This document shows positions 1 to 64,000 of a DNA stretch of 64,000 nt, one piece after another (the stretch's first letter is position 1; the number at the start of each line of letters is the position of its first letter). The translations under genes and the position numbers were made by a program. Source of the DNA: Lichenihabitans psoromatis (GTDB lineage: Bacteria > Pseudomonadota > Alphaproteobacteria > Rhizobiales > Beijerinckiaceae); NCBI RefSeq assembly GCF_004323635.1, contig NZ_CP036515.1:3349501-3413500 (forward strand), given 5' to 3'. Below the pieces are notes generated by a model. That model was not told the origin of the DNA, ran no database searches, and saw nothing but the letters and a program-made list of their open reading frames with translations.

Positions 1-490
1 GTCGTGAGCTGCTTTTTACAGCAACCAGCGCGAAGGGCAGCTTTTCTCACTCGAGGCTGGATACCGGACATTCCGCTCCCGGCCAGGATGCGCCAGCAGC
101 TGCCGTTGGCTTGTCGCCCTAAAGCGGACCTTCGGCTTTGCGCCCAACACGCCCTTCAGCGGTCATGGCCCTGTTCCAGAGAGCAGCCGTTCGAATCGAC
201 GCGATTTGCACGAAAGTCGCGCGGCTCGCGTGGCCCGATCTCGATGACCCGTATGCGGACGGTTGGCTTGTAGCATCGCTCGATGTTGTCGAATACGTCG
301 GCGGAAGCGTCGTTGTTGGGGATGATGCATGGCGCCGCAAGTTCCGCCTTCCAAATTAGCGCCAGCTCATAGGCCCTCGATCTCAGCCGCTACCAGCCAA
401 GATGCGTTCGATCTTGCGTCCTGCACGATGACGGACAAAAGCGCGTTCATGGAGTTCGTCGAACGGGCGATGACATAAAGGGCCGCCGCA
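1..490. other. Leading stretch with a possible transposase remnant
   Basis: I see no intact gene here. On the minus strand, about 395 down to 165, one frame without a start reads ...NNDASADVFDNIERCYKP, which loosely resembles the C-terminal part of IS3-type transposases. It is short and has no DDE context, so this is a weak suggestion. A GGACATTCC element at about 66-74 resembles the dispersed repeat found again at 45-51 kb. Confidence 0.25.
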
Positions 491-508
491 TGAGTAGTTT
501 CCGAACCT
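491..508 (+). promoter_or_regulatory. Regulon motif copy 1 (TGAGTAGTTTCCGAACCT)
   Basis: First of nine copies of an 18-bp element with consensus TGAGTAGTTTCCGAnnCT. It lies about 133 bp upstream of the PRC-barrel start at 642 and in the same orientation. The spacing suits a site for an upstream-binding activator. The motif itself is read directly; the regulatory role is inferred from repetition and orientation. Confidence 0.6.
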
Positions 509-641
509 CGGCAAGAATGGCGTGCCGCTCTAGCCTCTCCCTTTGAAACTGCGTGCCTTTGTCGCGTGCCGATTCAACGGCACTCTTCACAATGCCGTCA
601 CCAAAACATTCAGCTCGCACCGAAGCGCAGAGGGTCAGACC

Positions 642-1400
642 ATGCTTTTGGCCGTATCAGCATTGAAGGGCTACGCCATCCTGGCGAGCGATGGCCGTAT
701 CGGCAGCGTCAGCGACGTTCTGTTCGATGACGAATCCTGGCGGCTTCGGTGGCTTGTCGTCGATACCGGAACCTGGCTGTCGGAACGCAAGGTCCTGGTT
801 CATCCGTCAGCCATCGGGGAGGTCGATCACGACCGGCAGGAATTGCCGATCCGGATGTCGAAGGCGCAGATCGAACGTAGTCCCGACATCAGTCGGGATC
901 GACCCGTCTCGCTGCAGATGCAGGGCCAGCTCTACGACTACTACGGATGGGATCCCGTCTGGGGCGGCAGCGGCTATTTCGGAGGCGGCTTGGGTCTGGT
1001 TGGCTCGTCGGGGTATTCAGGGATGGGAGCCACTCCGATGCCGAACGGCCATGGGTCTGACGACGGTGATCCGCATCTGCGCAGCACGACGGCCGTGACG
1101 GGTTCCCACCTCGAGGCGACCGACGGAGAAATCGGTCATGTCGAGAACATGCTGATCGATGATGCGGGCTGGGACGTTCGCTACCTCATTGTCGATACCA
1201 GGAACTGGTGGTTCGGACAGCACGTCCTGATCTCGCCCTACGCCGTCAAGAGCATCTCCTGGTCGGATCGAACGATCCAGCTCGACGTCACGCGCGCGTC
1301 GGTCAAGGCAAGCCCGGCGTGGGTTCCGACCGCCATGATCGACCAAGTGTATGAGAAAAGGCTTCACAACCACTACGGCTGGCAGGGCTACGGGTTTTAG
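642..1400 (+). CDS. Double PRC-barrel domain protein
   Basis: A 252-residue protein with two PRC-barrel repeats, roughly residues 5-80 and 140-220. Each has the pattern of a short strand, a D/E-G-x-I-G turn, and RWLVVDT or RYLIVDT. A Gly/Tyr-rich linker separates them. PRC-barrels are small beta-barrel modules found in photosynthetic reaction centre H subunits, RimM and many stress proteins of this order. No signal peptide is visible, so it is probably cytoplasmic. I chose the ATG at 642 over the upstream ATG at 543 because the domain begins there and a GAGGG-like ribosome site precedes it. A regulon motif lies upstream, and the LOV kinase follows after 12 bases, suggesting cotranscription. 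Confidence 0.85.
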   Translation: MLLAVSALKGYAILASDGRIGSVSDVLFDDESWRLRWLVVDTGTWLSERKVLVHPSAIGEVDHDRQELPIRMSKAQIERSPDISRDRPVSLQMQGQLYDYYGWDPVWGGSGYFGGGLGLVGSSGYSGMGATPMPNGHGSDDGDPHLRSTTAVTGSHLEATDGEIGHVENMLIDDAGWDVRYLIVDTRNWWFGQHVLISPYAVKSISWSDRTIQLDVTRASVKASPAWVPTAMIDQVYEKRLHNHYGWQGYGF

Positions 1401-1412
1401 GAAAGGTTCGCT

Positions 1413-3020
1413 TTGACAGCCGGCACGGACGGTTGGGCCTCCATGCTCAGCAACCAGAAACTGCGTGAGTTCGAAATCGAGGCGCTTGCCGGTCTCGACG
1501 TGTCGCTCGCGGCGGTGTCGGGCGTCGCGACCGTTGTGACCGACCCTCGTCGTCCCGACAATCCGGTCGTGTTTGCGAACCATGCTTTTTCCCAACTCAC
1601 GGGCTTTGCGCACGATGAGATCATCGGACGAAATTGCCGCTTCCTTCAAGCCCCCGAGGCTGACCCTGCAGCGATCCGCACGCTTCGAGAGGCCTTGGCC
1701 GCACGGCGTCCGATCGCGATCGAGATTCTCAATAAGAAGCGCGACGGCTCCTTGTTCTGGAACGCACTTTGCCTTTCACCCGTGTTCGACGTGACCGGCG
1801 ATCTTCGGCACTTCGTCGGCAATCTCGTCGACGTGAGCCGGCGGCGGACTGCCGAGCAAGCGCTGCATCAACTGCAAAAGATGGAAGCGATTGGACAGCT
1901 CACCGGCGGCGTCGCCCACGATTTCAACAATCTCCTGACCGTCATTATGGGCAGCGTCGAAGCCCTTCGGCGTCAAACTCTTACACAGGCGAATCGGAGC
2001 CGTTATATCGACGCGATCGGGACGACGGCCGGCCGCGCCGCGAAACTGACCGGCCAACTTCTGGCCTTCGCCCGCAAGCAGACCGTCGAGCCGACCGTCT
2101 TCGATACGTCTGATCAGGTTCGTCGCACGGTCGACATGCTGCAGACGATCGTCGGGTCGCGGATCGAGATCACCACCGAACTCTCCTCGAAGCGTTGCTT
2201 CATCAAGGGTGACATCAGCCAATTCGAAACGGCGCTGGTCAACATGGCCGTGAACGGGCGCGATGCGATGAACGGTCAGGGGCATCTCATCATCGCGGTC
2301 AAGCGGGTTACCGACGGTCCCGCGTGGCATGGACACGATGCGGTGTCCCGCGACGTCATCGCGGTGGCCGTGACCGACACAGGCGCCGGAATCCCGTCCG
2401 CCAGGCTCGAGCAGATTTTCGAGCCGCTCTACACGACCAAGGAGGCGGGCGCTGGTACCGGGCTGGGGCTTGCACAGGTACATGGTTTCGCTAAGCAGAC
2501 GGGCGGCGAGGTGCGCGTCGAGAGCGAACTCGGACGGGGCACAACGTTTACGCTTTTTCTGCCGTGTGCTGAAGCGGAGCCGATTGCCGTTCCGACGGAG
2601 CGAATTCAAGCAGCCATACATGAGCAGGGGCGACTTCTCATGGTCGAGCACCATGGTCAGATCGCTGAAATCACCTCTGAGATCCTGAGAGATCTCGGTT
2701 ACGAGGTCCGCTGCGTGACCAACGCCGCAGCGGCTTTGGCGGCGATCGAAGCCGACGACCAGGTTTTTGACCTTGTCTTCAGCGACGTTCAGATGCCCGG
2801 CCTCATGAGCGGTATCAATCTTGCGCATGAGCTGAATCGCCGATGGCCGGAGTTGCCGGTGCTCTTGACGACCGGCTACAGTAACGTTCTTGCGAGGGAC
2901 GAAGACGTGGTCGGTGATTTTCGAGTCCTGCGGAAGCCCTATTCCGCAGAGGCCCTTACGAGCCTCATCGAGGACATGATCCGCGTCGCGCGAGTCACGG
3001 AGGAGAGCAGACTGGCCTGA
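1413..3020 (+). CDS. LOV-domain hybrid sensor histidine kinase
   Basis: A 535-residue probable blue-light or redox sensor kinase. Residues about 25-145 form a LOV-type PAS domain carrying the flavin-adduct motif GRNCRFLQ, with the photoactive cysteine at residue 75. A HisKA domain follows, with the phospho-accepting His at about 169 in GGVAHDFNN. An HATPase domain comes next, with DTGAGIP and GTGLGLAQV. The C-terminal receiver has its phospho-acceptor Asp at about 458 in FSDVQMPG. No transmembrane segment is seen, so it is soluble. The start is a TTG at 1413 preceded by GAAAGG; an ATG at 1443 is an alternative. No separate cognate regulator is adjacent, so output may go through its own receiver and a phosphorelay. 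Confidence 0.9.
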   Translation: MTAGTDGWASMLSNQKLREFEIEALAGLDVSLAAVSGVATVVTDPRRPDNPVVFANHAFSQLTGFAHDEIIGRNCRFLQAPEADPAAIRTLREALAARRPIAIEILNKKRDGSLFWNALCLSPVFDVTGDLRHFVGNLVDVSRRRTAEQALHQLQKMEAIGQLTGGVAHDFNNLLTVIMGSVEALRRQTLTQANRSRYIDAIGTTAGRAAKLTGQLLAFARKQTVEPTVFDTSDQVRRTVDMLQTIVGSRIEITTELSSKRCFIKGDISQFETALVNMAVNGRDAMNGQGHLIIAVKRVTDGPAWHGHDAVSRDVIAVAVTDTGAGIPSARLEQIFEPLYTTKEAGAGTGLGLAQVHGFAKQTGGEVRVESELGRGTTFTLFLPCAEAEPIAVPTERIQAAIHEQGRLLMVEHHGQIAEITSEILRDLGYEVRCVTNAAAALAAIEADDQVFDLVFSDVQMPGLMSGINLAHELNRRWPELPVLLTTGYSNVLARDEDVVGDFRVLRKPYSAEALTSLIEDMIRVARVTEESRLA

Positions 3021-3030
3021 TCCAGGCCCG

Positions 3031-3051
3031 GACCCGCCGCCACGTCACCGG
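3031..3051. terminator. Possible hairpin between convergent genes
   Basis: The 51-bp gap between two convergent genes contains CCGCCG, a 9-base loop, then CGGCGG. The six-pair stem is GC-rich with no T run. It may act as a bidirectional terminator, but the call is weak. Confidence 0.25.
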
Positions 3052-3071
3052 CGGCCCCACTGCCGCTGCCA

Positions 3072-5240
3072 TTACGGCCCATCACGCAATCGTCTGGACC
3101 AATCGGTCATCGAGCGTCTGACGACGGCGTCCTTCGGACCGGTCAAGACCGTAAACTCGGTCCAGTCGCCCTTGCGCTCGAAACAGATGTCGAAGCTCAT
3201 GCTGCCGACGCGGAGGTCGCGCACCGTGAGGGTCGACATCCAATCGGGCAGCGCCGGATCAACGAACAGTTTTTCGGCCGGCGCGTCCGGCTGAAACCCG
3301 AGCATGGCCTGCAACAATGAGAAGATGGATCCGGCCGCCCAGCCTTGCGGGACGTTGGCCCCGATATATTGCACGGGAAAGTTCGAGTCGTCGCGCTGTG
3401 TGCCGGCATAGAGTTCCGGCATCTGGTCTAGCGCGAAATAGCCGGCTGCTCGGGTGATTGCTTCGGCGATGCGGCAGGTCTCGTCATGAAAGCCGTAGCG
3501 CTTCGTGCCCTGCGCAATGAAGCCGTTATCATGCGGCCAGACTGCGCCGGTCTGATAATTGTAAGGGTTGAAGCTCGTGTGGTCGGCCGACAACGTGCGG
3601 ATGCCCCAGCCACTCCACATATCTGGCTTCATGAGACGGTCCGTGACCCGACGGGCGCGTTCGGGCGGCACGATGCCCGACCAAAGGCATTGTCCGGGGT
3701 TGGACGCGATCGACATGACCGGCTTCTTCTCGCCGTCGAGCGCATAGGCGTAAAATCCCTCGGCCTCGTTCCAGAAGGCCGCGTTGAACTGCTCGAACAG
3801 CACAGCTGCCTTTCGACGGAGCTCCGAGGCCCGGTCGCCTTTGTCGAGGGCGTCGTAGATCTGGGCCATGCGCAGCCAAGCATCATAGACGTACCCCTGC
3901 AACTCGCAGAGGGCCTTCGGGCCTTCAACCAGCGAGCCGTCGAGGTTCATGACGGCATCGCCCGAATCCTTCCAGCCCTGGTTGGCATAGCCGACGGGCG
4001 AGCGGGTCTCGTATTCCTGAAAGCCGTCGCCGTCGCGATCTCCATATTGATCGATCCACTCGAGGCAACGTTCCGCCGTCTCGAGATGCTGTGTCAAAAG
4101 CGACCGATCGCCCGTGCAGGTCCAGGCGGTGTGCAGCGTGATGAGGTACAGCGGGGTCGCGTCCGCGGTGCCGTAATAGGGTGTGTGCGGGATGAGCTTG
4201 AAGTGGGCGAGTTCGCCGCGCCGGAGCTCATGATGGATCTTGCCTGGTTCGGCGTCGCGATAGTCGTCCCGTTCGGTCGCTTGCCAGTATGCCAGAACCA
4301 AGAGCGCGCCGCGGGCAAATTCGGGGTGGACGATCGCATTCTGCAGCGAGATGATCAGGCTGTCGCGGCCGAACAGTGCAACGAACCAGGGCAGGCCAGC
4401 GGCCGGAACGAACTGCATATGATCCGTGCCCTCGATAGGTAGCCGCAAGGCCGACATGTCGTCGATCGCCTGAGTGAAGGCCGCGGCAAAGGTCTGGTTC
4501 TCCGTCTCGACCTTCAGCACGCTGTCCTTCCAAATCTTTTGCGCCTTCATGGCTTCCGACCCCATGTAGTCGGCCACCGCCTGTTTGGGCGCCATGCTCC
4601 AGATAGCGCCATTCGCGAAATCGTAGAGCAGGCCGGTGTGCCACGACGCCCCTGGCTGGATATCGATGGTGAAGCTCAAGCGGCCGTTGGCATAGGTCAT
4701 GGCCGTATGCTCGTTGACAGCCGTCACTTTAAGGGCTCGCGAAAAATCGTCGTGGCGGTAGGTGGTGGTCAGCGATTGCGTCTCGGCGGACCACTCGGTG
4801 CGGATTTCTCCTCGACGGGTGACCTTCTTGCCCTTGACCTCGAACAGATCGGCAAAGTCGCTCCGGATCGAGAGTTCCAGGCTGAAGCATATGGGCTTGG
4901 AGCCGTAGTTGATGATATCTACGTCTTCATGCATGCCGCCGTCGATATGGCGGCCGAACACGAGCCCGAGCGTGTTTTTCGCGATCGTCCCGCCGGCCGT
5001 TGAGATTGGCGGGTTGGTGCAATAGATCTGGGCCGCGGAGGCCGACAGCGCACCGCCGTTAAGCAGTGTCCAGGGCACCCCGTCGGCAAACATGGCCCAG
5101 CCGCTGATGAGGCGAGTGTCAAGAAAGTAGAGGCCCTTGTCGCCTCCGGCGAGGATCTGCCCGTCTGGTTCGCTGACCATCACGGTGTAGCCCTGATGAA
5201 CCGCGAGCTGGGGCGGACCGACTTTGATCTCGAGCGTCAT
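3072..5240 (-). CDS. Amylo-alpha-1,6-glucosidase (glycogen debranching) family protein
   Basis: A 722-residue glycoside hydrolase. The N-terminal beta-sandwich (about 1-230, with LAGGDKGLYFLDTRL) is the bacterial glycogen-debranching N-domain. The C-terminal (alpha/alpha)6 barrel (about 270-700) has family signatures: LPWFVALFGRDSLI, QEYETRSPVGYANQGW and NPYNYQTGAVWPHDN. Relatives hydrolyse alpha-1,6 branch points in glycogen-like glucans, although several rhizobial members have unproven substrates. There is no signal peptide, so it is cytoplasmic. It fits a storage-carbohydrate role beside the phosphorylase and phosphoketolase genes of this island. No regulon motif was found upstream. The length and barrel motifs look complete. 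Confidence 0.85.
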   Translation of the reverse strand: MTLEIKVGPPQLAVHQGYTVMVSEPDGQILAGGDKGLYFLDTRLISGWAMFADGVPWTLLNGGALSASAAQIYCTNPPISTAGGTIAKNTLGLVFGRHIDGGMHEDVDIINYGSKPICFSLELSIRSDFADLFEVKGKKVTRRGEIRTEWSAETQSLTTTYRHDDFSRALKVTAVNEHTAMTYANGRLSFTIDIQPGASWHTGLLYDFANGAIWSMAPKQAVADYMGSEAMKAQKIWKDSVLKVETENQTFAAAFTQAIDDMSALRLPIEGTDHMQFVPAAGLPWFVALFGRDSLIISLQNAIVHPEFARGALLVLAYWQATERDDYRDAEPGKIHHELRRGELAHFKLIPHTPYYGTADATPLYLITLHTAWTCTGDRSLLTQHLETAERCLEWIDQYGDRDGDGFQEYETRSPVGYANQGWKDSGDAVMNLDGSLVEGPKALCELQGYVYDAWLRMAQIYDALDKGDRASELRRKAAVLFEQFNAAFWNEAEGFYAYALDGEKKPVMSIASNPGQCLWSGIVPPERARRVTDRLMKPDMWSGWGIRTLSADHTSFNPYNYQTGAVWPHDNGFIAQGTKRYGFHDETCRIAEAITRAAGYFALDQMPELYAGTQRDDSNFPVQYIGANVPQGWAAGSIFSLLQAMLGFQPDAPAEKLFVDPALPDWMSTLTVRDLRVGSMSFDICFERKGDWTEFTVLTGPKDAVVRRSMTDWSRRLRDGP

Positions 5241-5317
5241 GATTGTCTTTCAGGCGAAGTCGCGCCGCATGTGTGATGAAGATCGTCGCTCCGATCTTGG
5301 CGCAACAGAACTGCTGG

Positions 5318-5800
5318 TTAGTGGGCCGCAAGGCGGGCCTTGATGGCGCCGACCGCCCAAGCGCTTTCGCTGACCTTTGCGGTCATGGCCGCCTGTCGAA
5401 GTTGATCGTAGAGTTTGGCTGGCACTGGGACGCTGATCAGGATGTCTTCCTCAGTCGATTTGGGTGAACTGTACACAAAGCTCGCGAGACTGGAGGCGAA
5501 CTGGCTGACCTCGTCGGCTTTGCTCTTGTCCGACGTGTCGGCCTGCGATCCGATTTTGGAACACTAGGCAATGACGAGATGATCAATGATCTCGCCGCTC
5601 TTCAAACCTTGTTCCCGCAAGCGGTCGATCGCGGTCATCACGGATCGGCTGACACTCGGATCGTTCGTCGAAATCTCGTCGGTAGCAAGGCTTGGTTTGG
5701 TGCCGGCGGCCGGGCATTCAAACGCCGCTGCCGCTGGTACCGTCGCGATCACCAGCAGCGGGAGAACGAACAGCGGATGGAGGCAATAGGATCTAGGCAT
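5318..5800 (-). pseudogene. Small exported protein gene interrupted by an in-frame TAG
   Basis: The 5' part encodes 78 residues: a Sec signal peptide (hydrophobic run to about AAAAFEC), then a helix ending in EIIDHLVIA. TAG follows at 5564-5566. The same frame then stays open for another 81 codons (CSKIGSQADTSDKSKADEV... to ...KARLAAH) and stops at 5318. As I recall the rhizobial family, an AYCP-like motif falls at this point, so the TAG most likely replaces a tyrosine codon. The full product would be about 160 residues. Either the gene has suffered a recent nonsense mutation, or the short exported form is made alone. Function is unknown. Confidence 0.6.
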
Positions 5801-6164
5801 ACAACCCTTTCGTTCGTTCTAGGCCGGAGCTCGAGTTGAAGTTACTTGCAGAATCACTAACCAGGCACGTTGGTGAATGTCTCGCCGTATGAATCACCGT
5901 CGCAACTGTCGCACCGACAGAACCAATCGAGAACAAAGAATGTATCGGTGTTTCAAATACTTTTCATTAACTCACCGCCATCCTAATAGATAGAACAAGG
6001 GAGCCTCGTAACGGGTCCAATTCAGTTTGTTAAATTTACGAAAGACTAAACGCGGCTCATCTGCATAGAGGAGATTTTCAGGTGAGAAATCGGCGAGGCG
6101 GTTGACACAACATCCGTGCGCTGATCCGTCATGATCTGACTAGCCAGCTCTTTAAGCGCCGGAC
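5801..6164. other. Intergenic region, comparatively AT-rich, no gene seen
   Basis: This is the divergent region between the small exported protein and the Cof-type phosphatase. It contains AT-rich tracts near 5940-6060 that could be promoters. I see no conserved open frame. Confidence 0.4.
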
Positions 6165-6182
6165 TAGGTAGTTTCCGAGGCT
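6165..6182 (+). promoter_or_regulatory. Regulon motif copy 2
   Basis: TAGGTAGTTTCCGAGGCT, differing from the consensus only near its 5' end. It lies about 224 bp upstream of the Cof phosphatase start at 6407 and in the same orientation. Confidence 0.55.
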
Positions 6183-6406
6183 AGGATCGCCGATCGGTTC
6201 TGTCCTTATCGCATCATGATCATGCATGAAGGGGTTCGGTTCAGCCGTTTACTGGGCTGCGTCACCGAAGCTACACGCATGCGATGAGGACGGCGAGCCG
6301 AAAAATCCGACGCTCTTTGCATGCTGCGTTCTTTAATCGGCCCGTTATTGGGCCGTCGCAAGGCTCAACCTGCTGCGGAGGCGTTTCCACGAAAGAACTA
6401 GAAGCC

Positions 6407-7231
6407 ATGACCCTCAAGAGCGACATCCGGCTCCTCCTTGCGGACGTCGACGGGACGTTATTGACCCGTGACAAGGTTTTAACCGAGCAGGCAGTGGCAG
6501 CGGTTCGCGCCTTGCGACAGGCCGGCATCGTCTTCGCGATCACCAGTGGCCGGCCGCCGCGCGGCATGCGCATGCTGATCGAGCCGCTCGGCCTCGATGA
6601 CGCCATCGCGGGCTTCAACGGCGGCGTCATCTTCAACCCCGACCTGTCCGTCATCGAGAGCCACCAACTCGACCCAGCGACGGCTCAACGGACCGTCGAA
6701 CTGATCCTGGGCCGCGGCCTCGACGTCTGGATTTACACGGCCGACGCTTGGTTGATCCGCGACCCCATGGCGGCGCACGTCACGCACGAGACCTCGAACG
6801 TCAGATTCGCGGCCACGGTCGTGCCATCCTTCACGCCCGCGCATCTACAGCGGGTCGTGAAGATCGTCGGCATTTCCGACGATCTCGCCCTGGTGGCGGC
6901 TTGCGAGACGGCGGCCCAGGACACGCTAGGCGCGACTGTGAGTGCCGAGCGCTCGCAGCGGTTCTATCTCGACGTGACCCACCCGCAGGCCAACAAGGGC
7001 GCGGTCGCGGTCACCTTGTCACGATTGCACGACATCCCGCTCGCGCAGATTGCCACGATCGGCGACATGCCGAACGACATCCCGATGTTCCGTAAGAGCG
7101 GTTTCTCGATCGCCATGGGAAACGCGAGCGACGAGGTGAAAGCGCAGGCGCATGCGGTGACCGTCAGCACCGAGCATGAAGGCTTTGCCAAGGCCGTGCG
7201 GCGCTTCATTCTGCAATCGGTCGGCGCTTGA
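6407..7231 (+). CDS. Cof-type HAD-IIB phosphatase
   Basis: A 274-residue haloacid-dehalogenase phosphatase of the Cof/IIB class, which removes phosphate from sugar phosphates or related small metabolites in the cytoplasm. Motif I is ADVDGTLL with catalytic Asp at 13 and 15. Motif II is AITSGRPP. The motif III lysine sits in QANKGAVAV, and motif IV is IGDMPNDIPMF. The cap insertion lies between motifs II and III. The ATG at 6407 is preferred to the in-frame ATG at 6284 because homology begins immediately after it. The substrate cannot be read from sequence. A regulon motif upstream ties it to the carbon/stress set. Confidence 0.88.
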   Translation: MTLKSDIRLLLADVDGTLLTRDKVLTEQAVAAVRALRQAGIVFAITSGRPPRGMRMLIEPLGLDDAIAGFNGGVIFNPDLSVIESHQLDPATAQRTVELILGRGLDVWIYTADAWLIRDPMAAHVTHETSNVRFAATVVPSFTPAHLQRVVKIVGISDDLALVAACETAAQDTLGATVSAERSQRFYLDVTHPQANKGAVAVTLSRLHDIPLAQIATIGDMPNDIPMFRKSGFSIAMGNASDEVKAQAHAVTVSTEHEGFAKAVRRFILQSVGA

Positions 7232-7259
7232 TCGTCTTCCTATGATGCAGAGCGCCAAG

Positions 7260-7282
7260 CCTTAGTGCCCTCAACACTGAGG
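7260..7282. terminator. Hairpin between convergent genes
   Basis: CCTTAGTG, loop CCCTCAA, then CACTGAGG form an eight-pair stem with one G-T pair. It lies in the 77-bp gap between the convergent Cof phosphatase and antiporter genes, so a bidirectional terminator is plausible. There is no clear T run. Confidence 0.4.
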
Positions 7283-7308
7283 ACGGAACCTCGCCCGCGA
7301 TCGTCCAG

Positions 7309-8481
7309 CTACCTAAGCTGCAGTCCGAGTCTGCGAATGAGCCAGGGCATGGTCAGCCCTTGCACCACGATGGAAAAGGCCACGACCGCAAAGGCGACGA
7401 CGATGATCTCCTGCCGCTCAGGGATGCTGTCCGGGAGCGCCAGGGCCAGCGCCAAGGCTAGCGCTCCGCGAAGACCGCCCCAGACGAGCACGTGCTGATA
7501 GCGCAGGCCGATGCGGAGGGGCGTAGGGAACAGCAGGAGACAGAGCGGATAGATCGCGAGCACCCGCCCGATCAGCACAAGGATGATCGCCACCACCGCG
7601 GCTCCCGAAAAAAAGGCGAACGGCTGAGTCGCCTCGTGGCCGCCGATCAGGATGAAGATGACGGAGTTCGCCAGGAAGGCCGCATATTGCCAGAACGACA
7701 GGACATGGTCGCGCCCGTGTTCCGAGATGGCGCCCCTCCAGCCGACATTGCCAACCAGGAGTCCGGCCGTGAGAGACGCGAGCACGCCCGACATGCCGAA
7801 ATGTTCGGCCAGCAGGAACGACCCATAGGCCGCAATCGTGGTCAGCGTGATCTCGACGAGGTGATCGTCGGTCCGCCACGCCACGAGAAGAAGCAGGGCT
7901 GCAATCAGCCCGCCGAGGACAATCCCGCCGACGATCGTCCAGGCTAGCGAGCCTGCGATCATCAGCGCAGAACTCGACCCGCCCGCCGCGACGACGATCA
8001 GGACTCCGAACCCGACCGCCGCGGCACCGTCGTTGAGCAGGCTCTCGGATTCGACCAAAAGGCTGAGGCGTTCTTCGACTTGGATCTCCTTGAAGGCCGC
8101 AATGACCGAGACGGGGTCGGTCGCTGCGATCAAGATGCCGAACAGGGCGGCGCCGATCCAGCTCCAGTCCAGGAGAAAGTGGACGCCCAGGGCCACCGCT
8201 CCCGTCGCGATCACCACGCCCGGGAAGGCTAGGAGCAGCGTCGCGGGAAGCTCACGGCGGAAGGCCCGCCATTTGAGCTGAAGCGCTGCCTCGAAGATGA
8301 GCGGGGGCAGGAAAACCGAGAACACGAGGTCGCGGCTCAACGGAATGGTCAGAACCTGAGGCAGAAAGCCGAGGCCGTACCCGGCCGCCACCAGCCCGAT
8401 GCTAAGGCGGCGGGTGAGCATGGCGACCAACGACGCGGTCAGCAGGATCAGCCCCAACGTCGTGGCGGTTCCGTCAGCCAA
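7309..8481 (-). CDS. CPA1-family Na+/H+ antiporter
   Basis: A 390-residue, almost wholly hydrophobic membrane protein with about 11-12 transmembrane segments. It has the CPA1 signatures ATDPVSVIA and ESLLNDGAA, the latter holding the ion-binding Asp. Members exchange cytoplasmic Na+ or K+ for external H+ and take part in pH and salt homeostasis. It lacks the long C-terminal cytoplasmic tail seen in some NhaP/NhaK proteins. The start is the only ATG fitting the first membrane helix. It stands alone, convergent with the Cof phosphatase, and no regulon motif was seen upstream. The exact cation is not predictable. Confidence 0.87.
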   Translation of the reverse strand: MADGTATTLGLILLTASLVAMLTRRLSIGLVAAGYGLGFLPQVLTIPLSRDLVFSVFLPPLIFEAALQLKWRAFRRELPATLLLAFPGVVIATGAVALGVHFLLDWSWIGAALFGILIAATDPVSVIAAFKEIQVEERLSLLVESESLLNDGAAAVGFGVLIVVAAGGSSSALMIAGSLAWTIVGGIVLGGLIAALLLLVAWRTDDHLVEITLTTIAAYGSFLLAEHFGMSGVLASLTAGLLVGNVGWRGAISEHGRDHVLSFWQYAAFLANSVIFILIGGHEATQPFAFFSGAAVVAIILVLIGRVLAIYPLCLLLFPTPLRIGLRYQHVLVWGGLRGALALALALALPDSIPERQEIIVVAFAVVAFSIVVQGLTMPWLIRRLGLQLR

Positions 8482-8596
8482 GAGACAGGTTTCCTCCGGC
8501 GGGCACGTTACCCGCTTGGGCCAGGATGACTGATGTTATCGGTCCTCCTTGGGTTCTAGAGGCTAGTAGCCAGGTTTTGCTGATCTGTCACGCCTG

Positions 8597-10045
8597 TCAC
8601 ACCTCGCGTGCAGACCTGCCGGTGCGCCAATGCGCCTCGATCTGTTCGAGGGTCTTGCCCTTGGTTTCGGGCACCAGAAAATAGAAGAACACCCAGGCAG
8701 CGATCGCTACGACGCCATAGAGCCAGAAGGCTCCCGCATGCCCGAGAAACCCGACCAGGGTCAGGAAGGTCAGCGCCACCACGAGGTTCAACGCCCAGTT
8801 CGTGACCGTGACGGCGCTCATGGCCGCACCACGCACTTTGAGCGGATAAATCTCCGAGATCAGCAGCCAGAAGATAGGCCCAAGCCCGAAGGCGAAACAC
8901 GCCACGTAGATAACCAGCCCGCCAATGGCGACGGAGCTCTTGAAATTTGCCAACTGCTGAAACTGGAAGGCCGCGCCCAGGATCGCCAGACCGACGATCT
9001 GGCCGGCCACTCCCACGAGCAACAACGGCCTGCGACCAACCCGGTCCATCAGGAAGATCGCCACGACGTGAAGAATCCACATCACCATCGTAAGTCCCGC
9101 TCCGGCCAGGATCGCGGGTCCAGTACCGCTAATTCCGGCGAACTTAAAAATGGTTGGGGCATAATAGATGACCGTGTTAATGCCGGTGATCTGTTGAAAG
9201 ATGGCCAGTCCCAGGCCTACGATCATCGGCTTTCGTAGTGACGGCTCGAAGAGCCCCCTCATCCCACCGATGCCTTGGTCTTTCATGCTTTTTTGGATGT
9301 CGGCGATTTCCGGCTCGACATCGGATCCGGTGCGGGCTCGCTGAAGGATTTGCCTCGCCTGGTCGACCTTCGATTTGCCGATCAACCAGCGCGGGCTGTC
9401 GGGCAGCCACCACATGCCAATGATCAAAGCAACGGATGGAATGGCGGCCAGTCCGAACATAAAGCGCCATCCGCCGCTGGCGGCGGAAAAGGCATAATCC
9501 ACCAGGTAGGCCACCACGATGCCGCTGGTGATCGCCAGCATGTTGACCGCCACCAAGGACCCGCGGACCTTTGCCGGCACGAGTTCGGCGATATACATCG
9601 GGGAGATGAAGGACGCGATGCCGATGCCGATGCCACTCACCACCCGGGCCGCGATCAGCCATTCGATCGTTGGCGCCAGAGCGGTGCCGAGAGCGCTTAT
9701 CGTAAAGATCATGCCGGCCAGGATGATCATCGTGCGGCGCCCGAAACCGCCCGTGAAAGCGCCTCCGATGCTGGCACCGGCAACGGCGCCCACGAGGACG
9801 GAACTGACGACCACTTCCTCCATACTAGACGACAGGGAAAACTGGATTTTTATGAACAGGATAGCACCGGAAATCACGCCCGTATCATAGCCAAACAGCA
9901 GACCGCCGAGAGCCGCCACCGCAACCGCAAAGTATACGAATCCGTTCACTTCCGATTTGGCACTATCAGCTGCCGCCTCGACCCCCTTTGGACGTTTCTG
10001 GCGCAAGGTTTGTCTCGAGGCCGGAGGTGTCCGATTGGGGGTCAA
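8597..10045 (-). CDS. MFS sugar porter
   Basis: A 482-residue major facilitator transporter of the sugar porter family, probably a sugar:H+ symporter in the inner membrane. Twelve hydrophobic segments can be traced. Family signatures are GYDTGVISGA in TM1, GRR after TM2, PDSPRWL in the central loop, QQITGIN in TM7, DRVGRRPLLL after TM8, and PETKGKTLEQIE at the C-terminus. The start appears to be TTG at 10045, overlapping the stop of the DUF6894 gene as TTGA, which suggests translational coupling. Specificity (glucose, xylose, galactose or myo-inositol) cannot be decided. It could feed the phosphoketolase pathway. Confidence 0.88.
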   Translation of the reverse strand: MTPNRTPPASRQTLRQKRPKGVEAAADSAKSEVNGFVYFAVAVAALGGLLFGYDTGVISGAILFIKIQFSLSSSMEEVVVSSVLVGAVAGASIGGAFTGGFGRRTMIILAGMIFTISALGTALAPTIEWLIAARVVSGIGIGIASFISPMYIAELVPAKVRGSLVAVNMLAITSGIVVAYLVDYAFSAASGGWRFMFGLAAIPSVALIIGMWWLPDSPRWLIGKSKVDQARQILQRARTGSDVEPEIADIQKSMKDQGIGGMRGLFEPSLRKPMIVGLGLAIFQQITGINTVIYYAPTIFKFAGISGTGPAILAGAGLTMVMWILHVVAIFLMDRVGRRPLLLVGVAGQIVGLAILGAAFQFQQLANFKSSVAIGGLVIYVACFAFGLGPIFWLLISEIYPLKVRGAAMSAVTVTNWALNLVVALTFLTLVGFLGHAGAFWLYGVVAIAAWVFFYFLVPETKGKTLEQIEAHWRTGRSAREV

Positions 10046-10311
10046 GTCGTGGCACGCTGAAGCTCGAGGACATCGCTCGGCTGTCGAAATTTGAGAACCG
10101 TAAAGTCGAGCCGGAACAGAAGGCGGCCGTCATCGTCCGTGACCTCCATCCGCCAATCCTCTCCGAGTTGCAGCCGGGCGGCGTCGGATGCCAGGAGGGC
10201 GTCGAAGAGCTGGATCGCCCGACCGCGGGCGGCAAGCTGCCCGGAAAGCATGACGCCTTGCTTGTCCATCATCGCATGGCCGTTACAGGTATTGAAATGG
10301 TAGCGGGGCAT
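10042..10311 (-). CDS. DUF6894 family small protein
   Basis: An 89-residue protein beginning MPRYHFN. It has the family layout of an N-terminal strand, a short acidic GVML segment, an amphipathic helix, then WRMEVTDDDGRLLFRLDF. Such proteins are common and often multi-copy in Hyphomicrobiales. Their function is unknown, though they cluster with stress genes. Its stop overlaps the start of the sugar porter, so the two are probably cotranscribed. Confidence 0.75.
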   Translation of the reverse strand: MPRYHFNTCNGHAMMDKQGVMLSGQLAARGRAIQLFDALLASDAARLQLGEDWRMEVTDDDGRLLFRLDFTVLKFRQPSDVLELQRATT

Positions 10312-10339
10312 GGGCGCTCTCGATCAAGCCGACCGATAC

Positions 10340-10507
10340 TTAATGGCCGGAACCTGGCGGAGACCCTGTGGTCAGCGGGCCTGCGGTGGTTGCCGACGTG
10401 GTCGCCTGCTGCGGCTGAGCGGGCGACTGCTGGCTGGCCGCCAGGGCCTGTGCACCGATGATGAGGCCCATCACGATGATCCATGTGACGAGCGAGGGCT
10501 TCGTCAT
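10340..10507 (-). CDS. 55-residue exported or membrane-anchored peptide
   Basis: A short frame reading MTKPSLVTWIIVMG, then a hydrophobic stretch to GAQALAASQQ, then a Gln/Thr/Ala/Pro-rich tail ending PPGSGH. It looks like a signal peptide or anchor plus a low-complexity tail, a common small-protein design in this order. It sits between DUF6894 and the conserved hypothetical gene upstream on the same strand. No homologue is recognised. Confidence 0.45.
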   Translation of the reverse strand: MTKPSLVTWIIVMGLIIGAQALAASQQSPAQPQQATTSATTAGPLTTGSPPGSGH

Positions 10508-10511
10508 TCCG

Positions 10512-10814
10512 AGGGCGTTGTGGGCGACCGTCTCGCTCCGCGGGGTTATTGAAGCAACGCTCCTCGGCAGAAGGAGGACCAGGCGATTGGCGGCCGCTCC
10601 CGCCTCCAGGCGGCCCCGCGATCAACGACGCCAGTCGCCTCGCGGCGGCATCGGCCGGCAGCGTTGCCAATTCGGCGGCTTCCTTCCAAGGATCGAAGTC
10701 ACGTCTCGCCAGCGTCGACAGGACACTGAGCATCATGCCGTTTCCTTCGTCGCCGACTGAAGCATAGAGGAAGGGCCCGAAATCAGGTCCAAAAAGTCTT
10801 GAGAGGCTCTTCAT
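10512..10814 (-). pseudogene. Conserved hypothetical protein, apparent frameshift near 10610
   Basis: From ATG 10814 (MKSLSRLFG...) the product matches a rhizobial hypothetical family by the run FLYASVGDEGNGMMLSVLS, then a DPWKEAAELA helix and RRLASLIAGPP. After that the frame turns into Pro/Arg/Ser-rich sequence, whereas a neighbouring frame continues LEAGAAANRLVLLLPR, the ending I expect for the family. This implies a one-base slip around the GGGG/GGCGG runs at about 10600-10620. The unshifted frame runs on to 10269 but looks non-coding. Function unknown. Confidence 0.55.
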
Positions 10815-10949
10815 CTCGATCACCAGGGGTTTGTGGCGCCTCACCGAAGGGGCAAAGCTTCTCCTGCAAGCACCGTTTCGAGCCTGTGGGGCCTTGATCC
10901 AAGGCGTCAGAGTCAGAAATTATTTGATTGACGTTTACGACGGCTATCC

Positions 10950-11624
10950 TCACCCGGTTTGGCGAAATAGGCCAAGCGCCGGCGGGCGATTGCAGGCCTC
11001 CGGGGTCATAATCAGCTGCGGGAACGCGGCGCCGTGGCCACAGATCGGTGCAGATCGATAATCCGGCACCTCGTCACTTGAGGTGAGCGCTTGACAATTG
11101 GCGGCGGCTACGTTCGTAAAAACGCCGACTGGCGCCCCCGCCCTGAGCCATAGATGTTCCAAGGCCACCGCGCAGCGTGGAAACTTTTGTGCATGGGTCA
11201 GGACGACAACATTGCCAATTGTCAGATTGAGGGCGACGAAACCCGCGAGGCTAAAATAGGGAAAGCGGGACGGCTGCACGTGAATGACAACTCGGGCTTC
11301 ACGACCGCTCCCCTTCTCGCGAGAGAGTGGCGCAAGGTGGCTCCGTGCGCAAAGACCAAGTGCACATTTGGCGTAGTAGTCCATGATGTCGACGCTGAGA
11401 TCGACTTCCGCATCCGATTGTTCGATACGCTGGCTCTTCTCGATCGACAACAAACGCACATGCGCGTGCTTGCGGCGATACAGGGCACCGGCAGCTGCCG
11501 CGGCCACGCGCCCTCTGTTTGAAACGCCCCTTGACCGCCACGACTCGAGACAGGTCTCGGCGGACGTCAACACGCCGGCAAAGTCTCCGGCTGGCCGTTC
11601 GGACTGCGTCACCAGGAAAGTCAT
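10950..11624 (-). pseudogene. Degenerate aldehyde dehydrogenase (succinate-semialdehyde type) fragment
   Basis: The frame carries recognisable but eroded aldehyde dehydrogenase N-domain sequence: VDLSVDIMDYYAKCA, then VQPSRFPYFSLAGFVALN (normally QPWNFPYYQ...PNL), NVVVLTHAQ, and LEHLWLRAGAPVGVFTN. The catalytic Cys and Glu regions are absent, since the frame ends after about half of the usual 455-480 residues. The N-terminus is also disturbed. It is clearly a relic of an NAD(P)-dependent succinate-semialdehyde-type dehydrogenase. It lies downstream of ackA on the same strand and may once have closed the same operon. Confidence 0.65.
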
Positions 11625-11733
11625 GGCACCTCAAGGAGCAGAGGGCGCGGGTGGAATTGCGAGCGCCTGCCTGGATCCAACATACGGTCCGGCGATCGCC
11701 GGCGGCAGGCTCGGAAACTACCCAGTCCATCGT

Positions 11734-12999
11734 TCAGGACATGCCGTTTTCACCCGTAGGGTTCAGAAGCAACCAGGTGTGGCGGGCAATCTGCTCGTCC
11801 TCGAGCGAGGGGAGAACCTGCACGCTGCAGTGCCCTTGCCGATCTCTGACTGGATCGGTTGTCGATCGGTTTTGGGCCGCCTTAAGGTCAACGCCGGCCC
11901 ACGCCAAGCCCCTACAGATCGCTGCGCGGACGGCGGCGTCGTTTTCCCCGATGCCACCGGTGAAGACGATCAGGTCTATCCCCTCGAGCGCGCCGATCAT
12001 AGCGGCGATCTGCTTGCGCACGGAATAGCAGAACATCCGGACGGCAAGGTCTGCGGTGGGCTTCGACGATGCGGCGTCGTGCAGCGTCCGCATGTCGCTC
12101 GCGAGCCCCGAGACGCCGAGGAGGCCGGACCGATGGTTGACCAGATCTTCGATCCTGGCCGCGTCGAAACCCTTCTCGCGCATGAGATAGACCAGAACGC
12201 CGGGGTCGAGGTCGCCGCTGCGCGTGCCCATCACGACGCCGCCGGTCGGGGTCAAGCCCATGCTGGTGTCGATCGACCGGCCGCTTTCGACCGCTGTGAC
12301 GCTCGCGCCGTTGCCCAGATGGGCGATGATGAGGCGCTTCGGCACCTCGGTTGAAAGCTGGTGCAGGATCGACTCGCAAGACAACCCATGGAAGCCGTAG
12401 CGTTGAATGCCCTCCGCCTGCAGGTCCCTAGCGATGGGCAGGACGCGGGCAATGTCGGGCAGGTCAGCGTGAAAGGCCGTATCGAAGCACGCAACCTGCG
12501 GGACGTCTGAGAACAGGTCCTGCGCGTAGCGGATCATCCCAAGAGCCGGCGGCATGTGGAGGGGCGCGAAGATCGTCGCGCTTTCGAGCTGTTGGATGAC
12601 TGTCGCGTCGATCAAACAATGCTGGCGAAGTTTCGGCCCTCCGTGCACGATGCGATGCCCGACCGCGATGGGCACCGGCCTGTTCGAATCAACCAGAAAT
12701 TTGCAAATTCGGAGCATGACGTCGCGATCGCCGGCAGCCGGCATATGCTCGTCGACCGTTTTTTCCTGGCCTTTTCGTTCGTGGCCGCGGAAGAGCCCAG
12801 TGCCGTCCTTGCTGCGTTCCACTTCGCCTGTGAGCAGAGTCTCGGTGCGTGGCGAGGTCACATCAAACAAGCCGAACTTCACAGACGAGGACCCGCTATT
12901 CACAGACAGAATGGGCCGCGTGGGACCGCGCTCGGTTCTCCTATGGCGAGGCTGGGGTCTTGCGCCGCCGGTATCTGACGCTTGCCGTTCGTCTCCCAT
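11734..12999 (-). CDS. ackA: Acetate kinase
   Basis: About 400 residues of acetate kinase, catalysing acetyl phosphate + ADP <-> acetate + ATP. Signatures are ILSVNSGSSSVKFGLF (nucleotide and Mg site), VGHRIVHGG, CFDTAFHADLP, QRYGFHGLS, AHLGNGASVTAV, MGTRSGDLDPGV and FTGGIGEN. All the main catalytic regions are present. The first ~28 residues are Arg/Pro-rich and unlike the family, so the true start may lie nearer the NSGSSS motif, though no closer ATG is available. It completes the pathway from phosphoketolase, which makes acetyl phosphate, to ATP. It is probably transcribed with the exonuclease and BON genes upstream, behind regulon motif copy 3. Confidence 0.92.
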   Translation of the reverse strand: MGDERQASDTGGARPQPRHRRTERGPTRPILSVNSGSSSVKFGLFDVTSPRTETLLTGEVERSKDGTGLFRGHERKGQEKTVDEHMPAAGDRDVMLRICKFLVDSNRPVPIAVGHRIVHGGPKLRQHCLIDATVIQQLESATIFAPLHMPPALGMIRYAQDLFSDVPQVACFDTAFHADLPDIARVLPIARDLQAEGIQRYGFHGLSCESILHQLSTEVPKRLIIAHLGNGASVTAVESGRSIDTSMGLTPTGGVVMGTRSGDLDPGVLVYLMREKGFDAARIEDLVNHRSGLLGVSGLASDMRTLHDAASSKPTADLAVRMFCYSVRKQIAAMIGALEGIDLIVFTGGIGENDAAVRAAICRGLAWAGVDLKAAQNRSTTDPVRDRQGHCSVQVLPSLEDEQIARHTWLLLNPTGENGMS

Positions 13000-13044
13000 C
13001 GTCGGGTCTCCCTCGTTGGGCTCTCGCGCGTGCTGCGAGCGAGA

Positions 13045-13479
13045 TTAACGCTGTTCCGCCAGAACGTAGGTCCGCAACGCTCTCGCGTCGTAACAGGCGT
13101 TGTGTGGCACCTCGCTGAGCGTCTCTGAATCGAAGAGCGGCAAATCAAGTAATTCGAAGATCAGCCTCGGTGAGGCAAGACGATAGCCCGGGCCTGTGAC
13201 CATCAGCTGCGCCAAATGCGCGATGTCCTCGGGCCAGTCCGCCACCACCACCGGTGCCGGATCGTCACGTAGATACGCTCCCAGCTTGGCAATCATCGCG
13301 GGCCGGGAGATCGGCTTGGTGTGCAGAACCGGCAGCACATGCGTCGCAACCCAGGGCTCGGGCGCGGCACACGGCAGTGCCTCGTAGAAGGGGGCGTAAT
13401 CCGGCTCCTGCGGCACGAGCGCCAAGGAGATGAGCAGGCCGCCGAAACCGTTGAACTCGGCATCCAGAAAATAACGCAC
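13045..13479 (-). CDS. DEDD-type 3'-5' exonuclease-like protein
   Basis: A 144-residue small protein with the outline of DnaQ/RNase T-fold exonucleases. MRYFLDAEFNG supplies the first Asp/Glu pair, ADWPED the middle acidic residues, and HNACYDARAL the final His-Asp. Rhizobial relatives are annotated as 3'-5' exoribonucleases, but the substrate is not proven. It lies between the BON gene (8-bp gap) and ackA (45-bp gap) on the same strand, so one transcript is likely. Confidence 0.68.
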   Translation of the reverse strand: MRYFLDAEFNGFGGLLISLALVPQEPDYAPFYEALPCAAPEPWVATHVLPVLHTKPISRPAMIAKLGAYLRDDPAPVVVADWPEDIAHLAQLMVTGPGYRLASPRLIFELLDLPLFDSETLSEVPHNACYDARALRTYVLAEQR

Positions 13480-13487
13480 CGGCAGCT

Positions 13488-13991
13488 CTATCGCGCAAGC
13501 TGGAAGGCCATGGGGCTGTCGTCCCCACGCACGTCAGATCGGATCGAACTGCTCCGACTGGAAGCTGCGGCGATCGGTTGAATCTCGATCGTGCTCGTGA
13601 CGCCGGTCACGCCGAGCAACCGCCGGACATCCTGTTCGACGGCATACCTCTGGAACGACCAATCGACACGTCCGCTGAGGGTGATCCATCCCTTGTCGAC
13701 CCTCAGTGTCACCATGAACCCTGGGTCGACCTTGTGCCAGGCAAGCAGAGTTGCCGCGGTCGCGGCGATGTCGGCATCGCACCAATTCAAGCAGGGCGCG
13801 TGCTCACCGGCTAGGGTTGCGGCCCGATGACTCCGTGTCGCGTGTCCCTTAAGCGGGACCTCGATCCGGGCTGCATCCGCAGCCGGGCTCGCCGAAGCCT
13901 GCTTCAATCCCTTGGAACTGGACAATGGAAACCTCGAGGTTCTTGGATTGCGACCATGGAGCCCCAACGCTAGTTGGCGACGAAGAAACAA
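13488..13991 (-). pseudogene. BON-domain protein, N-terminal half decayed
   Basis: Residues about 75-145 form one convincing BON domain (DADIAATAATLLAWH, GWITLSGRVDWSFQR, LLGVTGVTSTIEI), a phospholipid- or osmotic-stress-associated module. Relatives usually carry two such domains in tandem. Here the first is reduced to scraps such as PAADAARIEV and KGHATRSHRAA, with the intervening strands missing, while the frame stays open. The first ~40 residues are unlike the family. It may still make a one-BON protein, but it looks like a gene shortened by internal deletions. It is the first gene downstream of regulon motif copy 3. Confidence 0.6.
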
Positions 13992-13994
13992 GAG

Positions 13995-14012
13995 AGGATC
14001 GGAAACTACTCA
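13995..14012 (-). promoter_or_regulatory. Regulon motif copy 3
   Basis: On the minus strand it reads TGAGTAGTTTCCGATCCT, matching the consensus. It points into the BON-exonuclease-ackA series. The annotated BON ATG at 13991 lies almost against it, so the real translation start is probably further downstream. Confidence 0.6.
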
Positions 14013-14147
14013 AGGTCTGTCGATCCCGGGCCAGACACTCAACCTCCGCCTCGAGAGGCACTTGGAACCATTCCCGGCGAACTCACGATAACCGCTCTGG
14101 TTTTCAGCCACTAACCGATGCCGTCATCATCGCTCAGAGCAGCCGCC

Positions 14148-14165
14148 TGAGTACATTCCGAACCT
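14148..14165 (+). promoter_or_regulatory. Regulon motif copy 4 (variant)
   Basis: TGAGTACATTCCGAACCT, two differences from the consensus centre. It lies about 137 bp upstream of the DUF1269 gene and in the same orientation. With copy 3 it forms a divergent pair about 140 bp apart. Confidence 0.5.
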
Positions 14166-14302
14166 GCGCCCGCGGACCCATCCGCGCTATAGTGCGTCCA
14201 GCAGTTCGTTCGACGTGGCAGGCCGAAAGTATCGAAACTTCTCAAATCCTCGGGCCATCGCGGCCCCAGCCCTCGTCCTCTTTCGTTCCGAAATCCAAGA
14301 CC

Positions 14303-14788
14303 ATGGACCATTATGATGCGGCCGTCGCCGTCTTCGACATGAAGGACCTCAGCATCGTCGGCAAAGGCTATCACACCGACGAGAAAGTCACGGGCTTCTA
14401 CAACATGGGCGACCGGGTCCGATTCTGGGGCAGGCGCGGGGCCTACTGGGGTGGGCTCCGTGGCCTCTTTTTCGGCGGCCTGTTCATGACCATTTTAGTC
14501 GTGGATTACGTCGTCGTGCTCGGATATCTCGCGGCGATCGCGCTTTCCGCCGCCGAGTCCGCCGTCGTCGTTGGTGGCCTGAGCGCGCTCGGCGCAGCGC
14601 TCCATGGCGCCGGTATCTTAAAAGACAGTGTGCTGAGTTACGAGACAGCTTTGGCGGCCGACAGTTTTCTCGCGATGGCGCGCAAGAGCCGGGAGGAAAT
14701 GTCCAGGGCAAAAGCGATCCTCGGGGGAAGCGGGCCGTCGCGCTTCGATCTGCATCACCAACCACAGGTGCTCGAAAGCGTCGGATAA
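14303..14788 (+). CDS. DUF1269-type membrane stress protein with shortened N-terminus
   Basis: A 161-residue protein. It has the family run DMKDLSIVGKGYHTDEKVTG, then YN and GDRVRFWGRRGAYWGGLRG, a glycine-rich hydrophobic region (two membrane segments), GGLSALGAAL, KDSVLSYETAL and a C-terminal helix. Family members normally have MDHY..AVAVFD followed by about 20 residues (an alpha helix) before GFDMKDLS. Here AVAVFD joins directly to MKDLS. The shared TTCGAC sequence at the join suggests a deletion between short direct repeats. The protein may still insert in the membrane; function is unknown. A regulon motif lies upstream. Confidence 0.7.
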   Translation: MDHYDAAVAVFDMKDLSIVGKGYHTDEKVTGFYNMGDRVRFWGRRGAYWGGLRGLFFGGLFMTILVVDYVVVLGYLAAIALSAAESAVVVGGLSALGAALHGAGILKDSVLSYETALAADSFLAMARKSREEMSRAKAILGGSGPSRFDLHHQPQVLESVG

Positions 14789-14806
14789 GTCAGTTGAAGC
14801 GAGACC

Positions 14807-14824
14807 TGAGTATTTTCCGAGGCT
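14807..14824 (+). promoter_or_regulatory. Regulon motif copy 5
   Basis: TGAGTATTTTCCGAGGCT, about 72 bp upstream of the secreted PRC-barrel gene and in the same orientation. This is the shortest motif-to-start distance of the set, so the promoter must lie immediately downstream. Confidence 0.58.
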
Positions 14825-14896
14825 GCTCCATTGATTCGCGAAAGCCCAGCTAGGTGGCATGGTCTACATTAGGCCACAGCAAGAAGAGATGATCCC

Positions 14897-15772
14897 ATGA
14901 AGAATTTCCTCCTATTCAGTTCCGTTGCATTATGCCTCTCTCTTGGCATCGGGAGCCCGCTGCTTGCGGCTGAAGCCGTTGCAGGCACGACTGCGGTGAA
15001 TACAACAGCAGTGACGAGCGACGCGCCCGCCATCAAGCCGGCGGAGACCTGCCTGAGCGATCTTCGGGCGTTCAATACAAAGATGGACAAGGGAGGGTAT
15101 TGGCTGGGCGGATCGGAGTACGGGTATGGGTACCCGGCCGGCGGATGGGGCAATGGCTATGGCTATGCGATGGGCGAATATCGACCCGCCATGGGGGTCG
15201 GCTATCAGAACGCACGCCCAGGCTACGAAATCCGGGTTTTGGTCTCGGCGGCAAACATCCTGGCCCGCCAGGGAAAGGAACAGCCCTGCCAGGCTGTGCT
15301 CGCAACAACGAACGCGATCTACAATAAATACGCCGCCGATATGCGTGATGGAAAGTCGGCGATGGTCGACGGGCCCGGCTGGCGGCAGCAGCAGATCGCC
15401 GCCGCCCAGCCGGTCGCGGATCGGACCATGTCCCTGCGGTCCGACGAGTTGATCGGAACCGAGGTCCGCAACCAGAAGGATGAATCGCTCGGCAGCGTTG
15501 ACGACCTGGTGATGAGCCCAACAAGCGGCAAGATCGCTTACCTGATCGTCGCGCGGGGCGGATTATTCGGCATCGATCAAAAATATGTCCCGGTGCCCTG
15601 GACGGACATCAAGGCGACGCCGAACACGAACCTGCTGGTCCTCGATACCAGCAAGAGCGTTATGGAGGGCGCCCCCAAAGTCAAGCACGATCAGTTCTTC
15701 ACGAATGCGCAGTATACCGAGACGAGCCAGAAGGTGGACAATTACTGGAAGACCCATCTCGCGGCCAACTGA
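14897..15772 (+). CDS. Exported PRC-barrel domain protein
   Basis: A 291-residue protein with a Sec signal peptide (MKNFLLFSSVALCLSLGIG... cleaved near LLAAEA). A Tyr/Gly-rich segment at about 70-110 follows, then a helical region ending near 165. The PRC-barrel domain at about 175-245 contains LIGTEVRNQKDESLGSVDD and AYLIVARGG. It ends with a helical tail. It is probably periplasmic. The domain recurs in the gene at 642, but that one has no signal peptide. Function is unproven; such proteins are frequent in osmotic or general stress sets. Confidence 0.82.
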   Translation: MKNFLLFSSVALCLSLGIGSPLLAAEAVAGTTAVNTTAVTSDAPAIKPAETCLSDLRAFNTKMDKGGYWLGGSEYGYGYPAGGWGNGYGYAMGEYRPAMGVGYQNARPGYEIRVLVSAANILARQGKEQPCQAVLATTNAIYNKYAADMRDGKSAMVDGPGWRQQQIAAAQPVADRTMSLRSDELIGTEVRNQKDESLGSVDDLVMSPTSGKIAYLIVARGGLFGIDQKYVPVPWTDIKATPNTNLLVLDTSKSVMEGAPKVKHDQFFTNAQYTETSQKVDNYWKTHLAAN

Positions 15773-15877
15773 TTTGCGAGACGGGTTTTCTCGATCGCCA
15801 TGGCGACCTCCCCTGATCGCGGAGCAAAAGGCGGGCATCTGGAAAGGTGTTCGCCCCCGTGTCCTTAAATCGGGCGT

Positions 15878-15895
15878 TGAGTAGTTTCCGAAGCT
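15878..15895 (+). promoter_or_regulatory. Regulon motif copy 6
   Basis: TGAGTAGTTTCCGAAGCT, about 225 bp upstream of the phosphoketolase start and in the same orientation. The rest of 15773-16120 contains no recognisable gene. Confidence 0.6.
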
Positions 15896-16120
15896 CTCTT
15901 GCAGGCGGAAACGGCGCTACGGTCGCATGCTCAGCATTGGCGTTCCGCATTATAACGACTCGGGCTGTTTCTTGAGCGAAGGCTTCAAGCCTAGCGGCCG
16001 GGCATGCCGGTCAAGTCGTCCGCAACATCAAAATCCCCACCGGCCAGCCGTCTTGCGCCCGAGCTGCGCAGAACGGCCGGGACGCAGACACCGACCCGAA
16101 CCACATGAGGATCACCCGAC

Positions 16121-18550
16121 ATGGACGCACCACCGCTGACGCGCGAGCCGCCGAGCAGCACAGCCAGCACCGGCACCCCGGAAAAGCGCGGGACATTAGG
16201 TTCCGACGAACTGCGCAAGATGAACGCCTATTGGCGTGCCGCCAACTACCTGTCGGTCGGGCAGATCTATCTTTATAATAACCCGCTGCTGCGGGAGCCG
16301 CTGACGCTCGACCACGTCAAGCCGCTGGTCGTCGGCCACTGGGGCACCACGCCGGGACAGAACTTCATCTACGTACACCTGAACAGGGTCATCAAGAAAT
16401 ACGACCTCGACATGTTCTATATCGCGGGGCCTGGTCACGGCGGCCCGGCGCTGGTCGGGAATACCTATTTGGAGGGCACCTACAGCGAGATCTACCCGGA
16501 CATCAGCCAGGATGAGGCCGGGATGAAAAAGCTGTTCACGCAGTTCTCGTTCCCCGGTGGCATCTCAAGCCACGTGGCGCCGACCACTCCGGGCTCGATC
16601 CACGAGGGCGGCGAACTCGGCTATTCGTTGAGCCACGCCTTCGGGGCTGCCTTTGACAATCCCGCTCTGATCGTCGCCTGCGTGATTGGCGACGGCGAGG
16701 CCGAGACCGGACCGCTGGCGACGGCCTGGCAGTCGAACAAGCTGCTGAACCCGGTATCGGACGGGGCCGTGCTGCCGATCCTCCATCTCAACGGCTTCAA
16801 GATCAATAATCCGACGATCCTGGCCCGCATCGAGCACGAGGAACTGGAGCAGTTCTTCCGGGGCTGCGGCTGGATCCCGCTCTTTGTCGAGGGCGACGAC
16901 CCGGACACGATGCATGAGCTAATGGCCGCCACGGTGGAGAAGGCCGTCGAGCAGATCCATCTCATCCAGAAAACCGCTCGCACCGACCCATCCGCCGCGC
17001 GGCCGCGCTGGCCCATGATCGTCCTGCGGTCGCCCAAGGGCTGGACCGGCCCGAAGGTCGTCGACGGGCTCCGGATCGAGGGAACCTCGCGAGCCCATCA
17101 GGTGCCGCTTCTCGTCGATGAGCAGCATCCGCAGCACGTGGCGCTGCTCGAAAGCTGGATGAAGAGCTACAAGGCCGAAGAGCTGTTCGACCGGAACGGG
17201 CGACTTATCCCCGAGCTGGCGGAACTGGCGCCGAAGGGCGACCGCCGGATGGGCGCCAATCCGCACGCCAACGGCGGCCTGCTCTTGCGCGACCTGCGCA
17301 TGCCGGACTTTCGCGACCACGCGGTGACTGTTCCTGCGCCTGGTGCCGTCATGGGCCAGGACACGCTCGTGCTGGGGCATTTCCTGCGCGACGTCGCCAA
17401 GCTGAACCAGGAGCGACGGAACTTTCGAATCTTCGGCCCGGACGAGACACTCTCGAACCTGCTGGGGGCCGTCTTCGAGGTCACCAACCGGCAGTGGGAT
17501 GCCCGAACGGAAAGCATGGACGAGTTCCTCGCGCCGGACGGTCGCGTCGTCGATTCCATGCTGAGCGAGCACCAGTGTGAAGGCTTTTTAGAAGGCTATC
17601 TGCTGACCGGCCGGCACGGCCTGTTCAACAGCTACGAGGCGTTCATCCGCATCGTCGACTCGATGTTCAGCCAGCACGCGAAATGGCTGAAGGTCACGGC
17701 GGAACTGCAGTGGCGTCGCAATATCGCCTCGCTCAACTACCTGCTGGCTTCACACGTCTGGCAGCAGGACCACAACGGCTTCACCCACCAGGACCCCGGC
17801 TTCATCGACCACGTGGTCAACAAGAAGGCCGACATCGTGCGGGTCTACCTGCCGCCGGATGCCAATTGCCTGCTGTCGGTGTTCGACCACTGCCTGCGCA
17901 GCCGCCACTACGTCAACGTGGTGGTGGCGGGCAAGCACGCGCTACCCCAGTGGCTCACCATGGAGGCCGCCGTCATCCATTGCACGGAGGGGATCGGCAT
18001 CTGGCAGTGGGCGAGCAACGACCAGGAGGGGGAGCCGGACGTCGTGATGGCCTGCTGCGGGGATACTCCTACGCTGGAGATCCTGGCGGCCGTCTCAATC
18101 CTCCGGGAGCATCTGCCAGAGCTGAAAATCCGGGTGGTTAACGTCGTCGACCTCATGCGGCTTCAATCGGCGAGCGAGCATCCGCACGGCCTCAGCGACG
18201 CGGATTACGATGCGCTCTTTACCACCGACAAGCACATCGTCTTCGGCTACCACGGTTACCCCTGGCTCATCCATCGGCTGACCTACCGGCGAACCAACCG
18301 CAACCTGCACGTGCGCGGCTACAAGGAAGAGGGCACGATCACGACGCCCTTCGACATGCGTGTGCAGAACGATCTCGACCGGTTCCACCTCGTCCAGGAC
18401 GTCGTGGATCGCCTGCCGCACCTCGGCAGCCGGGGCGCTTACCTCAAGCAGTTCGTCAGGGACAGGCTGATCGAGCACAAGCACTTCATCGAAAAGCACG
18501 GCAAGGACATGCCGGAAATCGTCAACTGGACGTGGGGAAAATCCACATGA
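16121..18550 (+). CDS. xfp: Phosphoketolase (xylulose-5-P/fructose-6-P)
   Basis: A complete 809-residue thiamine-diphosphate enzyme. It splits xylulose 5-phosphate, and often fructose 6-phosphate, with phosphate into acetyl phosphate plus glyceraldehyde 3-phosphate or erythrose 4-phosphate. Signatures are [39 protein letters not shown], the ThDP motif GDGEAETGP...[10 protein letters not shown], and FGPDETLSN in the C-terminal half. The start is ATG 16121. Its stop overlaps the aldolase start (ATGA), so the two are translationally coupled. With acetate kinase at 11.7-13.0 kb it gives a route from sugar phosphate to acetate and ATP without NAD reduction. A regulon motif lies upstream. Confidence 0.95.
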
Positions 18551-19578
18551 GAATCCAGGAGCTCGCCGATACGGCAAGGGCGTTGGTGGCCGACCACAAG
18601 GGGCTGCTGGCGATGGACGAGAGCAACGGCACCTGCAACAAGCGTTTCGCCAAGCAATGCATTCCCCAGACTGAGGAGGCCCGGCGCGCCTATCGCGAGC
18701 TGATCGTGACGACGCCCCATCTCGGCGAATGCATCAGCGGCGTGATCCTCTACGACGAGACCATCCGGCAGAGCAAAAAGGATGGGTCGCCGTTTATCGA
18801 AGTCATCCGAGAGGCCGGCATCATCCCCGGCATCAAGGTCGACATCGGCGCCAAGGATCTGGCGGGTCATCCCGGCGAGAAGATCACCGAGGGGCTGGAC
18901 GGTCTACGGGACCGGCTCAAGGCGTATTTTGCGATGGGCGCCCGCTTCGCCAAGTGGCGCGCCGTCATCGCGCTCGGGGACTGCCTGCCGACCCAAGCCT
19001 GTATCGAGACCAATGCGCACGCTTTGGCCCGCTATGCGGCCCTATGCCAGGAAGCCGGTCTGGTCCCGATCGTCGAGCCGGAGGTGCTGATGGCCGGCGA
19101 TCACACGATGGAGCAGTGCCGCGCCACGACCGAGCAGGTTCTGCTCAACGTGTTTGAACAACTTCACCTGCAAGGCGTGGTGCTGGAAGGCTTGATCCTC
19201 AAACCCAACATGATCCTTCCCGGCTTGACTTGTCCGCAGCAGGACGCCGTGGAAGAGGTGGCCGACGCGACGGTGCGCTGCCTGTTGCACGCCGTCCCGG
19301 CCGCCGTTCCGGGCATTGCCTTCCTGTCGGGCGGCCAGTCCGCGAAACTCGCATCGGCGCGCCTCAACGCGATGAACAGCCGTTCCAAACCACGGGCGGC
19401 GCCGCTGCCTTGGGCCCTGGCCTTTTCCTACGCCCGCGCCATCCAGCAGCCGGCCCTGGAGATCTGGCGCGGCAGGCAGTCGAACGTGGTCGCGGCGCAG
19501 CGCGCTTTGCACCATCGGGCGCAATGCAACGTGGCGGCACGCCGTGGCGCCTATCGTGAAGCAATGGAAAGCATGTGA
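18547..19578 (+). CDS. Class I fructose-bisphosphate aldolase
   Basis: A 343-residue Schiff-base aldolase interconverting fructose 1,6-bisphosphate with dihydroxyacetone phosphate and glyceraldehyde 3-phosphate. Key sequence includes [45 protein letters not shown] and the lysine of [14 protein letters not shown], followed by FLSGGQS. The start at 18547 overlaps the xfp stop as ATGA and is preferred over ATG 18532. In the xfp operon it can condense the triose phosphates back to hexose phosphate, which would feed carbon into a phosphoketolase cycle. Confidence 0.93.
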
Positions 19579-19787
19579 TACAGGCTCGGTTCTAAGCTCA
19601 AGCGACCGAGGTGTGGGGAGGCCGCGGGGGCTCTGAGTCGATCCGGCGGGTCGCGGTGCGATTGGGGAGAATCAGAGTGCGCCGACAGGATGACCGAACA
19701 CCGGTAAGAGAGACCACCCTCAAGGCTCTTGACGCGCTGTTCGCACCTTGATTGCCGCGCTGCCAATGCCACTCGGTCTGGCATTCA

Positions 19788-20102
19788 TCACCTCATCAAC
19801 TCCGACGTGAGCCGCGACTGGGGCCAAAGAGAGGTTTGGGAAAGGTCCGGCTCCAAAATCATGGGCCTCGGTGCAATGGCCTCGAAACTCTTGGCCAACC
19901 TCTCGGCCGAGACCATCGCCGCTCGTGCGTTAGGCGAAGTCCCAGAACCGAGCAGCTCCCGTGAGTTCTCCCCGTCGGTCGCTGGTGTTCGAAAGACGAG
20001 AAACCGGGTCAATCCACCAATTTCCCCGACCGACAGCTGAAATGCGTCGGTGCCGCACGTTAACTCTCCATTGGGCGTCATTCTCCACATCAAATGCTGC
20101 AT
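19788..20102 (-). CDS. Hypothetical protein
   Basis: A 104-residue protein beginning MQHLMWRMTPNGELTCGTDAF, with GEIGGLTRFLVFR and a C-terminal helix (ARAAMVSAERLAKSF). I chose the ATG at 20102 because AAAGGGGGG precedes it at good spacing; the upstream ATG at 20168 has none. It looks like a small cytoplasmic rhizobial protein of unknown function, with no cysteine cluster or DNA-binding motif. It is convergent with the aldolase gene. The 209 bases between its start and the GH65 stop hold nothing recognisable. Confidence 0.5.
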   Translation of the reverse strand: MQHLMWRMTPNGELTCGTDAFQLSVGEIGGLTRFLVFRTPATDGENSRELLGSGTSPNARAAMVSAERLAKSFEAIAPRPMILEPDLSQTSLWPQSRLTSELMR

Positions 20103-20316
20103 GGAAGTCCCCCCTTTAGAAAAAGTGTCCCAAGCTAGCATCGTGGCCCGACCACGGTCCCAGAACATTACTTGCTGTGCCAGGCTGAGGAACCATCGGA
20201 ATCTACCTACTGCGATGACCCAAACGGAGAATTCGCAGCGCTTTCGGTCCGCGCGAGTCTCTCGGCGTCGTCAGAGGCCCTATGCCTGGTGCCAAAGCTC
20301 CAGCGTGGTACGGCTT

Positions 20317-22683
20317 CTAGCTGACACCCGCCGACACAGGCCTGCAGCTTGCTTCGGTTTTTCCCTTCGATTGATGAATGCCTGTGACGCTTCGACTTTC
20401 AACGTCGATCTCGAGCGGAATGCCGCGTCGGAGCTCATAGGGTTCTCCACCGATGAAAATCGTCATCGGCTCTCCGGCCTCCAGCGTGGCTTCGATCAGG
20501 GTTTTGGCTTGTTCGACCCTGACCTTCAGCGTGCGGCGGCGCCACTGGACGCTGAAGGCAAGGCTGGTCCAGCCGCGGGGCAGTTTCGGGTCGAGCGCGA
20601 TGCCGTCGCGGCGGACCGACAAGCCAGCAAAGCCGAAGACGGCCATAATCCAAAGCCCTCCAAGCGCCGCAATGTGGACGCCGCCGTCGATTGCCACTTT
20701 AGTGTCCGAGAGGTCGATCGCGGCGGTTTCCAGGAAATAGCGGAGTGCCGCTTCGCTCGCGCCCAAGCGCGCGGCCACGAGGCCGTGCATGGCTTTGCTC
20801 AATGAGCTGCCATGGCTGCACCGGTGCTCATAGTAGCGGAAATTTGCCACCGCGCTCTCGCCTCTGAATTCCTCCGGCAGTAAGCCCAAAAGCGCGACGA
20901 CATCGGCCTGCTTGACCACCTGTGATCGCTGCGTCCGCTCCCGCCCCAGCACCACGTCCATCGGGACCGAGCGGCCCGCGTAGTCAGCAAGATCAATGTC
21001 CTCGAGCACAAAATAGCCCGCGAACTGCTCGAACAGACCGGTTTTCGGATCGAGCCCGGTCGCGATGGTGTCCGCCACGGCCCGCCACCGCTTAAGTTCG
21101 GCCTCGTCGAGCTTCAAGCGTTCGGCAAGGTTGGCCCAGCGATCTGGCCATCGCTTCCTCAACAATGCTGCGACATCGATCGCGCGGTGGATGTTCCACC
21201 GCGCCATGACGTTGGTGAAGGCGTTATCGTCGATATGCTCGTGATATTCGTCGGGTCCGATGACGCCACGGATATGGCATAGCCCGTCTGCTTCGGGCTG
21301 GGCACGGCTTGTCCAGAACCGCCCCGTTTCCAGGAGGATCTCGGCCCCGGCGTCGAGCAGAAAGTCCTCGTCCCCGGTGGCTTCCCAATAATGCCAGACC
21401 GCATAAGCCACGTCGGCGCTGATGTGCTGCTCCTGCGTGCCGCAGAGGATCTTGATAATCGTGCGATCCGGACCAACCGCCTGCGTCGGCGTCATCTCGG
21501 CCCCTGTGTCGGCGGATTCCCAGGCGTAGAAGGCGCCGCGCCAACCCATGCCGGCCGCCTTAGCCCGCGCGCCATCGAGGGTATGAAAACGGTACATCAA
21601 CAAGGCACGCGCCGCTTCGGGCCAGGTCAGGGTGTAAAAAGGCAGCAGGAAGATCTCGGTGTCCCAGAACACATGGCCACGATAATCGTCGCCGGTCAGC
21701 GCGCGTGCCCCGATCGAGACGTGCTCGTCGTCCGGATTGGCGGCGCTATTCAGGTGATACAGTGCAAAGCGGAGGACTTTCTGCGCCGTCGCATCACCTT
21801 CGACCGTGACGTCGCTGAACTGCCAGCGCGACGACCAGACCGCATCATGAGCCGCGAGCATGCCGCGCCAGCCGATCCGTTCTGCATTCCGGAGCTTGTC
21901 CCGGGCCGCATTTCCCGCATCGATGGTCTTGACGTCGCTGCGGACGATCGCGACCGACCGCTCGAAACACACGGTTTGGCCGGGCTGCGTGGTCCACGAC
22001 CAAGCCCATTTGAATTGACCGAGAGACGTGGGCTTAACATCACGGCCATCGATCTGGAGTAACGCTGCGGCCGCCATCCCGAGGCCCTTGCCGGAATGGG
22101 CGGTATGCCAAACTCCCAGTTCCTGATCCAAATGATCGCTCAGCAGCCCCAGGCCAACGCCTTCGCAAGAGGCCTCGACCGTGACATCGACTACACCGGT
22201 CTCAACCATCATGTGAATCAGTTGCAGCCCAAGCCCGCGCTCGCTCATCGAGACCAGACGTAAGGTCTTCAGATGAAGGTTGAGGTCCGCCGTCTTCAAT
22301 CGGCTGCTTTCACTAAGCAAGGCGCCTCGCCGCACGTCCAGCGTCATGCGATGCGACAGTACTTCGCCGGGGTGACGCACCATCGGCACGCCGTTGACCA
22401 GAAGACGCACCTGCAACCAATCCGGGGCTGGAACGAGCCCCGGTGTCGCGTGCTCGGTATCGGGAGTGTCGAACAGTCCGGCCACATAGGTCCGGGCCGG
22501 AGCGACCCAGCGGGTGCCACGGGTCGTCGCGCGTCCACCCCTGACGCCGAGAAAGCCGTTGCTGATCGCGAAACGCGACTCGACACTGGTTTCGCGAAGC
22601 GGATCGAAGCCATCCGCGATGAAGACCCAGGCAGGGTCGGCAGTCGGCGCGAGCAGTTGGTCCATGCTTTTCGGCCCGGTCAT
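20317..22683 (-). CDS. Glycoside hydrolase family 65 disaccharide phosphorylase
   Basis: A 788-residue GH65 enzyme, expected to split trehalose, maltose or kojibiose with phosphate into beta-glucose 1-phosphate and glucose. The N-terminal beta-sandwich begins around VESRFAISNGFLGVRGG. The barrel has DDYRGHVFWDTEIFLLPF, the general acid Glu at about 479 in GPDEYHEHIDDNAFTN, and KQADVVALL. A small C-terminal beta domain follows. Its ATG overlaps the stop of the beta-phosphoglucomutase-like gene (ATGA). This pairing is diagnostic for a phosphorylase because beta-glucose 1-phosphate needs that mutase. Which disaccharide is used cannot be decided. Confidence 0.9.
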   Translation of the reverse strand: MTGPKSMDQLLAPTADPAWVFIADGFDPLRETSVESRFAISNGFLGVRGGRATTRGTRWVAPARTYVAGLFDTPDTEHATPGLVPAPDWLQVRLLVNGVPMVRHPGEVLSHRMTLDVRRGALLSESSRLKTADLNLHLKTLRLVSMSERGLGLQLIHMMVETGVVDVTVEASCEGVGLGLLSDHLDQELGVWHTAHSGKGLGMAAAALLQIDGRDVKPTSLGQFKWAWSWTTQPGQTVCFERSVAIVRSDVKTIDAGNAARDKLRNAERIGWRGMLAAHDAVWSSRWQFSDVTVEGDATAQKVLRFALYHLNSAANPDDEHVSIGARALTGDDYRGHVFWDTEIFLLPFYTLTWPEAARALLMYRFHTLDGARAKAAGMGWRGAFYAWESADTGAEMTPTQAVGPDRTIIKILCGTQEQHISADVAYAVWHYWEATGDEDFLLDAGAEILLETGRFWTSRAQPEADGLCHIRGVIGPDEYHEHIDDNAFTNVMARWNIHRAIDVAALLRKRWPDRWANLAERLKLDEAELKRWRAVADTIATGLDPKTGLFEQFAGYFVLEDIDLADYAGRSVPMDVVLGRERTQRSQVVKQADVVALLGLLPEEFRGESAVANFRYYEHRCSHGSSLSKAMHGLVAARLGASEAALRYFLETAAIDLSDTKVAIDGGVHIAALGGLWIMAVFGFAGLSVRRDGIALDPKLPRGWTSLAFSVQWRRRTLKVRVEQAKTLIEATLEAGEPMTIFIGGEPYELRRGIPLEIDVESRSVTGIHQSKGKTEASCRPVSAGVS

Positions 22684-23420
22684 GCCGCCACCTGGCGAAG
22701 TCGGACGCCCGTCAAGGCGTCGATGGCAATGGCGTCGAGGCTCGTCACGACGAGATCGGCGCCAGCCGCCTGCAGCAGGGCTGCATCGTCCTGGCGGGCG
22801 ACGCCGAGCGCTCCCATGCCGCCGCTGCGGGCTGCCTCAATTCCGGCGGGAGCATCCTCGACGATGAGGCAGTTTGCTGGCGCGACGTGCAGGGCCGCCG
22901 CAGCCAGCAGGAAGATCTCCGGATCCGGTTTGCCCTTCTTGACATCGCGCCCGCAGACATTGGCATCGAACATATCAAGCAGGCTCTCGCCGGAAGGCAG
23001 ACGGATGGTCTTCATCATCCCGTTGGCGTTCTTCGAGGACGAGGCAACAGCGATGGGCCACCCCAGCGTACGCACCGACGCGACGAAACGGAGCGCATCG
23101 GGGAAGGCCTCGACCTCTCCGGCCGCGATCAAATCCTCCAGGCGTTTCTGCTTCCGCGCGGCGTAGACGGTAACTTTCCGCGCGGCATCGGGCACCCCGA
23201 GCGCCTCCAAGGCCGCGCGAGCCCCGGCGAGGCGCGGCTTGCCCGCGACCTCGGCCTGGTACAGGGCGGTCGTGAAACGGCCCGGATCGGCGAAGCCTTC
23301 CAGCGCCTCGCGCCAGGCTTGCTCATGCGGGGACGCCAGCAGGACGCCGTCGACATCGAAGATGACAGCCGTCAGCTTTGCGGACTGCGAGGGCGGATTC
23401 GGTGAAGCGCGATCGTTCAT
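22680..23420 (-). CDS. Beta-phosphoglucomutase-like HAD hydrolase
   Basis: A 246-residue HAD-superfamily protein. Motif I is VIFDVDGVL with the nucleophile and acid/base Asp pair. The helical cap (AWREALEGF, QKRLEDLI) follows. Motif II is VASSSKN, motif III lysine KKGKPDPEIF, and motif IV VEDAPAGIEAA. This arrangement is that of beta-phosphoglucomutases, which convert beta-glucose 1-phosphate to glucose 6-phosphate. The overlap with the GH65 gene strongly supports that job. I chose ATG 23420 (MNDRASP) because an AAGGTC element precedes it; ATG 23441 is possible. Confidence 0.85.
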   Translation of the reverse strand: MNDRASPNPPSQSAKLTAVIFDVDGVLLASPHEQAWREALEGFADPGRFTTALYQAEVAGKPRLAGARAALEALGVPDAARKVTVYAARKQKRLEDLIAAGEVEAFPDALRFVASVRTLGWPIAVASSSKNANGMMKTIRLPSGESLLDMFDANVCGRDVKKGKPDPEIFLLAAAALHVAPANCLIVEDAPAGIEAARSGGMGALGVARQDDAALLQAAGADLVVTSLDAIAIDALTGVRLRQVAA

Positions 23421-23451
23421 GGGATGGGACCTTGAGGGCATGGCGAGGCCG

Positions 23452-24321
23452 TCAGGCCGTCAGTTCGCGCCGGATGGCCTGGAGTTGCTGCTGGCGCTCG
23501 GCGCTGACCTTGGGATAGCTCATGTCGAGCCCCTCGAGCGTGTCGACCACGATCTGGGAGACAATCAGGCGGGCATTCTCCTTGTCGTCCGCCGGAACCA
23601 CATACCAAGGTGAATGCTCTGTGCTCGTTGCACTGAGGCACTGTTCATAGGCGGTTTGGTATTGCTTCCAGGACTTCCGTTCCTCGACGTCAGCGAGGCT
23701 GAATTTCCAGTTCTTGTCGGGCTCGTCGATCCGCGCCAGGAACCGCTTGCACTGTTCGTCCTTCGACAAATGCAGGAAAAACTTGACGATGCGGGTGCCG
23801 TTCGCGTGGAGGTGCTGCTCCAAATCGACGATCGAGCGATAGCGGTCGTGCCACATCTTGCCGTCGTGGCGGGGCGCGTCCGGGATGCCTTCGCTGTGAA
23901 GAATGTCGCGATGGACCCGGACGATCAAAACTTCCTCGTAATAGGAGCGGTTGAAGATGCCGATCCGTCCCCGTTCCGGCAGATCGCGGGTTGTGCGCCA
24001 GAGAAAGTCGTGTTCCAGTTCGGTCGCGCTCGGGTGCTTGAAGCTGAAGACCTGACAGCCCTGCGGATTGACGCCCGACATCACATGCCTGATCGCGCCA
24101 TCCTTGCCGGCCGCATCCATGGCCTGAAAAATCAGCAGCACGGCGTAGTGGTTAGACGCGTAGTGCATGTGCTGCAGCGCGCTTAATTTCTCGATATGTT
24201 CCGCTAGAAGCTGCTTGTACTGCTCGCTCGATTTGTAGACGGGATCGGTGACGGTCGGCCATTGCTTGAGATCGACGTTGTCGCCTTCACGCACCCGAAA
24301 GTGCTTTGTATGGATTTTCAT
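23452..24321 (-). CDS. ppk2: Polyphosphate kinase 2 family protein
   Basis: A 289-residue PPK2 enzyme, which moves phosphate from polyphosphate to nucleotides (ADP, AMP or GDP depending on class). Walker A is [14 protein letters not shown], and the lid and Walker B region is [14 protein letters not shown]. The conserved [19 protein letters not shown] and [13 protein letters not shown] are also present. Homology starts at [10 protein letters not shown], so the start is ATG 24321; the open frame upstream overlaps the ATPase gene and is not family-like. Its place after a P-type ATPase suggests it supplies nucleotide triphosphate from polyphosphate when ATP is short. Confidence 0.9.
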
Positions 24322-24403
24322 CGTCGTTCCTTCGGCTGTTTGTGGCACATCGTCCGTCGTCGCTGCGCGTGTCCGCGTCTGACGCGCCGACGGCTTCAGG
24401 CTC

Positions 24404-26956
24404 TCACGCGGCGGCTGCGGGCGTAACGACGGTTTTGCCGGCACCTTGTGGCTGACTGTCCTTCCTCGGCTTCTCGTCCTTCTTGACGTCATCGAGAATG
24501 CGATAGGTGAGCAGCTTTGCCCGATCGTTCACGAGCGCCCAGGCCAAGGCATAGCCCCAAACCAGCAGGGCCCAATACCAGGCCAGAGGAGTCACCAGGC
24601 CGAAGCCAAAGATCGCAATCAGGGTCGCGACTACCTGGGTTCCGAGCACCGCCATCCAGAGAATCTTGGCCGGGCGAATGGACCAGAACGGGCCGCGCGT
24701 CCGCGTCAGGAAGATGGTGAGATGTCCGGCGACCGACAGCTTCAGATACATGAGCGTCTGGATATGCGGCCGGTCGATGTGAAAGACGCGCTCGCCAAGG
24801 TAGAATAGGCCAAAGGCCGAGATCACGCCGAGCACGCCCAGGACCGTGGACACGCCGAGGACCACGCGCATGTTCCAGGCTTCGGGCTCGTCCCTGTACT
24901 GGACGTTGTCGTAGGCGATCGAGAGGATCGCTCCGTCGTTCAGCAGCGCCAGCATGACGATCATGACTGCCGTGAGCGGATAGAAGTTGAACACCAGGAT
25001 CGCGAGCGTCATGAAGAACAGCACCCGCAGCGTCTCGGCGATCCGGTAGATCGCATAGCTGTTCATGCGTTGGAAGATGCGGCGACTTTCCTTGATGGCG
25101 TCGATGATCACCGACAGGCCCGGGGTCAGCAGCACGATCGAGGCGGCCGCACGGGCCGCATCGGTGGCGCCCGAAACCGCGATCCCGCAGTCCGCCTTCT
25201 TCAGCGCGGGCGCGTCGTTGACGCCATCGCCCGTCATGCCGACGATGTGCCCGCGCTTCTGAAGCACGTCCACGATGTGGAACTTGTGCTCGGGAAACAC
25301 CTGGGCGAACCCGTCCGCGTCCTCGATTGATTTGGCGACCGCCAGGGTTTCGTCGCGCTTGGCGTCGCCGAGGCCGGCGCCGTCGAGGATATCGGCTCCC
25401 ATGTCCAGCGTCTTGGCGGTCTCACGGGCGATGGCAAGCGCGTCACCGGTCACCATCTTGATCTTCACGCCCATTTGGCGCGCGGTGGCGACCGTGGCTT
25501 TGGCGTCCTCGCGCGGGGGATCGAATAATGACAGGACGCCGACCAGCTGCCATTTGCCATCGCCATCCGCACGGGCCACGCCGAGCGCGCGGAAGCCGCG
25601 CGCCGCGAAATCGTCGACCGCCTTGTCGATGGCGGTCTTCACGGCCGCGGCATTGTCCGCCATCTTGAGGATGACCTGAGGCGCCCCCTTCGCCACCTTG
25701 AAGGTGCTGCCGTCCGCGGCCTTGACGGTCGCCTCGGTTCGCTTGTGCACGGCATCGAACGGCGTGAAATGCAGGACCTCATAGGCCTGCAACACTTTAG
25801 CATCCTTCAATCCGCCCAGGACCGCCAGATCGATGGTGTCGTCATTGTCGGCGCGCGAGGCGAGCGCGGCATTCAGGACCACCTGATCTGCCGTCATGTC
25901 GTCGACGGCAAAGGGGTCGCCCAGCGTCAGCTTGTTCTGTGTCAGCGTCCCGGTCTTGTCGGCGCAAAGCATGTCCACGCCAGCGAGTTCCTCGATGGCC
26001 ACAAGGCGGCTCACGATCGCCTGCTTCTTGGCGAGCAGGCGCGCCCCGACCGCCATAGTGACCGATAAGACGGTCGGCATCGCCACAGGAATGGCCGCGA
26101 CCGTCAGCACCAGGGCGAATTGCAGGGTCGAGAGGATCGGGTCGCCGCGGTAGAGCGCCACCGCGATGATGACCGCCACCAGGGCGACAGCCAGAACGAT
26201 GAGGTAGTTGCCGATTTTCAGCACGGCCTTCTGGAAATGGCTGACCGTGACGGCCGTCTCGACCAGTTCGGCGGTCTTGCCGAAATAGGTCTTCGTCCCC
26301 GTGGCATAGACCAGCGCGCCGATCTCGCCGCGCCGCAGGATAGAACCGGAAAACACCGCGTCGCCGGGTTTCCGCGTGGCGGGCAACGATTCTCCGGTCA
26401 GCGCCGACTGATCGACAGAAATCTCGTCGCCGTCCAACAACCGGGCGTCCGCCGGCACGATATCGCCCAGGCGTAATCGAATGACATCGCCCGGCACCAA
26501 CTCCCGCGCGGCCGGCGTCACCCATTTGCCATCCCGCTTGACCCTGGCTTTGATGGCGAGCCTCGCCTTCAGCGCCTCGATGGCATTGCCGGCTTGGCGT
26601 TCTTCCCAAAAACCCACGCAGGCATTGGCGACGAGCAACAAGAGGATGATGAAGAAATCCGGCCAGTGCCGAACGACTGCTGAAAGCACGACCGCAATTT
26701 CGATCATCCAGGGGATGGGACCCCAGAAATACGAGAGGAACTTCAGCAGTGGATTGACGGTCTTCTCGGCGATCTCGTTCGGCCCGTATTGGGTCAGCCG
26801 CTTGTCTGCCTCGGACTGCGTGAGCCCATCCGGCGACGAGCCGAGCCTGTTCTCGACCTCCGGCAGGGGAAGTGTCTTGAGATCGTCGGCGGCCTTAATG
26901 GTCGGATCCGATTTGGCATCGCGAGCCTTCGCCTGATCCTTGTCGAGCGTCGCCAT
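24404..26956 (-). CDS. Plasma-membrane-type P-type H+-ATPase
   Basis: An 850-residue type IIIA P-type ATPase, which pumps protons out of the cytoplasm at the cost of ATP. The cation-transporter N-domain (residues about 30-100) is followed by M1-M2. The actuator loop has TGES. The phosphorylation site is [13 protein letters not shown] with Asp 333. The hinge is [21 protein letters not shown]. About ten transmembrane helices are present, and a Lys/Glu/Asp-rich tail ends the protein. This is the proton-pump branch found in plants, fungi and some bacteria. It is the first gene of a series running through PPK2, the HAD mutase and GH65, downstream of regulon motif copy 7. The role is probably acid or energy-stress pH homeostasis. 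Confidence 0.92.
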
Positions 26957-27068
26957 GGGGCTCTTCCAGTTTTCGTGCGCAAAAGGGGGCCTGGGCAGCG
27001 TGAGGTCGACGGTCGCTCGCGCCGACCCGAAGCCAGCTAACGCTATGCACCGGGCGCTGCGTTCGAAA

Positions 27069-27086
27069 AGGATCGGAAACTACTCA
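27069..27086 (-). promoter_or_regulatory. Regulon motif copy 7
   Basis: On the minus strand it reads TGAGTAGTTTCCGATCCT, identical to copy 3. It lies about 112 bp upstream of the proton ATPase and overlaps the TAG stop codon of the tpiA-like gene. The motif may therefore have arisen or been carried with that boundary. Confidence 0.6.
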
Positions 27087-27766
27087 GCGGCGTCGATTAT
27101 CGCGTTGAAATCCGCGGCATTCAGGCTGGCGCCGCCGACCTCGGGCAACGACAGGATCGCGCGTGCGTTGGACAGCTTGACCGATCCGCCATAGCGGATT
27201 CTGATCGCGTTCCCCGCGACCTCCCCGAACCGATCCGTGAGGCACTGGCGGATGTGGTCGTGCATCTCCACGATCTCACTCGCGGCCGGCATGTGACCGC
27301 TGCCGATCGCCCAGAGCGGCTCATAGGCGATCGCCAGGGTATCGGGTCCCGCCAAATCTTGCGGCACGCTGCCGGCGATCTGGCCGCCGCAGGTCGACAG
27401 GGCGAGACCGTCACGCCGCTGAGCTTCGCTCTCGCCGATACAGATGATGGCCACGAGCCCGGCGCGCCACGCCGCCGTCGCCTTGGTGGCCACGACGGCA
27501 TCGGTCTCCTGGTGATAGCGCCGCCGCTCCGAGTGGCCGACGATCACCGTAAAGGCGCCCGAATCCTGGGCGTCGCAATCTTCTCCGCCAATAGGGATAC
27601 GGCCTGAGGCGGTCTGCACGGCGCGTGAGATCAAGGTGGCGGGGACGCAGATCAGCGTGTCTGCTTTCGGCGGCGTCGCCGCGACCGACGTGGCCACGGC
27701 CTCGATCTCGGCAAGCTGAGCGGCCAGCCCGTGCATCTTCCAATTTCCCGCGATCAAGCACCGCAT
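27080..27766 (-). CDS. tpiA: Triosephosphate isomerase homologue with two internal deletions
   Basis: A 228-residue TPI; the family is about 250. It keeps the catalytic residues: Lys in IAGNWKMHG, His in VIVGHSERR, and Glu in AYEPLWAIGSG. Two segments are missing. After DAQDSGAFT the usual GDISAEML-type loop 3 (the dimer-interlocking loop) is absent. Near the C-terminus LPEVGGASL lacks the DGALV of the strand-8 phosphate-binding segment. Both joins are in frame and fall on likely short repeats. The enzyme is probably impaired or inactive unless it has a new role. It is downstream of the slipin gene (74-bp gap). The start is ATG 27766; the longer open frame upstream is an artefact of overlap. 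Confidence 0.75.
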   Translation of the reverse strand: MRCLIAGNWKMHGLAAQLAEIEAVATSVAATPPKADTLICVPATLISRAVQTASGRIPIGGEDCDAQDSGAFTVIVGHSERRRYHQETDAVVATKATAAWRAGLVAIICIGESEAQRRDGLALSTCGGQIAGSVPQDLAGPDTLAIAYEPLWAIGSGHMPAASEIVEMHDHIRQCLTDRFGEVAGNAIRIRYGGSVKLSNARAILSLPEVGGASLNAADFNAIIDAAE

Positions 27767-27840
27767 GGCATCCTCATCGTGGGTCGGTCTTGCTTGTGGG
27801 CCGGTCGATGCGGGTGCCCGAAAGCGCCCGCGGACTGACG

Positions 27841-28698
27841 CTATTGTCCGTGGTTTGCGTTGCCGTTGGTCAGGGCAAGTCCCGCCTCGCCGTTGGCCGG
27901 GAGAATCAGTGCACCGTTCGCGGTCGCCGGTTTGCCGGCTTTTGCCGCGATGTCGAGGAACGGCTTGATGATGTCGATGGGCATCGGGAACACCACGGTC
28001 GAGTTCTGTTCGGCGCCGATCTCCGTGAGCGTCTGCAGGTAGCGCAATTGCATGGCGGCTGGAACGCTCGACAGGATCGTGGCCGCATTGACGAGGGTTT
28101 GCGAAGCCTGGAACTCGGCTTCCGCATGGATGACCTTGGCGCGTCGGTCGCGCTCGGCCTCGGCCTGTTTGGCGATGGCGCGCACCATGTTGTCGGTCAG
28201 CTCGACCGTCCGGATCTCGACGTTGCTGACCTTGATGCCCCAGGCTTCCGTCTGGGTGTCCAGAATGCTTTGCACGTCCGTGCTCAGCTTCTTGCGCTCG
28301 GACAGCATTTCGTCGAGTTCGTGCTGCCCGAGCACGGCGCGCAGCGTGGTCTGGGCCAACATCGTGGTGGCGGACAGGTAGCGCTGGACCTGGATGATGG
28401 CGCGCTCGGGGTTGACGACATTGAAGTAGAGCACCGCATCGACCTTCATCGAGACGTTGTCGTGGGAGATCACATCCTGACTGGGAATCTCGACGACCTG
28501 AATGCGCAGGTCGACGCGGACCATTTCCTGGATGAAGGGGATGAGCAGGACGAGGCCCGGGCCCTTCACGCGATCGAACTTGCCAAGCGTAAACACCACG
28601 GCGCGTTCGTATTGTCGGAGAATCCTGATGCTCATGCCGAGCAAGATGAACGCCGCGAAGATCAGGATCGGGATCAGATAAAACGAGAGAAGACCCAT
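27841..28698 (-). CDS. Slipin / SPFH (band 7) membrane protein
   Basis: A 285-residue SPFH-domain protein with one N-terminal membrane helix (LLSFYLIPILIFAAFILLG). It then has the stomatin-like domain: RQYERAVVFTLGKF, PGLVLLIPF, VDLRIQVVEIPSQDVIS, ERAIIQVQRYL, and a long Ala/Glu helix with KQAEAERDRRAKVIHAEAE. Such proteins oligomerise on the membrane and are thought to organise or protect membrane microdomains, often with an NfeD or protease partner. No such partner is adjacent here. ATG 28698 has a better-placed AAGGA than ATG 28704. A regulon motif lies upstream and tpiA follows. Confidence 0.88.
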   Translation of the reverse strand: MGLLSFYLIPILIFAAFILLGMSIRILRQYERAVVFTLGKFDRVKGPGLVLLIPFIQEMVRVDLRIQVVEIPSQDVISHDNVSMKVDAVLYFNVVNPERAIIQVQRYLSATTMLAQTTLRAVLGQHELDEMLSERKKLSTDVQSILDTQTEAWGIKVSNVEIRTVELTDNMVRAIAKQAEAERDRRAKVIHAEAEFQASQTLVNAATILSSVPAAMQLRYLQTLTEIGAEQNSTVVFPMPIDIIKPFLDIAAKAGKPATANGALILPANGEAGLALTNGNANHGQ

Positions 28699-28853
28699 TG
28701 TCATCGTCCTTCAAAGGAGAAGCGAGTTCGCCTTCAGCGGAGTGAAGATTGACGAACAGATCGATCTGGCACCTTCAAGGTCTGCGGTGGCAGTTTGGGA
28801 GGTTGGCTTAGACGGTCTTCAAGACTTACATCATGGCAAGATGCTGCGGCGGT

Positions 28854-28871
28854 AGGGTCGGAAACTACTCA
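28854..28871 (-). promoter_or_regulatory. Regulon motif copy 8
   Basis: On the minus strand it reads TGAGTAGTTTCCGACCCT. It lies about 156 bp upstream of the slipin start and points toward it. The rest of the 28705-29096 intergenic region has no recognisable gene. Confidence 0.6.
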
Positions 28872-29096
28872 GTTCGACGATCGCCTTAGGTAGAGCCGCA
28901 TACAACGGCATTGGCCAACGTCGCAGCACTGTGGTCAGACCTGTCGCCGTCCGCGGCTCGCTCCCCATTTGCGCTTACTGCGGCGTGATTACGAAAGCCC
29001 CTGTGATCCATTCGGACCGCCAGCGCAACGGATCCTCCGACTCTGCGGCGGAACATGCTATCATTCTTTGCTGCTGGCGAACGAGGACCCTCGACG

Positions 29097-32000
29097 ATGC
29101 CAGAACCACTGAACCAACATGCTAAGGGAAAGCGCCCCAAGTCGGGCCGGCGATCGACGTTGTCGCGCGGCCCACCGCCCACCGTTGTGCCCCGCTTTGC
29201 CGTTGTCGGGATCGGAGCTTCGGCAGGTGGGCTCGGTGCCTGCACGAGGCTCATCGACGCCATGCCAGCAGAAAGCGGCGTCGCCATCGTGCTCGTGCAG
29301 CATCTCGAGCCGAACCACGCCAGCATGATGGTGGACTTGCTCGCCACCCACACGGCGATGACGGTCCAAGAGGCGAGTGATGGGCTCCGTCTCGAACCAG
29401 ACCATCTTTATGTCATTCCTCCTGGGCGATATCTTTCGGTGCGCCAGGGCGCCCTGCACCTCACAAAGCCGAAAACCCAACGCGGTGCGCGCCTACCTTT
29501 CGATGTCCTTCTGCATTCGCTCGCCGAGGACTGCGGCGAGCGTGCAATCTGCGTGATCCTGTCGGGTACGGGAACCGACGGTAGCCTGGGACTTGCCGAC
29601 ATCAAGGCGAACGGTGGCTTCGTCATCGCACAGGATCCGATCGAAGCGGATTACGACGGCATGCCGCAAAGCGCGATCGCGACGGGCGGGGTCGATCTCG
29701 TGCTCCCAGTCGGCAAGATCGCCAAGGCGCTCCTCGATCACACGCGACAAGGATCAGGGCGCAAACTCGCGGCGGTCGCTCTCGCCTCACCGCCAAAAAC
29801 GGGGGACCTCCCCGAGATCATCGAACTACTGCGGCGACGAACGGCGCACGACTTCACAGCCTACAAGACAGGAACGCTGGAGCGACGGATCCAACGTCGG
29901 ATGGCCATGGTCTCCATAGAAACCCGCGACGTGAGCCGCTACGTCGAGCGTCTCCGGGGCGATGCCAATGAACTCGAATTGCTGGCCAAGGACCTTCTGA
30001 TTAACGTCACGGGGTTCTTCCGCGATCCGGCCGTTTTCGCCTATATTGCGAAAAACGTAGTCCCCGATCTGGTCCGCGACCAAGCGCTGGAGCAGCCGCT
30101 TCGCATCTGGATTGCCGGGTGCAGCACGGGCGAAGAAGTCTACTCGCTGGCCATGCTGTTTCGGGAGGCGATCACCGCCGCCAAGAGGGAGATCAAGATT
30201 CAGATCTTCGCCTCCGACGTAGATTCGGATGCCGTCGCGCGCGCGCGCGAGGGCCTTTATCCCGAGGCGATCGCGACCGCCGTGTCACCTCAGCGGTTGG
30301 CTCGCTTCTTTGTCAAGGAGGACCATCATTATCGGATTCGGGCCGATCTGCGCGCTCTCGTGGTGTTCACGGTTCAGGACTTGCTGTCCGACCCACCCTT
30401 CTCGCGGCTAGATGTCGTTTCCTGCCGCAACCTGATGATCTATCTCAGCCCCGAGGCACAGGGCAACGTCATCTCCCTTCTCCACTTCGCCTTGCGTCCG
30501 GGCGGTATTCTCCTGCTCGGCAGCGCGGAGACGGTCGGCCGGGCCGAGGGGCGTTTCGAGCTGATCGCCAAATCCGAGCGTCTGTACCGGCGCATCGGGC
30601 GAAACCGGCCGAGCGAGTTTGCGTTTCTTAAAGCAGTGCCGGAGGCCGTAAAGCCCATGGCGCGCGTCGAAACTCAGGCGGCGCCCTCACGCCAAAGCGT
30701 TTTGGCGCAGCTCTGCCAGAGGCGGGTGCTGGATGCGCATGCTCCGGCGACGATCCTGGTGAACCACCGGCACGACTGTCTTTTCTCACTTGGCCCCATC
30801 AATCGCTTTCTGCAGGTGGTGCCGGGCCAGCCCAGTTTGGACTTGCTCGCCATGGCGCGTCCTGAGTTGAGGACCAAACTCCGATCAGCTCTAAAAAGGG
30901 CCATCCGCGAGAACGCCGGCATTGTGATCCCGGGTGGCCGGATCATCGAGGGGGGCGAGACGCTCGCATTCAGCATCGATGTCCAGCCCCTAGTGAGCGA
31001 GGGCGAAGAGCTCCTGCTGGTCTGCTTCGTCAACGCGCCGCAACACCAGCCCGAGCACCGCGCCCTCGCGGTGGCGAGCGGGTCACCGAGGATCGCCGAC
31101 CTCGAACGCGAGCTAGACGCGACGCGACAGGAGCTCGAAGACGCGAACCGCGGCCTGGATGCCTCGAGCGAAGAGCAGAAGGCCATTGACGAGGAAGCCT
31201 CGTCGGTCCGCGAGGAGTACCAGTCGACGAACGAGGAACTGCTTGCGTCCAAGGAAGAATTGCAGGCGCTGATCGAAGAGCTGACGGCCTTGAACAGCCA
31301 GTTGCAGGAAACACTCGAGCGGCAACGCACTACAACGAACGATCTCCAGAACGTGCTTTACAGCACGGATGTCGCGACGCTCTTCCTCGACACTTCCCTG
31401 AACATCCGGTTCTTCACGCCGGCCACAAAATCGTTGTTCAGCATCATCCCAGGTGATATTGGCCGCCCACTCGCCGATCTTCATGCTTTGGCCAGCGACG
31501 GCGCGCTCGCGCTCGACGCCGCTGCGGTGCTGCGGGACGGCTCTCCCGTCGATCGGGAAATAGAGGGGCAGAAGGGGACATGGTTCGAGCGGCGGATCCT
31601 GCCGTATCGCACCCCAGACAGAGGGGTGGAGGGGGTCGTCATCACTTTCACCGATATCACAGACCGGAAGATCGCCGCAAAATCGCTGCAGTTCTCGCAG
31701 CAGCAAGCTGAGACCGCGAACCTCGTAAAGTCTCGATTTCTGGCGGCCGCCAGCCATGATCTTCGCCAGCCGCTTCAGGCCCTAAAGCTGATTCGAGGGG
31801 TATTGGCCAAGAGGATTGCGGAGCGACGGACGGAAGAAGCCCTGGTCCTCGTCGCCAGACTGGACGACACGGCGTCCTCGATGTCGATGATGCTCAACAC
31901 CCTGCTCGACATCAATCAACTTGAGGCTGGTACGGTCCGGACGGAGGTGACCGCCTTCCCCATCAACGATCTTCTCGATCGATTGCGCGACGAGTTCAAC

Positions 32001-33542
32001 TGGCACGCTGGCGAGCAGCATCTTGGCTTCCGCGTCGTCCCCTGCAGTCTATTGGTCGAAAGCGACCCGCAACTGCTCGAGCAAATGATGCGCAACCTCC
32101 TGGCAAACGCGCTGAGATATACCGACCATGGCAAGGTTCTGATGGGGTGTCGACGGCATGCTGACCGACTCAGCGTCGAGATTTGGGACACAGGCATCGG
32201 GATTTCGGACGAGGATTTGGAGGTTATTTTCGAGGAATACCACCAGGTCGATAACGACGCGCGGGAGCGTGACCGTGGGCTCGGCCTGGGGCTTTCCATC
32301 GTCAAGCGCCTGGCAAGCCTCCTAGGGCATCCGATTCGCGTCCGCTCCACGCCGGGAAAGGGCTCGGCTTTCATCGTCGACGTCGGTCTTGCCCTCCAAG
32401 GCAACGCCATTCGGCCTGCGGTCCCCATGCGGCCAAGATCTTACGGATCGCCGGCTGACGCTCAGAAGGGTACGATCCTGGTCATCGAGGACGATCCGGC
32501 CGTGCGACAGTCGCTCGCGCTCTTCCTTCAGGACGAGGGTTATCGAATTGCAACCGCCTTCAACGCCACGGCGGCGCTCGACCTCGTTACCCGGGCCGAG
32601 GTTGTGCCTGACCTCATTCTGACGGACTACAACCTTCCCAACGGACTCAGCGGGCTGGAGGTGAGCGTCAAACTCGGTGACGTGCTCGCGCGGCGTGTCC
32701 CAGTGATCATTTTGACCGGGGACATTTCGACACAAACGCTGCAAAACATCGCCGACAGCGACTGCGTCCAGCTGAACAAACCAGTCAAGCTCGACGCCCT
32801 GATGGATGTCATCCAACGTATGCTGCCCGACCTGCCGGCGCCTCCGCAGCCACGCGCGCCAGCGACCGCGAGCTCCAAGCAAGGTGTTGCCGACTCGACC
32901 GTCTTCGTGGTCGACGACGATGACGCGGTCAGCGCCGCGATGCGCCTCGTGCTCGAGGACGCCGGACACAGTGTGAGGGTGTTCATCTCCTGCGAATCCT
33001 TTCTTGAGGTTTACCAGCCGGGACATGGTGCGTGTTTGCTCATTGATGCCTACCTGCCCGGCATGGATGGGTTTGAACTCCTGCGGCGGCTGCGAGCCGC
33101 TGGACACCTGCTCCCCGCCATCATGATCACGGGGCGCAGCGACGTGCCCATGGCGGTCAGGGCGATGAAGGCCGGCGCGTCGGATTTCATCGAGAAGCCG
33201 GTCGGGCGCGACGACCTGCTCCTGGGGGTCGCGCGCGCACTCGACCAATCCCACGACGAGAGCAAGCTTTTCGCTTGGCGGGAGAAGGCCGCCCACCAGG
33301 TGTCCGACCTCACGCCGCGCCAGCGACAGGTCATGGGCCTCATTCTCGCGGGCCACCCCAGCAAGAACATCGCGGCGGACCTCGGCATTAGCCAACGCAC
33401 CGTCGAAAACCACCGCGCGTCGATCATGAAGCGAACGGGTTCGAAATCCATGCCGGCCCTGGCGCGCATGGCCATGGCCGCTAGGGCAGTTGACACCAGC
33501 AGACCGCCCGAAGAGGCGTTCACGGTCGAGGAAGCACTCTGA
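29097..33542 (+). CDS. CheB-CheR-PAS-histidine kinase-REC-FixJ fusion protein
   Basis: A 1,481-residue multidomain signal protein. In order: a CheB methylesterase (about 25-215; GIGASAGGLGA, VLVQHLEPNH and SGTGTDGSLG keep Ser-His-Asp); a CheR methyltransferase (about 235-500; AGCSTGEEVYSLAM, CRNLMIYL); a coiled coil (about 660-750); a PAS domain; HisKA with His about 887 in SHDLRQPLQ; HATPase; receiver 1 with Asp about 1177; receiver 2 with Asp about 1317; and a LuxR-type helix-turn-helix (LTPRQRQVMGLILAG). Receiver 2 plus HTH is a whole FixJ-type regulator, with DVPMAVRAMKAGASDFIEKP. Start ATG 29097 follows GAGGAC. No membrane segment is present. Confidence 0.92.
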   Translation: MPEPLNQHAKGKRPKSGRRSTLSRGPPPTVVPRFAVVGIGASAGGLGACTRLIDAMPAESGVAIVLVQHLEPNHASMMVDLLATHTAMTVQEASDGLRLEPDHLYVIPPGRYLSVRQGALHLTKPKTQRGARLPFDVLLHSLAEDCGERAICVILSGTGTDGSLGLADIKANGGFVIAQDPIEADYDGMPQSAIATGGVDLVLPVGKIAKALLDHTRQGSGRKLAAVALASPPKTGDLPEIIELLRRRTAHDFTAYKTGTLERRIQRRMAMVSIETRDVSRYVERLRGDANELELLAKDLLINVTGFFRDPAVFAYIAKNVVPDLVRDQALEQPLRIWIAGCSTGEEVYSLAMLFREAITAAKREIKIQIFASDVDSDAVARAREGLYPEAIATAVSPQRLARFFVKEDHHYRIRADLRALVVFTVQDLLSDPPFSRLDVVSCRNLMIYLSPEAQGNVISLLHFALRPGGILLLGSAETVGRAEGRFELIAKSERLYRRIGRNRPSEFAFLKAVPEAVKPMARVETQAAPSRQSVLAQLCQRRVLDAHAPATILVNHRHDCLFSLGPINRFLQVVPGQPSLDLLAMARPELRTKLRSALKRAIRENAGIVIPGGRIIEGGETLAFSIDVQPLVSEGEELLLVCFVNAPQHQPEHRALAVASGSPRIADLERELDATRQELEDANRGLDASSEEQKAIDEEASSVREEYQSTNEELLASKEELQALIEELTALNSQLQETLERQRTTTNDLQNVLYSTDVATLFLDTSLNIRFFTPATKSLFSIIPGDIGRPLADLHALASDGALALDAAAVLRDGSPVDREIEGQKGTWFERRILPYRTPDRGVEGVVITFTDITDRKIAAKSLQFSQQQAETANLVKSRFLAAASHDLRQPLQALKLIRGVLAKRIAERRTEEALVLVARLDDTASSMSMMLNTLLDINQLEAGTVRTEVTAFPINDLLDRLRDEFNWHAGEQHLGFRVVPCSLLVESDPQLLEQMMRNLLANALRYTDHGKVLMGCRRHADRLSVEIWDTGIGISDEDLEVIFEEYHQVDNDARERDRGLGLGLSIVKRLASLLGHPIRVRSTPGKGSAFIVDVGLALQGNAIRPAVPMRPRSYGSPADAQKGTILVIEDDPAVRQSLALFLQDEGYRIATAFNATAALDLVTRAEVVPDLILTDYNLPNGLSGLEVSVKLGDVLARRVPVIILTGDISTQTLQNIADSDCVQLNKPVKLDALMDVIQRMLPDLPAPPQPRAPATASSKQGVADSTVFVVDDDDAVSAAMRLVLEDAGHSVRVFISCESFLEVYQPGHGACLLIDAYLPGMDGFELLRRLRAAGHLLPAIMITGRSDVPMAVRAMKAGASDFIEKPVGRDDLLLGVARALDQSHDESKLFAWREKAAHQVSDLTPRQRQVMGLILAGHPSKNIAADLGISQRTVENHRASIMKRTGSKSMPALARMAMAARAVDTSRPPEEAFTVEEAL

Positions 33543-33715
33543 TCGGCCTACCGGATCATGTGGATTCGACCAGTTGGATGGCAGCCCAGCGGCCTTGTGC
33601 CGATTGAAAAGCCCGGCGGCCACCCTGCCAGCGCAAACGCTCGACCTCGGCTGTCATGTCGGCATGACCTCCCACACGCGTAGTTCAAGGCTGACCAGCC
33701 CTGATCGCTCTTGGC

Positions 33716-34924
33716 TCAAGCCGCGTGGAGGACTGGTTTCGACCTTGAGCGAGGAAACCAGCAGGTGAAGGTGGTTCCCTGTTCCTCGGACGAAGTGACA
33801 TGGATCTGCCCGCCGTGGGCTGCGACGATCTCCTGTGTGATGTAGAGGCCCAGCCCCAAATTCATCGACGCATGCTGACCGGTCGTCGCCGTTGCGCGGG
33901 TCAAAGGATCGAAGATCGAGCTTAACTTCTCGGCCGGGATCGGGACACCCCTGTTGTGGACCGTCAAGCTGACGGAATCCTTGTCGCTTGTGATACCAAC
34001 TTCAATCGAGGGATCTTGGAATCCATATTGGATGGCGTTGCCGAGCAGGTTCGAGAAGACCTGTCCGATGCGGGCTTTGTCCCATTCACCCGTCATGTCA
34101 GCGGGAGATACGTCGAGCCTGATGTCCCGCGACGGATGCCCGGCCCTTATCTCGTCGACCATCTGATGGGCGACGTAGCCGAAATCCATTGCGGATCGGA
34201 CGATCGGGAGCGAAGCGCCAAACCTCGCGCGCGTGACATCCGTGAGAGTGTCGATCAGTCCGCCGATCCGGCCGGCACAGTCGGACATGGTTCCCACGAG
34301 CATCGACTGGCGTTCGTTGAGCGGTCCGATGCGCGGCATGAGTTCGGCCGACAACATTATAGCCTGCACCGGACTGCGAAGGTCATGCCCTAGGATGCCG
34401 ATGAACATGTCTTTCGACCTCAGCACCTCGTCAGTGTAGTATGTCGTCGACTCCATCAGTTCCTGGTCGATGGCCTCGTTGAACCTCGTCAGGTCCTCGA
34501 AGTCCTTCCCGTCCATGAGCGGTTTCGATCTCCTCCAGAGCTTGATCACGCTTGCCCGCAAAGCCCGGTACTCGGAGGTCATCTGACCGATGTTGAAGCC
34601 ACCCGAAAGGCGCAACGCCGCGTGGGTTTCCGCGGCCGTTCTGGTTGGGTCTCGGGCCTTCTTTCCCCTGGACTTGATCGCTTCTTCCTTGGGCGTCTGG
34701 TCCGACTGGATGTCGGCGACGATGAATTTCAGAATGAGATGGATGTGGTCCCGCAAGGCCAAGGGGGTCATGCCGTCGGACGTCGGCGTCAAGGTTCGTG
34801 CAAAGTTCTCCCATTCGACGACGATCGGCTTGATGTTCTCGGACATGAAGGTCGAAAGGCGTCTGCGACCCTCACTCTCACCCGAGTGCGGCGAAGTCGA
34901 GATGGTCTCTGCCTTCGGGTTCAT
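33716..34924 (-). CDS. Soluble sensor histidine kinase
   Basis: A 402-residue kinase. The N-terminal helical domain (about 20-170, with VVEWENFARTL and GFNIGQMTSEYRALR) resembles RsbR-type or globin-like sensor helices. HisKA follows with ILGHDLRSPVQAI, then HATPase with NLLGNAIQYG, RGVPIP and LGLGLYITQEIVAAHGG. No transmembrane segment is seen. The kinase core is complete but has no receiver. It ends convergently with the large fusion protein gene and may phosphorylate one of its receivers. The signal is unknown. Confidence 0.87.
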   Translation of the reverse strand: MNPKAETISTSPHSGESEGRRRLSTFMSENIKPIVVEWENFARTLTPTSDGMTPLALRDHIHLILKFIVADIQSDQTPKEEAIKSRGKKARDPTRTAAETHAALRLSGGFNIGQMTSEYRALRASVIKLWRRSKPLMDGKDFEDLTRFNEAIDQELMESTTYYTDEVLRSKDMFIGILGHDLRSPVQAIMLSAELMPRIGPLNERQSMLVGTMSDCAGRIGGLIDTLTDVTRARFGASLPIVRSAMDFGYVAHQMVDEIRAGHPSRDIRLDVSPADMTGEWDKARIGQVFSNLLGNAIQYGFQDPSIEVGITSDKDSVSLTVHNRGVPIPAEKLSSIFDPLTRATATTGQHASMNLGLGLYITQEIVAAHGGQIHVTSSEEQGTTFTCWFPRSRSKPVLHAA

Positions 34925-35266
34925 GGAACTCCTGTCAAATCCGTTACTAATCTATAATAAGATTTTTTGTCCCCTTGCGAAAATGCATACTGATTATGCG
35001 CATACGGCTGCGGCATGCGCCAGCCTCGTGCCTCGTTCTGTCAGCCCGACAGGCATTAATCGTTTTCTACGGCAATTCGAATTTAGGACGGCGCCGTTTC
35101 TATCGAACGACGCGGTAAATGCTGGGGCGCCGAGATCTTGGGCATGTCCGTGATTTCCGGCGTAAGTACACGGCGACAGGCGACAAGCAGGGTCGCAGCC
35201 CTGTTGCTACCGAAAAACTCCCGGCCACCGTGGTGAATGCCCTGATTGTCGTTCATTTGCACAGTC
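34925..35266. other. Divergent intergenic region, no gene seen
   Basis: An AT-rich segment at about 34940-35000 just upstream of the kinase start (TAATCTATAATAAGATTTTTT) is the likely kinase promoter. The rest carries no recognisable coding sequence. Confidence 0.4.
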
Positions 35267-35284
35267 TGAGTATTTTCCGATCCT
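35267..35284 (+). promoter_or_regulatory. Regulon motif copy 9
   Basis: TGAGTATTTTCCGATCCT, about 118 bp upstream of the LysR-type regulator and in the same orientation. It is the right-most copy found; none was seen from 36 to 64 kb. Confidence 0.58.
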
Positions 35285-35402
35285 ACCGGCCAGACGCGAA
35301 ATCTGCAGTTTGGGTACGGATGCCGAGCAAGCTGTGCGGGCGCCCACAGTTGGTCGATCGCGATTTGCCGGGGGGTCAATCGTTGCGTACTGGGGGAAGC
35401 CA

Positions 35403-36344
35403 ATGTTGGATTGGGATGACTTGAGGTTCTTCCTTGCGATCGCCCGCGCCGGCAGCCTGTCGGCCGCCGCGAAGCGGTTGCATGTGGCCCAGTCGACGGT
35501 GGGGCGCCGCCTCGCATCGTTGGAATCCAGTCTCGGCGTCCGCCTCCTGAATCGGACTCCAGACGGATACGTTCCTACGCTAGCCGGGGACGACGTGCGC
35601 CATCAGGCGGAACGGGTTGAGGCGGAAGCGCATGCGCTGGAGCGGCAAGTGGTGGGACACGACCTGCGCATGGCGGGCCAGGTCCGTGTCACCTGCGCCG
35701 AGACGATCGCCAGTAACCTCGTCGCGCCCTGCCTCGGGACGTTGCACGAAACGCAGCCGGACATCCTGATTGAACTGATCCCGGACCCAAAGGATCTTAG
35801 CCTTGCGATGCGTGAGGCGGACATTTCCATCCGGCTCAGACCGCCCGTCCAGCACGATCTCGTGGTCCGCCGTATCGGCACGCTCGCCTACGGACTTTAC
35901 GCCAGTCCAGGGTATCTCGAGCGGAGTGGCGAATGTGACTACGATACCGGCTGCGCCGGGCACTGGCTGATCACCCAGCTCGAAGGGATCCAGGACGCAA
36001 CCCAGACGGACTGGCTCGCCGATCTTGCGCCCCGCGCGCGCATCGCCATCCAGACCAGCAGTCATGCCGCCGCTCTCGCGGCCGCAAAGCAGGGCGGAGG
36101 CCTCGCCAGCCTCGTCCGCTTCTGCGCGGACCAAGAGCCCGGGCTCGTTCGGCTGAGGAACCCGCCGCTACGCGCCCCGATACCCAGCACGGGCATCTGG
36201 CAGGTCGTGCATAAGGACAATCGCGACACCCCTCGGATCCGGTTCGCCCTCGACCACATCACGAAATGGGTCAGGAAACGCGGCGACGAACTCGATCCCG
36301 TGCAAGACCGGCTCGATCTTGCGCCGGCCTTAATGGCAGGTTGA
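35403..36344 (+). CDS. LysR-family transcriptional regulator
   Basis: A 313-residue LysR regulator. The winged helix at residues 1-60 is typical (DLRFFLAIARAGSLSAAAKRL, QSTVGRRLASLE). The effector-binding domain runs from about 90 to 290 (GQVRVTCAETIASNLVAP, ADISIRLRPP, ALAAAKQGGGLASL). ATG 35403 (MLDWDDL) is chosen because the HTH starts there; the open frame upstream is non-homologous. No divergent target gene is adjacent, so its target is unknown. A regulon motif lies upstream, which would place it as a secondary regulator. Confidence 0.87.
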   Translation: MLDWDDLRFFLAIARAGSLSAAAKRLHVAQSTVGRRLASLESSLGVRLLNRTPDGYVPTLAGDDVRHQAERVEAEAHALERQVVGHDLRMAGQVRVTCAETIASNLVAPCLGTLHETQPDILIELIPDPKDLSLAMREADISIRLRPPVQHDLVVRRIGTLAYGLYASPGYLERSGECDYDTGCAGHWLITQLEGIQDATQTDWLADLAPRARIAIQTSSHAAALAAAKQGGGLASLVRFCADQEPGLVRLRNPPLRAPIPSTGIWQVVHKDNRDTPRIRFALDHITKWVRKRGDELDPVQDRLDLAPALMAG

Positions 36345-37857
36345 ACGGGCGGAGGAGACCCTGACGGCGCCGATGGTGACGCAGGTGCGCGCGGGTTCCC
36401 GGCGAATGTGACCTCGGATGGCATGCTCCGTCGGACCCGGCCGGTGGTTTTTGTAGAACACACAGCGATCGCTAACCAAATGATATATGAGCAGCCGTTT
36501 GCGTAGTTCGCTCATTGTCTTCCTGGCGACGTAGATCCTTCACGGAAGCGGCGAGCGCCTCAATCTCGTTCTGCTGCACGATCGCCCTTCGGATCTTCGA
36601 GCTGTTCGATCGCAACGGACTGGCGTCCGAGGCTCAGGAACAAACGAAGGCAGCGGTCGTCCAGCCCAGGGCGGGTTCAACGGAAACGCTGAGCGGCGGC
36701 GTGAAGGCAACGTTCGCGCCGGCCGACTTGGCGATCTGGACGTGACAGTCTCACCCTCATTGGCCAAGCGCCACGGCCCCGGCGGCCGTGGCGCTTGGCG
36801 AGACCATGCAGGGTCTAGCCGGGCAGGTACTCGTGGACAGCCTGTCGCTTGGATTCGACACTGTGGATTCGGTGTTGACGCATGGACTGTCATTTAAAAA
36901 GTCCGACCTCCGGTTAAACGACGATCGCCAACCCATCCATCGTCAGGGGCCCGAATCCACTCGAGGGACAACGAAGGGCTGCTTTTACGCACTCATTTCT
37001 CCGGAGCATCCTGACCGAAAACGGCCAAGCTCGCGCATTCACGGTAAATCACGCTGCCAACAAGCAAACGTTCTGAATGTCTGGGTCGGGTCAGGTGTAG
37101 CCGTCCAGTTCCGGAATGCCGTTTACCGCAATGATCGGCCGCGCTGCAGATCACGGGCGAGTTCCTGCGCGTAGTCCGGGTGCCGCTGCGGTGGCGCTGA
37201 TCGCTGATGGGCAATCTCACAAGACATGGCCGCCCAAGGCACTTCGACGTAGGATGAGGCCAGCTGAGCGAGGCGGCGCGCAGTTTAGGCCTTTCCTATG
37301 CAGGTCTCCACCAGCACAGTCGCCGAGCGCGGAGTGCCGTAGGGCAACCCGACTATAGAGCCTTCCTGTATCTGGTCGCGGAAGCAGAGTTATATTGATG
37401 GGAATCGGCTATATGGGATTGTTGGCGCGCCGCCGACCTTGATGGGTTCGTCACCTATGTCGAATTGGCGCATGCCATCAGGCGGTGCGATCGGGCAGGG
37501 CGGGCTATCGCGGCCGCTGCCATGCTCGCCTGACACCCTTCGCGTAAAAAGCTCCCGTGAACCGACCCACGATAATCGCGCAATCCATCAAAAAGCGTGT
37601 TCATGCCATTCAGGCCGCGCTTAGTCGGCGGCTCGCAAGCTCCTGATCAATGACGACAAGACCGCCCACCTGATCCTCGACGCTGCGGCTGCTTTGCAAG
37701 CTGCAGACGAGGCGCGCCCAATGCGGTTTCAAGCGCATGTCGCCTTGAGTTCGAAGTCCGCTGTATCGGCTGGGAACACTCGTCACTTGGATCCATTGCC
37801 ACTTTTGTTTCACGGCAAATGTAAACGTTCTCTGGTTCATCCGTTCTACACAGGCAC
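36345..37857. other. Gene-poor, probably degraded region
   Basis: About 1.5 kb with no convincing intact gene. On the minus strand at about 36480-36750 a frame reads ANVAFTPPLSVSVEPALGW..., TGA, then SSKIRRAIVQQNEIEALAA. It has coding-like composition and one internal stop, so it may be a broken small gene. On the plus strand near 37400-37510 a short frame (FVTYVELAHAIRRCDRA) ends abruptly. Neither is recognised. The region looks like decayed accessory DNA next to the prophage. Confidence 0.35.
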
Positions 37858-38058
37858 TCAGGCCGCTATCGTGCAGGCTTTGGCTTCCTGCTCGATCAGC
37901 CATGCGGTCAGCGTCGTTCGTCGAGCGCAGGTCAGGCGGCCAACCTTAAATGTCGGGATCGTCCTTTTGTCGGAGAGGTGGCGCGCCTGGGGGACTTTGA
38001 GGCCGAGGTGATCCGCGATGGCAGGCATTCCGTAGAGGAGATCGGGGGTCTGTGACAT
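37858..38058 (-). CDS. Small helix-turn-helix DNA-binding protein (excisionase-like)
   Basis: A 66-residue protein reading MSQTPDLLYGMPAIADHLG, then HLSDKRTIPTFKVGR and LTAWLIEQEAKA. This is the winged-helix layout of MerR-type excisionase or AlpA-like phage proteins. AAGGAC precedes the start at fair spacing; ATG 38061 is an alternative. It sits just outside the truncated capsid gene and is probably a prophage accessory gene. Confidence 0.6.
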   Translation of the reverse strand: MSQTPDLLYGMPAIADHLGLKVPQARHLSDKRTIPTFKVGRLTCARRTTLTAWLIEQEAKACTIAA

Positions 38059-38164
38059 CATGATCGAAGAGTCCTTGTCGTGCTCATGTCGCGTCGAGTT
38101 GCGAGCAGGCTTTCTCAAGTAATTGATAACGCTTGCAAACGGTATCACGTGCTTTGGAAATGAT

Positions 38165-38197
38165 TTAGCCGCTTCAAGAGTTAATCGAAGCGGCTAA
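38165..38197. terminator. Perfect 11-bp inverted repeat at the prophage edge
   Basis: TTAGCCGCTTC and GAAGCGGCTAA flank an 11-base loop. The stem lies between the truncated capsid gene and the excisionase-like gene. It probably terminates the leftward phage operon; a T-containing tract follows on that strand but is imperfect. Confidence 0.5.
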
Positions 38198-38221
38198 GAC
38201 GTTGTTAAATAAAAGAAAATT

Positions 38222-38953
38222 TCATTTATCGGAAATGCGTCTACAATCCTCGGTCATGAACGTGATTTCGTCCGCGAAGGCCTCGTTGGCGATCGAGGTT
38301 AGCACGCTGGCGTCCTGCAGGATCTCGTCGGTGACATACATCGTCGACATCAGCTTCTTGAGGTCGAGCTCGACGAGGCGGAACTTGGGCTTGGACGAGG
38401 GAGCAGGCGCGCCCTCGCCGACCCAATAGGACTGCACGCCGCCCCAACGCGAGCCGGTGGCACGGCTCGACTCGTCCACGGCCGGGATCTTGATGCCATT
38501 GGCGCTGGTGCTGATGCTCAGCTTGCGGACACGGCTGAGGATATCGCCGGTCACATAGGACCGCTTGAAGATCTCGGTCGCGAAATCCGTCTGCACCAGG
38601 AAGCCGCCGGACGAGGCGTCGACCTCGCCGGCGCCCTGCGGCGCGCGGACGAGGCGCTGGTCGAAGGTGCGGAGCGAGGGGTTCGCGTAATTGACGCAGG
38701 CGATCAGTTGCTCGCCGAAGTTGCGGAAGCTCTTGCCATCGTTTTGGGTCTGGCCGGGTTCCTGGGAGGCTTCGCCGCCGAGCGGACGAGCGAGACCGGC
38801 CTGACGCTCCTGCGCCTTTTCGGTGCGCTCGATGGAGCGCTGCAGGGTATCGATTTCGGCCTCCTTGGCCGTATAGGCGGCTTCGTCGTTCGCCAAGCCG
38901 ACGAGTTCGTCGACCTTGACGCCGAGGGCGGCGCGCATCTCATGCAGTTTCAT
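38222..38953 (-). pseudogene. HK97-type major capsid protein, C-terminus lost
   Basis: The N-terminal scaffold-like delta domain (coiled coil, LQRSIERTEKAQERQ) and the start of the HK97 fold are present: VDASSGGFLVQTDFATEIFKR, ESSRATGSRWGGVQSYW, LDLKKLMSTMYVTDEILQD. Homology stops at FADEITFMTED. Six unrelated residues follow, then a stop, giving 243 residues where about 400 are expected. The deletion point is near 38255. Tail genes that should follow are missing. Confidence 0.85.
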
Positions 38954-39051
38954 AGCTGTCTCCGGGACATGGGTTTAGGCGCCGTGCCCCAGGGGGACGG
39001 CGGGACGTCCTGGCCGCGTGGGCCGAGGAGGTTCGGGGGATGTGAGAGCGG

Positions 39052-40221
39052 CTAGGCCGCTTCGCTGATGGGCAAGTTGGCGCGCCTCTGCAGCGCCTTG
39101 GCGCGGCGGAGCCGCAGCGCCGTCGCGCGCGTCTCGGCGTCGGCGGTCTCGGTTGTGGCCTCGGCCAGATCGTCGGTGTTCGTCTCAGCCGGATCGTCCG
39201 ACGCATTGGCGGCCGCGACCGCCGTGATCATGTCTTTGGCCTGACCGAGATGATCGAGCGCCTGGCGCAATGCATCCTCGTTGGCGGAGGACAGCGCCTT
39301 GCCGGCGCGCTGGACGGGGCTGCGCTGGTGGCGGGCTGTCATGCCGCGCATCAGGGCGATGCCGGCGGCACGGTCCTCAGTCTCGCCGGTGACGCTCGCG
39401 ATCAGCTCGGCGACTTCCTCGGACGTCATGTCGATGAGGATCTGCCCGGCGTCCTTCAGAAGACCGCCAAGACGACCGGGGATGTCGGAGCCGTCGCCTT
39501 CGTAGCTGGCCTCCCAGGTGACGCTGCTGGTCAGATAGGCGAGCCATTGGATCACGTCGGCCATGGCGGACACGTCGTAGAGGTCGCGCGTCAGCACGCG
39601 GCCGATGGCGCGGGTCTCGGTCCCAACGATCGCGGCCAGCTGGACGACGTCGACGCCGGCGGCGCGGGCCAGCGCCAGAGCATTCTTGTTGCTCGGGATG
39701 GCGACGATCGACAGCTCGAGCAGCTCCTGCCGCGTGAAGTCGACGCCGCCCTTGCGCGATTTCGACAGCGTCCAATCGATCGGATCGAACCCGACGCTGC
39801 AGGAATTGATCACGCCGGCCCGGACCATCTTGTAGACGGCCTCGGCCCGCGGGTTGATGTCGGCCGCCACGAAGGTCGCGTCGCCGAGCAGGCGGCTCTC
39901 CTCGACCCGGATGTTGTGGACGCGGCCGATGACGTTCTGCGGGTCGCTCGGGTTGTGACCGTAGAGCAGCACCGTGCCGGCGCCGCTGCGGTCGTAGACC
40001 CAGCCGTTCGGATCAAGCGTCGTGTTGTAGCTATCGACCGAGTTGTCCGAGAGCACGAAGGTGACGGTGCGCGTGTCCTCGGCCGTGTCGGTGCTGGCCT
40101 CGACGCCGGCGAAACGCACCATGGTGTGCAGCGGACCGCGCTTGGCGGTGCCGAGGAGAGCGGCCGTGCGGAAGGCCGCGAGATCCTCGACCGGTTCGGC
40201 CGCGCTCGATCGATGGAACAT
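39052..40221 (-). CDS. HK97-type prohead protease
   Basis: A 389-residue phage maturation protease. The N-terminal domain has TVTFVLSDNSVDSYNTTLD, VLLYGHNPSDPQNVIGRVHN (catalytic-His region) and VINSCSVGFDPIDW (catalytic-Ser region), then ELLELSIVAIPSNKNAL. An unusually long Ala/Glu-rich C-terminal helical tail follows, which may be a fused scaffold. The start is ATG 40221 with AAAGGA upstream. The order terminase, portal, protease, capsid is that of HK97-like phages and gene transfer agents. Confidence 0.85.
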   Translation of the reverse strand: MFHRSSAAEPVEDLAAFRTAALLGTAKRGPLHTMVRFAGVEASTDTAEDTRTVTFVLSDNSVDSYNTTLDPNGWVYDRSGAGTVLLYGHNPSDPQNVIGRVHNIRVEESRLLGDATFVAADINPRAEAVYKMVRAGVINSCSVGFDPIDWTLSKSRKGGVDFTRQELLELSIVAIPSNKNALALARAAGVDVVQLAAIVGTETRAIGRVLTRDLYDVSAMADVIQWLAYLTSSVTWEASYEGDGSDIPGRLGGLLKDAGQILIDMTSEEVAELIASVTGETEDRAAGIALMRGMTARHQRSPVQRAGKALSSANEDALRQALDHLGQAKDMITAVAAANASDDPAETNTDDLAEATTETADAETRATALRLRRAKALQRRANLPISEAA

Positions 40222-40234
40222 GCTGGAGGATCCT

Positions 40235-41521
40235 TTAGGCGGCGGAGGCGTCGGCAGCGGGCCGGCCCGCATCATCGGGCGCGGTACCGGTCGACTGACT
40301 GCCTGCAGCGGCCATGTTCTGGGGTTGCTGGAGCTTGTCGCCACCCTCCATCGGGTCGCGTCCGTCGTCGATCCGCGCCTCGTTCGGTGTCATGAACATC
40401 GACATGATGCCGGTGCGATAAGCGTTGTAGCGGGCCGCCACGTCGCCCCGCGTGATCTCGCGATAGTCGAAGTCGATGAACAGGCCCTGGCGCTTCAGGC
40501 CGAACTGCGACGACAGTTTCGACCGCCACCGGTTGGTGTAGCCCGACAGCGTGTAGTTCACATATTCCTGGCCCTGCTGGCCGATGTTGTTGTTGGTCGA
40601 CCGCGACAGCTCGCCCACCATGTGGGGCGGCACGCGGAAGATGCGGCAGACCTCCTGCAGCTGGAAGGCTCGAGCCGCAATGAACTCCATGTCGAGCGAC
40701 GATAGCGACATGGCCTGCCACTTCAGGCCCTGCTCGAGCACCGGGATGCTGCCGGTGTTGGCGAGGCCGGCATGCTTCTTCTTCCAATCCTCCGACATCC
40801 GTTGGGCGCCCTCGGGCGTGAGGGTCTTGTCGGTCGTGAGCAGGCCGCTCGGCCGCGCACTATTGCCCATCCACCGTGCCGCCAGTTGCTCCTGGGCGAG
40901 GCTGAGGCCGATCGCTTCCCGGGCGAGACTGATGCGCGCCGCGCCGAGCAGGCCGTTCAGCGAGAAGCCGCGCAGGTGGATCATGTCCTCGGCCGGGACC
41001 AAGGTCGGGAAGCGGGCCGCCATCGCCATCTCGTGCATGCCGGAAGCGGAGAGCCGGTAGAATAAACCGCCGTCCGGCGTTTCCCAAAGGGCAACACGAT
41101 CCGGATTCCAGGGCACCAGCTGGGAAGGCACGCCGCGCCGATCGCGCAGGATGGCCGCGTAACCGTTGCCGCGCATCATCAGGCCGCCGGTCAGCTGCTC
41201 GCGGAACTCCATGCCGGACTGCCACTCGTTCGGCTCGTCGAGCAGGGTATGCAGGAAGTGGTCTTTCGCCACCTCGCGGCCGCCGTCCTCGCGCTGCCGG
41301 TAGATCTCCGGCGTCAGCTTGCCGACATCCTCCGAGATCATGGTGACGCAAGCCAGCACCGCCGCGGCGTTGAGCGCCGTGTGCTGGTTGACCGGGATCC
41401 CGGTCTGCGAGGCCGACACGATCCCGAGCGCGTCCGCGAACTGCTCCTCGGCAGGGTCGCCATAGCCGCGCCGCCCGGCGGCGGTGCGATCCCGCCCGAA
41501 CAGGCGCGTCATCCAACTCAT
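40235..41521 (-). CDS. HK97-type phage portal protein
   Basis: A 428-residue portal subunit. Family sequence includes ALNAAAVLACVTMISEDVGKL, HTLLDEPNEWQSGMEFRE, GGLMMRGNGYAAILRD, SLSSLDMEFIAARAFQLQEVCRIF split over about residues 265-288, and VPPHMVGELSRSTNNNIGQQ. The C-terminus has NAYRTGIMSMFMTPNEAR. It forms the dodecameric ring through which DNA enters the head. It appears full length, with 13 bases to the protease gene. Confidence 0.88.
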   Translation of the reverse strand: MSWMTRLFGRDRTAAGRRGYGDPAEEQFADALGIVSASQTGIPVNQHTALNAAAVLACVTMISEDVGKLTPEIYRQREDGGREVAKDHFLHTLLDEPNEWQSGMEFREQLTGGLMMRGNGYAAILRDRRGVPSQLVPWNPDRVALWETPDGGLFYRLSASGMHEMAMAARFPTLVPAEDMIHLRGFSLNGLLGAARISLAREAIGLSLAQEQLAARWMGNSARPSGLLTTDKTLTPEGAQRMSEDWKKKHAGLANTGSIPVLEQGLKWQAMSLSSLDMEFIAARAFQLQEVCRIFRVPPHMVGELSRSTNNNIGQQGQEYVNYTLSGYTNRWRSKLSSQFGLKRQGLFIDFDYREITRGDVAARYNAYRTGIMSMFMTPNEARIDDGRDPMEGGDKLQQPQNMAAAGSQSTGTAPDDAGRPAADASAA

Positions 41522-41531
41522 GCCGGATCCT

Positions 41532-42833
41532 TCAAAAATACGTCAGGCCGCGCTCGACCGTGTAGACGGAGCCTTTCGGCTCGGGGTTGGCCGCCATCAG
41601 CGAGGTGGCGTTAAACGCCGACATCAGCGGATCGATCTTGCCGGTGCCGCTCACCTGCTTGGTGATCAGCACCGCATTGCCGCGCAGCTCGACCCGCGCG
41701 TTGCTGACGCACCAGGTCATTAGCGGCTGTCCCGGATGGGAGCAGGCCTGGTCCGAGAGCTTCACCTCGAGCGTCTTGATGGCGCCGGTGAGCTTGTAGC
41801 CCTGACTGACGGCGAACACCTGCTCGGTGTCGTCCGAGATGCCCCGCACCGAGAGCTCGTCGACGATGAGGCCGACGCCGGCCGGATCGAGGCCGACCGA
41901 GGCCAGCAGTCCGGCATCGTTGCATTGCACGACGCGGTCGACGAGCGCGGCATAAGCCGTGCCCATGTCGTCGACGATGGAGAGGTCTCCATCCCGCTCG
42001 AAGTCGAGGAAGTTGGACGCCTCGCTTTTCCGCCGCTCGAGGACGTTGCGATGCATCCAGGCGTGGATCCACAAGCGCCACTCGCGAGTGACCTTGTCGC
42101 GGCCGATGACCGCCAGGCCGAGCAGATCGTCGAGGCCGCCGCCGTCGATGCCGACCGTGATCACGTCCGACAGCGTCAGGATGTTTTCGAAGGTCATGCT
42201 CGGATCGGCGCGCTTCTCCCAATGCTCGGCCCCGGGCCAGCGGTCGGAGCCGAGCGCCATGCCGATCTCGACGTTGAGATGCTGGCTGGCCCAGCGCCGC
42301 AGCTCCTCCTCGCCGGCGAGCTTGGCCGTGTCGAAATCCTCGACCAGGCGGTCGACCGTGATGGACCGCCCGTCATTTGGGGTGACCATGTGCCAGAAGG
42401 CTTTGCTCTCCCACGGGTAGGGCTTGTCGGGTTCCTTCTTGGCCCGGCCGATCGCGTCGGGAAACTCGTAGAGGACCGGCAGCATCTTGCCGCCCGCCGT
42501 GCCGTTGCGGATGGCCCGCGCCTTGGCGAGCTCGGCCTTGAACACCCCGCGCGGCGGCCGTTCCGACTGGGTGGTCGTGATGGCGAAGAAGGCCTCCGGC
42601 TGCGAGACGATGCCGCCGCGGATCTGCCCCATGACGCGATCGGCGTCGGAGGATTCGGCGATGACGTGCAGCTCGTCGACCATGACGCCGGCCGGCTTCA
42701 CGCCGGTCATCACCTTCGGGTTGAAGCTCTTGATCTGCAGCGTGGCGCCGGTCGGGTTGAACGTGACCTTCTTCTTGTGCGCCTGGATGTGAAAGCGGCC
42801 CTTGGACGACAGGAAGGGGTCGACCTCGATCAT
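41532..42833 (-). pseudogene. Phage terminase large subunit, N-terminal ATPase part lost
   Basis: 433 residues with the later ATPase and nuclease parts of a TerL: LQIKSFNPKVMTGVKPAGVMVDELHVIAES (Walker B region, about 32-62), AITTTQSERPP, WASQHLNVEIG, and the nuclease acidic sites VGIDGGG and LVDRVVQCNDAG. The first ~130 residues with Walker A are missing. The reading frame continues directly back (HLTG) to the integrase stop codon, showing the truncation point is the integrase junction. Confidence 0.82.
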
Positions 42834-42845
42834 GCCGGTCAGATG

Positions 42846-44063
42846 CTAAACGGTCGCTAAATCAATGGTTTGCTGGCCATTGTTGCGCCCTTGTTGCGTC
42901 GCGAGCGGCATCAGCTGCGCGGCCATGCTCTGAATGATCTCATGGTGCCGCCCGCCACCAACGATCGGGTGTGCGTAGATCTGTAAAGTCGTGTCGAACT
43001 TCTTGTGTCCGAGAAGCGAAGCCACGTCCGGCATGGGCATGCCTGTGCTGATCATGAACGATGCGGCGAAGTGGCGAAGCGCATGGAAATGCGGCCACCC
43101 GTCCTTGCCGTTGTAGCCAGCGCGAACCAGCAACGGCTTCCAGTGTCCGGCATGAAAGCAAATCGAATGCATGCTGCCGCCGCGTTCCGATTGAAACAGA
43201 AGCTCGCGGTCATTGACCTTGTAGAACAGTGTCACCCACTCCCGCAGCATCGTACGGATATGCTCCGGCATCGGAACGTCCCGCAATCCGGAAATTGTCT
43301 TGGGAGATTTTAGGTCGTCAAACTTGGTCAGCCTATGTCGGACGTGAATAATGCCAAGCTCAAGGTCGACGTTGCACAAGGTCAGACCTGCGATCTCGCC
43401 GTGGCGCAGGCCACAGCAGCCTGCGAGGTTAACGAAAAGGCGCGCGAGAAGATGACATGCGGGTTTGTAGACTCGATCCGTCGACTCGGCGGTTTTGAGC
43501 AGATGCAGAATCTCACCTTTGGAGAAGGTTCGAATAGGATCGATCGGCGGTCGACCGATCTCCGCCAGAAACTCGGCAATGACCTTCTTGCGGATCAATT
43601 TGCGCCTGAAGGCGAAGGACTCGACCTGCTGCAACGTCCGCATACGGTGGGTCATGGTTGATGGGCTGTAGCGCTTCACCTTAGCCAGCCACTCATACCA
43701 AGCTTCGATATCCTTGAACGTCAGGTCCGTGATGAGTCGACCTCCGAGGCGCGGTACGATGGACTGGTCGACGATCATGGTAAGATTTTGGTGACACCCC
43801 TTGCCAATTTTGCCGTCCCGCAACCGGCCTTCCGAATAACGCAGGAATAGCTCGCAGATCTCCGACATGCGCAGCGCCACGGATCGTGGCGTATGTGTTC
43901 CGGCTTCGACCTCGGTCTCGGCGTGCGTGCGGAATTTGTCGGCTTCCTTCTTCCGTTCGAACGTTCTCATGCGGCGCTTGCCGGCTTCGTCGACATAACG
44001 GACCACCCAGGCGAATTTACTCTCTCCGTTGTGGGTCCACTCGCGTTTAGCGACGCTCGCCAT
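42846..44063 (-). CDS. Tyrosine recombinase (phage integrase)
   Basis: A 405-residue site-specific recombinase. It has an N-terminal arm-type domain, a SAM-like core-binding domain (about 90-190), and the catalytic domain with Arg in CGLRHGEIAGL, Lys in the KSPKT region, HALRHFAAS (H-x-x-R), LGHKKFDTTLQIYAH (His and nucleophile Tyr). All catalytic residues are present. The ATG at 44063 (MASVAKREW) is the natural start. It is 12 bp from, and in the same frame as, the truncated terminase, an unnatural neighbour for HK97 phages. Confidence 0.9.
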   Translation of the reverse strand: MASVAKREWTHNGESKFAWVVRYVDEAGKRRMRTFERKKEADKFRTHAETEVEAGTHTPRSVALRMSEICELFLRYSEGRLRDGKIGKGCHQNLTMIVDQSIVPRLGGRLITDLTFKDIEAWYEWLAKVKRYSPSTMTHRMRTLQQVESFAFRRKLIRKKVIAEFLAEIGRPPIDPIRTFSKGEILHLLKTAESTDRVYKPACHLLARLFVNLAGCCGLRHGEIAGLTLCNVDLELGIIHVRHRLTKFDDLKSPKTISGLRDVPMPEHIRTMLREWVTLFYKVNDRELLFQSERGGSMHSICFHAGHWKPLLVRAGYNGKDGWPHFHALRHFAASFMISTGMPMPDVASLLGHKKFDTTLQIYAHPIVGGGRHHEIIQSMAAQLMPLATQQGRNNGQQTIDLATV

Positions 44064-45108
44064 CGGTGGCCTCCGATTGATGAAGAGGTTCGGCGAAATG
44101 GAGCCTGCCAAGTCGCGGGGGAGGGGACGCGACGAGCGGTGGGGCCGCCTCGCGGATATCGATCTGGATTGGATGTGCGATCATCATTAAGTTGCCTGTT
44201 GATTGGCTTTTGGCCGCTATCGCCAGCGATCGGTTCTGGCCCCGGGAGGGTGACAACCAAGTCGAAGAAAGCGCACCCGCGCGCGTTGCTCTTTCAGGCT
44301 GCAAGACGCCCGACTGCTCAAGAAGACTGCTCGCTGGCACCGCACAGGCGCGCGTCGGTTGTCGGCGGATTGGTCTCGCTAGAGACAACCCGACGCTCTC
44401 TGACGTGCCGTCGACGATGGACGAGTGTCATCGGGAGTTGTCCCCTCCGTCCGGAATCTTGGACGTGTATCCGGGGTCTGGCAAGTTGTTCTCGGTCTCA
44501 CCACACACTATTCGTGAGGTGAAGTCGAAGGTCCTCAAAGGTAAGCGCATCGGCATAGGCTATATGGGTGAGGCAGGTCCATGGTTAAGGCCTCGTTTTC
44601 AAGAGCACTCGACGACCACGACGCAGTGCGGTGCTTCGAGTGACTTCGACGTGTCTGGAACCTCAGGCTTGATAATCGTTGGCCCCGATGTCTGGAGATG
44701 GGCTCTGTCGGAATGCATTCCGTTCCGATCGAGGGCTGCCCATGGTTTGCCGATGACGCTCCAAGATGCCCAGATAAAAGGCTAACCTATTGTAAACATT
44801 GATCCGTTTGAATTATTTGAATTCCACTCTATTCAAACGGGCAGGGCCAAAATCTTAACCCATTGTAGTGATTGACGTTTTTGATTTCGCGGCACCGCTA
44901 TCTGCCCCTTTGAATAGCGCGTTTTTCAAAAACCCAGAAAATCTCCGCGTGAGACTACGTCCGGTTCCAGCCCCCCTTGACCGGTCGGGATCGAAACCCC
45001 CCACCCCCCGGCCAGGCCCCGACGCCTGACGCGGAGGGCCGGGCAGGGGCATCGGAGGGTCAGGACAGGCGATGGGGGCCAGAGAACCGTAGGACAGCCA
45101 GCGGGCTT
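44064..45108. other. Prophage-associated non-coding region
   Basis: No confident gene. A plus-strand frame at about 44400-44640 reads coding-like sequence (VYPGSGKLFSVSPHTIRE, then GYMGEAGPWLRPRF) but has no recognised relative. The sharp AT-rich dip at 44770-44880 contains the repeats annotated separately. Confidence 0.35.
44783..44875. repeat. Direct-repeat and palindrome cluster beside the integrase (possible att or binding site)
   Basis: Two 20-bp direct repeats at 44783-44802 and 44856-44875 share 16 of 20 bases (TAACCyATTGTAnnnATTGA). They flank a perfect 10-bp inverted repeat, CCGTTTGAAT at 44804-44813 and ATTCAAACGG at 44831-44840. The block is AT-rich in a GC-rich setting and lies about 720 bp from the integrase start. 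Arm-type integrase sites, an attachment site or a replication/partition site are possible. Confidence 0.5.
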
Positions 45109-45438
45109 CTATGATGCTTTGAATCGAGAGAAGCGGCCACCGCCGCGACGGGTGCCGTCTGGCCCTTCCTTGACCTGGTTGTCATGGGCCCGGCAGAGGA
45201 AGCGGAGGTTCGAGGCCTCGTCCGACCCGCCGTTGCGCGGGCTGACGATGTGGTCGACGACGACGCCGCGAGCCATGCAGCCGGGCGCTCCACATTGGTG
45301 ACTGTCGCCGGCGAAGATGACTTGCCGCAGGACCTTCCAGTCCGACGTCCGGTACCGCGGATCCGCCGTCTTGAGCGGCAGCTTGGCGATGGAGAGGTCA
45401 GCCGCTTTCAAGCGCGACGGCACCGTGCGAAGCGCCAT
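45109..45438 (-). CDS. HNH endonuclease (phage type)
   Basis: A 109-residue HNH nuclease with two zinc-binding CxxC-like pairs (HQCGAPGC ... FLCRAH) and the active-site pattern VVVDHIVSPRNGGSDEASNL. Such small HNH proteins sit next to terminase genes in HK97-type phages and assist packaging. The start has GAGAGA upstream. A copy of the GGGAATGT repeat lies about 17 bp upstream of the start. Confidence 0.82.
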   Translation of the reverse strand: MALRTVPSRLKAADLSIAKLPLKTADPRYRTSDWKVLRQVIFAGDSHQCGAPGCMARGVVVDHIVSPRNGGSDEASNLRFLCRAHDNQVKEGPDGTRRGGGRFSRFKAS

Positions 45439-45454
45439 CGGCCAATCTCTCGTT

Positions 45455-45490
45455 TACTTCCGGGAATGTTCCTTATCGGAAGGAATCCGC
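45455..45490 (+). repeat. Dispersed repeat B copy 1
   Basis: Core CCGGGAATGTTCCTTATCGG, then AAGGAATC. It lies between the two HNH genes. Confidence 0.5.
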
Positions 45491-45500
45491 CTTTTCAAAG

Positions 45501-45715
45501 TTAGGTGAACCGGCCGCCGTTGCGGCGGGTGCCATCGGGCAGCTGCTTGATCATATTATTATGCGCTCGGCAGAGGGATCGCAGGTTCGAGTCCTCGTCC
45601 GAGCCGCCGCTGCGTGGGCTCGTGATGTGGCCGACGATCAGTGCGCGTAACCTGCAGCCAAGTGCTGCACATTGGTAGCCGTCCCGCTGTACCAACCACG
45701 CGCTGCTGCTCGACC
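45501..45715 (-). pseudogene. Second HNH endonuclease, N-terminus lost
   Basis: The frame ends in WLVQRDGYQCAALGC, IVGHITSPRSGGSDEDSNL, LCRAHNNMIKQLPDGTRRNGGRF. This is a clear paralogue of the HNH gene at 45109, sharing even the PDGTRR-x-GGRF tail. It lacks the first ~40 residues; sequence further upstream in this frame is antisense shadow of the catalase gene. His replaces the usual Asp in VGHI (VDHI in its neighbour). It is a relic of tandem duplication or of a second phage. Confidence 0.65.
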
Positions 45716-45721
45716 CTCCGC

Positions 45722-46729
45722 CTACTGCCGCTCGCCGAACGAGATGGGATAGGCTGCGGTGCGAACGCCGATCATCGGGTCGGCCGGCATGATTCCGATC
45801 GGGACGTTGCCTGGAAGAAAAATCAGTTGTTTGTCGAGATCCGCCTGATCGACCGCCATCTTGTCGATCGTGAGCGTACCCAAGCGGATCAGCCGGCGAG
45901 TGTCCGGCCACGCCTTTGCCGGATCGTCGAGGGCGTCAGTCGCCTCTGCAACCTGTGCAAACCAGTCGAAACGGATCGGCGCCCGGCCGACTCGATCGGC
46001 GACGTCGTGCAACAGATAGTCCGCCGGCTCGGTCTTCAGCGACGCTGCATCAAGATAATGCTCGCCAGCGGCGGGCACGAAGCGATAGCGGATCGCGATG
46101 CTCTGGCCGTGAGCGTCGACAAAGCGAAACGCGTTCACTCCGAAATAGCTGGTCGTGGCGAAGCTTGCCGGCGACTTTTGGCTGGAGAGAAACGCCTTGG
46201 CGGCTGGGTGAGTCTCGAGGAACCGGTCAAGCGCAGTCGGCTTCGTGGCGCTGGGCCCGCTCGAAGCAATCGCTTTGAACAGGTGTCCGAAATCGGCGGC
46301 GTTGGAGACCGGGAAGCCGTCGAAGCTGTGTGCCACGATATCGAGGCTGGCATCGTCGACCGTACCGAACTTGATCGACAGGCCGCGCGGATTGGCGTTG
46401 CCGTCGTTGTCGGGAATTGCGGGAAGGCCAGTGAAGTCCGAGAAACGGACGATGACGGGCGACGGGCTCTTGAACAGAGCGGCTTCGCTGATCGCGCTCG
46501 CTCCCTGCGCAGGATTGAAGATGCCGGTCAACACTATGCCTTTGGCGTGAATGGCACGCGCATGGTTATTGCCGAAGGTCGCGTGCAGGTCTGCAACTAG
46601 CCTGGCGGGCAGGTCGGCCGGATCTGCGGCTCGGGCCGGAACGGCGATCCCTGATGCCAGAAGACCGCCCGCGAGGAGAAGACGCCAACCCACACTGCGG
46701 TTTGCCCGTTTCAAAGTCTCGAAATGCAT
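45722..46729 (-). CDS. Periplasmic catalase-related peroxidase
   Basis: A 335-residue heme protein of the small catalase-like peroxidase (SrpA/KatSrp) group. A Sec signal peptide ends near VPARA. The distal region has NNHARAIHAKGIVLTG (heme His), VRFSDFTG, GLSIKFG, and SFDGFPVSNAADF. The proximal side has WPDTRRLIRLGTL. It is expected to break down peroxides in the periplasm. Start ATG 46729 follows GGGGG. It is divergent from an AraC-type gene (112-bp gap), which probably controls it. Confidence 0.87.
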   Translation of the reverse strand: MHFETLKRANRSVGWRLLLAGGLLASGIAVPARAADPADLPARLVADLHATFGNNHARAIHAKGIVLTGIFNPAQGASAISEAALFKSPSPVIVRFSDFTGLPAIPDNDGNANPRGLSIKFGTVDDASLDIVAHSFDGFPVSNAADFGHLFKAIASSGPSATKPTALDRFLETHPAAKAFLSSQKSPASFATTSYFGVNAFRFVDAHGQSIAIRYRFVPAAGEHYLDAASLKTEPADYLLHDVADRVGRAPIRFDWFAQVAEATDALDDPAKAWPDTRRLIRLGTLTIDKMAVDQADLDKQLIFLPGNVPIGIMPADPMIGVRTAAYPISFGERQ

Positions 46730-46841
46730 GGTGCCCCCTATGCAATTGCTCGAAATGATCATGCAGAGTGTTGGGACGAGTGTTAATCTCCTGGCTTGCG
46801 CAATCGTTTTCCCGGGTTGCTGTGGTCGTTGAGGTGTTCCT

Positions 46842-47738
46842 GTGCAGGGTCATGGCGAAAGGAAGTTCACGGAGTCGCGATTGCTCGCCTCTTCGGCGGC
46901 GCGAGACTGGCCGGCCCTCGCAGTCGACATCCGCAGCCACTGCGCGGGGCCCATTCCCGCCTTCGTCACAGAAGATGCCGAACTCACCTTGATTCTCGAC
47001 GGCGATGGTCACTCGAACGTTCACCGCGCCGCACATGGCGTCCGCCAGCACGCGCCGGCCATGCGGGGAACAACCTTCGTCATTCCAGCCGCAACCCACG
47101 AGGAAGCCACGTATGTGACAGCCGACATCCCGGAGGTGATGCATCTGTATCTGTCGCGTCGCCTATTCGAGGATATTTCCAGGGAAGATCATCTGCCGTA
47201 TTTCGATCCTGCCAATATTCATTATGTCAGCGGCATCTGCGATCGCTCCCTCGATTGGATGGGCGCGATCGTGGCGCGCGAACTCCTCCAAGAGACCTCG
47301 AGTGCCTCGATCCTCATCGAGACCATCGGGCTCAGTCTAGCCGAGCGGATGGTCGCTAATTACGGAATTGGGGTCCGCCAGCGACCGGCCACAGCCGGGG
47401 CAAGACGAGGACTGGACTCGATCCGGTTGCGTCGGGTGCTTGCCCATGTGGAGGATAATCTGGGCAGAGCGCTTTCGATCCATGAGCTTGCCGCCGTCGC
47501 GTGCCTCAGCCCTTTCCATTTCGCGCGCGCGTTCCGACAGGCGACGGGCGACCCGCCGCACCGCTACGTTTCTGGCCGCAGGCTCGCTCTGGCAAAGCGG
47601 TTGCTGCGCGAAACCGATCGATCGCTCAGCGAGATCGCGGCGATCTGCTGCTTCTCGTCCCAAGCTAACCTCTCCCGCGCCTTCGTGCGAGTGGTCGGCG
47701 TCACACCCGGACGGTTCCGTGCTGAGATGAATTTGTAG
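46842..47738 (+). CDS. AraC-family transcriptional regulator
   Basis: A 298-residue regulator. The N-terminal half is a sensor region without clear cupin motifs. The C-terminal double HTH (about 195-295) reads ALSIHELAAVACLSPFHFARAFRQ and SLSEIAAICCFSSQANLSRAFVRVVG split between the two helices. Position and divergence suggest regulation of the catalase-like gene. Cys-Cys in the second HTH could be redox sensitive, but that is speculation. Confidence 0.87.
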   Translation: MQGHGERKFTESRLLASSAARDWPALAVDIRSHCAGPIPAFVTEDAELTLILDGDGHSNVHRAAHGVRQHAPAMRGTTFVIPAATHEEATYVTADIPEVMHLYLSRRLFEDISREDHLPYFDPANIHYVSGICDRSLDWMGAIVARELLQETSSASILIETIGLSLAERMVANYGIGVRQRPATAGARRGLDSIRLRRVLAHVEDNLGRALSIHELAAVACLSPFHFARAFRQATGDPPHRYVSGRRLALAKRLLRETDRSLSEIAAICCFSSQANLSRAFVRVVGVTPGRFRAEMNL

Positions 47739-47859
47739 CGCACGCCCCAGACCTGACCCATCGCGTTAAGCCATCGCACTGTTGCGCGTCGGCGCAAGAG
47801 TCTCGATTTTGGCACTAAAATAAGCGTGAGGTCCGCTCATACTTTGAGGCGGCCGGTTT

Positions 47860-47895
47860 TACTTCCGGGAATGTCCATTATTAGAAGCAATTTGA
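47860..47895 (+). repeat. Dispersed repeat B copy 2
   Basis: TTCCGGGAATGTCCATTATT, then AGAAGCAATTTG. It lies downstream of the AraC gene in the convergent gap before the glyoxalase-like gene. Confidence 0.5.
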
Positions 47896-47977
47896 GAGTG
47901 GGAAGGCTGCTCAGGGGGGCTTGCAGTGAGGCAGCTTTCGAACGGGCAAATTCCGGAAGCCGCCGTCGCCTACTCGC

Positions 47978-48511
47978 TTATTTGTGACGCTGGCAGAACC
48001 TGATCCGGTTCCCAAATGGATCGTGCACCTGTAGCTGATCTCCCCACGGCAGTCGCTCGATGCCGGGCCGGCCATAGCCGTAGTTCTTCGCAGTCAGTTC
48101 TGCATGAAAGGCTTGTACACCGGTCATCCAGACGAACGCCGTTGATCCGGGGCTAGCACCACCATGATGCTCGGTCAGGTGAAGTTCCAATCCGGCCCTC
48201 TCGATAGCCATATAAACAGGCAAGCCAAGCTCGTGACGATGTTCCATCGTGATGGCAAAGCCTAGAAAGTCACAGTAGAACTCCCGGGCCTTCGCCAAAT
48301 CAAAGATGCGCAGGATAGGGATAGCTTGTCGGAACGACACTTGGCCCGGCCGATGGGGATCGAGAATTGCTGCGGCTGCATTCCAATCTCGATGGCCGAG
48401 TTCCGCCGCAACCAGTTCGAGGCTCGCGGCATGGGAAATGTTTATCGCGTTGACAGCTAGTGCTGATCGCAGCCGCTTAGCCATCGCTTTCGCTTGTTCG
48501 ATTGTCGGCAT
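47978..48511 (-). CDS. Glyoxalase/bleomycin-resistance superfamily protein
   Basis: A 177-residue protein. A helical N-terminal extension (about 1-55, SHAASLELVAAELGHRDWN) is followed by one VOC-fold domain: AIPILRIFDLAKAREFYCDFLGF, GLELHLTEHHGG, and WGDQLQVHDPFGNRIRF. Metal-binding His/Glu positions of VOC proteins seem partly present. Such proteins act as dimers and are mostly uncharacterised or bind toxic small molecules. It stands alone. Confidence 0.8.
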   Translation of the reverse strand: MPTIEQAKAMAKRLRSALAVNAINISHAASLELVAAELGHRDWNAAAAILDPHRPGQVSFRQAIPILRIFDLAKAREFYCDFLGFAITMEHRHELGLPVYMAIERAGLELHLTEHHGGASPGSTAFVWMTGVQAFHAELTAKNYGYGRPGIERLPWGDQLQVHDPFGNRIRFCQRHK

Positions 48512-49044
48512 GATAGTTCCTCGCGCCGGCGATGGTCATCGGGGCTCACATTGCCGATACATCGCCGGGCGGACTATCCGGTGAAGATCCGAACTCAGTG
48601 CCTTCACCATGTCCATATGGACGCGAGCGGCTGGCGGCACCTGCCGAGCATACACCTGTCAGAGCCGGGTCGTTGGTGTCAATCGGCTCTGCACGCTAGC
48701 AATGACCGCTTCAAAAATAGGGAGCCGGATTGTCCTATGGCTTGCAAGAGGCGAAAGCATCCATCCGGCATTCCGGGAATGTCCCTTATCAGAAGCTATT
48801 TGTCCGCGGCGTAGTCGCAGATGGGTGGAAAGTGGAAATAGGGGCGGAGGCGAAAAGCGGACATTCATCTCTGTGCCAATCAAAGCCACTGACCCTTGCA
48901 CTCTAATACACCCGTGACCGTAGTCATTGTCGGAACTCGACTCCCAAGTCGGTCATCTAGCGGAGAGCGACCTATTCCCGAGGGCACGGAGTTAGCGTTT
49001 AAGCTGCGGAGTTGTTATCTTGCAGGCTGAACGGAGTATGCCCG
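48512..49044. other. Intergenic region with repeats, no gene seen
   Basis: It contains dispersed repeat B copy 3 and a GGTGGAAAG...CGGACATTC block. No intact coding sequence is evident. The promoter of the DUF5677 gene should be near 48950-49030. Confidence 0.4.
48770..48805 (+). repeat. Dispersed repeat B copy 3
   Basis: TTCCGGGAATGTCCCTTATC, then AGAAGCTATTTG. Intergenic. Confidence 0.55.
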
Positions 49045-49833
49045 ATGGCGACGGTCGACGAGTGGATTGCCCATGCGGAAACTCTACCGGCGGTGGCGAT
49101 GACAGTGTTCGAGGCCGCCGGCAACGTGCCGGTCACCGAGCGCGAGTTCTACGATCCAAAGGTCCTCTCCCTCGCGCTCTTGAGCCGAAGCTACAACACG
49201 TTCCGGGCCATTCTGGCGCTGGCGCGACAGGACTTTGTGCCGGAGATGCGGACGCTAGTCCGATCGTGCTACGAAAACCTCTTCCTGGTGGTTGGCCTAG
49301 CTGAGAAGGGCGACGGCTTCATCGAGGAAATGCTGCGCGACGAGCAGATGGCCCAGATCGGCACCACCAAGGTACTCTGGCAGGTGCACCGGGCCGAGGT
49401 GGGCGATAACGACCCACTGGTGAAGCAGCTGAAGAGCCGCATCGACTGGATGAAGGACCACACCCCCAAACCGGCGTTCCTGAACCCGGGGGACGCGGTC
49501 GCGAATACCTCGATCGAGCACACCTATTTGGTCTACAGGAACCTCTCACGCGATTCCGCCCACCCGTCCATCACGGCGTTGAAGCGGCACCTCGACATCG
49601 AGGAGGTGAAAGGGAAACTGCTAATGGGGTTAGACGTCCAGCCGCTGCCAAAGGAAGCAGAGCGCATCGAGACCATCGACCTCGCGTGCATCGCCCTGAT
49701 GGCGCTTTGCATGGGAGTCGCGGGCGTTTTGGGTGTGGAGAGCAGCGCCGAGATGATCGACGCAGCGCAACGCTACGACCGTTTGAAGTACGGCCCCGAG
49801 GGGTTCATAGACGCCCGGCCGGGTTGCAGTTGA
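49045..49833 (+). CDS. DUF5677-like hypothetical protein
   Basis: A 262-residue, mostly helical protein with ARQDFVPEMRTLVRSCYEN, a central charged helix (KSRIDWMKDH) and HPSITALKRHL. This resembles DUF5677 proteins, which occur in accessory and defence-like regions with no known function. Start ATG 49045 has GGAG at good spacing. It is isolated by repeat-rich intergenic DNA on both sides, as expected for recently acquired DNA. Confidence 0.65.
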   Translation: MATVDEWIAHAETLPAVAMTVFEAAGNVPVTEREFYDPKVLSLALLSRSYNTFRAILALARQDFVPEMRTLVRSCYENLFLVVGLAEKGDGFIEEMLRDEQMAQIGTTKVLWQVHRAEVGDNDPLVKQLKSRIDWMKDHTPKPAFLNPGDAVANTSIEHTYLVYRNLSRDSAHPSITALKRHLDIEEVKGKLLMGLDVQPLPKEAERIETIDLACIALMALCMGVAGVLGVESSAEMIDAAQRYDRLKYGPEGFIDARPGCS

Positions 49834-50209
49834 GACCTATTTTTCCGCTCTAGAGTTTTTACATCCACCGCTGCTCGGTGAGAGGTGTTGATCGCTGGCG
49901 AACGCTCCCGACGTCCGTAAAGGGTCGAGAGAAGCTATTCGGCTCCGGGAATGTCGCTTATCGGAAGCTATCGATAGCAGCCTAAGTCGCCGATGGCTGA
50001 AGGGCCGAAAATTGTAGGTTCAACAATCCTGTCCGATAGCAATCAAGCAGCAGACCTTCGCCCGACTTTCCGCTGGCCAACCCGCTAATCACGCAGACGC
50101 TACAGGGGCGGTGCATCATTCTTTAGTTACGCACGATGATCCCGACCAAGGCGAATAGCCAGAAACACACATATTCACGATAATCTCGACCAGGCAGCCT
50201 CGCTGATTT
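49834..50209. other. Intergenic region with repeat B copy 4, no gene seen
   Basis: Convergent gap between the DUF5677 gene and the MarR gene, which ends at 50210. It contains the repeat at 49941-49972 and otherwise no recognisable feature. Confidence 0.4.
49941..49972 (+). repeat. Dispersed repeat B copy 4
   Basis: CTCCGGGAATGTCGCTTATC, then GGAAGCTATCG. Same core as copies 1-3. Confidence 0.52.
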
Positions 50210-50686
50210 TTAGCAACCGGATGCGGGCGGCACATCCTTTACGGCATCTGCAAACCTCCGCATCAGGCGCACCAACTCGTCAACCTCTTGTAGGTCCCAC
50301 GTTTTAAAGACTGCGCGACCCATCCGATCGCGCGCGGCGTCAACAAGCTCGGTCATCGTCTTACCCTTCGGCGTGATGCTGGCTTCCCGAACGCGGCGGT
50401 CGGCGGCACTGTCTGTACGCTGCACGAGGCCAAGGCTTTCGAGCTTCGCCACCTGACGGCTGACGGTCGTGTAGTCGCGGCCGACCCGATGGGCCATGTC
50501 CACCACTCCAATCGGTCCGTACCGTTCTATGCCGACCAACAATGGAAACAGGGCCCGGTCGAGGGGAATACCGGCCTCTCCGATCAGAGCTTCGTCACGC
50601 TGCGGCCGATTCATCACAGCGACGATATCGAGGACGGCTCCGTGTAGCTCACGAAGGCAAGTGGTGGATATATGTGTATTATGCAT
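50210..50686 (-). CDS. MarR-family transcriptional regulator
   Basis: A 158-residue winged-helix protein with FPLLVGIERYGPIGVVDMAH, then the recognition helix DYTTVSRQVAKLESLGLVQR and the wing SAADRRVREASITPKGK. Dimerisation helices are at both ends. These usually repress efflux or detoxification genes in response to phenolic or oxidising compounds. No obvious target adjoins it: upstream is a repeat-bearing gap and then the cadR gene in the same orientation. Confidence 0.88.
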   Translation of the reverse strand: MHNTHISTTCLRELHGAVLDIVAVMNRPQRDEALIGEAGIPLDRALFPLLVGIERYGPIGVVDMAHRVGRDYTTVSRQVAKLESLGLVQRTDSAADRRVREASITPKGKTMTELVDAARDRMGRAVFKTWDLQEVDELVRLMRRFADAVKDVPPASGC

Positions 50687-50773
50687 GTTATCAATTGACG
50701 CTGATGAGTGGCAATGATCCAGATGGGTGGAAAGCTGCCAATGCAGTTACGGCAGGCAAACGCCCACTAGCCG

Positions 50774-50800
50774 GTTCCATAATCGGACATTCCCACCTGT
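50774..50800 (-). repeat. Dispersed repeat B copy 5 (minus strand, diverged)
   Basis: On the minus strand it reads GTGGGAATGTCCGATTATGG, then AACC, matching the repeat core with two to three changes. It lies between marR and the MerR-type gene. Confidence 0.4.
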
Positions 50801-50871
50801 GTTCCGCACCGTCCAACCACCTGATCTTTTTCGGATGTCCGGGCAGTGTAAAAGTCTTGATTTCTGCACGC

Positions 50872-51297
50872 TCAATGATGGGGATTAACGCATTGCCCGT
50901 GATTGGCGAGTGTCTCGATGACACGGCAGTGATCGACGCGACCATGGCTACATCCTTCGATCATCGCCTGTAGTTCGGTCTTGAGGGCGGTCAGGCTGAC
51001 CAAGCGCTGTTCAACGTCAATGAGGCGCGAGCGCGCGATGGCATCTGCGGTCGCACAGGGCTGGTGCGGGTCATCTTGCAAGGTGAGCAAGGTGCGGATG
51101 GCATCGATCTCGAAGCCCAGTTCACGCGCATGGCGAATAAATGCCAACCTGCGCAGGTCGCCGCTTTCGTAAAGTCGGCGGTTTGCCTCGGTGCGGGGTG
51201 GGGCAGGTAAAAGACCAATTTGCTCGTAATAGCGAATGGTCGGGACTTTCACGCCGCTGCTGCGCGCTGCTTCTCCGATGGAAATACCTTTCATCAT
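50872..51297 (-). CDS. MerR-family heavy-metal regulator (CadR/PbrR-like)
   Basis: A 141-residue MerR regulator. The winged HTH (GISIGEAARSSGVKVPTIRYYE) is at residues 4-25. A dimerisation helix follows, then metal-binding cysteines in HQPC (about 80), EGCSHGRVDHC (about 115-124) and a final HGQC. This spacing is like Cd/Pb/Zn sensors rather than CueR. It is divergent from the P1B-ATPase, with a 62-bp gap holding a typical MerR promoter. Activation by Zn, Cd or Pb is inferred. Confidence 0.88.
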   Translation of the reverse strand: MMKGISIGEAARSSGVKVPTIRYYEQIGLLPAPPRTEANRRLYESGDLRRLAFIRHARELGFEIDAIRTLLTLQDDPHQPCATADAIARSRLIDVEQRLVSLTALKTELQAMIEGCSHGRVDHCRVIETLANHGQCVNPHH

Positions 51298-51301
51298 GGG
51301 C

Positions 51302-51332
51302 TTGCTCCTCTAGTCGCTAGAGGATGTAGCAT
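51302..51332 (+). promoter_or_regulatory. MerR-type promoter with 19-bp spacer and operator
   Basis: TTGCTC (-35, 51302-51307) and TAGCAT (-10, 51327-51332) are separated by 19 bp, the stretched spacing MerR-family activators correct. Within the spacer is a perfect dyad, CCTCTAG TCG CTAGAGG (51307-51323). It drives the ATPase gene. Confidence 0.75.
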
Positions 51333-51359
51333 CCTGTTCTATAGAACAAGGATAGCGCG

Positions 51360-53525
51360 ATGACGGCGATAACGACGCAGACCCGCTTCAGGGTTGAAGG
51401 CATGGATTGCGCAGCCTGCGCGACCAAAATCGACACGGTTGTGCGGAAAATGCCGGGCGTGGCCGACGTGTCGGTATCAGTGACGGCCGGCACCATGACC
51501 TTGCACCACGACGCCACAAGCGATCTGGTCTCGATCGCGAAGAAAGTCTCGGGTCTCGGTTACGCATTAACGCCGCTCGCTGGACAAGCTCCAAACGCAA
51601 ACGAGAACGCGCACACTCACGATCACGCCGGTCACTATGATGGTGGGCACGATCACAGCTCGGCATCCCGGCCATGGTGGAAAAGCAAAAAGGGCTTGTT
51701 GACGATCGCGAGTGGCGCGGCGCTTGTCGCTGCTTACGGCGCTGGCAAGGCTGTTCCTTCCATAGCGCAATGGGTTTTTGTCGCAGCTATGTTAATCGGC
51801 CTGATCCCGATTGGCCGCCGCGCCATCATGGCCGCCATCGCCGGCTCACCCTTCACGATTGAAATGCTGATGACGATCGCGGCCGGGGGGGCAGTCATCA
51901 TCGGCGCCGGCGAGGAAGGCGCGACAGTCGTGTTTCTCTTTTTGGTTGGCGAGCTGCTGGAAGGAGTCGCCGCCGGCAAGGCACGCGCCAGTATTCAGGG
52001 GCTGACCAAGCTCGTGCCACGCACGGCGCTGATCGAGCGCAATGGTCAGACCCAAGAAGTAGCCGCCGACGCTGTGGCGGTGGGTGCAATCGTGCTGGTG
52101 CGGCCGGGCGAACGCATTCCAGCTGATGGTGTGATTGTCTCCGGTGAAAGCGCGATCGATGAAGCGCTGATGACGGGAGAAAGCAAGCCGGTGCGAAAGG
52201 GCGTGGACGCCAACGTATTTGCCGGGACAATTAACAGTGACGCGGTGCTGCGCATTCGCGTGACGGCGGCGGCGGCTGACAACACGATCGCGCGCGTTGT
52301 TAAGCTGGTGGAGGAAGCGCAAGAAAGCAAAGCGCCAACCGAACGATTCATCGACCGCTTTTCTCGCTGGTATACGCCGGGCGTAACGGTAGTCGCGTTT
52401 CTTGTCGCCATCATCCCTCCGCTTGCTTTTGGCGAAGCGTGGGGAGCTTGGGTCTATAAAGGACTCGCGATCCTACTGATCGGTTGTCCTTGTGCATTGG
52501 TGATTTCGACGCCTGCGGCGATTGCCGCATCCTTGTCGTCGGGCGCTCGGCTTGGTCTCCTGCTCAAGGGCGGCGCAGTTCTCGAACAGCTTGGCAAGAT
52601 CACGGCAGTCTGTTTCGACAAAACCGGAACCCTGACCGAAGGCAAGCCACAGGTGACGGATGTTGTGGCCTTCGGCCGGAATGAGCGCGACGTGCTATCG
52701 ATGGCGGCGGCGCTTGAAACTGGCTCGACTCATCCGCTTGCAGTGTCAGTTCTAAAACGCGCTAAGGCCGACAAAGTGCCGGTGCCCCCGGCAGGCGAAG
52801 CGTCGGCCTTAAGTGGCAAAGGCGTCGTCGGCCGCGTTGGCGGCGTCAATCTGTTTCTCGGGTCTGCGGCCGCCGCCGGCGAGCGGGTTGCGCTCACGCC
52901 GGAACAGACCGCACGCATTGAAGCATTGAACGGCGTGGGCAAGACGGTTTCGGTGCTGCTAGCGGGAAATATTGTCGCTGGAGCAATCGCGATGCGCGAT
53001 GAGCCCCGTGCTGATGCGCTTGCAGGCCTCAAGACGCTGACCGATGCGGGCATCAAAGTTATTATGCTGACCGGCGACAACCGCCGCGCGGCTGAAGCCA
53101 TTGGCAAACAACTCGGCATAGAGGTTCGGGCGGAGCTGATGCCGCAGGACAAGCAGCGCATCGTCGATGATCTGAAACATCAGGGACTAATCGTCGCCAA
53201 AGTTGGCGACGGAATTAACGATGCGCCAGCGCTCGCAGCGGCGCATGTCGGCATTGCAATGGGCGGCTGCACCGATGTCGCGCTCGAAACCGCTGATGCT
53301 GCCGTGTTGCATGGACGGGTGGCCGATGTCGCGGCCATGATCGCGCTCTCAAATCGCACAATGGGCAACATCCATCAGAACATCACCATGGCGCTCGGCC
53401 TCAAAGCGGTGTTTTTAGTCACGACGGTAATAGGAATTACCGGGCTATGGCCTGCAATCCTGGCCGATACCGGCGCAACTGTGCTGGTGACGTTGAACGC
53501 GATGCGGCTGCTGCGGCCCGTGTAA
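51360..53525 (+). CDS. Zn/Cd/Pb-exporting P1B-type ATPase
   Basis: A 721-residue heavy-metal pump. It has an N-terminal HMA domain (GMDCAACATKI, about 14-24), a His-rich linker (HTHDHAGHYDGGHDHSS), and membrane helices. The TGES actuator motif, GCPCALV transport site, DKTGTLT phosphorylation site, STHPLA and GDGINDAPALAAAHVGIAM are all present. LADTGATVL with Asp in the last helix points to the P1B-2 (Zn2+/Cd2+/Pb2+) subgroup rather than copper. It exports divalent cations to the periplasm and is controlled by the divergent MerR gene. It looks complete. Confidence 0.92.
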   Translation: MTAITTQTRFRVEGMDCAACATKIDTVVRKMPGVADVSVSVTAGTMTLHHDATSDLVSIAKKVSGLGYALTPLAGQAPNANENAHTHDHAGHYDGGHDHSSASRPWWKSKKGLLTIASGAALVAAYGAGKAVPSIAQWVFVAAMLIGLIPIGRRAIMAAIAGSPFTIEMLMTIAAGGAVIIGAGEEGATVVFLFLVGELLEGVAAGKARASIQGLTKLVPRTALIERNGQTQEVAADAVAVGAIVLVRPGERIPADGVIVSGESAIDEALMTGESKPVRKGVDANVFAGTINSDAVLRIRVTAAAADNTIARVVKLVEEAQESKAPTERFIDRFSRWYTPGVTVVAFLVAIIPPLAFGEAWGAWVYKGLAILLIGCPCALVISTPAAIAASLSSGARLGLLLKGGAVLEQLGKITAVCFDKTGTLTEGKPQVTDVVAFGRNERDVLSMAAALETGSTHPLAVSVLKRAKADKVPVPPAGEASALSGKGVVGRVGGVNLFLGSAAAAGERVALTPEQTARIEALNGVGKTVSVLLAGNIVAGAIAMRDEPRADALAGLKTLTDAGIKVIMLTGDNRRAAEAIGKQLGIEVRAELMPQDKQRIVDDLKHQGLIVAKVGDGINDAPALAAAHVGIAMGGCTDVALETADAAVLHGRVADVAAMIALSNRTMGNIHQNITMALGLKAVFLVTTVIGITGLWPAILADTGATVLVTLNAMRLLRPV

Positions 53526-53549
53526 AAATCTCGACTTTCGCACGGGCGC

Positions 53550-54301
53550 TCAAGCCGACAGCGTGTCGGCACGGCCGGCCGCGTAGCGCTCCCCGATGCG
53601 TGACCAGTCGAGCACGCCCCACCATGCCGTCAGGTAGTCCGGGCGGCGGTTCTGGTACTTGAGGTAGTAAGCGTGCTCCCAGACGTCATTGCCGAACAGC
53701 ACCTGATGCCCGTCCATCAGCGGCGCGTCCTGGTTAGGTCGGGCGACGAGGGAGAGCTTGCCGTCGCCGTCCATCAGCACCATCGCCCAGCCCGAACCGA
53801 ACACGCCGGTCGCGGCCTTGTTGAAGGCCGTCTTCAGGTCGGCGAACGACCCGAAGTCCCGGGCGATGGTCGTGTCGACATCGCCGGTCGGCTCGCCCCC
53901 CCCTTGCCGCCCATGACCTGCCAGAACATCGTGTGGTTGGCGTGTCCCCCGGCGTTGTTGCGCACCACTGTCCGGATCGCTTCCGGCAGGGTCTGAGTTT
54001 TCGCGAGGAGGTCCTTAAACGCGACGTCGTGAAGGTCGGGATGGTCCTTCAGGGCGGCGTTGAGGTTGCTCACATCGGCCGCGTGATGCTTGTCGTGGTG
54101 GAGCTGCATCGTCTGCGCGTCGATCGATGACTCATCGGCGTCAAAGCCGTATGGAAGCGGCGGCACCGCGAAGGGATAGTTGAGCTTGGCCCCAAAGTCG
54201 ACAGGCTGGGTCGCTGCCTGGGAGCTGGCGCGCCGGAGGGTGGTTGCGGTCGCGAGCGCGGCCGTGCCGAACAGGAAGGTGCGGCGGAACGGGTTGATCA
54301 T
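53550..54301 (-). pseudogene. Fe/Mn superoxide dismutase with one-base frameshift
   Basis: A twin-arginine-like leader (NPFRRTFLFGTAA) precedes a near-complete SOD: LPYGFDADESSIDAQTMQLHHDKHH, NNAGGHANHTMFWQVM, then (after a shift) EPTGDVDTTIARDFGSF, GSGWAMVLM, and DVWEHAYYLKYQNRRPDYL. All metal ligands survive across the two frames. The shift falls in an eight-C run (eight G on the coding strand) at 53896-53903, where one more base would restore the frame. Either it is a real slip in a homopolymer or a sequencing error. It is the last gene of the PepSY-copC-pcuC-sco series. Confidence 0.85.
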
Positions 54302-54339
54302 CAGGGGGACTCCGTTCATGGGCGTGAATCAGCGTCGTC

Positions 54340-54927
54340 CTATGTAGCGGCCAAGGCCTTGAGCTTGGCCAGCGCGGTCTCCGGAGCCTCGCCGTAGTCA
54401 ATCGTGCCGGTGAGCCGGCCAGCGCGGTCGAGCAGGAACACCGTGGCGCTGTGGTACATCGTGTATTCATTGCCGCCCTCGCCCGGCACGCGCTTGTAGT
54501 AGACGTGGTAGGCGTTCGCGATTGTCGCGACCTCGGCTTCGGTGCCGGTGAAACCACGGATGCGAGGGTCGAACGACTACAGGTAGAGCTTCATCTGCGC
54601 GGGCGTGTCGCGACCCGGGTCCACCGACACGAAGATCAGGGCGTCGGCGGCGGTTCCCATCTGCTTCATTGCCGTCGTCAGCATCAGCAGGGTCGTTGGG
54701 CAGACCTCCGGACAGTAGGTGTACCCGAAATACAGCACCGTCGGTCGGCCGATGAGATCCGCCTGGCTGACCGCGCGCGTTTCGGTGTCTATCACCGTGA
54801 ACGGACCGCCGAAGGTCAAGAGGGCCGGCGCGGGCGCCTGGTTCGACCAAACCGATGTGACGAGGGTGGCCACGACGACGGCGAGGGTGCAAAGCGCGAG
54901 CGCGACAACAAGTCGGATGCGGCGCAT
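54340..54927 (-). pseudogene. SCO1/SenC copper chaperone with internal TAG
   Basis: An N-terminal membrane anchor, then a thioredoxin-fold SCO domain with VLYFGYTYCPEVCPTTL (CxxxC copper site), FVSVDPGRDTPAQMK, then LYL, TAG at 54580-54582, and SFDPRIRGFTGTE, then YTMYHSATVFLLDRAG with the copper-binding His. Apart from this single TAG the ~195-codon frame is intact. Four bases could change one codon position; serine (TCG) is a likely ancestor. It would deliver copper to cytochrome oxidase. Confidence 0.82.
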
Positions 54928-54934
54928 GAATCGG

Positions 54935-55399
54935 CTACTTCGACATGGGCGGTGTGACCTCGCCCATCGGCTTGACGGCCAGTTCGACCCGCTCGGAGCC
55001 GGCGTGCTCGAAGGTCAGCGTGACATAGATCGTATCCCCGGCCTTGAAGGGCTGCTTAGGACCGATCAGCATGAGGTGGTAGCTGCCGGGTTTGAGCGTG
55101 ACGGAGCCGTGCGCCGGAACGGCAAGGCCGCCCGGCACGGGGTGCATGGTCATGATGCCGTTCGAGACGGACATCTCATGGATCTCGACGTGGTCGGCCA
55201 GCGGCGACGAAGCCGTAACCAATCGATCTGGCACCGCGCCTGTGTTGGCGATGGTCATGTGGCCGATGCCCGTCGGCGCCCCGGCCGGCGTGGCGCGCGA
55301 GACGGGATCGATGGCGACGAGATCGCTCGCCGCGTGGGCGAGTCCAGGGGAGACGACCCCGACGAGGGCGGCGAGCAGCATCTTTGGTGCAAAGCGCAT
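54935..55399 (-). CDS. PCu(A)C-family periplasmic copper chaperone
   Basis: A 154-residue protein with a Sec signal peptide (ends GLAHA). The cupredoxin-like PCuAC fold has GHMTIANTGAVPDRLV, the copper ligands in HVEIHEMSVSNGIMTMHPV, and LKPGSYHLMLIG. It passes Cu(I) to cytochrome oxidase together with SCO. Intact, in contrast to the genes on both sides; 7 bp to sco. Confidence 0.88.
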   Translation of the reverse strand: MRFAPKMLLAALVGVVSPGLAHAASDLVAIDPVSRATPAGAPTGIGHMTIANTGAVPDRLVTASSPLADHVEIHEMSVSNGIMTMHPVPGGLAVPAHGSVTLKPGSYHLMLIGPKQPFKAGDTIYVTLTFEHAGSERVELAVKPMGEVTPPMSK

Positions 55400-55481
55400 G
55401 GGCGTGATCCGGTTGCGATGAGAGGCGACAAAAACGTTTTGGGCCCGCGCCGCGGCGACGGTCGCGGACCCGTGCTCACGA

Positions 55482-55850
55482 TCAGGGCTTTACGGTGAAC
55501 TTGTAGGTGCCGGTCGTCTTGTGCCCGTCCGTCGAGAGCGCGTGCCACGCGACCATGTAGGTGCCGGCCGCAAGGGTGCCGGTGACCGGAACGACCAGGG
55601 TAGTATCACCGCTGGAACCGAGCGTGGCATCACCGGTCGTGACGGCGGCCTTGTCGGGACCCATTAGCTTGACGCCCGTGAACTTCAGGTTGAGCCCTTC
55701 CGAGAACATTAGATCGAGTTCGGAGGGCGAGGAGGCCGTTCCGTTGATCGGCGGGTTCGCCGACTTGAGATGCGCATGGGCGAAGACGGGCGCGGAGGCG
55801 GCGAAGAGGCCGAGGCCGGCGAGGACGAGGGTGCGTGCGAACGTGTTCAT
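55482..55850 (-). CDS. CopC-domain periplasmic copper-binding protein
   Basis: A 122-residue protein. The signal peptide ends APVFAHAHL, leaving the family N-terminal copper-binding His. The Ig-like CopC fold follows: SANPPINGT, LDLMFSEGLNLKFTGVKL, TLAAGTYMVAWHALSTDGHKTTG split about the second copper site (the final His). Start ATG 55850 has AGGAAA upstream. Complete. The long open frame upstream of it is shadow of the PepSY gene end. Confidence 0.86.
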   Translation of the reverse strand: MNTFARTLVLAGLGLFAASAPVFAHAHLKSANPPINGTASSPSELDLMFSEGLNLKFTGVKLMGPDKAAVTTGDATLGSSGDTTLVVPVTGTLAAGTYMVAWHALSTDGHKTTGTYKFTVKP

Positions 55851-55948
55851 GATGTTTCCTGTCGGTGATGGGGAAAGTTCGGCGAGCCACGGGCCAGCCG
55901 TTTGTGTCATCCGGAGAGTCCGCCAAGGCGTGACCGCTCGGCGGGACC

Positions 55949-57316
55949 TCAGGCGAAGGCGCGCCGGAGCGGTGAGACCGTGCGGATGACCAGGAGGTCG
56001 ACGGCCAGCATGAGCAGGATGGCGGCGCCCGTGATCGGGAACGCCAGCCCGAGCGCGGCGGCGGCGATCCAGAGCGCGCGCTAGACGCGTGACTCGGCGG
56101 GATAGGGTGGCACGCCGACCCGGCCTACCGGACGGCGCTTCCACCACATCATCACGGCCGCCACCGACGACAGTATGATGGCGAGGCAGGTCGCCAGCAT
56201 GACGATCTGGTTCAGCAACCCGAATTCCTGCCCCATGTGGACTTTGATGCCGAACTCGATCGCCTTGCCGATCGGGCCGTAATCCTTGAAGGCGAGGTCG
56301 ACAAGCGGCTTACCGGTATACTAGTCGAAGTGGATCGTCCGCTCCTTGCCGAGGTCCGCGGGGTAGATCGCTACCGTGTAGACACCCGTCTCGTCGCCAG
56401 GGGCCGACATCTCGAAGCCGCGCGTAATGCCGAGCGTGTGGGCCTCGTCGACCGCCCGGTCGAGCCCGATCGGAGCCGTGCCGGTCGGGGTGGAGGCCGG
56501 TACGGGCGCCGTTTCCATAACCCAGCCGGGCTTGGTCGTGGCCTCGCTCATCGGCACCGTCGAGGAGGGAACGTCGTCCCAGAGCTTGGCCGGGTAACCA
56601 ACCCCCGCCTGGTTGACGTAGTCCTGCATGTGCGCGCCCCAGAACTTCGACCAAGGCATGCCGGTGGCAGCCAGGAAAAAGATCACGATCCCGGCGAAGG
56701 CGCCGGTGACGGCATGGACGTTGCGCCACCAGATCCGTTTGGTCGGCGTGCCGCGAACCGTGACCACGCCTCCGGCCTGCCTACGGGGCCACCAGAGATA
56801 GAAGCCGGTGACCACCAGGATCAGCGCGAAGCCGCCGACCGCCTCGATGACGTAGCTCGCTTAGTCCCCGAAGTAGACGAGGCTGTGCAGCTTGCGTGCG
56901 ACGAACATGAACTCCGTGTCGGCGTTCACCTTGTCGCGCACCTGGCCCGTATAGGGGTTGAGGTAGACCAGCGTCTTGCGCCCGCACTTCAGCGTTACCA
57001 GTGCCGACGCGGTCGGGCTCGCTGGCTCTGCATAGGATTTCAGTCGCGTACCAGGAACGGCGGCGAGCGCCTCCTCGGTCAGGCGACTGGGCAGCTGCAT
57101 CGGCGTGGCCTGCGCCTGGACCACGGTGCGGTAGGCGAAAGCCGTGTGGTTGATCTCGTTCTTTAAGTAATAGATCGAGCCGGTCACGGCCAGCAGGATC
57201 ATGAAGGGGACGCTGATCAGCCCGGCATAGAAGTGCCAGCGCCAGATGGAGCGGTAGAGCGACGAGCGTGCGGAGGGAAACGCCGGAGCGGCGTCGAGGG
57301 GGAGGGCTTTGGACAT
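55949..57316 (-). pseudogene. PepSY-associated transmembrane protein, multiply broken
   Basis: Read through, this is a complete ~455-residue PepSY_TM protein: first helix HFYAGLISVPFMILLAVTG, PepSY domains, VTGFYLWWPRR, and NVHAVTGAFAGIVIFFLAATG. Lesions are TAA at 56861-56863 (FGD-stop-ASY), TAG at 56321-56323 (FD-stop-YTG, probably an ancestral Gln), and TAG at 56081-56083 followed by a frameshift before ALWIAAAALGLAFPI. These membrane proteins often serve iron/copper reduction or siderophore uptake. It heads the copC-pcuC-sco-sod group. Confidence 0.85.
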
Positions 57317-57332
57317 GGTCGATCGCTCCCGT

Positions 57333-57533
57333 TCAGTCCACGTCCATGCCGGGCATCGAATGCCCGTCATGTCCCGCCGCGTCGTTCCGGACCTTTGCCT
57401 TGGCGCCGATGCCCTCGACATCGAAGGTCACCGGGACCGTGCCGGTCACGATGTCGCGGACCACCGCAAGAGTTGGAGCGAGCGCTAGCCTGGTTAGAAC
57501 TGCCACGGGGCAGGTACGTGAGGATAATCGCAT
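57333..57533 (-). pseudogene. C-terminal fragment of a His/Met-rich periplasmic protein
   Basis: The frame ends AVVRDIVTGTVPVTFDVEG, IGAKAKVRNDAAGHDGHSMPGMDVD, whose HDGHSMPGM tail looks metal-binding. The N-terminal part is not family-like. It lies immediately upstream of the PepSY gene on the same strand. The gene is not recognised. Confidence 0.3.
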
Positions 57534-57740
57534 GGGAGACGTCCTGAAAGGCTCGCGAGCGTGCGCATTGACGCGTCGCCATCAACGAGCAGGAAAAGAC
57601 CGGGTCCGCGTGTCAGGTCACGCGGTCGATGGGCCTTGTGATTTGCGCGGCGAGCGCAGCCGTGAGGAAGCCGGCACCCAAGTCATGGCTTGGACGTGCT
57701 CGACAACCGATCGCGCCACCTATGCCCCTATTCGCGAAAA

Positions 57741-58362
57741 AACTAATTGCTGCATTTCGGGGTGGCGGGCTCATATCGATCGCTGGATCTCACCGGCCTG
57801 ACCTTCTCGGTCAGCAGCCGGCCGGAAGACTACCTGGAGCGTGCACTCGTCACCTCCGGTACCCTGGTCGACGCCGATTCCATCCAGCGCGCTAACGCCG
57901 AGGCGCTCTATCAGCTGGGCTCCTACTGTATCCAAGGCGAGTACACCTACCTAGACGTCACGGGTCGCAACGGTCGGGCCGACCGGTCCTTCCAGGGCGG
58001 CTATGTGGAGGGCGCCTGGGTTGTGAACGGCAACGGGCATCCCTACCGTGTCGCAACCCCGTACGGCGCCGATTTGGCTGTGCTGCAGGGCGTCAAGGTG
58101 GAAGACGGCCGGCGTATCTCCCGAGGTGCATCGGTGTATTCGAGCTCCCGGCGCGTTTCAGCGCCCTGAACCGGCAGTCGACAGGCGTGCTTGGTGGCTC
58201 GGAGCAGGATGTGACGGCGGGCGTCGGTTGGTACCCCGACCGGAACGTACGTGTACTCGCCGACTACGTGCATGGCTGGACAGATCCGCCGCTTTCTCAG
58301 TCGCGGCTGGCCGCAAGGTCGAGAGCGACGCTTTCGTGACCCGCATGCAGATCAAATGGTGA
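57741..58362 (+). pseudogene. Phosphate-selective porin (OprO/OprP-like) remnant
   Basis: The 5' frame (from just after a TAA at about 57738) has porin-like strands: YQLGSYCIQGEYTYLDV, SFQGGYVEGAWVVNG, and LAVLQGVKVEDGRRIS. After about 58140 the sequence continues in another frame as ARFSALNRQSTGVLGGSEQD, VTAGVGWYPDRNVRVLADYVH, and in a third as SDAFVTRMQIKW, the usual porin C-terminal aromatic end. At least two frameshifts are present and the N-terminal part is missing. Confidence 0.65.
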
Positions 58363-58416
58363 ATCCGGGTATCGCCCGGTTCACCATCCGCGCATGCCGA
58401 TCGAAGGAGAAACTTG

Positions 58417-58626
58417 ATGAAGCTGAGCGCGCGAAATCAGCTGTCAGGAACGGTTCTCTCCGTGGTCAGGGGGAGCGACTACGTTTCATGTGGTGATCGA
58501 AACACAGGCGGGCAGCGGATCACCTCGTCTATCACAAACGAGGCCGTCGATGACCTTAAGCTCGAAACGGGCAAGAGTGCGATCGTGGTGATCAAGGCCT
58601 CGGATGTCAGCGTAACGAGCGATTAA
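58417..58626 (+). CDS. Molybdenum-pterin-binding (Mop/TOBE) protein with an out-of-frame centre
   Basis: A 69-residue protein. It starts MKLSARNQLSGTVLSVV and ends QRITSSITNEAVDDLKLETG, KSAIVVIKASDV, a typical Mop domain that binds molybdate. The middle (RGSDYVSCGDRNTGG) is not family-like, but the next frame reads RGATTFHVVIET, which is. So an extra G in the run at 58469-58473 and a lost base near 58503-58507 compensate each other. Start ATG 58417 follows GAAGGAG. modA follows at once. Confidence 0.7.
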   Translation: MKLSARNQLSGTVLSVVRGSDYVSCGDRNTGGQRITSSITNEAVDDLKLETGKSAIVVIKASDVSVTSD

Positions 58627-58630
58627 GACT

Positions 58631-59080
58631 ATGATTTTGCGAATGAAAAACCACTGTCGTGGCATCGCCTTGTTCGCGCTCACTTTCTGCTTGGCCTCGC
58701 CGTGTTTGGCGATGGTCGCGGAGGCCCATGTCGCCGTGGCGGCCAACTTCACCGAGGCCGCAAAAGAGATTGGCATCGCCTTTGAAGACAAGACTGGCGA
58801 CAACGCCCTGCTGAGCTTTGGGTCGTCCGGGTAGCTTTGCACGCAGACCACGCAGGCTGCGCCGTTCGACATCCTGCTGTCCGCCGACGTCGAGCGGCCT
58901 TAAAAAGGCGTGGCGGACGGCTATGGCGTGGCCGGAAGCCCCTTCACCTATGCGATCGGCAAGCTGGTGCTGTGGAGCAGGACGCCTCAGGTGCTCAAAG
59001 GTGAGTACACGCTGAACTCCGGCAGCTTCCCAAGACATCTCCTTCAGGCTGCTGAGCCTCGATGCGAGCGGCAACCCAGT
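58631..59080 (+). pseudogene. Molybdate-binding protein ModA, decayed
   Basis: It begins with a signal peptide and HVAVAANFTEAAKEIGIAFE, then SFGSSG-TAG-L (58832-58834; family SSGQL, so CAG to TAG), APFDILLSADVERP-TAA-KG (58901-58903; family K, AAA to TAA), and VAGSPFTYAIGKLVLWS. After GEYTLNSGSFP the frame breaks and the C-terminal lobe is gone. A periplasmic ABC component for molybdate; no modB or modC follows. Confidence 0.75.
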
Positions 59081-59340
59081 CGACGACTTCGTGGAGGTCG
59101 CCCGTGGTTCAGGTCATCGCCGCGCTTCTGCCACCGCCTAAATCCGTCACCGAGGGCAACAACAGGGCTGTGTCGGACCTGACGCTTGAGAAGCTGATCC
59201 TGAAGGAATCCACCTCGGGAACCTTCTAAGTCCAACCGGCCGTCGGGCTTGCGTTGAGCAGTTGGTGGCCGAGTACGGCGTGTCCATTAAGAGCGACCAG
59301 CCCAGCTCACAAAGCTGTGCAGACAAATAGAGCCACATCA
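59081..59340 (+). pseudogene. Unidentified broken coding fragment
   Basis: A frame reading VVQVIAALLPPPKSVTEGNN, RAVSDLTLEKLILKESTSGTF, TAA, VQPAVGLALSSW has coding-like composition with one nonsense codon, then shifts to AEYGVSIKSDQPS. It follows the broken modA. Not recognised. Confidence 0.3.
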
Positions 59341-59547
59341 AACGAGGAAGCCACTCGATTGGACAATTCGAGTGCAGAAAGACATTAAAACGCGCAACAG
59401 TCCCACCATTTAGGCGACATTTGCGAGCGTTATCTTGGCATAACGTCTTCTCATTTCATTGATTGACATGGGCAGCCTACCACGGACTATCAGGCAATTC
59501 AAAACAGACGTTTGCTTTGCCTTCGATGGACTTGAAAGGATATCGAT
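59341..59547. other. Promoter region of the polyamine ABC operon
   Basis: A 207-bp intergenic stretch, relatively AT-rich between 59380 and 59470, which probably holds the operon promoter. No operator is recognised. It marks the sharp change from decayed to intact genes. Confidence 0.4.
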
Positions 59548-60597
59548 ATGACGGCACGGACCACGCCATTGATGCTAGCGTTTACTGCCGGCTTGACGGT
59601 CTTTTCTGCGAACGCAGCCTTTGCCGAGTCCACCCTCTCGATCATGAGCTTTGGAGGCGCCTATCAAAGCGCGCAGAGAAACGCAGTCTTCGATACGTTC
59701 ACGGCAAAGACGGGCGTCAAGATCGTCGAGCAGGAATACGGCGGCGAGATCGCAAAGATTAAAGCAATGGTCGATTCTGGCAACACGACTCTCGATGTGA
59801 TCGACGTTGATGCCCCCACTCTGCAGCAGGGTTGCGACGAAGGCATCTTCGAAACGATCGACTGGGCCATGATCGGTCCGCGGTCGGAATGGCTGCCGGG
59901 CACCTCAGCCGAGTGCGGGGTCGGTAGTATCGTCTACGCAACCGTGCTGGCCTATGACACGGCTCAGACCAAAGAGGGCCCAACAAAGATCACCGACTTG
60001 TTTGACACGAAAAAATTCCCCGGAAAACGTGGATTGTGGAAGAACCCGGCCACGAATCTTGAATTCGCGCTGATGGCAGACGGTGTCGCGCCTGCCGACG
60101 TCTACACGGTCCTGGGGACACCCGCCGGCGTGGATCGGGCCTTCAAGAAGCTCGATACGATAAAGAAGGATATCGTCTGGTGGGAGGCGGGTGCCCAGGC
60201 CCCCCAAATTCTCGCCTCCGGCGAGGTTGCCATGACGACCGCCTGGAACGGCCGCATCTTCAACGCCAACAAGGAAGGGCGAAAGTTCAGGATCGTGTGG
60301 GATCACGAGATTCTCGACAGCGATCTCTGGGTCATCCCAAAAGGGGCCAAGCATCCCGATGCATCGCTGGCCTTCATTAAATTCGCGGTTGAGCCAAAAA
60401 TTCTCGCCGACACTACGAAGTTCATCCCCTACGGTCCGGTACGCAAGACAGCCGCTGCCTTCGTGCAGCCCGATATCGCGCCAGATCTTCCGACGAGTCC
60501 GCAGAACATGACGGGAGCGATCACGATCAATAACGCTTTTTGGGCCGACAAGGGAGACGAAATCCGCAAGCGGTTCACGACCTGGCTGGCGCAGTAG
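59548..60597 (+). CDS. Polyamine-type ABC transporter substrate-binding protein
   Basis: A 349-residue periplasmic binding protein of the PotD/PotF type. The signal peptide ends ANAAFAE. It has LSIMSFGGAYQSAQRNAVF, GGEIAKIKAMVDSGNTTLDV, and aromatic-box and acidic residues such as DLWVIPKGAKHPDASLAFI. Relatives bind putrescine, spermidine or similar compounds. The start is ATG 59548. It is the first gene of a four-gene operon with ATPase and two permeases, spaced 56 bp, 4 bp and -4 bp. The substrate is inferred from family only. Confidence 0.9.
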   Translation: MTARTTPLMLAFTAGLTVFSANAAFAESTLSIMSFGGAYQSAQRNAVFDTFTAKTGVKIVEQEYGGEIAKIKAMVDSGNTTLDVIDVDAPTLQQGCDEGIFETIDWAMIGPRSEWLPGTSAECGVGSIVYATVLAYDTAQTKEGPTKITDLFDTKKFPGKRGLWKNPATNLEFALMADGVAPADVYTVLGTPAGVDRAFKKLDTIKKDIVWWEAGAQAPQILASGEVAMTTAWNGRIFNANKEGRKFRIVWDHEILDSDLWVIPKGAKHPDASLAFIKFAVEPKILADTTKFIPYGPVRKTAAAFVQPDIAPDLPTSPQNMTGAITINNAFWADKGDEIRKRFTTWLAQ

Positions 60598-60653
60598 CGG
60601 CGCGAATCAAGCATCCGAAGACGCCGGCAAGTATAGCGACTCTGGAGAACCAC

Positions 60654-61796
60654 ATGATTGCGTCCCGACCGATGCCGCAGGCGCCGAAACCCGGCAGCCC
60701 CGAAGCGATCGCGGACGTGACATCCTTCGTTCGCTTCGAGCGGGTCCGAAAGTCCTACGACGGGGTTCATTTTGTCGTCGAAGACCTCAACCTTGCGGTC
60801 CGCAAGGGCGAGTTTATGACAATGCTGGGGCCGTCAGGCTCCGGCAAAACGACTTCGCTGATGATGCTTGGCGGGTTTGAAGAGCCGACCTTCGGTCACA
60901 TCTTTCTAGGCGACGAGCCGGTCGAGCGCTTAGCACCAGAAAAACGAAACATCGGATTTGTGTTTCAGAGCTACGCGCTCTTCCCGCATATGACGGTGGC
61001 CGAGAACATCGCCTTCCCGCTGCGTTATCGTGGTTTAAAGGGGGCCGCTGCGGCCGAAAAGGTCGTGAAAGCCCTTGATATGGTCCACCTCGGCCACCTC
61101 GCGTCGCGAAAGCCCAGCCAACTATCCGGCGGCCAGCAGCAACGCGTGGCGCTAGCCCGGGCGCTTGTCTTCGATCCGACGCTCGTGCTGATGGACGAGC
61201 CTCTTGGTGCGCTCGACAAGCAGTTGCGTGAACATATGCAGGTTGAGATCAAACTGCTTCAGCGCATGCTCGGCATCACCATGGTCTATGTGACGCACGA
61301 CCAATCCGAGGCGTTGACTATGTCGGATCGCATCGCGGTTTTCAACGACGGCCGCGTCCAGCAGTTGGCGACCCCCGAGGTGCTGTACGAGCAGCCGGCA
61401 AACAGCTTTGTCGCCAGCTTTATCGGCGAGAATAATCTGATGCCCGTGACGGTCGCGGCAGCGGGCGGAGGGGTCGCCACGGTGACGTTGCGTGACGGCT
61501 CTCGTCTACAAACGCGCAACGCCGCCGGGGTAACAGCCGGTGGGAGGGCTCTTCTCGCTATCCGTCCCGAACGGTTCTTTATCCAGGACGGCGCGACGAG
61601 CGGATCGTCGATCCTCTTGAGCGGGTCAATTAGCGACATCTTCTACCTCGGCGACCATGTCCGCCTCTCCGTAGATGTCGGCGGGGAAAAGCCGGTCGTG
61701 GCGCGTATTCCCGTTTCTCTACGTCGCTCCTTCGCCCGCGGCGAGTCCGTTGCCCTCGGATGCGCGATCGCCGATTGCCGCCTGCTGGAAGGTTGA
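60654..61796 (+). CDS. Polyamine-type ABC transporter ATP-binding protein
   Basis: A 380-residue ATPase of the PotA type. It has Walker [10 protein letters not shown], the Q-loop region [13 protein letters not shown], signature [15 protein letters not shown], Walker [13 protein letters not shown], and the H-loop [10 protein letters not shown]. The C-terminal TOBE regulatory domain spans about 290-375. Start ATG 60654 has GGAG upstream; the longer frame from 60540 overlaps the binding-protein gene and is rejected. It powers the transporter. Confidence 0.93.
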
Positions 61797-61800
61797 GAGG

Positions 61801-63042
61801 ATGCTCCTCGCCATTCATAGCCCCGCCAAATCACCCTCCATCAAACGCGCGATCCAGCGGGCGAGCCGGCCTGCGCGCCGCGCGGCCTTTCTGCTCGCCC
61901 TGCCGCTCCTCGCGTTCCTGGCCATCGCCTTTGTCGTGCCGATCGCGGCCTTGTTTGCGACCGCCGTCGACAATCCTGAGACGCGGAGCGTTTTGCCGGA
62001 CACGCTGGGGGCGTTAGCCGCCGCGCCTGACACCGTAGTTCCGGACGAGCCCGTCTTCGCCGCGTTGGCCCACGATCTAGCTGTCGCCGGCAGGGCGCGA
62101 ACTGCCGCTTTGCTCGGCAAACGTTTGAACTACGAAATGCCCGGCATGCGCAGCATCGTAATGGGTGGCTCGCGCCTAGCCGCCGGATCGCCGGGAGGAC
62201 CCTGGCGCCAAAAATTCCTTGACAGCGATCCCGCCTGGGGCAAGCCGGCGCTTTGGGCCATCATCCGGCGGGACGGCGCGCGGTTTACACCATATTACTT
62301 GTTGACGGCTGTCGACCTTCAGCAATCGCCGAACGGCGACCTTACGTGGGTCGTGCCCGACCAGCGCATTTTTCTCGCGGTTCTGGGCCGCACACTTCTG
62401 GTCGCCGCGGGCGTGACGCTGCTGACCTTGCTGCTCGGCTATCCCGTCGCCTATGCGCTCATGCTTGCGCCGCCGCTGCTCGGGGCTATCATGATGCTTT
62501 GCATCTTGTTGCCCCTGTGGACCTCGTTGCTGGTGCGGACCACGGCCTGGGTGGTGCTGTTGCAATCTAACGGGGTCATCAATGATCTGCTGATCGGCAT
62601 GGGCCTGATCTCCGAGCGCTTGCAACTGATCTTCACTCGTTTTGGCACTGTGGTAGCGATGACCCATATCCAGTTGCCGTTCACGATTTTACCGATCGCG
62701 AGTGTCATGCGGACCATTCCTGTTGCCCAACTCCGGGCAGCCCGGTCGCTTGGGGCGCCACCGATAGCGGCCTTCTGGCGGATCTACATCCCCCAGACGA
62801 TGCCCGGCGTCATAGCGGGCTGCCTGATCACCTTCATTTTATCTCTCGGCTACTATATTACGCCTGCTCTGGTGGGTGGCCCGACCGACCAGATGGTCTC
62901 CAACTTTATCTCTGTCTACATCAACCGAGACCTCAACTGGGGCCTCGCCAGCGCACTCGGCGTGGTCCTGCTTGCGGTTACACTACTGATCTACGGACTG
63001 TTCCTCAGGATCGTGGGCATCGAAAAACTCAAGCTCGGGTGA
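61801..63042 (+). CDS. Polyamine-type ABC transporter permease 1
   Basis: A 413-residue PotB-like permease. It has a first helix (LLALPLLAFLAIAFVVPIAALF), a large periplasmic loop (about 55-190), then five helices with the EAA-type loop RAARSLGAPPIAAFWRIYIPQTMPG. The long loop is a feature of rhizobial members and makes it longer than E. coli PotB (~285). Start ATG 61801 directly follows GAGAGG, closer than usual. The stop overlaps the next start as GTGA. Confidence 0.9.
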   Translation: MLLAIHSPAKSPSIKRAIQRASRPARRAAFLLALPLLAFLAIAFVVPIAALFATAVDNPETRSVLPDTLGALAAAPDTVVPDEPVFAALAHDLAVAGRARTAALLGKRLNYEMPGMRSIVMGGSRLAAGSPGGPWRQKFLDSDPAWGKPALWAIIRRDGARFTPYYLLTAVDLQQSPNGDLTWVVPDQRIFLAVLGRTLLVAAGVTLLTLLLGYPVAYALMLAPPLLGAIMMLCILLPLWTSLLVRTTAWVVLLQSNGVINDLLIGMGLISERLQLIFTRFGTVVAMTHIQLPFTILPIASVMRTIPVAQLRAARSLGAPPIAAFWRIYIPQTMPGVIAGCLITFILSLGYYITPALVGGPTDQMVSNFISVYINRDLNWGLASALGVVLLAVTLLIYGLFLRIVGIEKLKLG

Positions 63043-63047
63043 CCGCC

Positions 63048-63869
63048 ATGACCGTGCTCGGCCTTTCCTCTTATTCGCAGCCGCCAGAGCGCTTCGCCCG
63101 GTCCGGCCTCATCGTTGTCGTTACTTTCGTGCTCCTTTTCCTGATTGCACCACTCTTCATCGTCGTTCCTTTGTCGTTTTCGAACGATCCGTACTTCTCG
63201 TTCCCGGTAAAGATGTACTCGCTTCGCTGGTTTCGCGACTTTTTCGGGGACGACCGCTGGATGGCGAGCTTAAACAACAGCGTGATCACGGCCGCTTTCA
63301 CGACGATCCTATCCACGGCGCTCGGCACTATGGCGGCGCTGGGGCTGTCGCATCCCTCCTTTCCATTCCGGCGGACCGTTAACGCGATCCTCATCGCGCC
63401 CATGATCGTGCCGGTCGTCATCGTGGCGGTCGGAGACTATCTGCTCTATGGCCATGTTGGGCTAACCAACACGCGCACTGGGCTTGTGCTCGCCCATACG
63501 GTGCTGGCCACGCCGTTCGTCGTCATCACGGTGACGGCGACGCTCGCGACTTATGACGTAGCGCTGACAAGGGCGGCCCGCTCGCTAGGCGCATCGCCCC
63601 TTTCGGCCTTCCTGCGAGTCACGATGCCCGTCATTCTGCCGGGTCTCGTGGCCGGTGCGGTTTTCGCTTTCGCCACGTCTTTCGACGAGGTCGTAGTCGC
63701 GCTCTTCATGACCAGCGCCGAGCAACGCACGCTGCCAGTCCAGATGTTTTCGGGCATCCGCGACCAGATAAACCCGACGATCATGGCGGCGGCCACGATG
63801 CTTCTTGGCTTGTCGGCAATGCTGTTTGTTTTGGTCGCGTGGCTTGGGGCGCGAGGGCGGGCGCGGTAA
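63048..63869 (+). CDS. Polyamine-type ABC transporter permease 2
   Basis: A 273-residue PotC-like permease with six membrane helices. The EAA loop is RAARSLGASPLSAFLRVTMPVILPG. A GTG at 63039 overlapping the preceding stop could start it 3 residues earlier; ATG 63048 is chosen. It completes the four-component transporter. Confidence 0.9.
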   Translation: MTVLGLSSYSQPPERFARSGLIVVVTFVLLFLIAPLFIVVPLSFSNDPYFSFPVKMYSLRWFRDFFGDDRWMASLNNSVITAAFTTILSTALGTMAALGLSHPSFPFRRTVNAILIAPMIVPVVIVAVGDYLLYGHVGLTNTRTGLVLAHTVLATPFVVITVTATLATYDVALTRAARSLGASPLSAFLRVTMPVILPGLVAGAVFAFATSFDEVVVALFMTSAEQRTLPVQMFSGIRDQINPTIMAAATMLLGLSAMLFVLVAWLGARGRAR

Positions 63870-63896
63870 GGCGTGCAGACGACAGATGCCTGCCGT

Positions 63897-64000
63897 TAAC
63901 AAGCCTCGATCTCGGTGCGCCCGACGAACATGTCGGCGAGCCGCGCCGCGAAACTTTGCGCCACGACCGAACGGTTCCTAGCCTCGTTGAGATAGATGCC
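63897..64000 (-). CDS. C-terminus of an unidentified gene (cut by window end)
   Basis: The minus-strand frame ends YLNEARNRSVVAQSFAARLA, DMFVGRTEIEAC, stop. It looks like a helical C-terminus, but there is too little to name it. It is convergent with the polyamine operon. Confidence 0.45.

Follow-up and report, generated by a model that had tools for sequence, protein, structure and literature searches.

An island within the 64,000-nt stretch of Lichenihabitans psoromatis DNA analysed here (the window) is, with good confidence, a self-contained regulon, in which a FixJ-like regulator fused to its own kinase would activate the genes of the island through its own sites. The best interpretation of the island appears to be a FixJ-like regulon of stress and fermentation genes that is mobile and self-wired. 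The preliminary description of this DNA had proposed a new regulon under a kinase-fused FixJ-type receiver and helix-turn-helix (REC-HTH); the confinement of the sites to the island, their orientation, their co-occurrence with one regulator clade and their presence on plasmids, all read from sequence, argue for this proposal.

Copies of the motif in the window and in the genome

A mismatch scan of the window yielded ten matches to the 18-bp motif at up to three mismatches, every one with at most two, while 0.28 +/- 0.53 were expected from 100 shuffles. All nine copies listed in the preliminary description were recovered at their coordinates, but the list had overlooked 11707(-) (TGGGTAGTTTCCGAGCCT, one mismatch); the region from 36 to 64 kb is free of copies, as had been claimed. 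In the own genome (4.84 Mb), all ten copies with at most two mismatches lie inside the window, within 35 kb (reversed control: two), and the genome-wide scan suggested earlier thus confined the sites to the island. At up to three mismatches, 15 copies were found vs 23 with the reversed control; since the control exceeds the real count, the five copies outside the island are considered background, and an extension of the regulon past the island was rejected.

A matrix built from 112 sites, all from other genomes, gave 23-33 bits for the ten window sites and added an eleventh, 20192(-), with 19.3 bits; the next-best score in the window was 11.6 bits and the top score of the reversed window was 9.5. 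Each of the eleven sites points to the next gene, as stated for the original nine, and the distances to the gene start (133, 101, 137, 72, 225, 112, 149 and 118 bp for sites 1, 2 and 5-10, respectively) agree with the range of 72-225 bp given before; for the added sites they are 82 bp for 11707(-) and 89 bp, to an ATG, for 20192(-). The gene start beside 13995(-) had been called uncertain, and the ORF there indeed opens with TTG 3 bp from site 4, so that the true start of the BON protein must be further inside the ORF. Site 9 also sits in the divergent gap ahead of the regulator gene. No copy was found upstream of the HisKA-HATPase kinase gene by either the mismatch or the matrix scan.

Table 1. 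Motif sites and genes of the island, with positions in the window (mm, mismatches)
Feature	Position	Strand	mm	Bits	Context or basis
Site 1	491..508	+	0	29.0	before PRC-barrel gene and LOV hybrid kinase
PRC-barrel protein	642..1400	+			PF05239
LOV(PAS)-HisKA-HATPase-REC hybrid kinase	1413..3020	+			domain search; GRNCRFLQ, spotted by eye, is presumably the LOV motif
Site 2	6165..6182	+	2	23.3	before Cof-type phosphatase
Cof/HAD (Hydrolase_3) phosphatase	6284..7231	+			domain search
Aldehyde dehydrogenase fragment	10950..11624	-			covers profile positions 30-201 of 461
Site 3	11707..11724	-	1	31.1	between ackA and truncated aldehyde dehydrogenase
Acetate kinase (ackA)	11734..12999	-			PF00871; third gene downstream of site 4
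BON-domain protein	13488..13991	-			domain search; true start uncertain, within ORF
Site 4	13995..14012	-	0	33.1	before BON - 144-aa ORF - ackA
Site 5	14148..14165	+	2	25.3	before YflT/DUF1269-like gene
General-stress-like protein, 161 aa	14303..14788	+			enclosing ORF without Pfam match
Site 6	14807..14824	+	1	30.4	before PRC-barrel protein
PRC-barrel protein	14897..15772	+			signal-like N terminus by eye only
Site 7	15878..15895	+	0	32.8	before xfp - aldolase
Phosphoketolase (xfp)	16121..18550	+			domain search
Class I fructose-bisphosphate aldolase	18532..19578	+			domain search
Site 11	20192..20209	-		19.3	matrix; before 104-aa ORF 19788-20102 (-)
Likely operon: proton-efflux P-type ATPase, PPK2, beta-phosphoglucomutase-like HAD, GH65 enzyme	20317..26956	-			ATPase matches TIGR01647 above cut-off
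Site 8	27069..27086	-	0	31.6	before H+-ATPase - PPK2 - beta-PGM-like - GH65
Slipin (Band_7) and triose-phosphate isomerase (tpiA)	27080..28704	-			domain search
Site 9	28854..28871	-	0	32.5	before slipin - tpiA
Regulator, CheB-CheR-PAS-HisKA-HATPase-REC1-REC2-GerE HTH, 1,495 aa	29055..33542	+
HisKA-HATPase kinase	33716..34924	-			domain search; adjoins regulator
Site 10	35267..35284	+	1	31.3	before LysR-type gene
LysR-type regulator	35403..36344	+			ORF from 35310, start taken as ATG 35403

The regulator and its co-occurrence with the motif

The regulator has HisKA, HATPase_c, REC and HTH domains all within one ORF, which is the arrangement of a hybrid two-component protein. REC2 and the GerE HTH are both present, at residues 1275-1495, and the phosphoacceptor D57 of the REC2 fragment is invariant in 16 of 16 rows (alignment A1 leaves out L064 from G230, with a stop codon, and L071 from G197, also with a stop). 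Open frames of at least 1,458 aa were found for 11 of 16 hits in the order sample and for 13 of 25 in the class sample, the rest being shorter. In the own genome, the full REC-HTH was matched by this protein only (E<=1e-8), the remaining 21 REC-HTH hits all ending by residue 173 of 221.

As suggested in the preliminary description, related genomes were scanned as well, and in both an order-wide and a class-wide sample the sites occur with the regulator clade. Starting from the motif, nine of the ten order-sample genomes with at least two sites (at most one mismatch) have the regulator at E<=1e-50, and the tenth, G312, has a contig-edge regulator fragment, 59% identical and with the HTH included; in the class sample the regulator is present in eight of the ten genomes with at least two sites. 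In G586, one contig carries both a lone HTH of the island-regulator type (68%) and the sites, and G666 has two sites, yet no member of the clade. Starting from the regulator, at least one site was found in 13 of 15 regulator genomes vs 7 of 282 others in the order sample (Fisher p 5.8e-15) and in 13 of 20 vs 9 of 365 in the class sample (Fisher p 7.0e-13), the own genome being left out of both tests and related genomes not being independent in these counts; two of 15 and seven of 20 regulator genomes, respectively, lack a site at up to one mismatch. The reversed pattern was found in 1 of 15 regulator genomes and 15 of 282 others in the order sample, and in 1 of 20 and 14 of 365 in the class sample; it thus has no such link to the regulator, and the sites outside regulator genomes are at background level.

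In a protein search, 8,000 candidates with the most shared words were scored and 120 listed. The regulator alone was also used as a query for loci. Among 80 loci listed, 22 have a regulator at least 49% identical, a cut picked after inspection of the list, and 17 of these contain 31 sites altogether (control: none); the 58 other loci have two sites (control: one). A tree was built from 49 of the 80 listed contig loci, ten plasmid loci, 15 regulators of sampled genomes, ten FixJ-like controls and the window, with sites counted at up to two mismatches in fetched flanks (from the genome scans for the window and the 15 regulators). In this tree, whose bootstrap is not settled, 44 of 50 members of the regulator clade have sites and six have none nearby, vs 1 of 35 proteins outside the clade.

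These data support the prediction that REC2-HTH reads the motif. It is quite unlikely that the sites are read by another host regulator, true FixJ or another LuxR-type protein, with the island regulator a bystander: the motif does resemble the FixJ SELEX consensus in the accessible part of PMC4999443, LuxR-type regulators are common and the own-genome list stops at E<=1e-8, but within that list no second hit covers both REC and HTH, relatives of 38-47% identity are nearly free of sites (2 of 58 listed loci; 1 of 35 tree rows), and G586 with its lone HTH still keeps sites.

All ten fetched plasmid loci, one of them betaproteobacterial, have sites (36 in total; control: one). This sample comprises 10 of 24 records, with identities of 51-68%; five Shinella records and one Roseateles record outside it have 47-49%. 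The regulator, the sites and the genes recur as a set, both chromosomal and plasmid-borne, in many Alphaproteobacteria and in one betaproteobacterium. Because of this recurrent regulator-site pairing, the block seems to take its wiring along when it moves; we infer that it is transferred as one unit. The island is not a compositional outlier (GC 60-64% across 0-36 kb vs 58-64% in the rest of the window), and, since its GC is not distinct, mobility is argued from the plasmids and transposase genes.

Promoter geometry and target genes

At 52 of the 112 sites from other genomes, a TAnnnT box resembling a -10 element lies 21-23 bp past the motif (offsets +22 to +24), while other three-offset windows hold 1.9 such boxes on average and six at most; downstream of site 1 in the window is CTAGCCT, with TA at +23. 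No -35 consensus was found at the 112 sites. A site touching -35, a fixed -10 distance and a poor -35 are, by sequence, the features of Class II activated sigma-70 promoters, and we infer that the motif, spanning roughly -52 to -35, is bound by an activator. In four of the ten plasmid loci, those with deposited gene tables, 21 of 24 sites lie at most 300 bp from a co-oriented start (5.8% for random positions); a tally with a crude gene caller likewise found the sites mostly upstream and co-oriented.

The same geometry bears on three other explanations. The regulator could bind and chiefly repress island promoters, with phosphorylation releasing them, and the overlap with the -35 position is also a place for repressors; this is unlikely, because the 112 sites have no -35 consensus, as expected of activator-dependent promoters, and FixJ is an activator. 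The motif could also belong to promoters read by an alternative sigma factor, such as EcfG of the general stress response; the fixed spacing to the -10-like box and PhyR_sigma2 among downstream proteins of other genomes point that way. We consider it highly improbable, since 18 conserved bp ending 21-23 bp ahead of the -10 box exceed the length of a sigma -35 element and lie too distant for one, and since the sites follow the regulator clade. The EcfG promoter consensus is GGAAC-N16/17-CGTT, of which the window has no match (1.16 expected by chance), and membership of the EcfG response was rejected. Finally, homologous genes are common to the islands, as they would be if the motif were a dispersed repeat or a relic of copied DNA kept by descent rather than function; this can be given almost no credence, since beyond the motif with its edge the 112 sites carry almost no information except at the -10, many different genes bear the motif, and it is present in a betaproteobacterium.

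A point against the regulon is that the target sets vary between loci. In the fetched loci, the 161-aa general-stress-like protein has a site at seven of seven homologues, the H+-ATPase at 2 of 10, the Cof phosphatase at one of three, ackA at one of eight and xfp at three of six; for the BON protein and a Na/H exchanger these loci offered no homologues for such a count, and no relative of the 104-aa ORF after site 11 was found in them. In the window, ackA is not the first gene of its operon. The ORF labelled 'DUF1269' earlier has no Pfam match itself, but the protein clusters with homologues found after sites elsewhere. Of 96 downstream proteins from other genomes with a length of 100 aa or more, 82 entered a Pfam tally, in which three matched YflT and two PhyR_sigma2; the 14 outside the tally are mostly duplicates, a protein of 2,901 aa or genes distant from their site, and also L082:12209-12559.

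Comparison with known systems and proposed working of the regulon

No description of this regulator or its regulon was found in the open literature that we covered (subscription papers lie outside it), and the literature matches listed for the motif strings were unrelated by title and abstract opening. One close resemblance is to FixLJ: the regulator has a receiver and a GerE-type HTH (E 7e-40 to the FixJ structure PDB 5xso), and the site core GTAGTTTCC shares nine of ten bases with the SELEX consensus GTAGTTTCCC in the accessible part of PMC4999443, so the likeness to FixJ-type sites noted in the preliminary description has a published counterpart. According to the same part of that source, the FixJ footprints on fixK are -69/-44 and -57/-31. 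However, the score to NCBIfam NF006900 (228.9 bits) is below the 255-bit cut-off; the island HTH shares one chain with its kinase and follows CheB-CheR and a second receiver, whereas FixL is a separate haem-PAS kinase; in its 3' half the site reads CGAnnCT, where that of FixJ has CCTTA; neither fixK nor nifA is among the genes after island sites, and no copy with at most two mismatches lies outside the island. FixT-like iron-sulfur feedback was rejected: the FixT type has four cysteines in the accessible part of PMC7078487, while single-domain receivers by the regulator (five loci) have 0-3.

The kinase-REC1 part is near the NahK/ErcS family NF041832 (373.6 bits), yet below its cut-off of 400, and NahK, to our knowledge, has no HTH. 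The DosR/DevR dormancy regulon, in which a LuxR-type response regulator drives low-oxygen stress and energy genes, is similar only in the way it works, with no membership claimed; it has separate kinases, is actinobacterial and uses a different site. Hybrid two-component systems of Bacteroides also unite sensing, kinase, receiver and DNA-binding parts in a single chain (accessible part of PMC11253607), but the island regulator has a LuxR-type HTH and CheB/CheR, with no polysaccharide-utilisation genes.

The 1,495-aa regulator would thus be a two-component system within a single chain: its PAS_10 and CheB/CheR-like sensing and kinase parts may phosphorylate REC2, the C-terminal receiver of FixJ type, and the LuxR-type helix-turn-helix of this receiver would then bind TGAGTAGTTTCCGANNCT and act as an activator. 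RNA polymerase probably depends on the bound regulator in a class II-like manner, since the -10 box is present and the -35 is unrecognisable. The targets would serve either ATP formation independent of respiration or cell protection; they comprise phosphoketolase-acetate kinase, aldolase/tpiA, PPK2, the proton pump, GH65/beta-PGM, PRC, BON, slipin and general-stress proteins. As for the signal, we guess at low oxygen or a shortage of energy.

A broader proposition, which we see as evenly balanced, is that of a plug-in regulon: a kinase-fused FixJ-like factor of about 1,500 residues would move on plasmids and islands between orders and even classes, together with an 18-bp operator of its own and a variable group of genes for anaerobic energy and stress, and would function in a new host without using the regulators found there, the operator alone sufficing to recruit genes. 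If the regulon is real, the annotations 'chemotaxis protein CheB' and 'CheB/CheR fusion' hide transcription factors with a readable operator, and therefore their targets could be read off the sequence of any genome. The pair of promoter and regulator, narrow and portable, may be of use for engineering, and the island would make it possible to test how a regulatory circuit moves with its genes, which would help in asking how acquired DNA gets wired in.

Motif copies and promoter architecture

If up to two mismatches are allowed, the window contains ten copies of the 18-bp motif TGAGTAGTTTCCGANNCT; in shuffled windows 0.28 matches are expected at up to three. All nine copies of the preliminary description are among the ten, and the additional one, absent from it, has ackA on one side and a truncated aldehyde dehydrogenase gene on the other (see the table). 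The rest of the 4.84-Mb genome (the window is C1:3349501-3413500) contains no further copy at up to two mismatches (two with the reversed motif pattern, hereafter the reversed control), and all seven exact GTAGTTTCCGA words of the genome lie inside the island, the left ~36 kb of the window (reversed control, three). A 21-column matrix built solely from 112 sites of other genomes recovered all ten window sites with 23-33 bits and identified an eleventh (19.3 bits), 89 bp upstream of a 104-aa ORF; the next match in the window has 11.6 bits and the best one in the reversed window 9.5 bits.

At six of the ten window sites, TANNNT begins 23 or 24 bp past the motif end. This spacing, first seen in the window, was then tested on the 112 distinct sites of other genomes, where TANNNT is located at +23 in 27 cases, at +24 in 21 and at +22 in five, every other offset having at most four; 52 of the 112 sites have it within +22 to +24, the mean for other three-offset windows being 1.9 and the maximum six. 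Outside the -10 and the motif, including the positions directly flanking the latter, column information is nearly nil, and the aligned columns around the sites show no -35 element. If the -10 is set at -12 to -7, the motif would span about -52 to -35, a position typical of class II activators.

With a crude gene caller, 98 of all 122 sites are intergenic (13.5% of random positions), and 91 have a co-oriented start at most 400 bp away, as compared to 6% of random positions that are intergenic with such a start, which bears out the upstream, co-oriented placement initially described for nine copies. According to the gene annotation deposited for four plasmid loci, 24/24 sites are intergenic and 21/24 have a co-oriented start within 300 bp (random, 5.8%).

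Association with one clade of regulators

The one FixJ-type regulator of the island, proposed earlier to control the nine copies, is a CheB-CheR-PAS-HisKA-HATPase-REC-REC-GerE protein of 1,495 aa. It is the only match in its genome covering both receiver and HTH at E<=1e-8; the remaining 21 matches are to the receiver part and none extends beyond residue 173 of 221. Of 60 relatives, 18 contain the motif with at most two mismatches, mostly in one or two copies. Regulator matches of at least 54% identity were found in the three genomes that have site clusters, namely G000, G005 and G014 (10, 14 and 8 sites, respectively; two regulator copies in G014), in G039, where the single site and the regulator are 2.6 kb apart, and in G036, whose version is a stand-alone response regulator of ~190 aa with a site ~80 bp past the matched stretch. 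No site cluster was found in relatives having only FixJ-like matches at ~40% identity.

We then considered sites with at most one mismatch and regulators with E<=1e-50. In 297 genomes of the order, the site is present in 20, the regulator in 15 and both in 13; in 385 genomes of the class, the numbers are 22, 20 and again 13. The reversed control matches 16 and 15 genomes, respectively, including only 1/15 and 1/20 of those with the regulator; hence, a single site in a genome lacking the regulator counts as background, and only the true motif shows the link. Fisher tests with the own genome left out yield 5.8e-15 and 7.0e-13, values inflated by relatedness. Conversely, the regulator is present in 9/10 (order) and 8/10 (class) genomes with at least two sites; at least two reversed-control matches occur in three genomes and one genome, respectively.

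Three genomes are exceptions. G312 has a 59%-identical regulator fragment, including the HTH, at a contig edge, and in G666 no clade member was found. G586 encodes a small receiver-less protein with the clade HTH only (68% identity), whose gene lies between the three sites of this genome on the same contig and adjoins a gene for a protein that is PRC-like by eye (no NCBIfam match), with a site 93 bp upstream of the latter. Within the 19 kb around the HTH gene, the CheB, CheR and receiver parts of the regulator are all missing, and the remaining regulator matches are confined to a hybrid kinase region ~7 kb away (26-30% identity). With the HTH and the sites retained, G586 thus comes near to a natural experiment in domain deletion.

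A regulator-only scan of GTDB genomes produced at least 80 loci. Among the matches listed, 17 of the 22 loci with at least 49% identity contain sites, 31 in total (reversed control, none in 379 kb), and the 58 loci below 49% have two sites (974 kb; reversed control, one). As this cut was picked after the list had been seen, we also constructed a tree with 85 rows. It contains a single supported clade (100/96) of 50 regulators, 44 of them with sites, as compared to 1/35 rows outside, with the bootstrap not settled and some site labels being whole-genome counts.

Plasmid loci and genes following the sites

Relatives of the regulator were found in 24 records of the plasmid collection, including ones from Phyllobacterium, Polymorphobacter, Methylocystis, Caballeronia (a betaproteobacterium), Lichenicola, Asticcacaulis, Methylocapsa, Sphingomonas, Acidiphilium cryptum and Agrobacterium. 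One record from each of these ten was examined, and sites are present in all ten loci (36 with two mismatches or fewer vs one control match). The Caballeronia plasmid has six, five of them perfect and all with TANNNT at +23 to +25; five precede genes for a general stress protein, Usp, a hypothetical protein, BON and a HAD phosphatase. Several plasmid loci have transposase genes close by. In the window, phage genes start ~2 kb right of the last island target, and ~6 kb left of the window there is a transposase that, judging from its domains, we take to be IS3-type. We infer that the island block was transferred as a unit.

Coordinates of features in the window and in fetched loci (prefix L)
Feature	Position	Strand	Remark
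LOV hybrid kinase	1413-3020		after site 1; contains GRNCRFLQ
Truncated aldehyde dehydrogenase	10950-11624	-	after site 3
Tenth site (site 3)	11707	-	
Eleventh site	20192	-	
Regulator	29055-33542	+	
Phage capsid, prohead protease, terminase-like genes	38222-42833	-	prophage or remnant
Catalase	45722-46762		right of phage genes
Heavy-metal P-type ATPase	51360-53525		right of phage genes
Short gene annotated 'aldehyde dehydrogenase family'	L185:34489-34863		Caballeronia island
IS3-type transposase	L195:7083-7955		left of island
YHS-domain P-type ATPase	L195:9158-11542		left of island
PhyR/EcfG-type sigma factor	L082:5450-6088	-	after motif copy, divergent from regulator
Receiver-less HTH protein of G586	L204:1480-2094	-	contig C83; also locus L210
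Single-domain receiver	L186:15229-15591	-	
Single-domain receiver	L187:15537-15911	-	
Single-domain receiver	L194:15727-16086	-	
Single-domain receiver	L060:7891-8253	-	
Single-domain receiver	L175:7274-7636	-	

The window sites are followed by genes for PRC and the LOV kinase; Cof phosphatase; the aldehyde dehydrogenase fragment; BON-ORF-ackA; a stress protein; a second PRC; xfp-aldolase; the 104-aa ORF; proton-efflux ATPase-PPK2-beta-PGM-like-GH65; slipin-tpiA; and LysR. By eye, the octapeptide of the hybrid kinase is the blue-light LOV motif, and as this gene follows site 1, light sensing may be under control of the regulon. The same families are found again in other genomes, where 82 proteins encoded after sites include nine PRC, three BON, three YflT and three XFP, besides three ferritin-like proteins, two 6-phosphogluconate dehydrogenases, two oleate hydratases (MCRA) and two PhyR_sigma2. 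Plasmids add adhP-xfp-ackA, gnd, gluconokinase, SHOCT-tpiA and an alternate F1F0 ATPase. Through the sigma factor gene of L082, the regulon might be connected with the general stress response.

A site precedes 7/7 homologues of the stress protein, 4/5 of slipin, 2/2 of the second PRC and 4/8 of the first PRC, but 3/6 of xfp, 1/3 of Cof, 1/8 of ackA and 2/10 of the H+-ATPase, and none of five homologues of the site-less glycogen debranching enzyme and sugar transporter genes has a site. Conservation is thus uneven: a stable operator accompanies a changing gene set.

Proposed mechanism

The sites, their spacing and their co-occurrence with the regulator are established by computation. By analogy, the regulator would work like FixJ, whose SELEX consensus GTAGTTTCCC, as given in PMC4999443, agrees with the motif at 9/10 bases. 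That it is FixJ itself was rejected: it falls under the curated cut-off, is fused to a kinase, as in hybrid two-component systems, which likewise combine kinase and regulator in one chain, and differs in one site half and in its targets. No published description of the motif or the regulator was found in the accessible portions of the literature searched.

A signal, for which low oxygen or energy shortage is the likeliest though still doubtful candidate, would cause autophosphorylation of the regulator; the kinase part would then act on REC2, and REC2 on HTH binding at about -43.5, and the bound HTH would recruit sigma-70 RNA polymerase to a promoter without -35. Five loci have, next to the regulator, a gene from a related family of single-domain receivers (~120 aa); every one of these genes follows a site (three mismatches each in Phyllobacterium and Sphingomonas). 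The receivers lack FixT-type cysteines and, at a guess, might serve as a feedback partner or phosphate sink. The metabolic theme of the targets would be the supply of ATP upon failure of respiration, from sugar via phosphoketolase and acetate kinase, by phosphorolysis and from polyphosphate.
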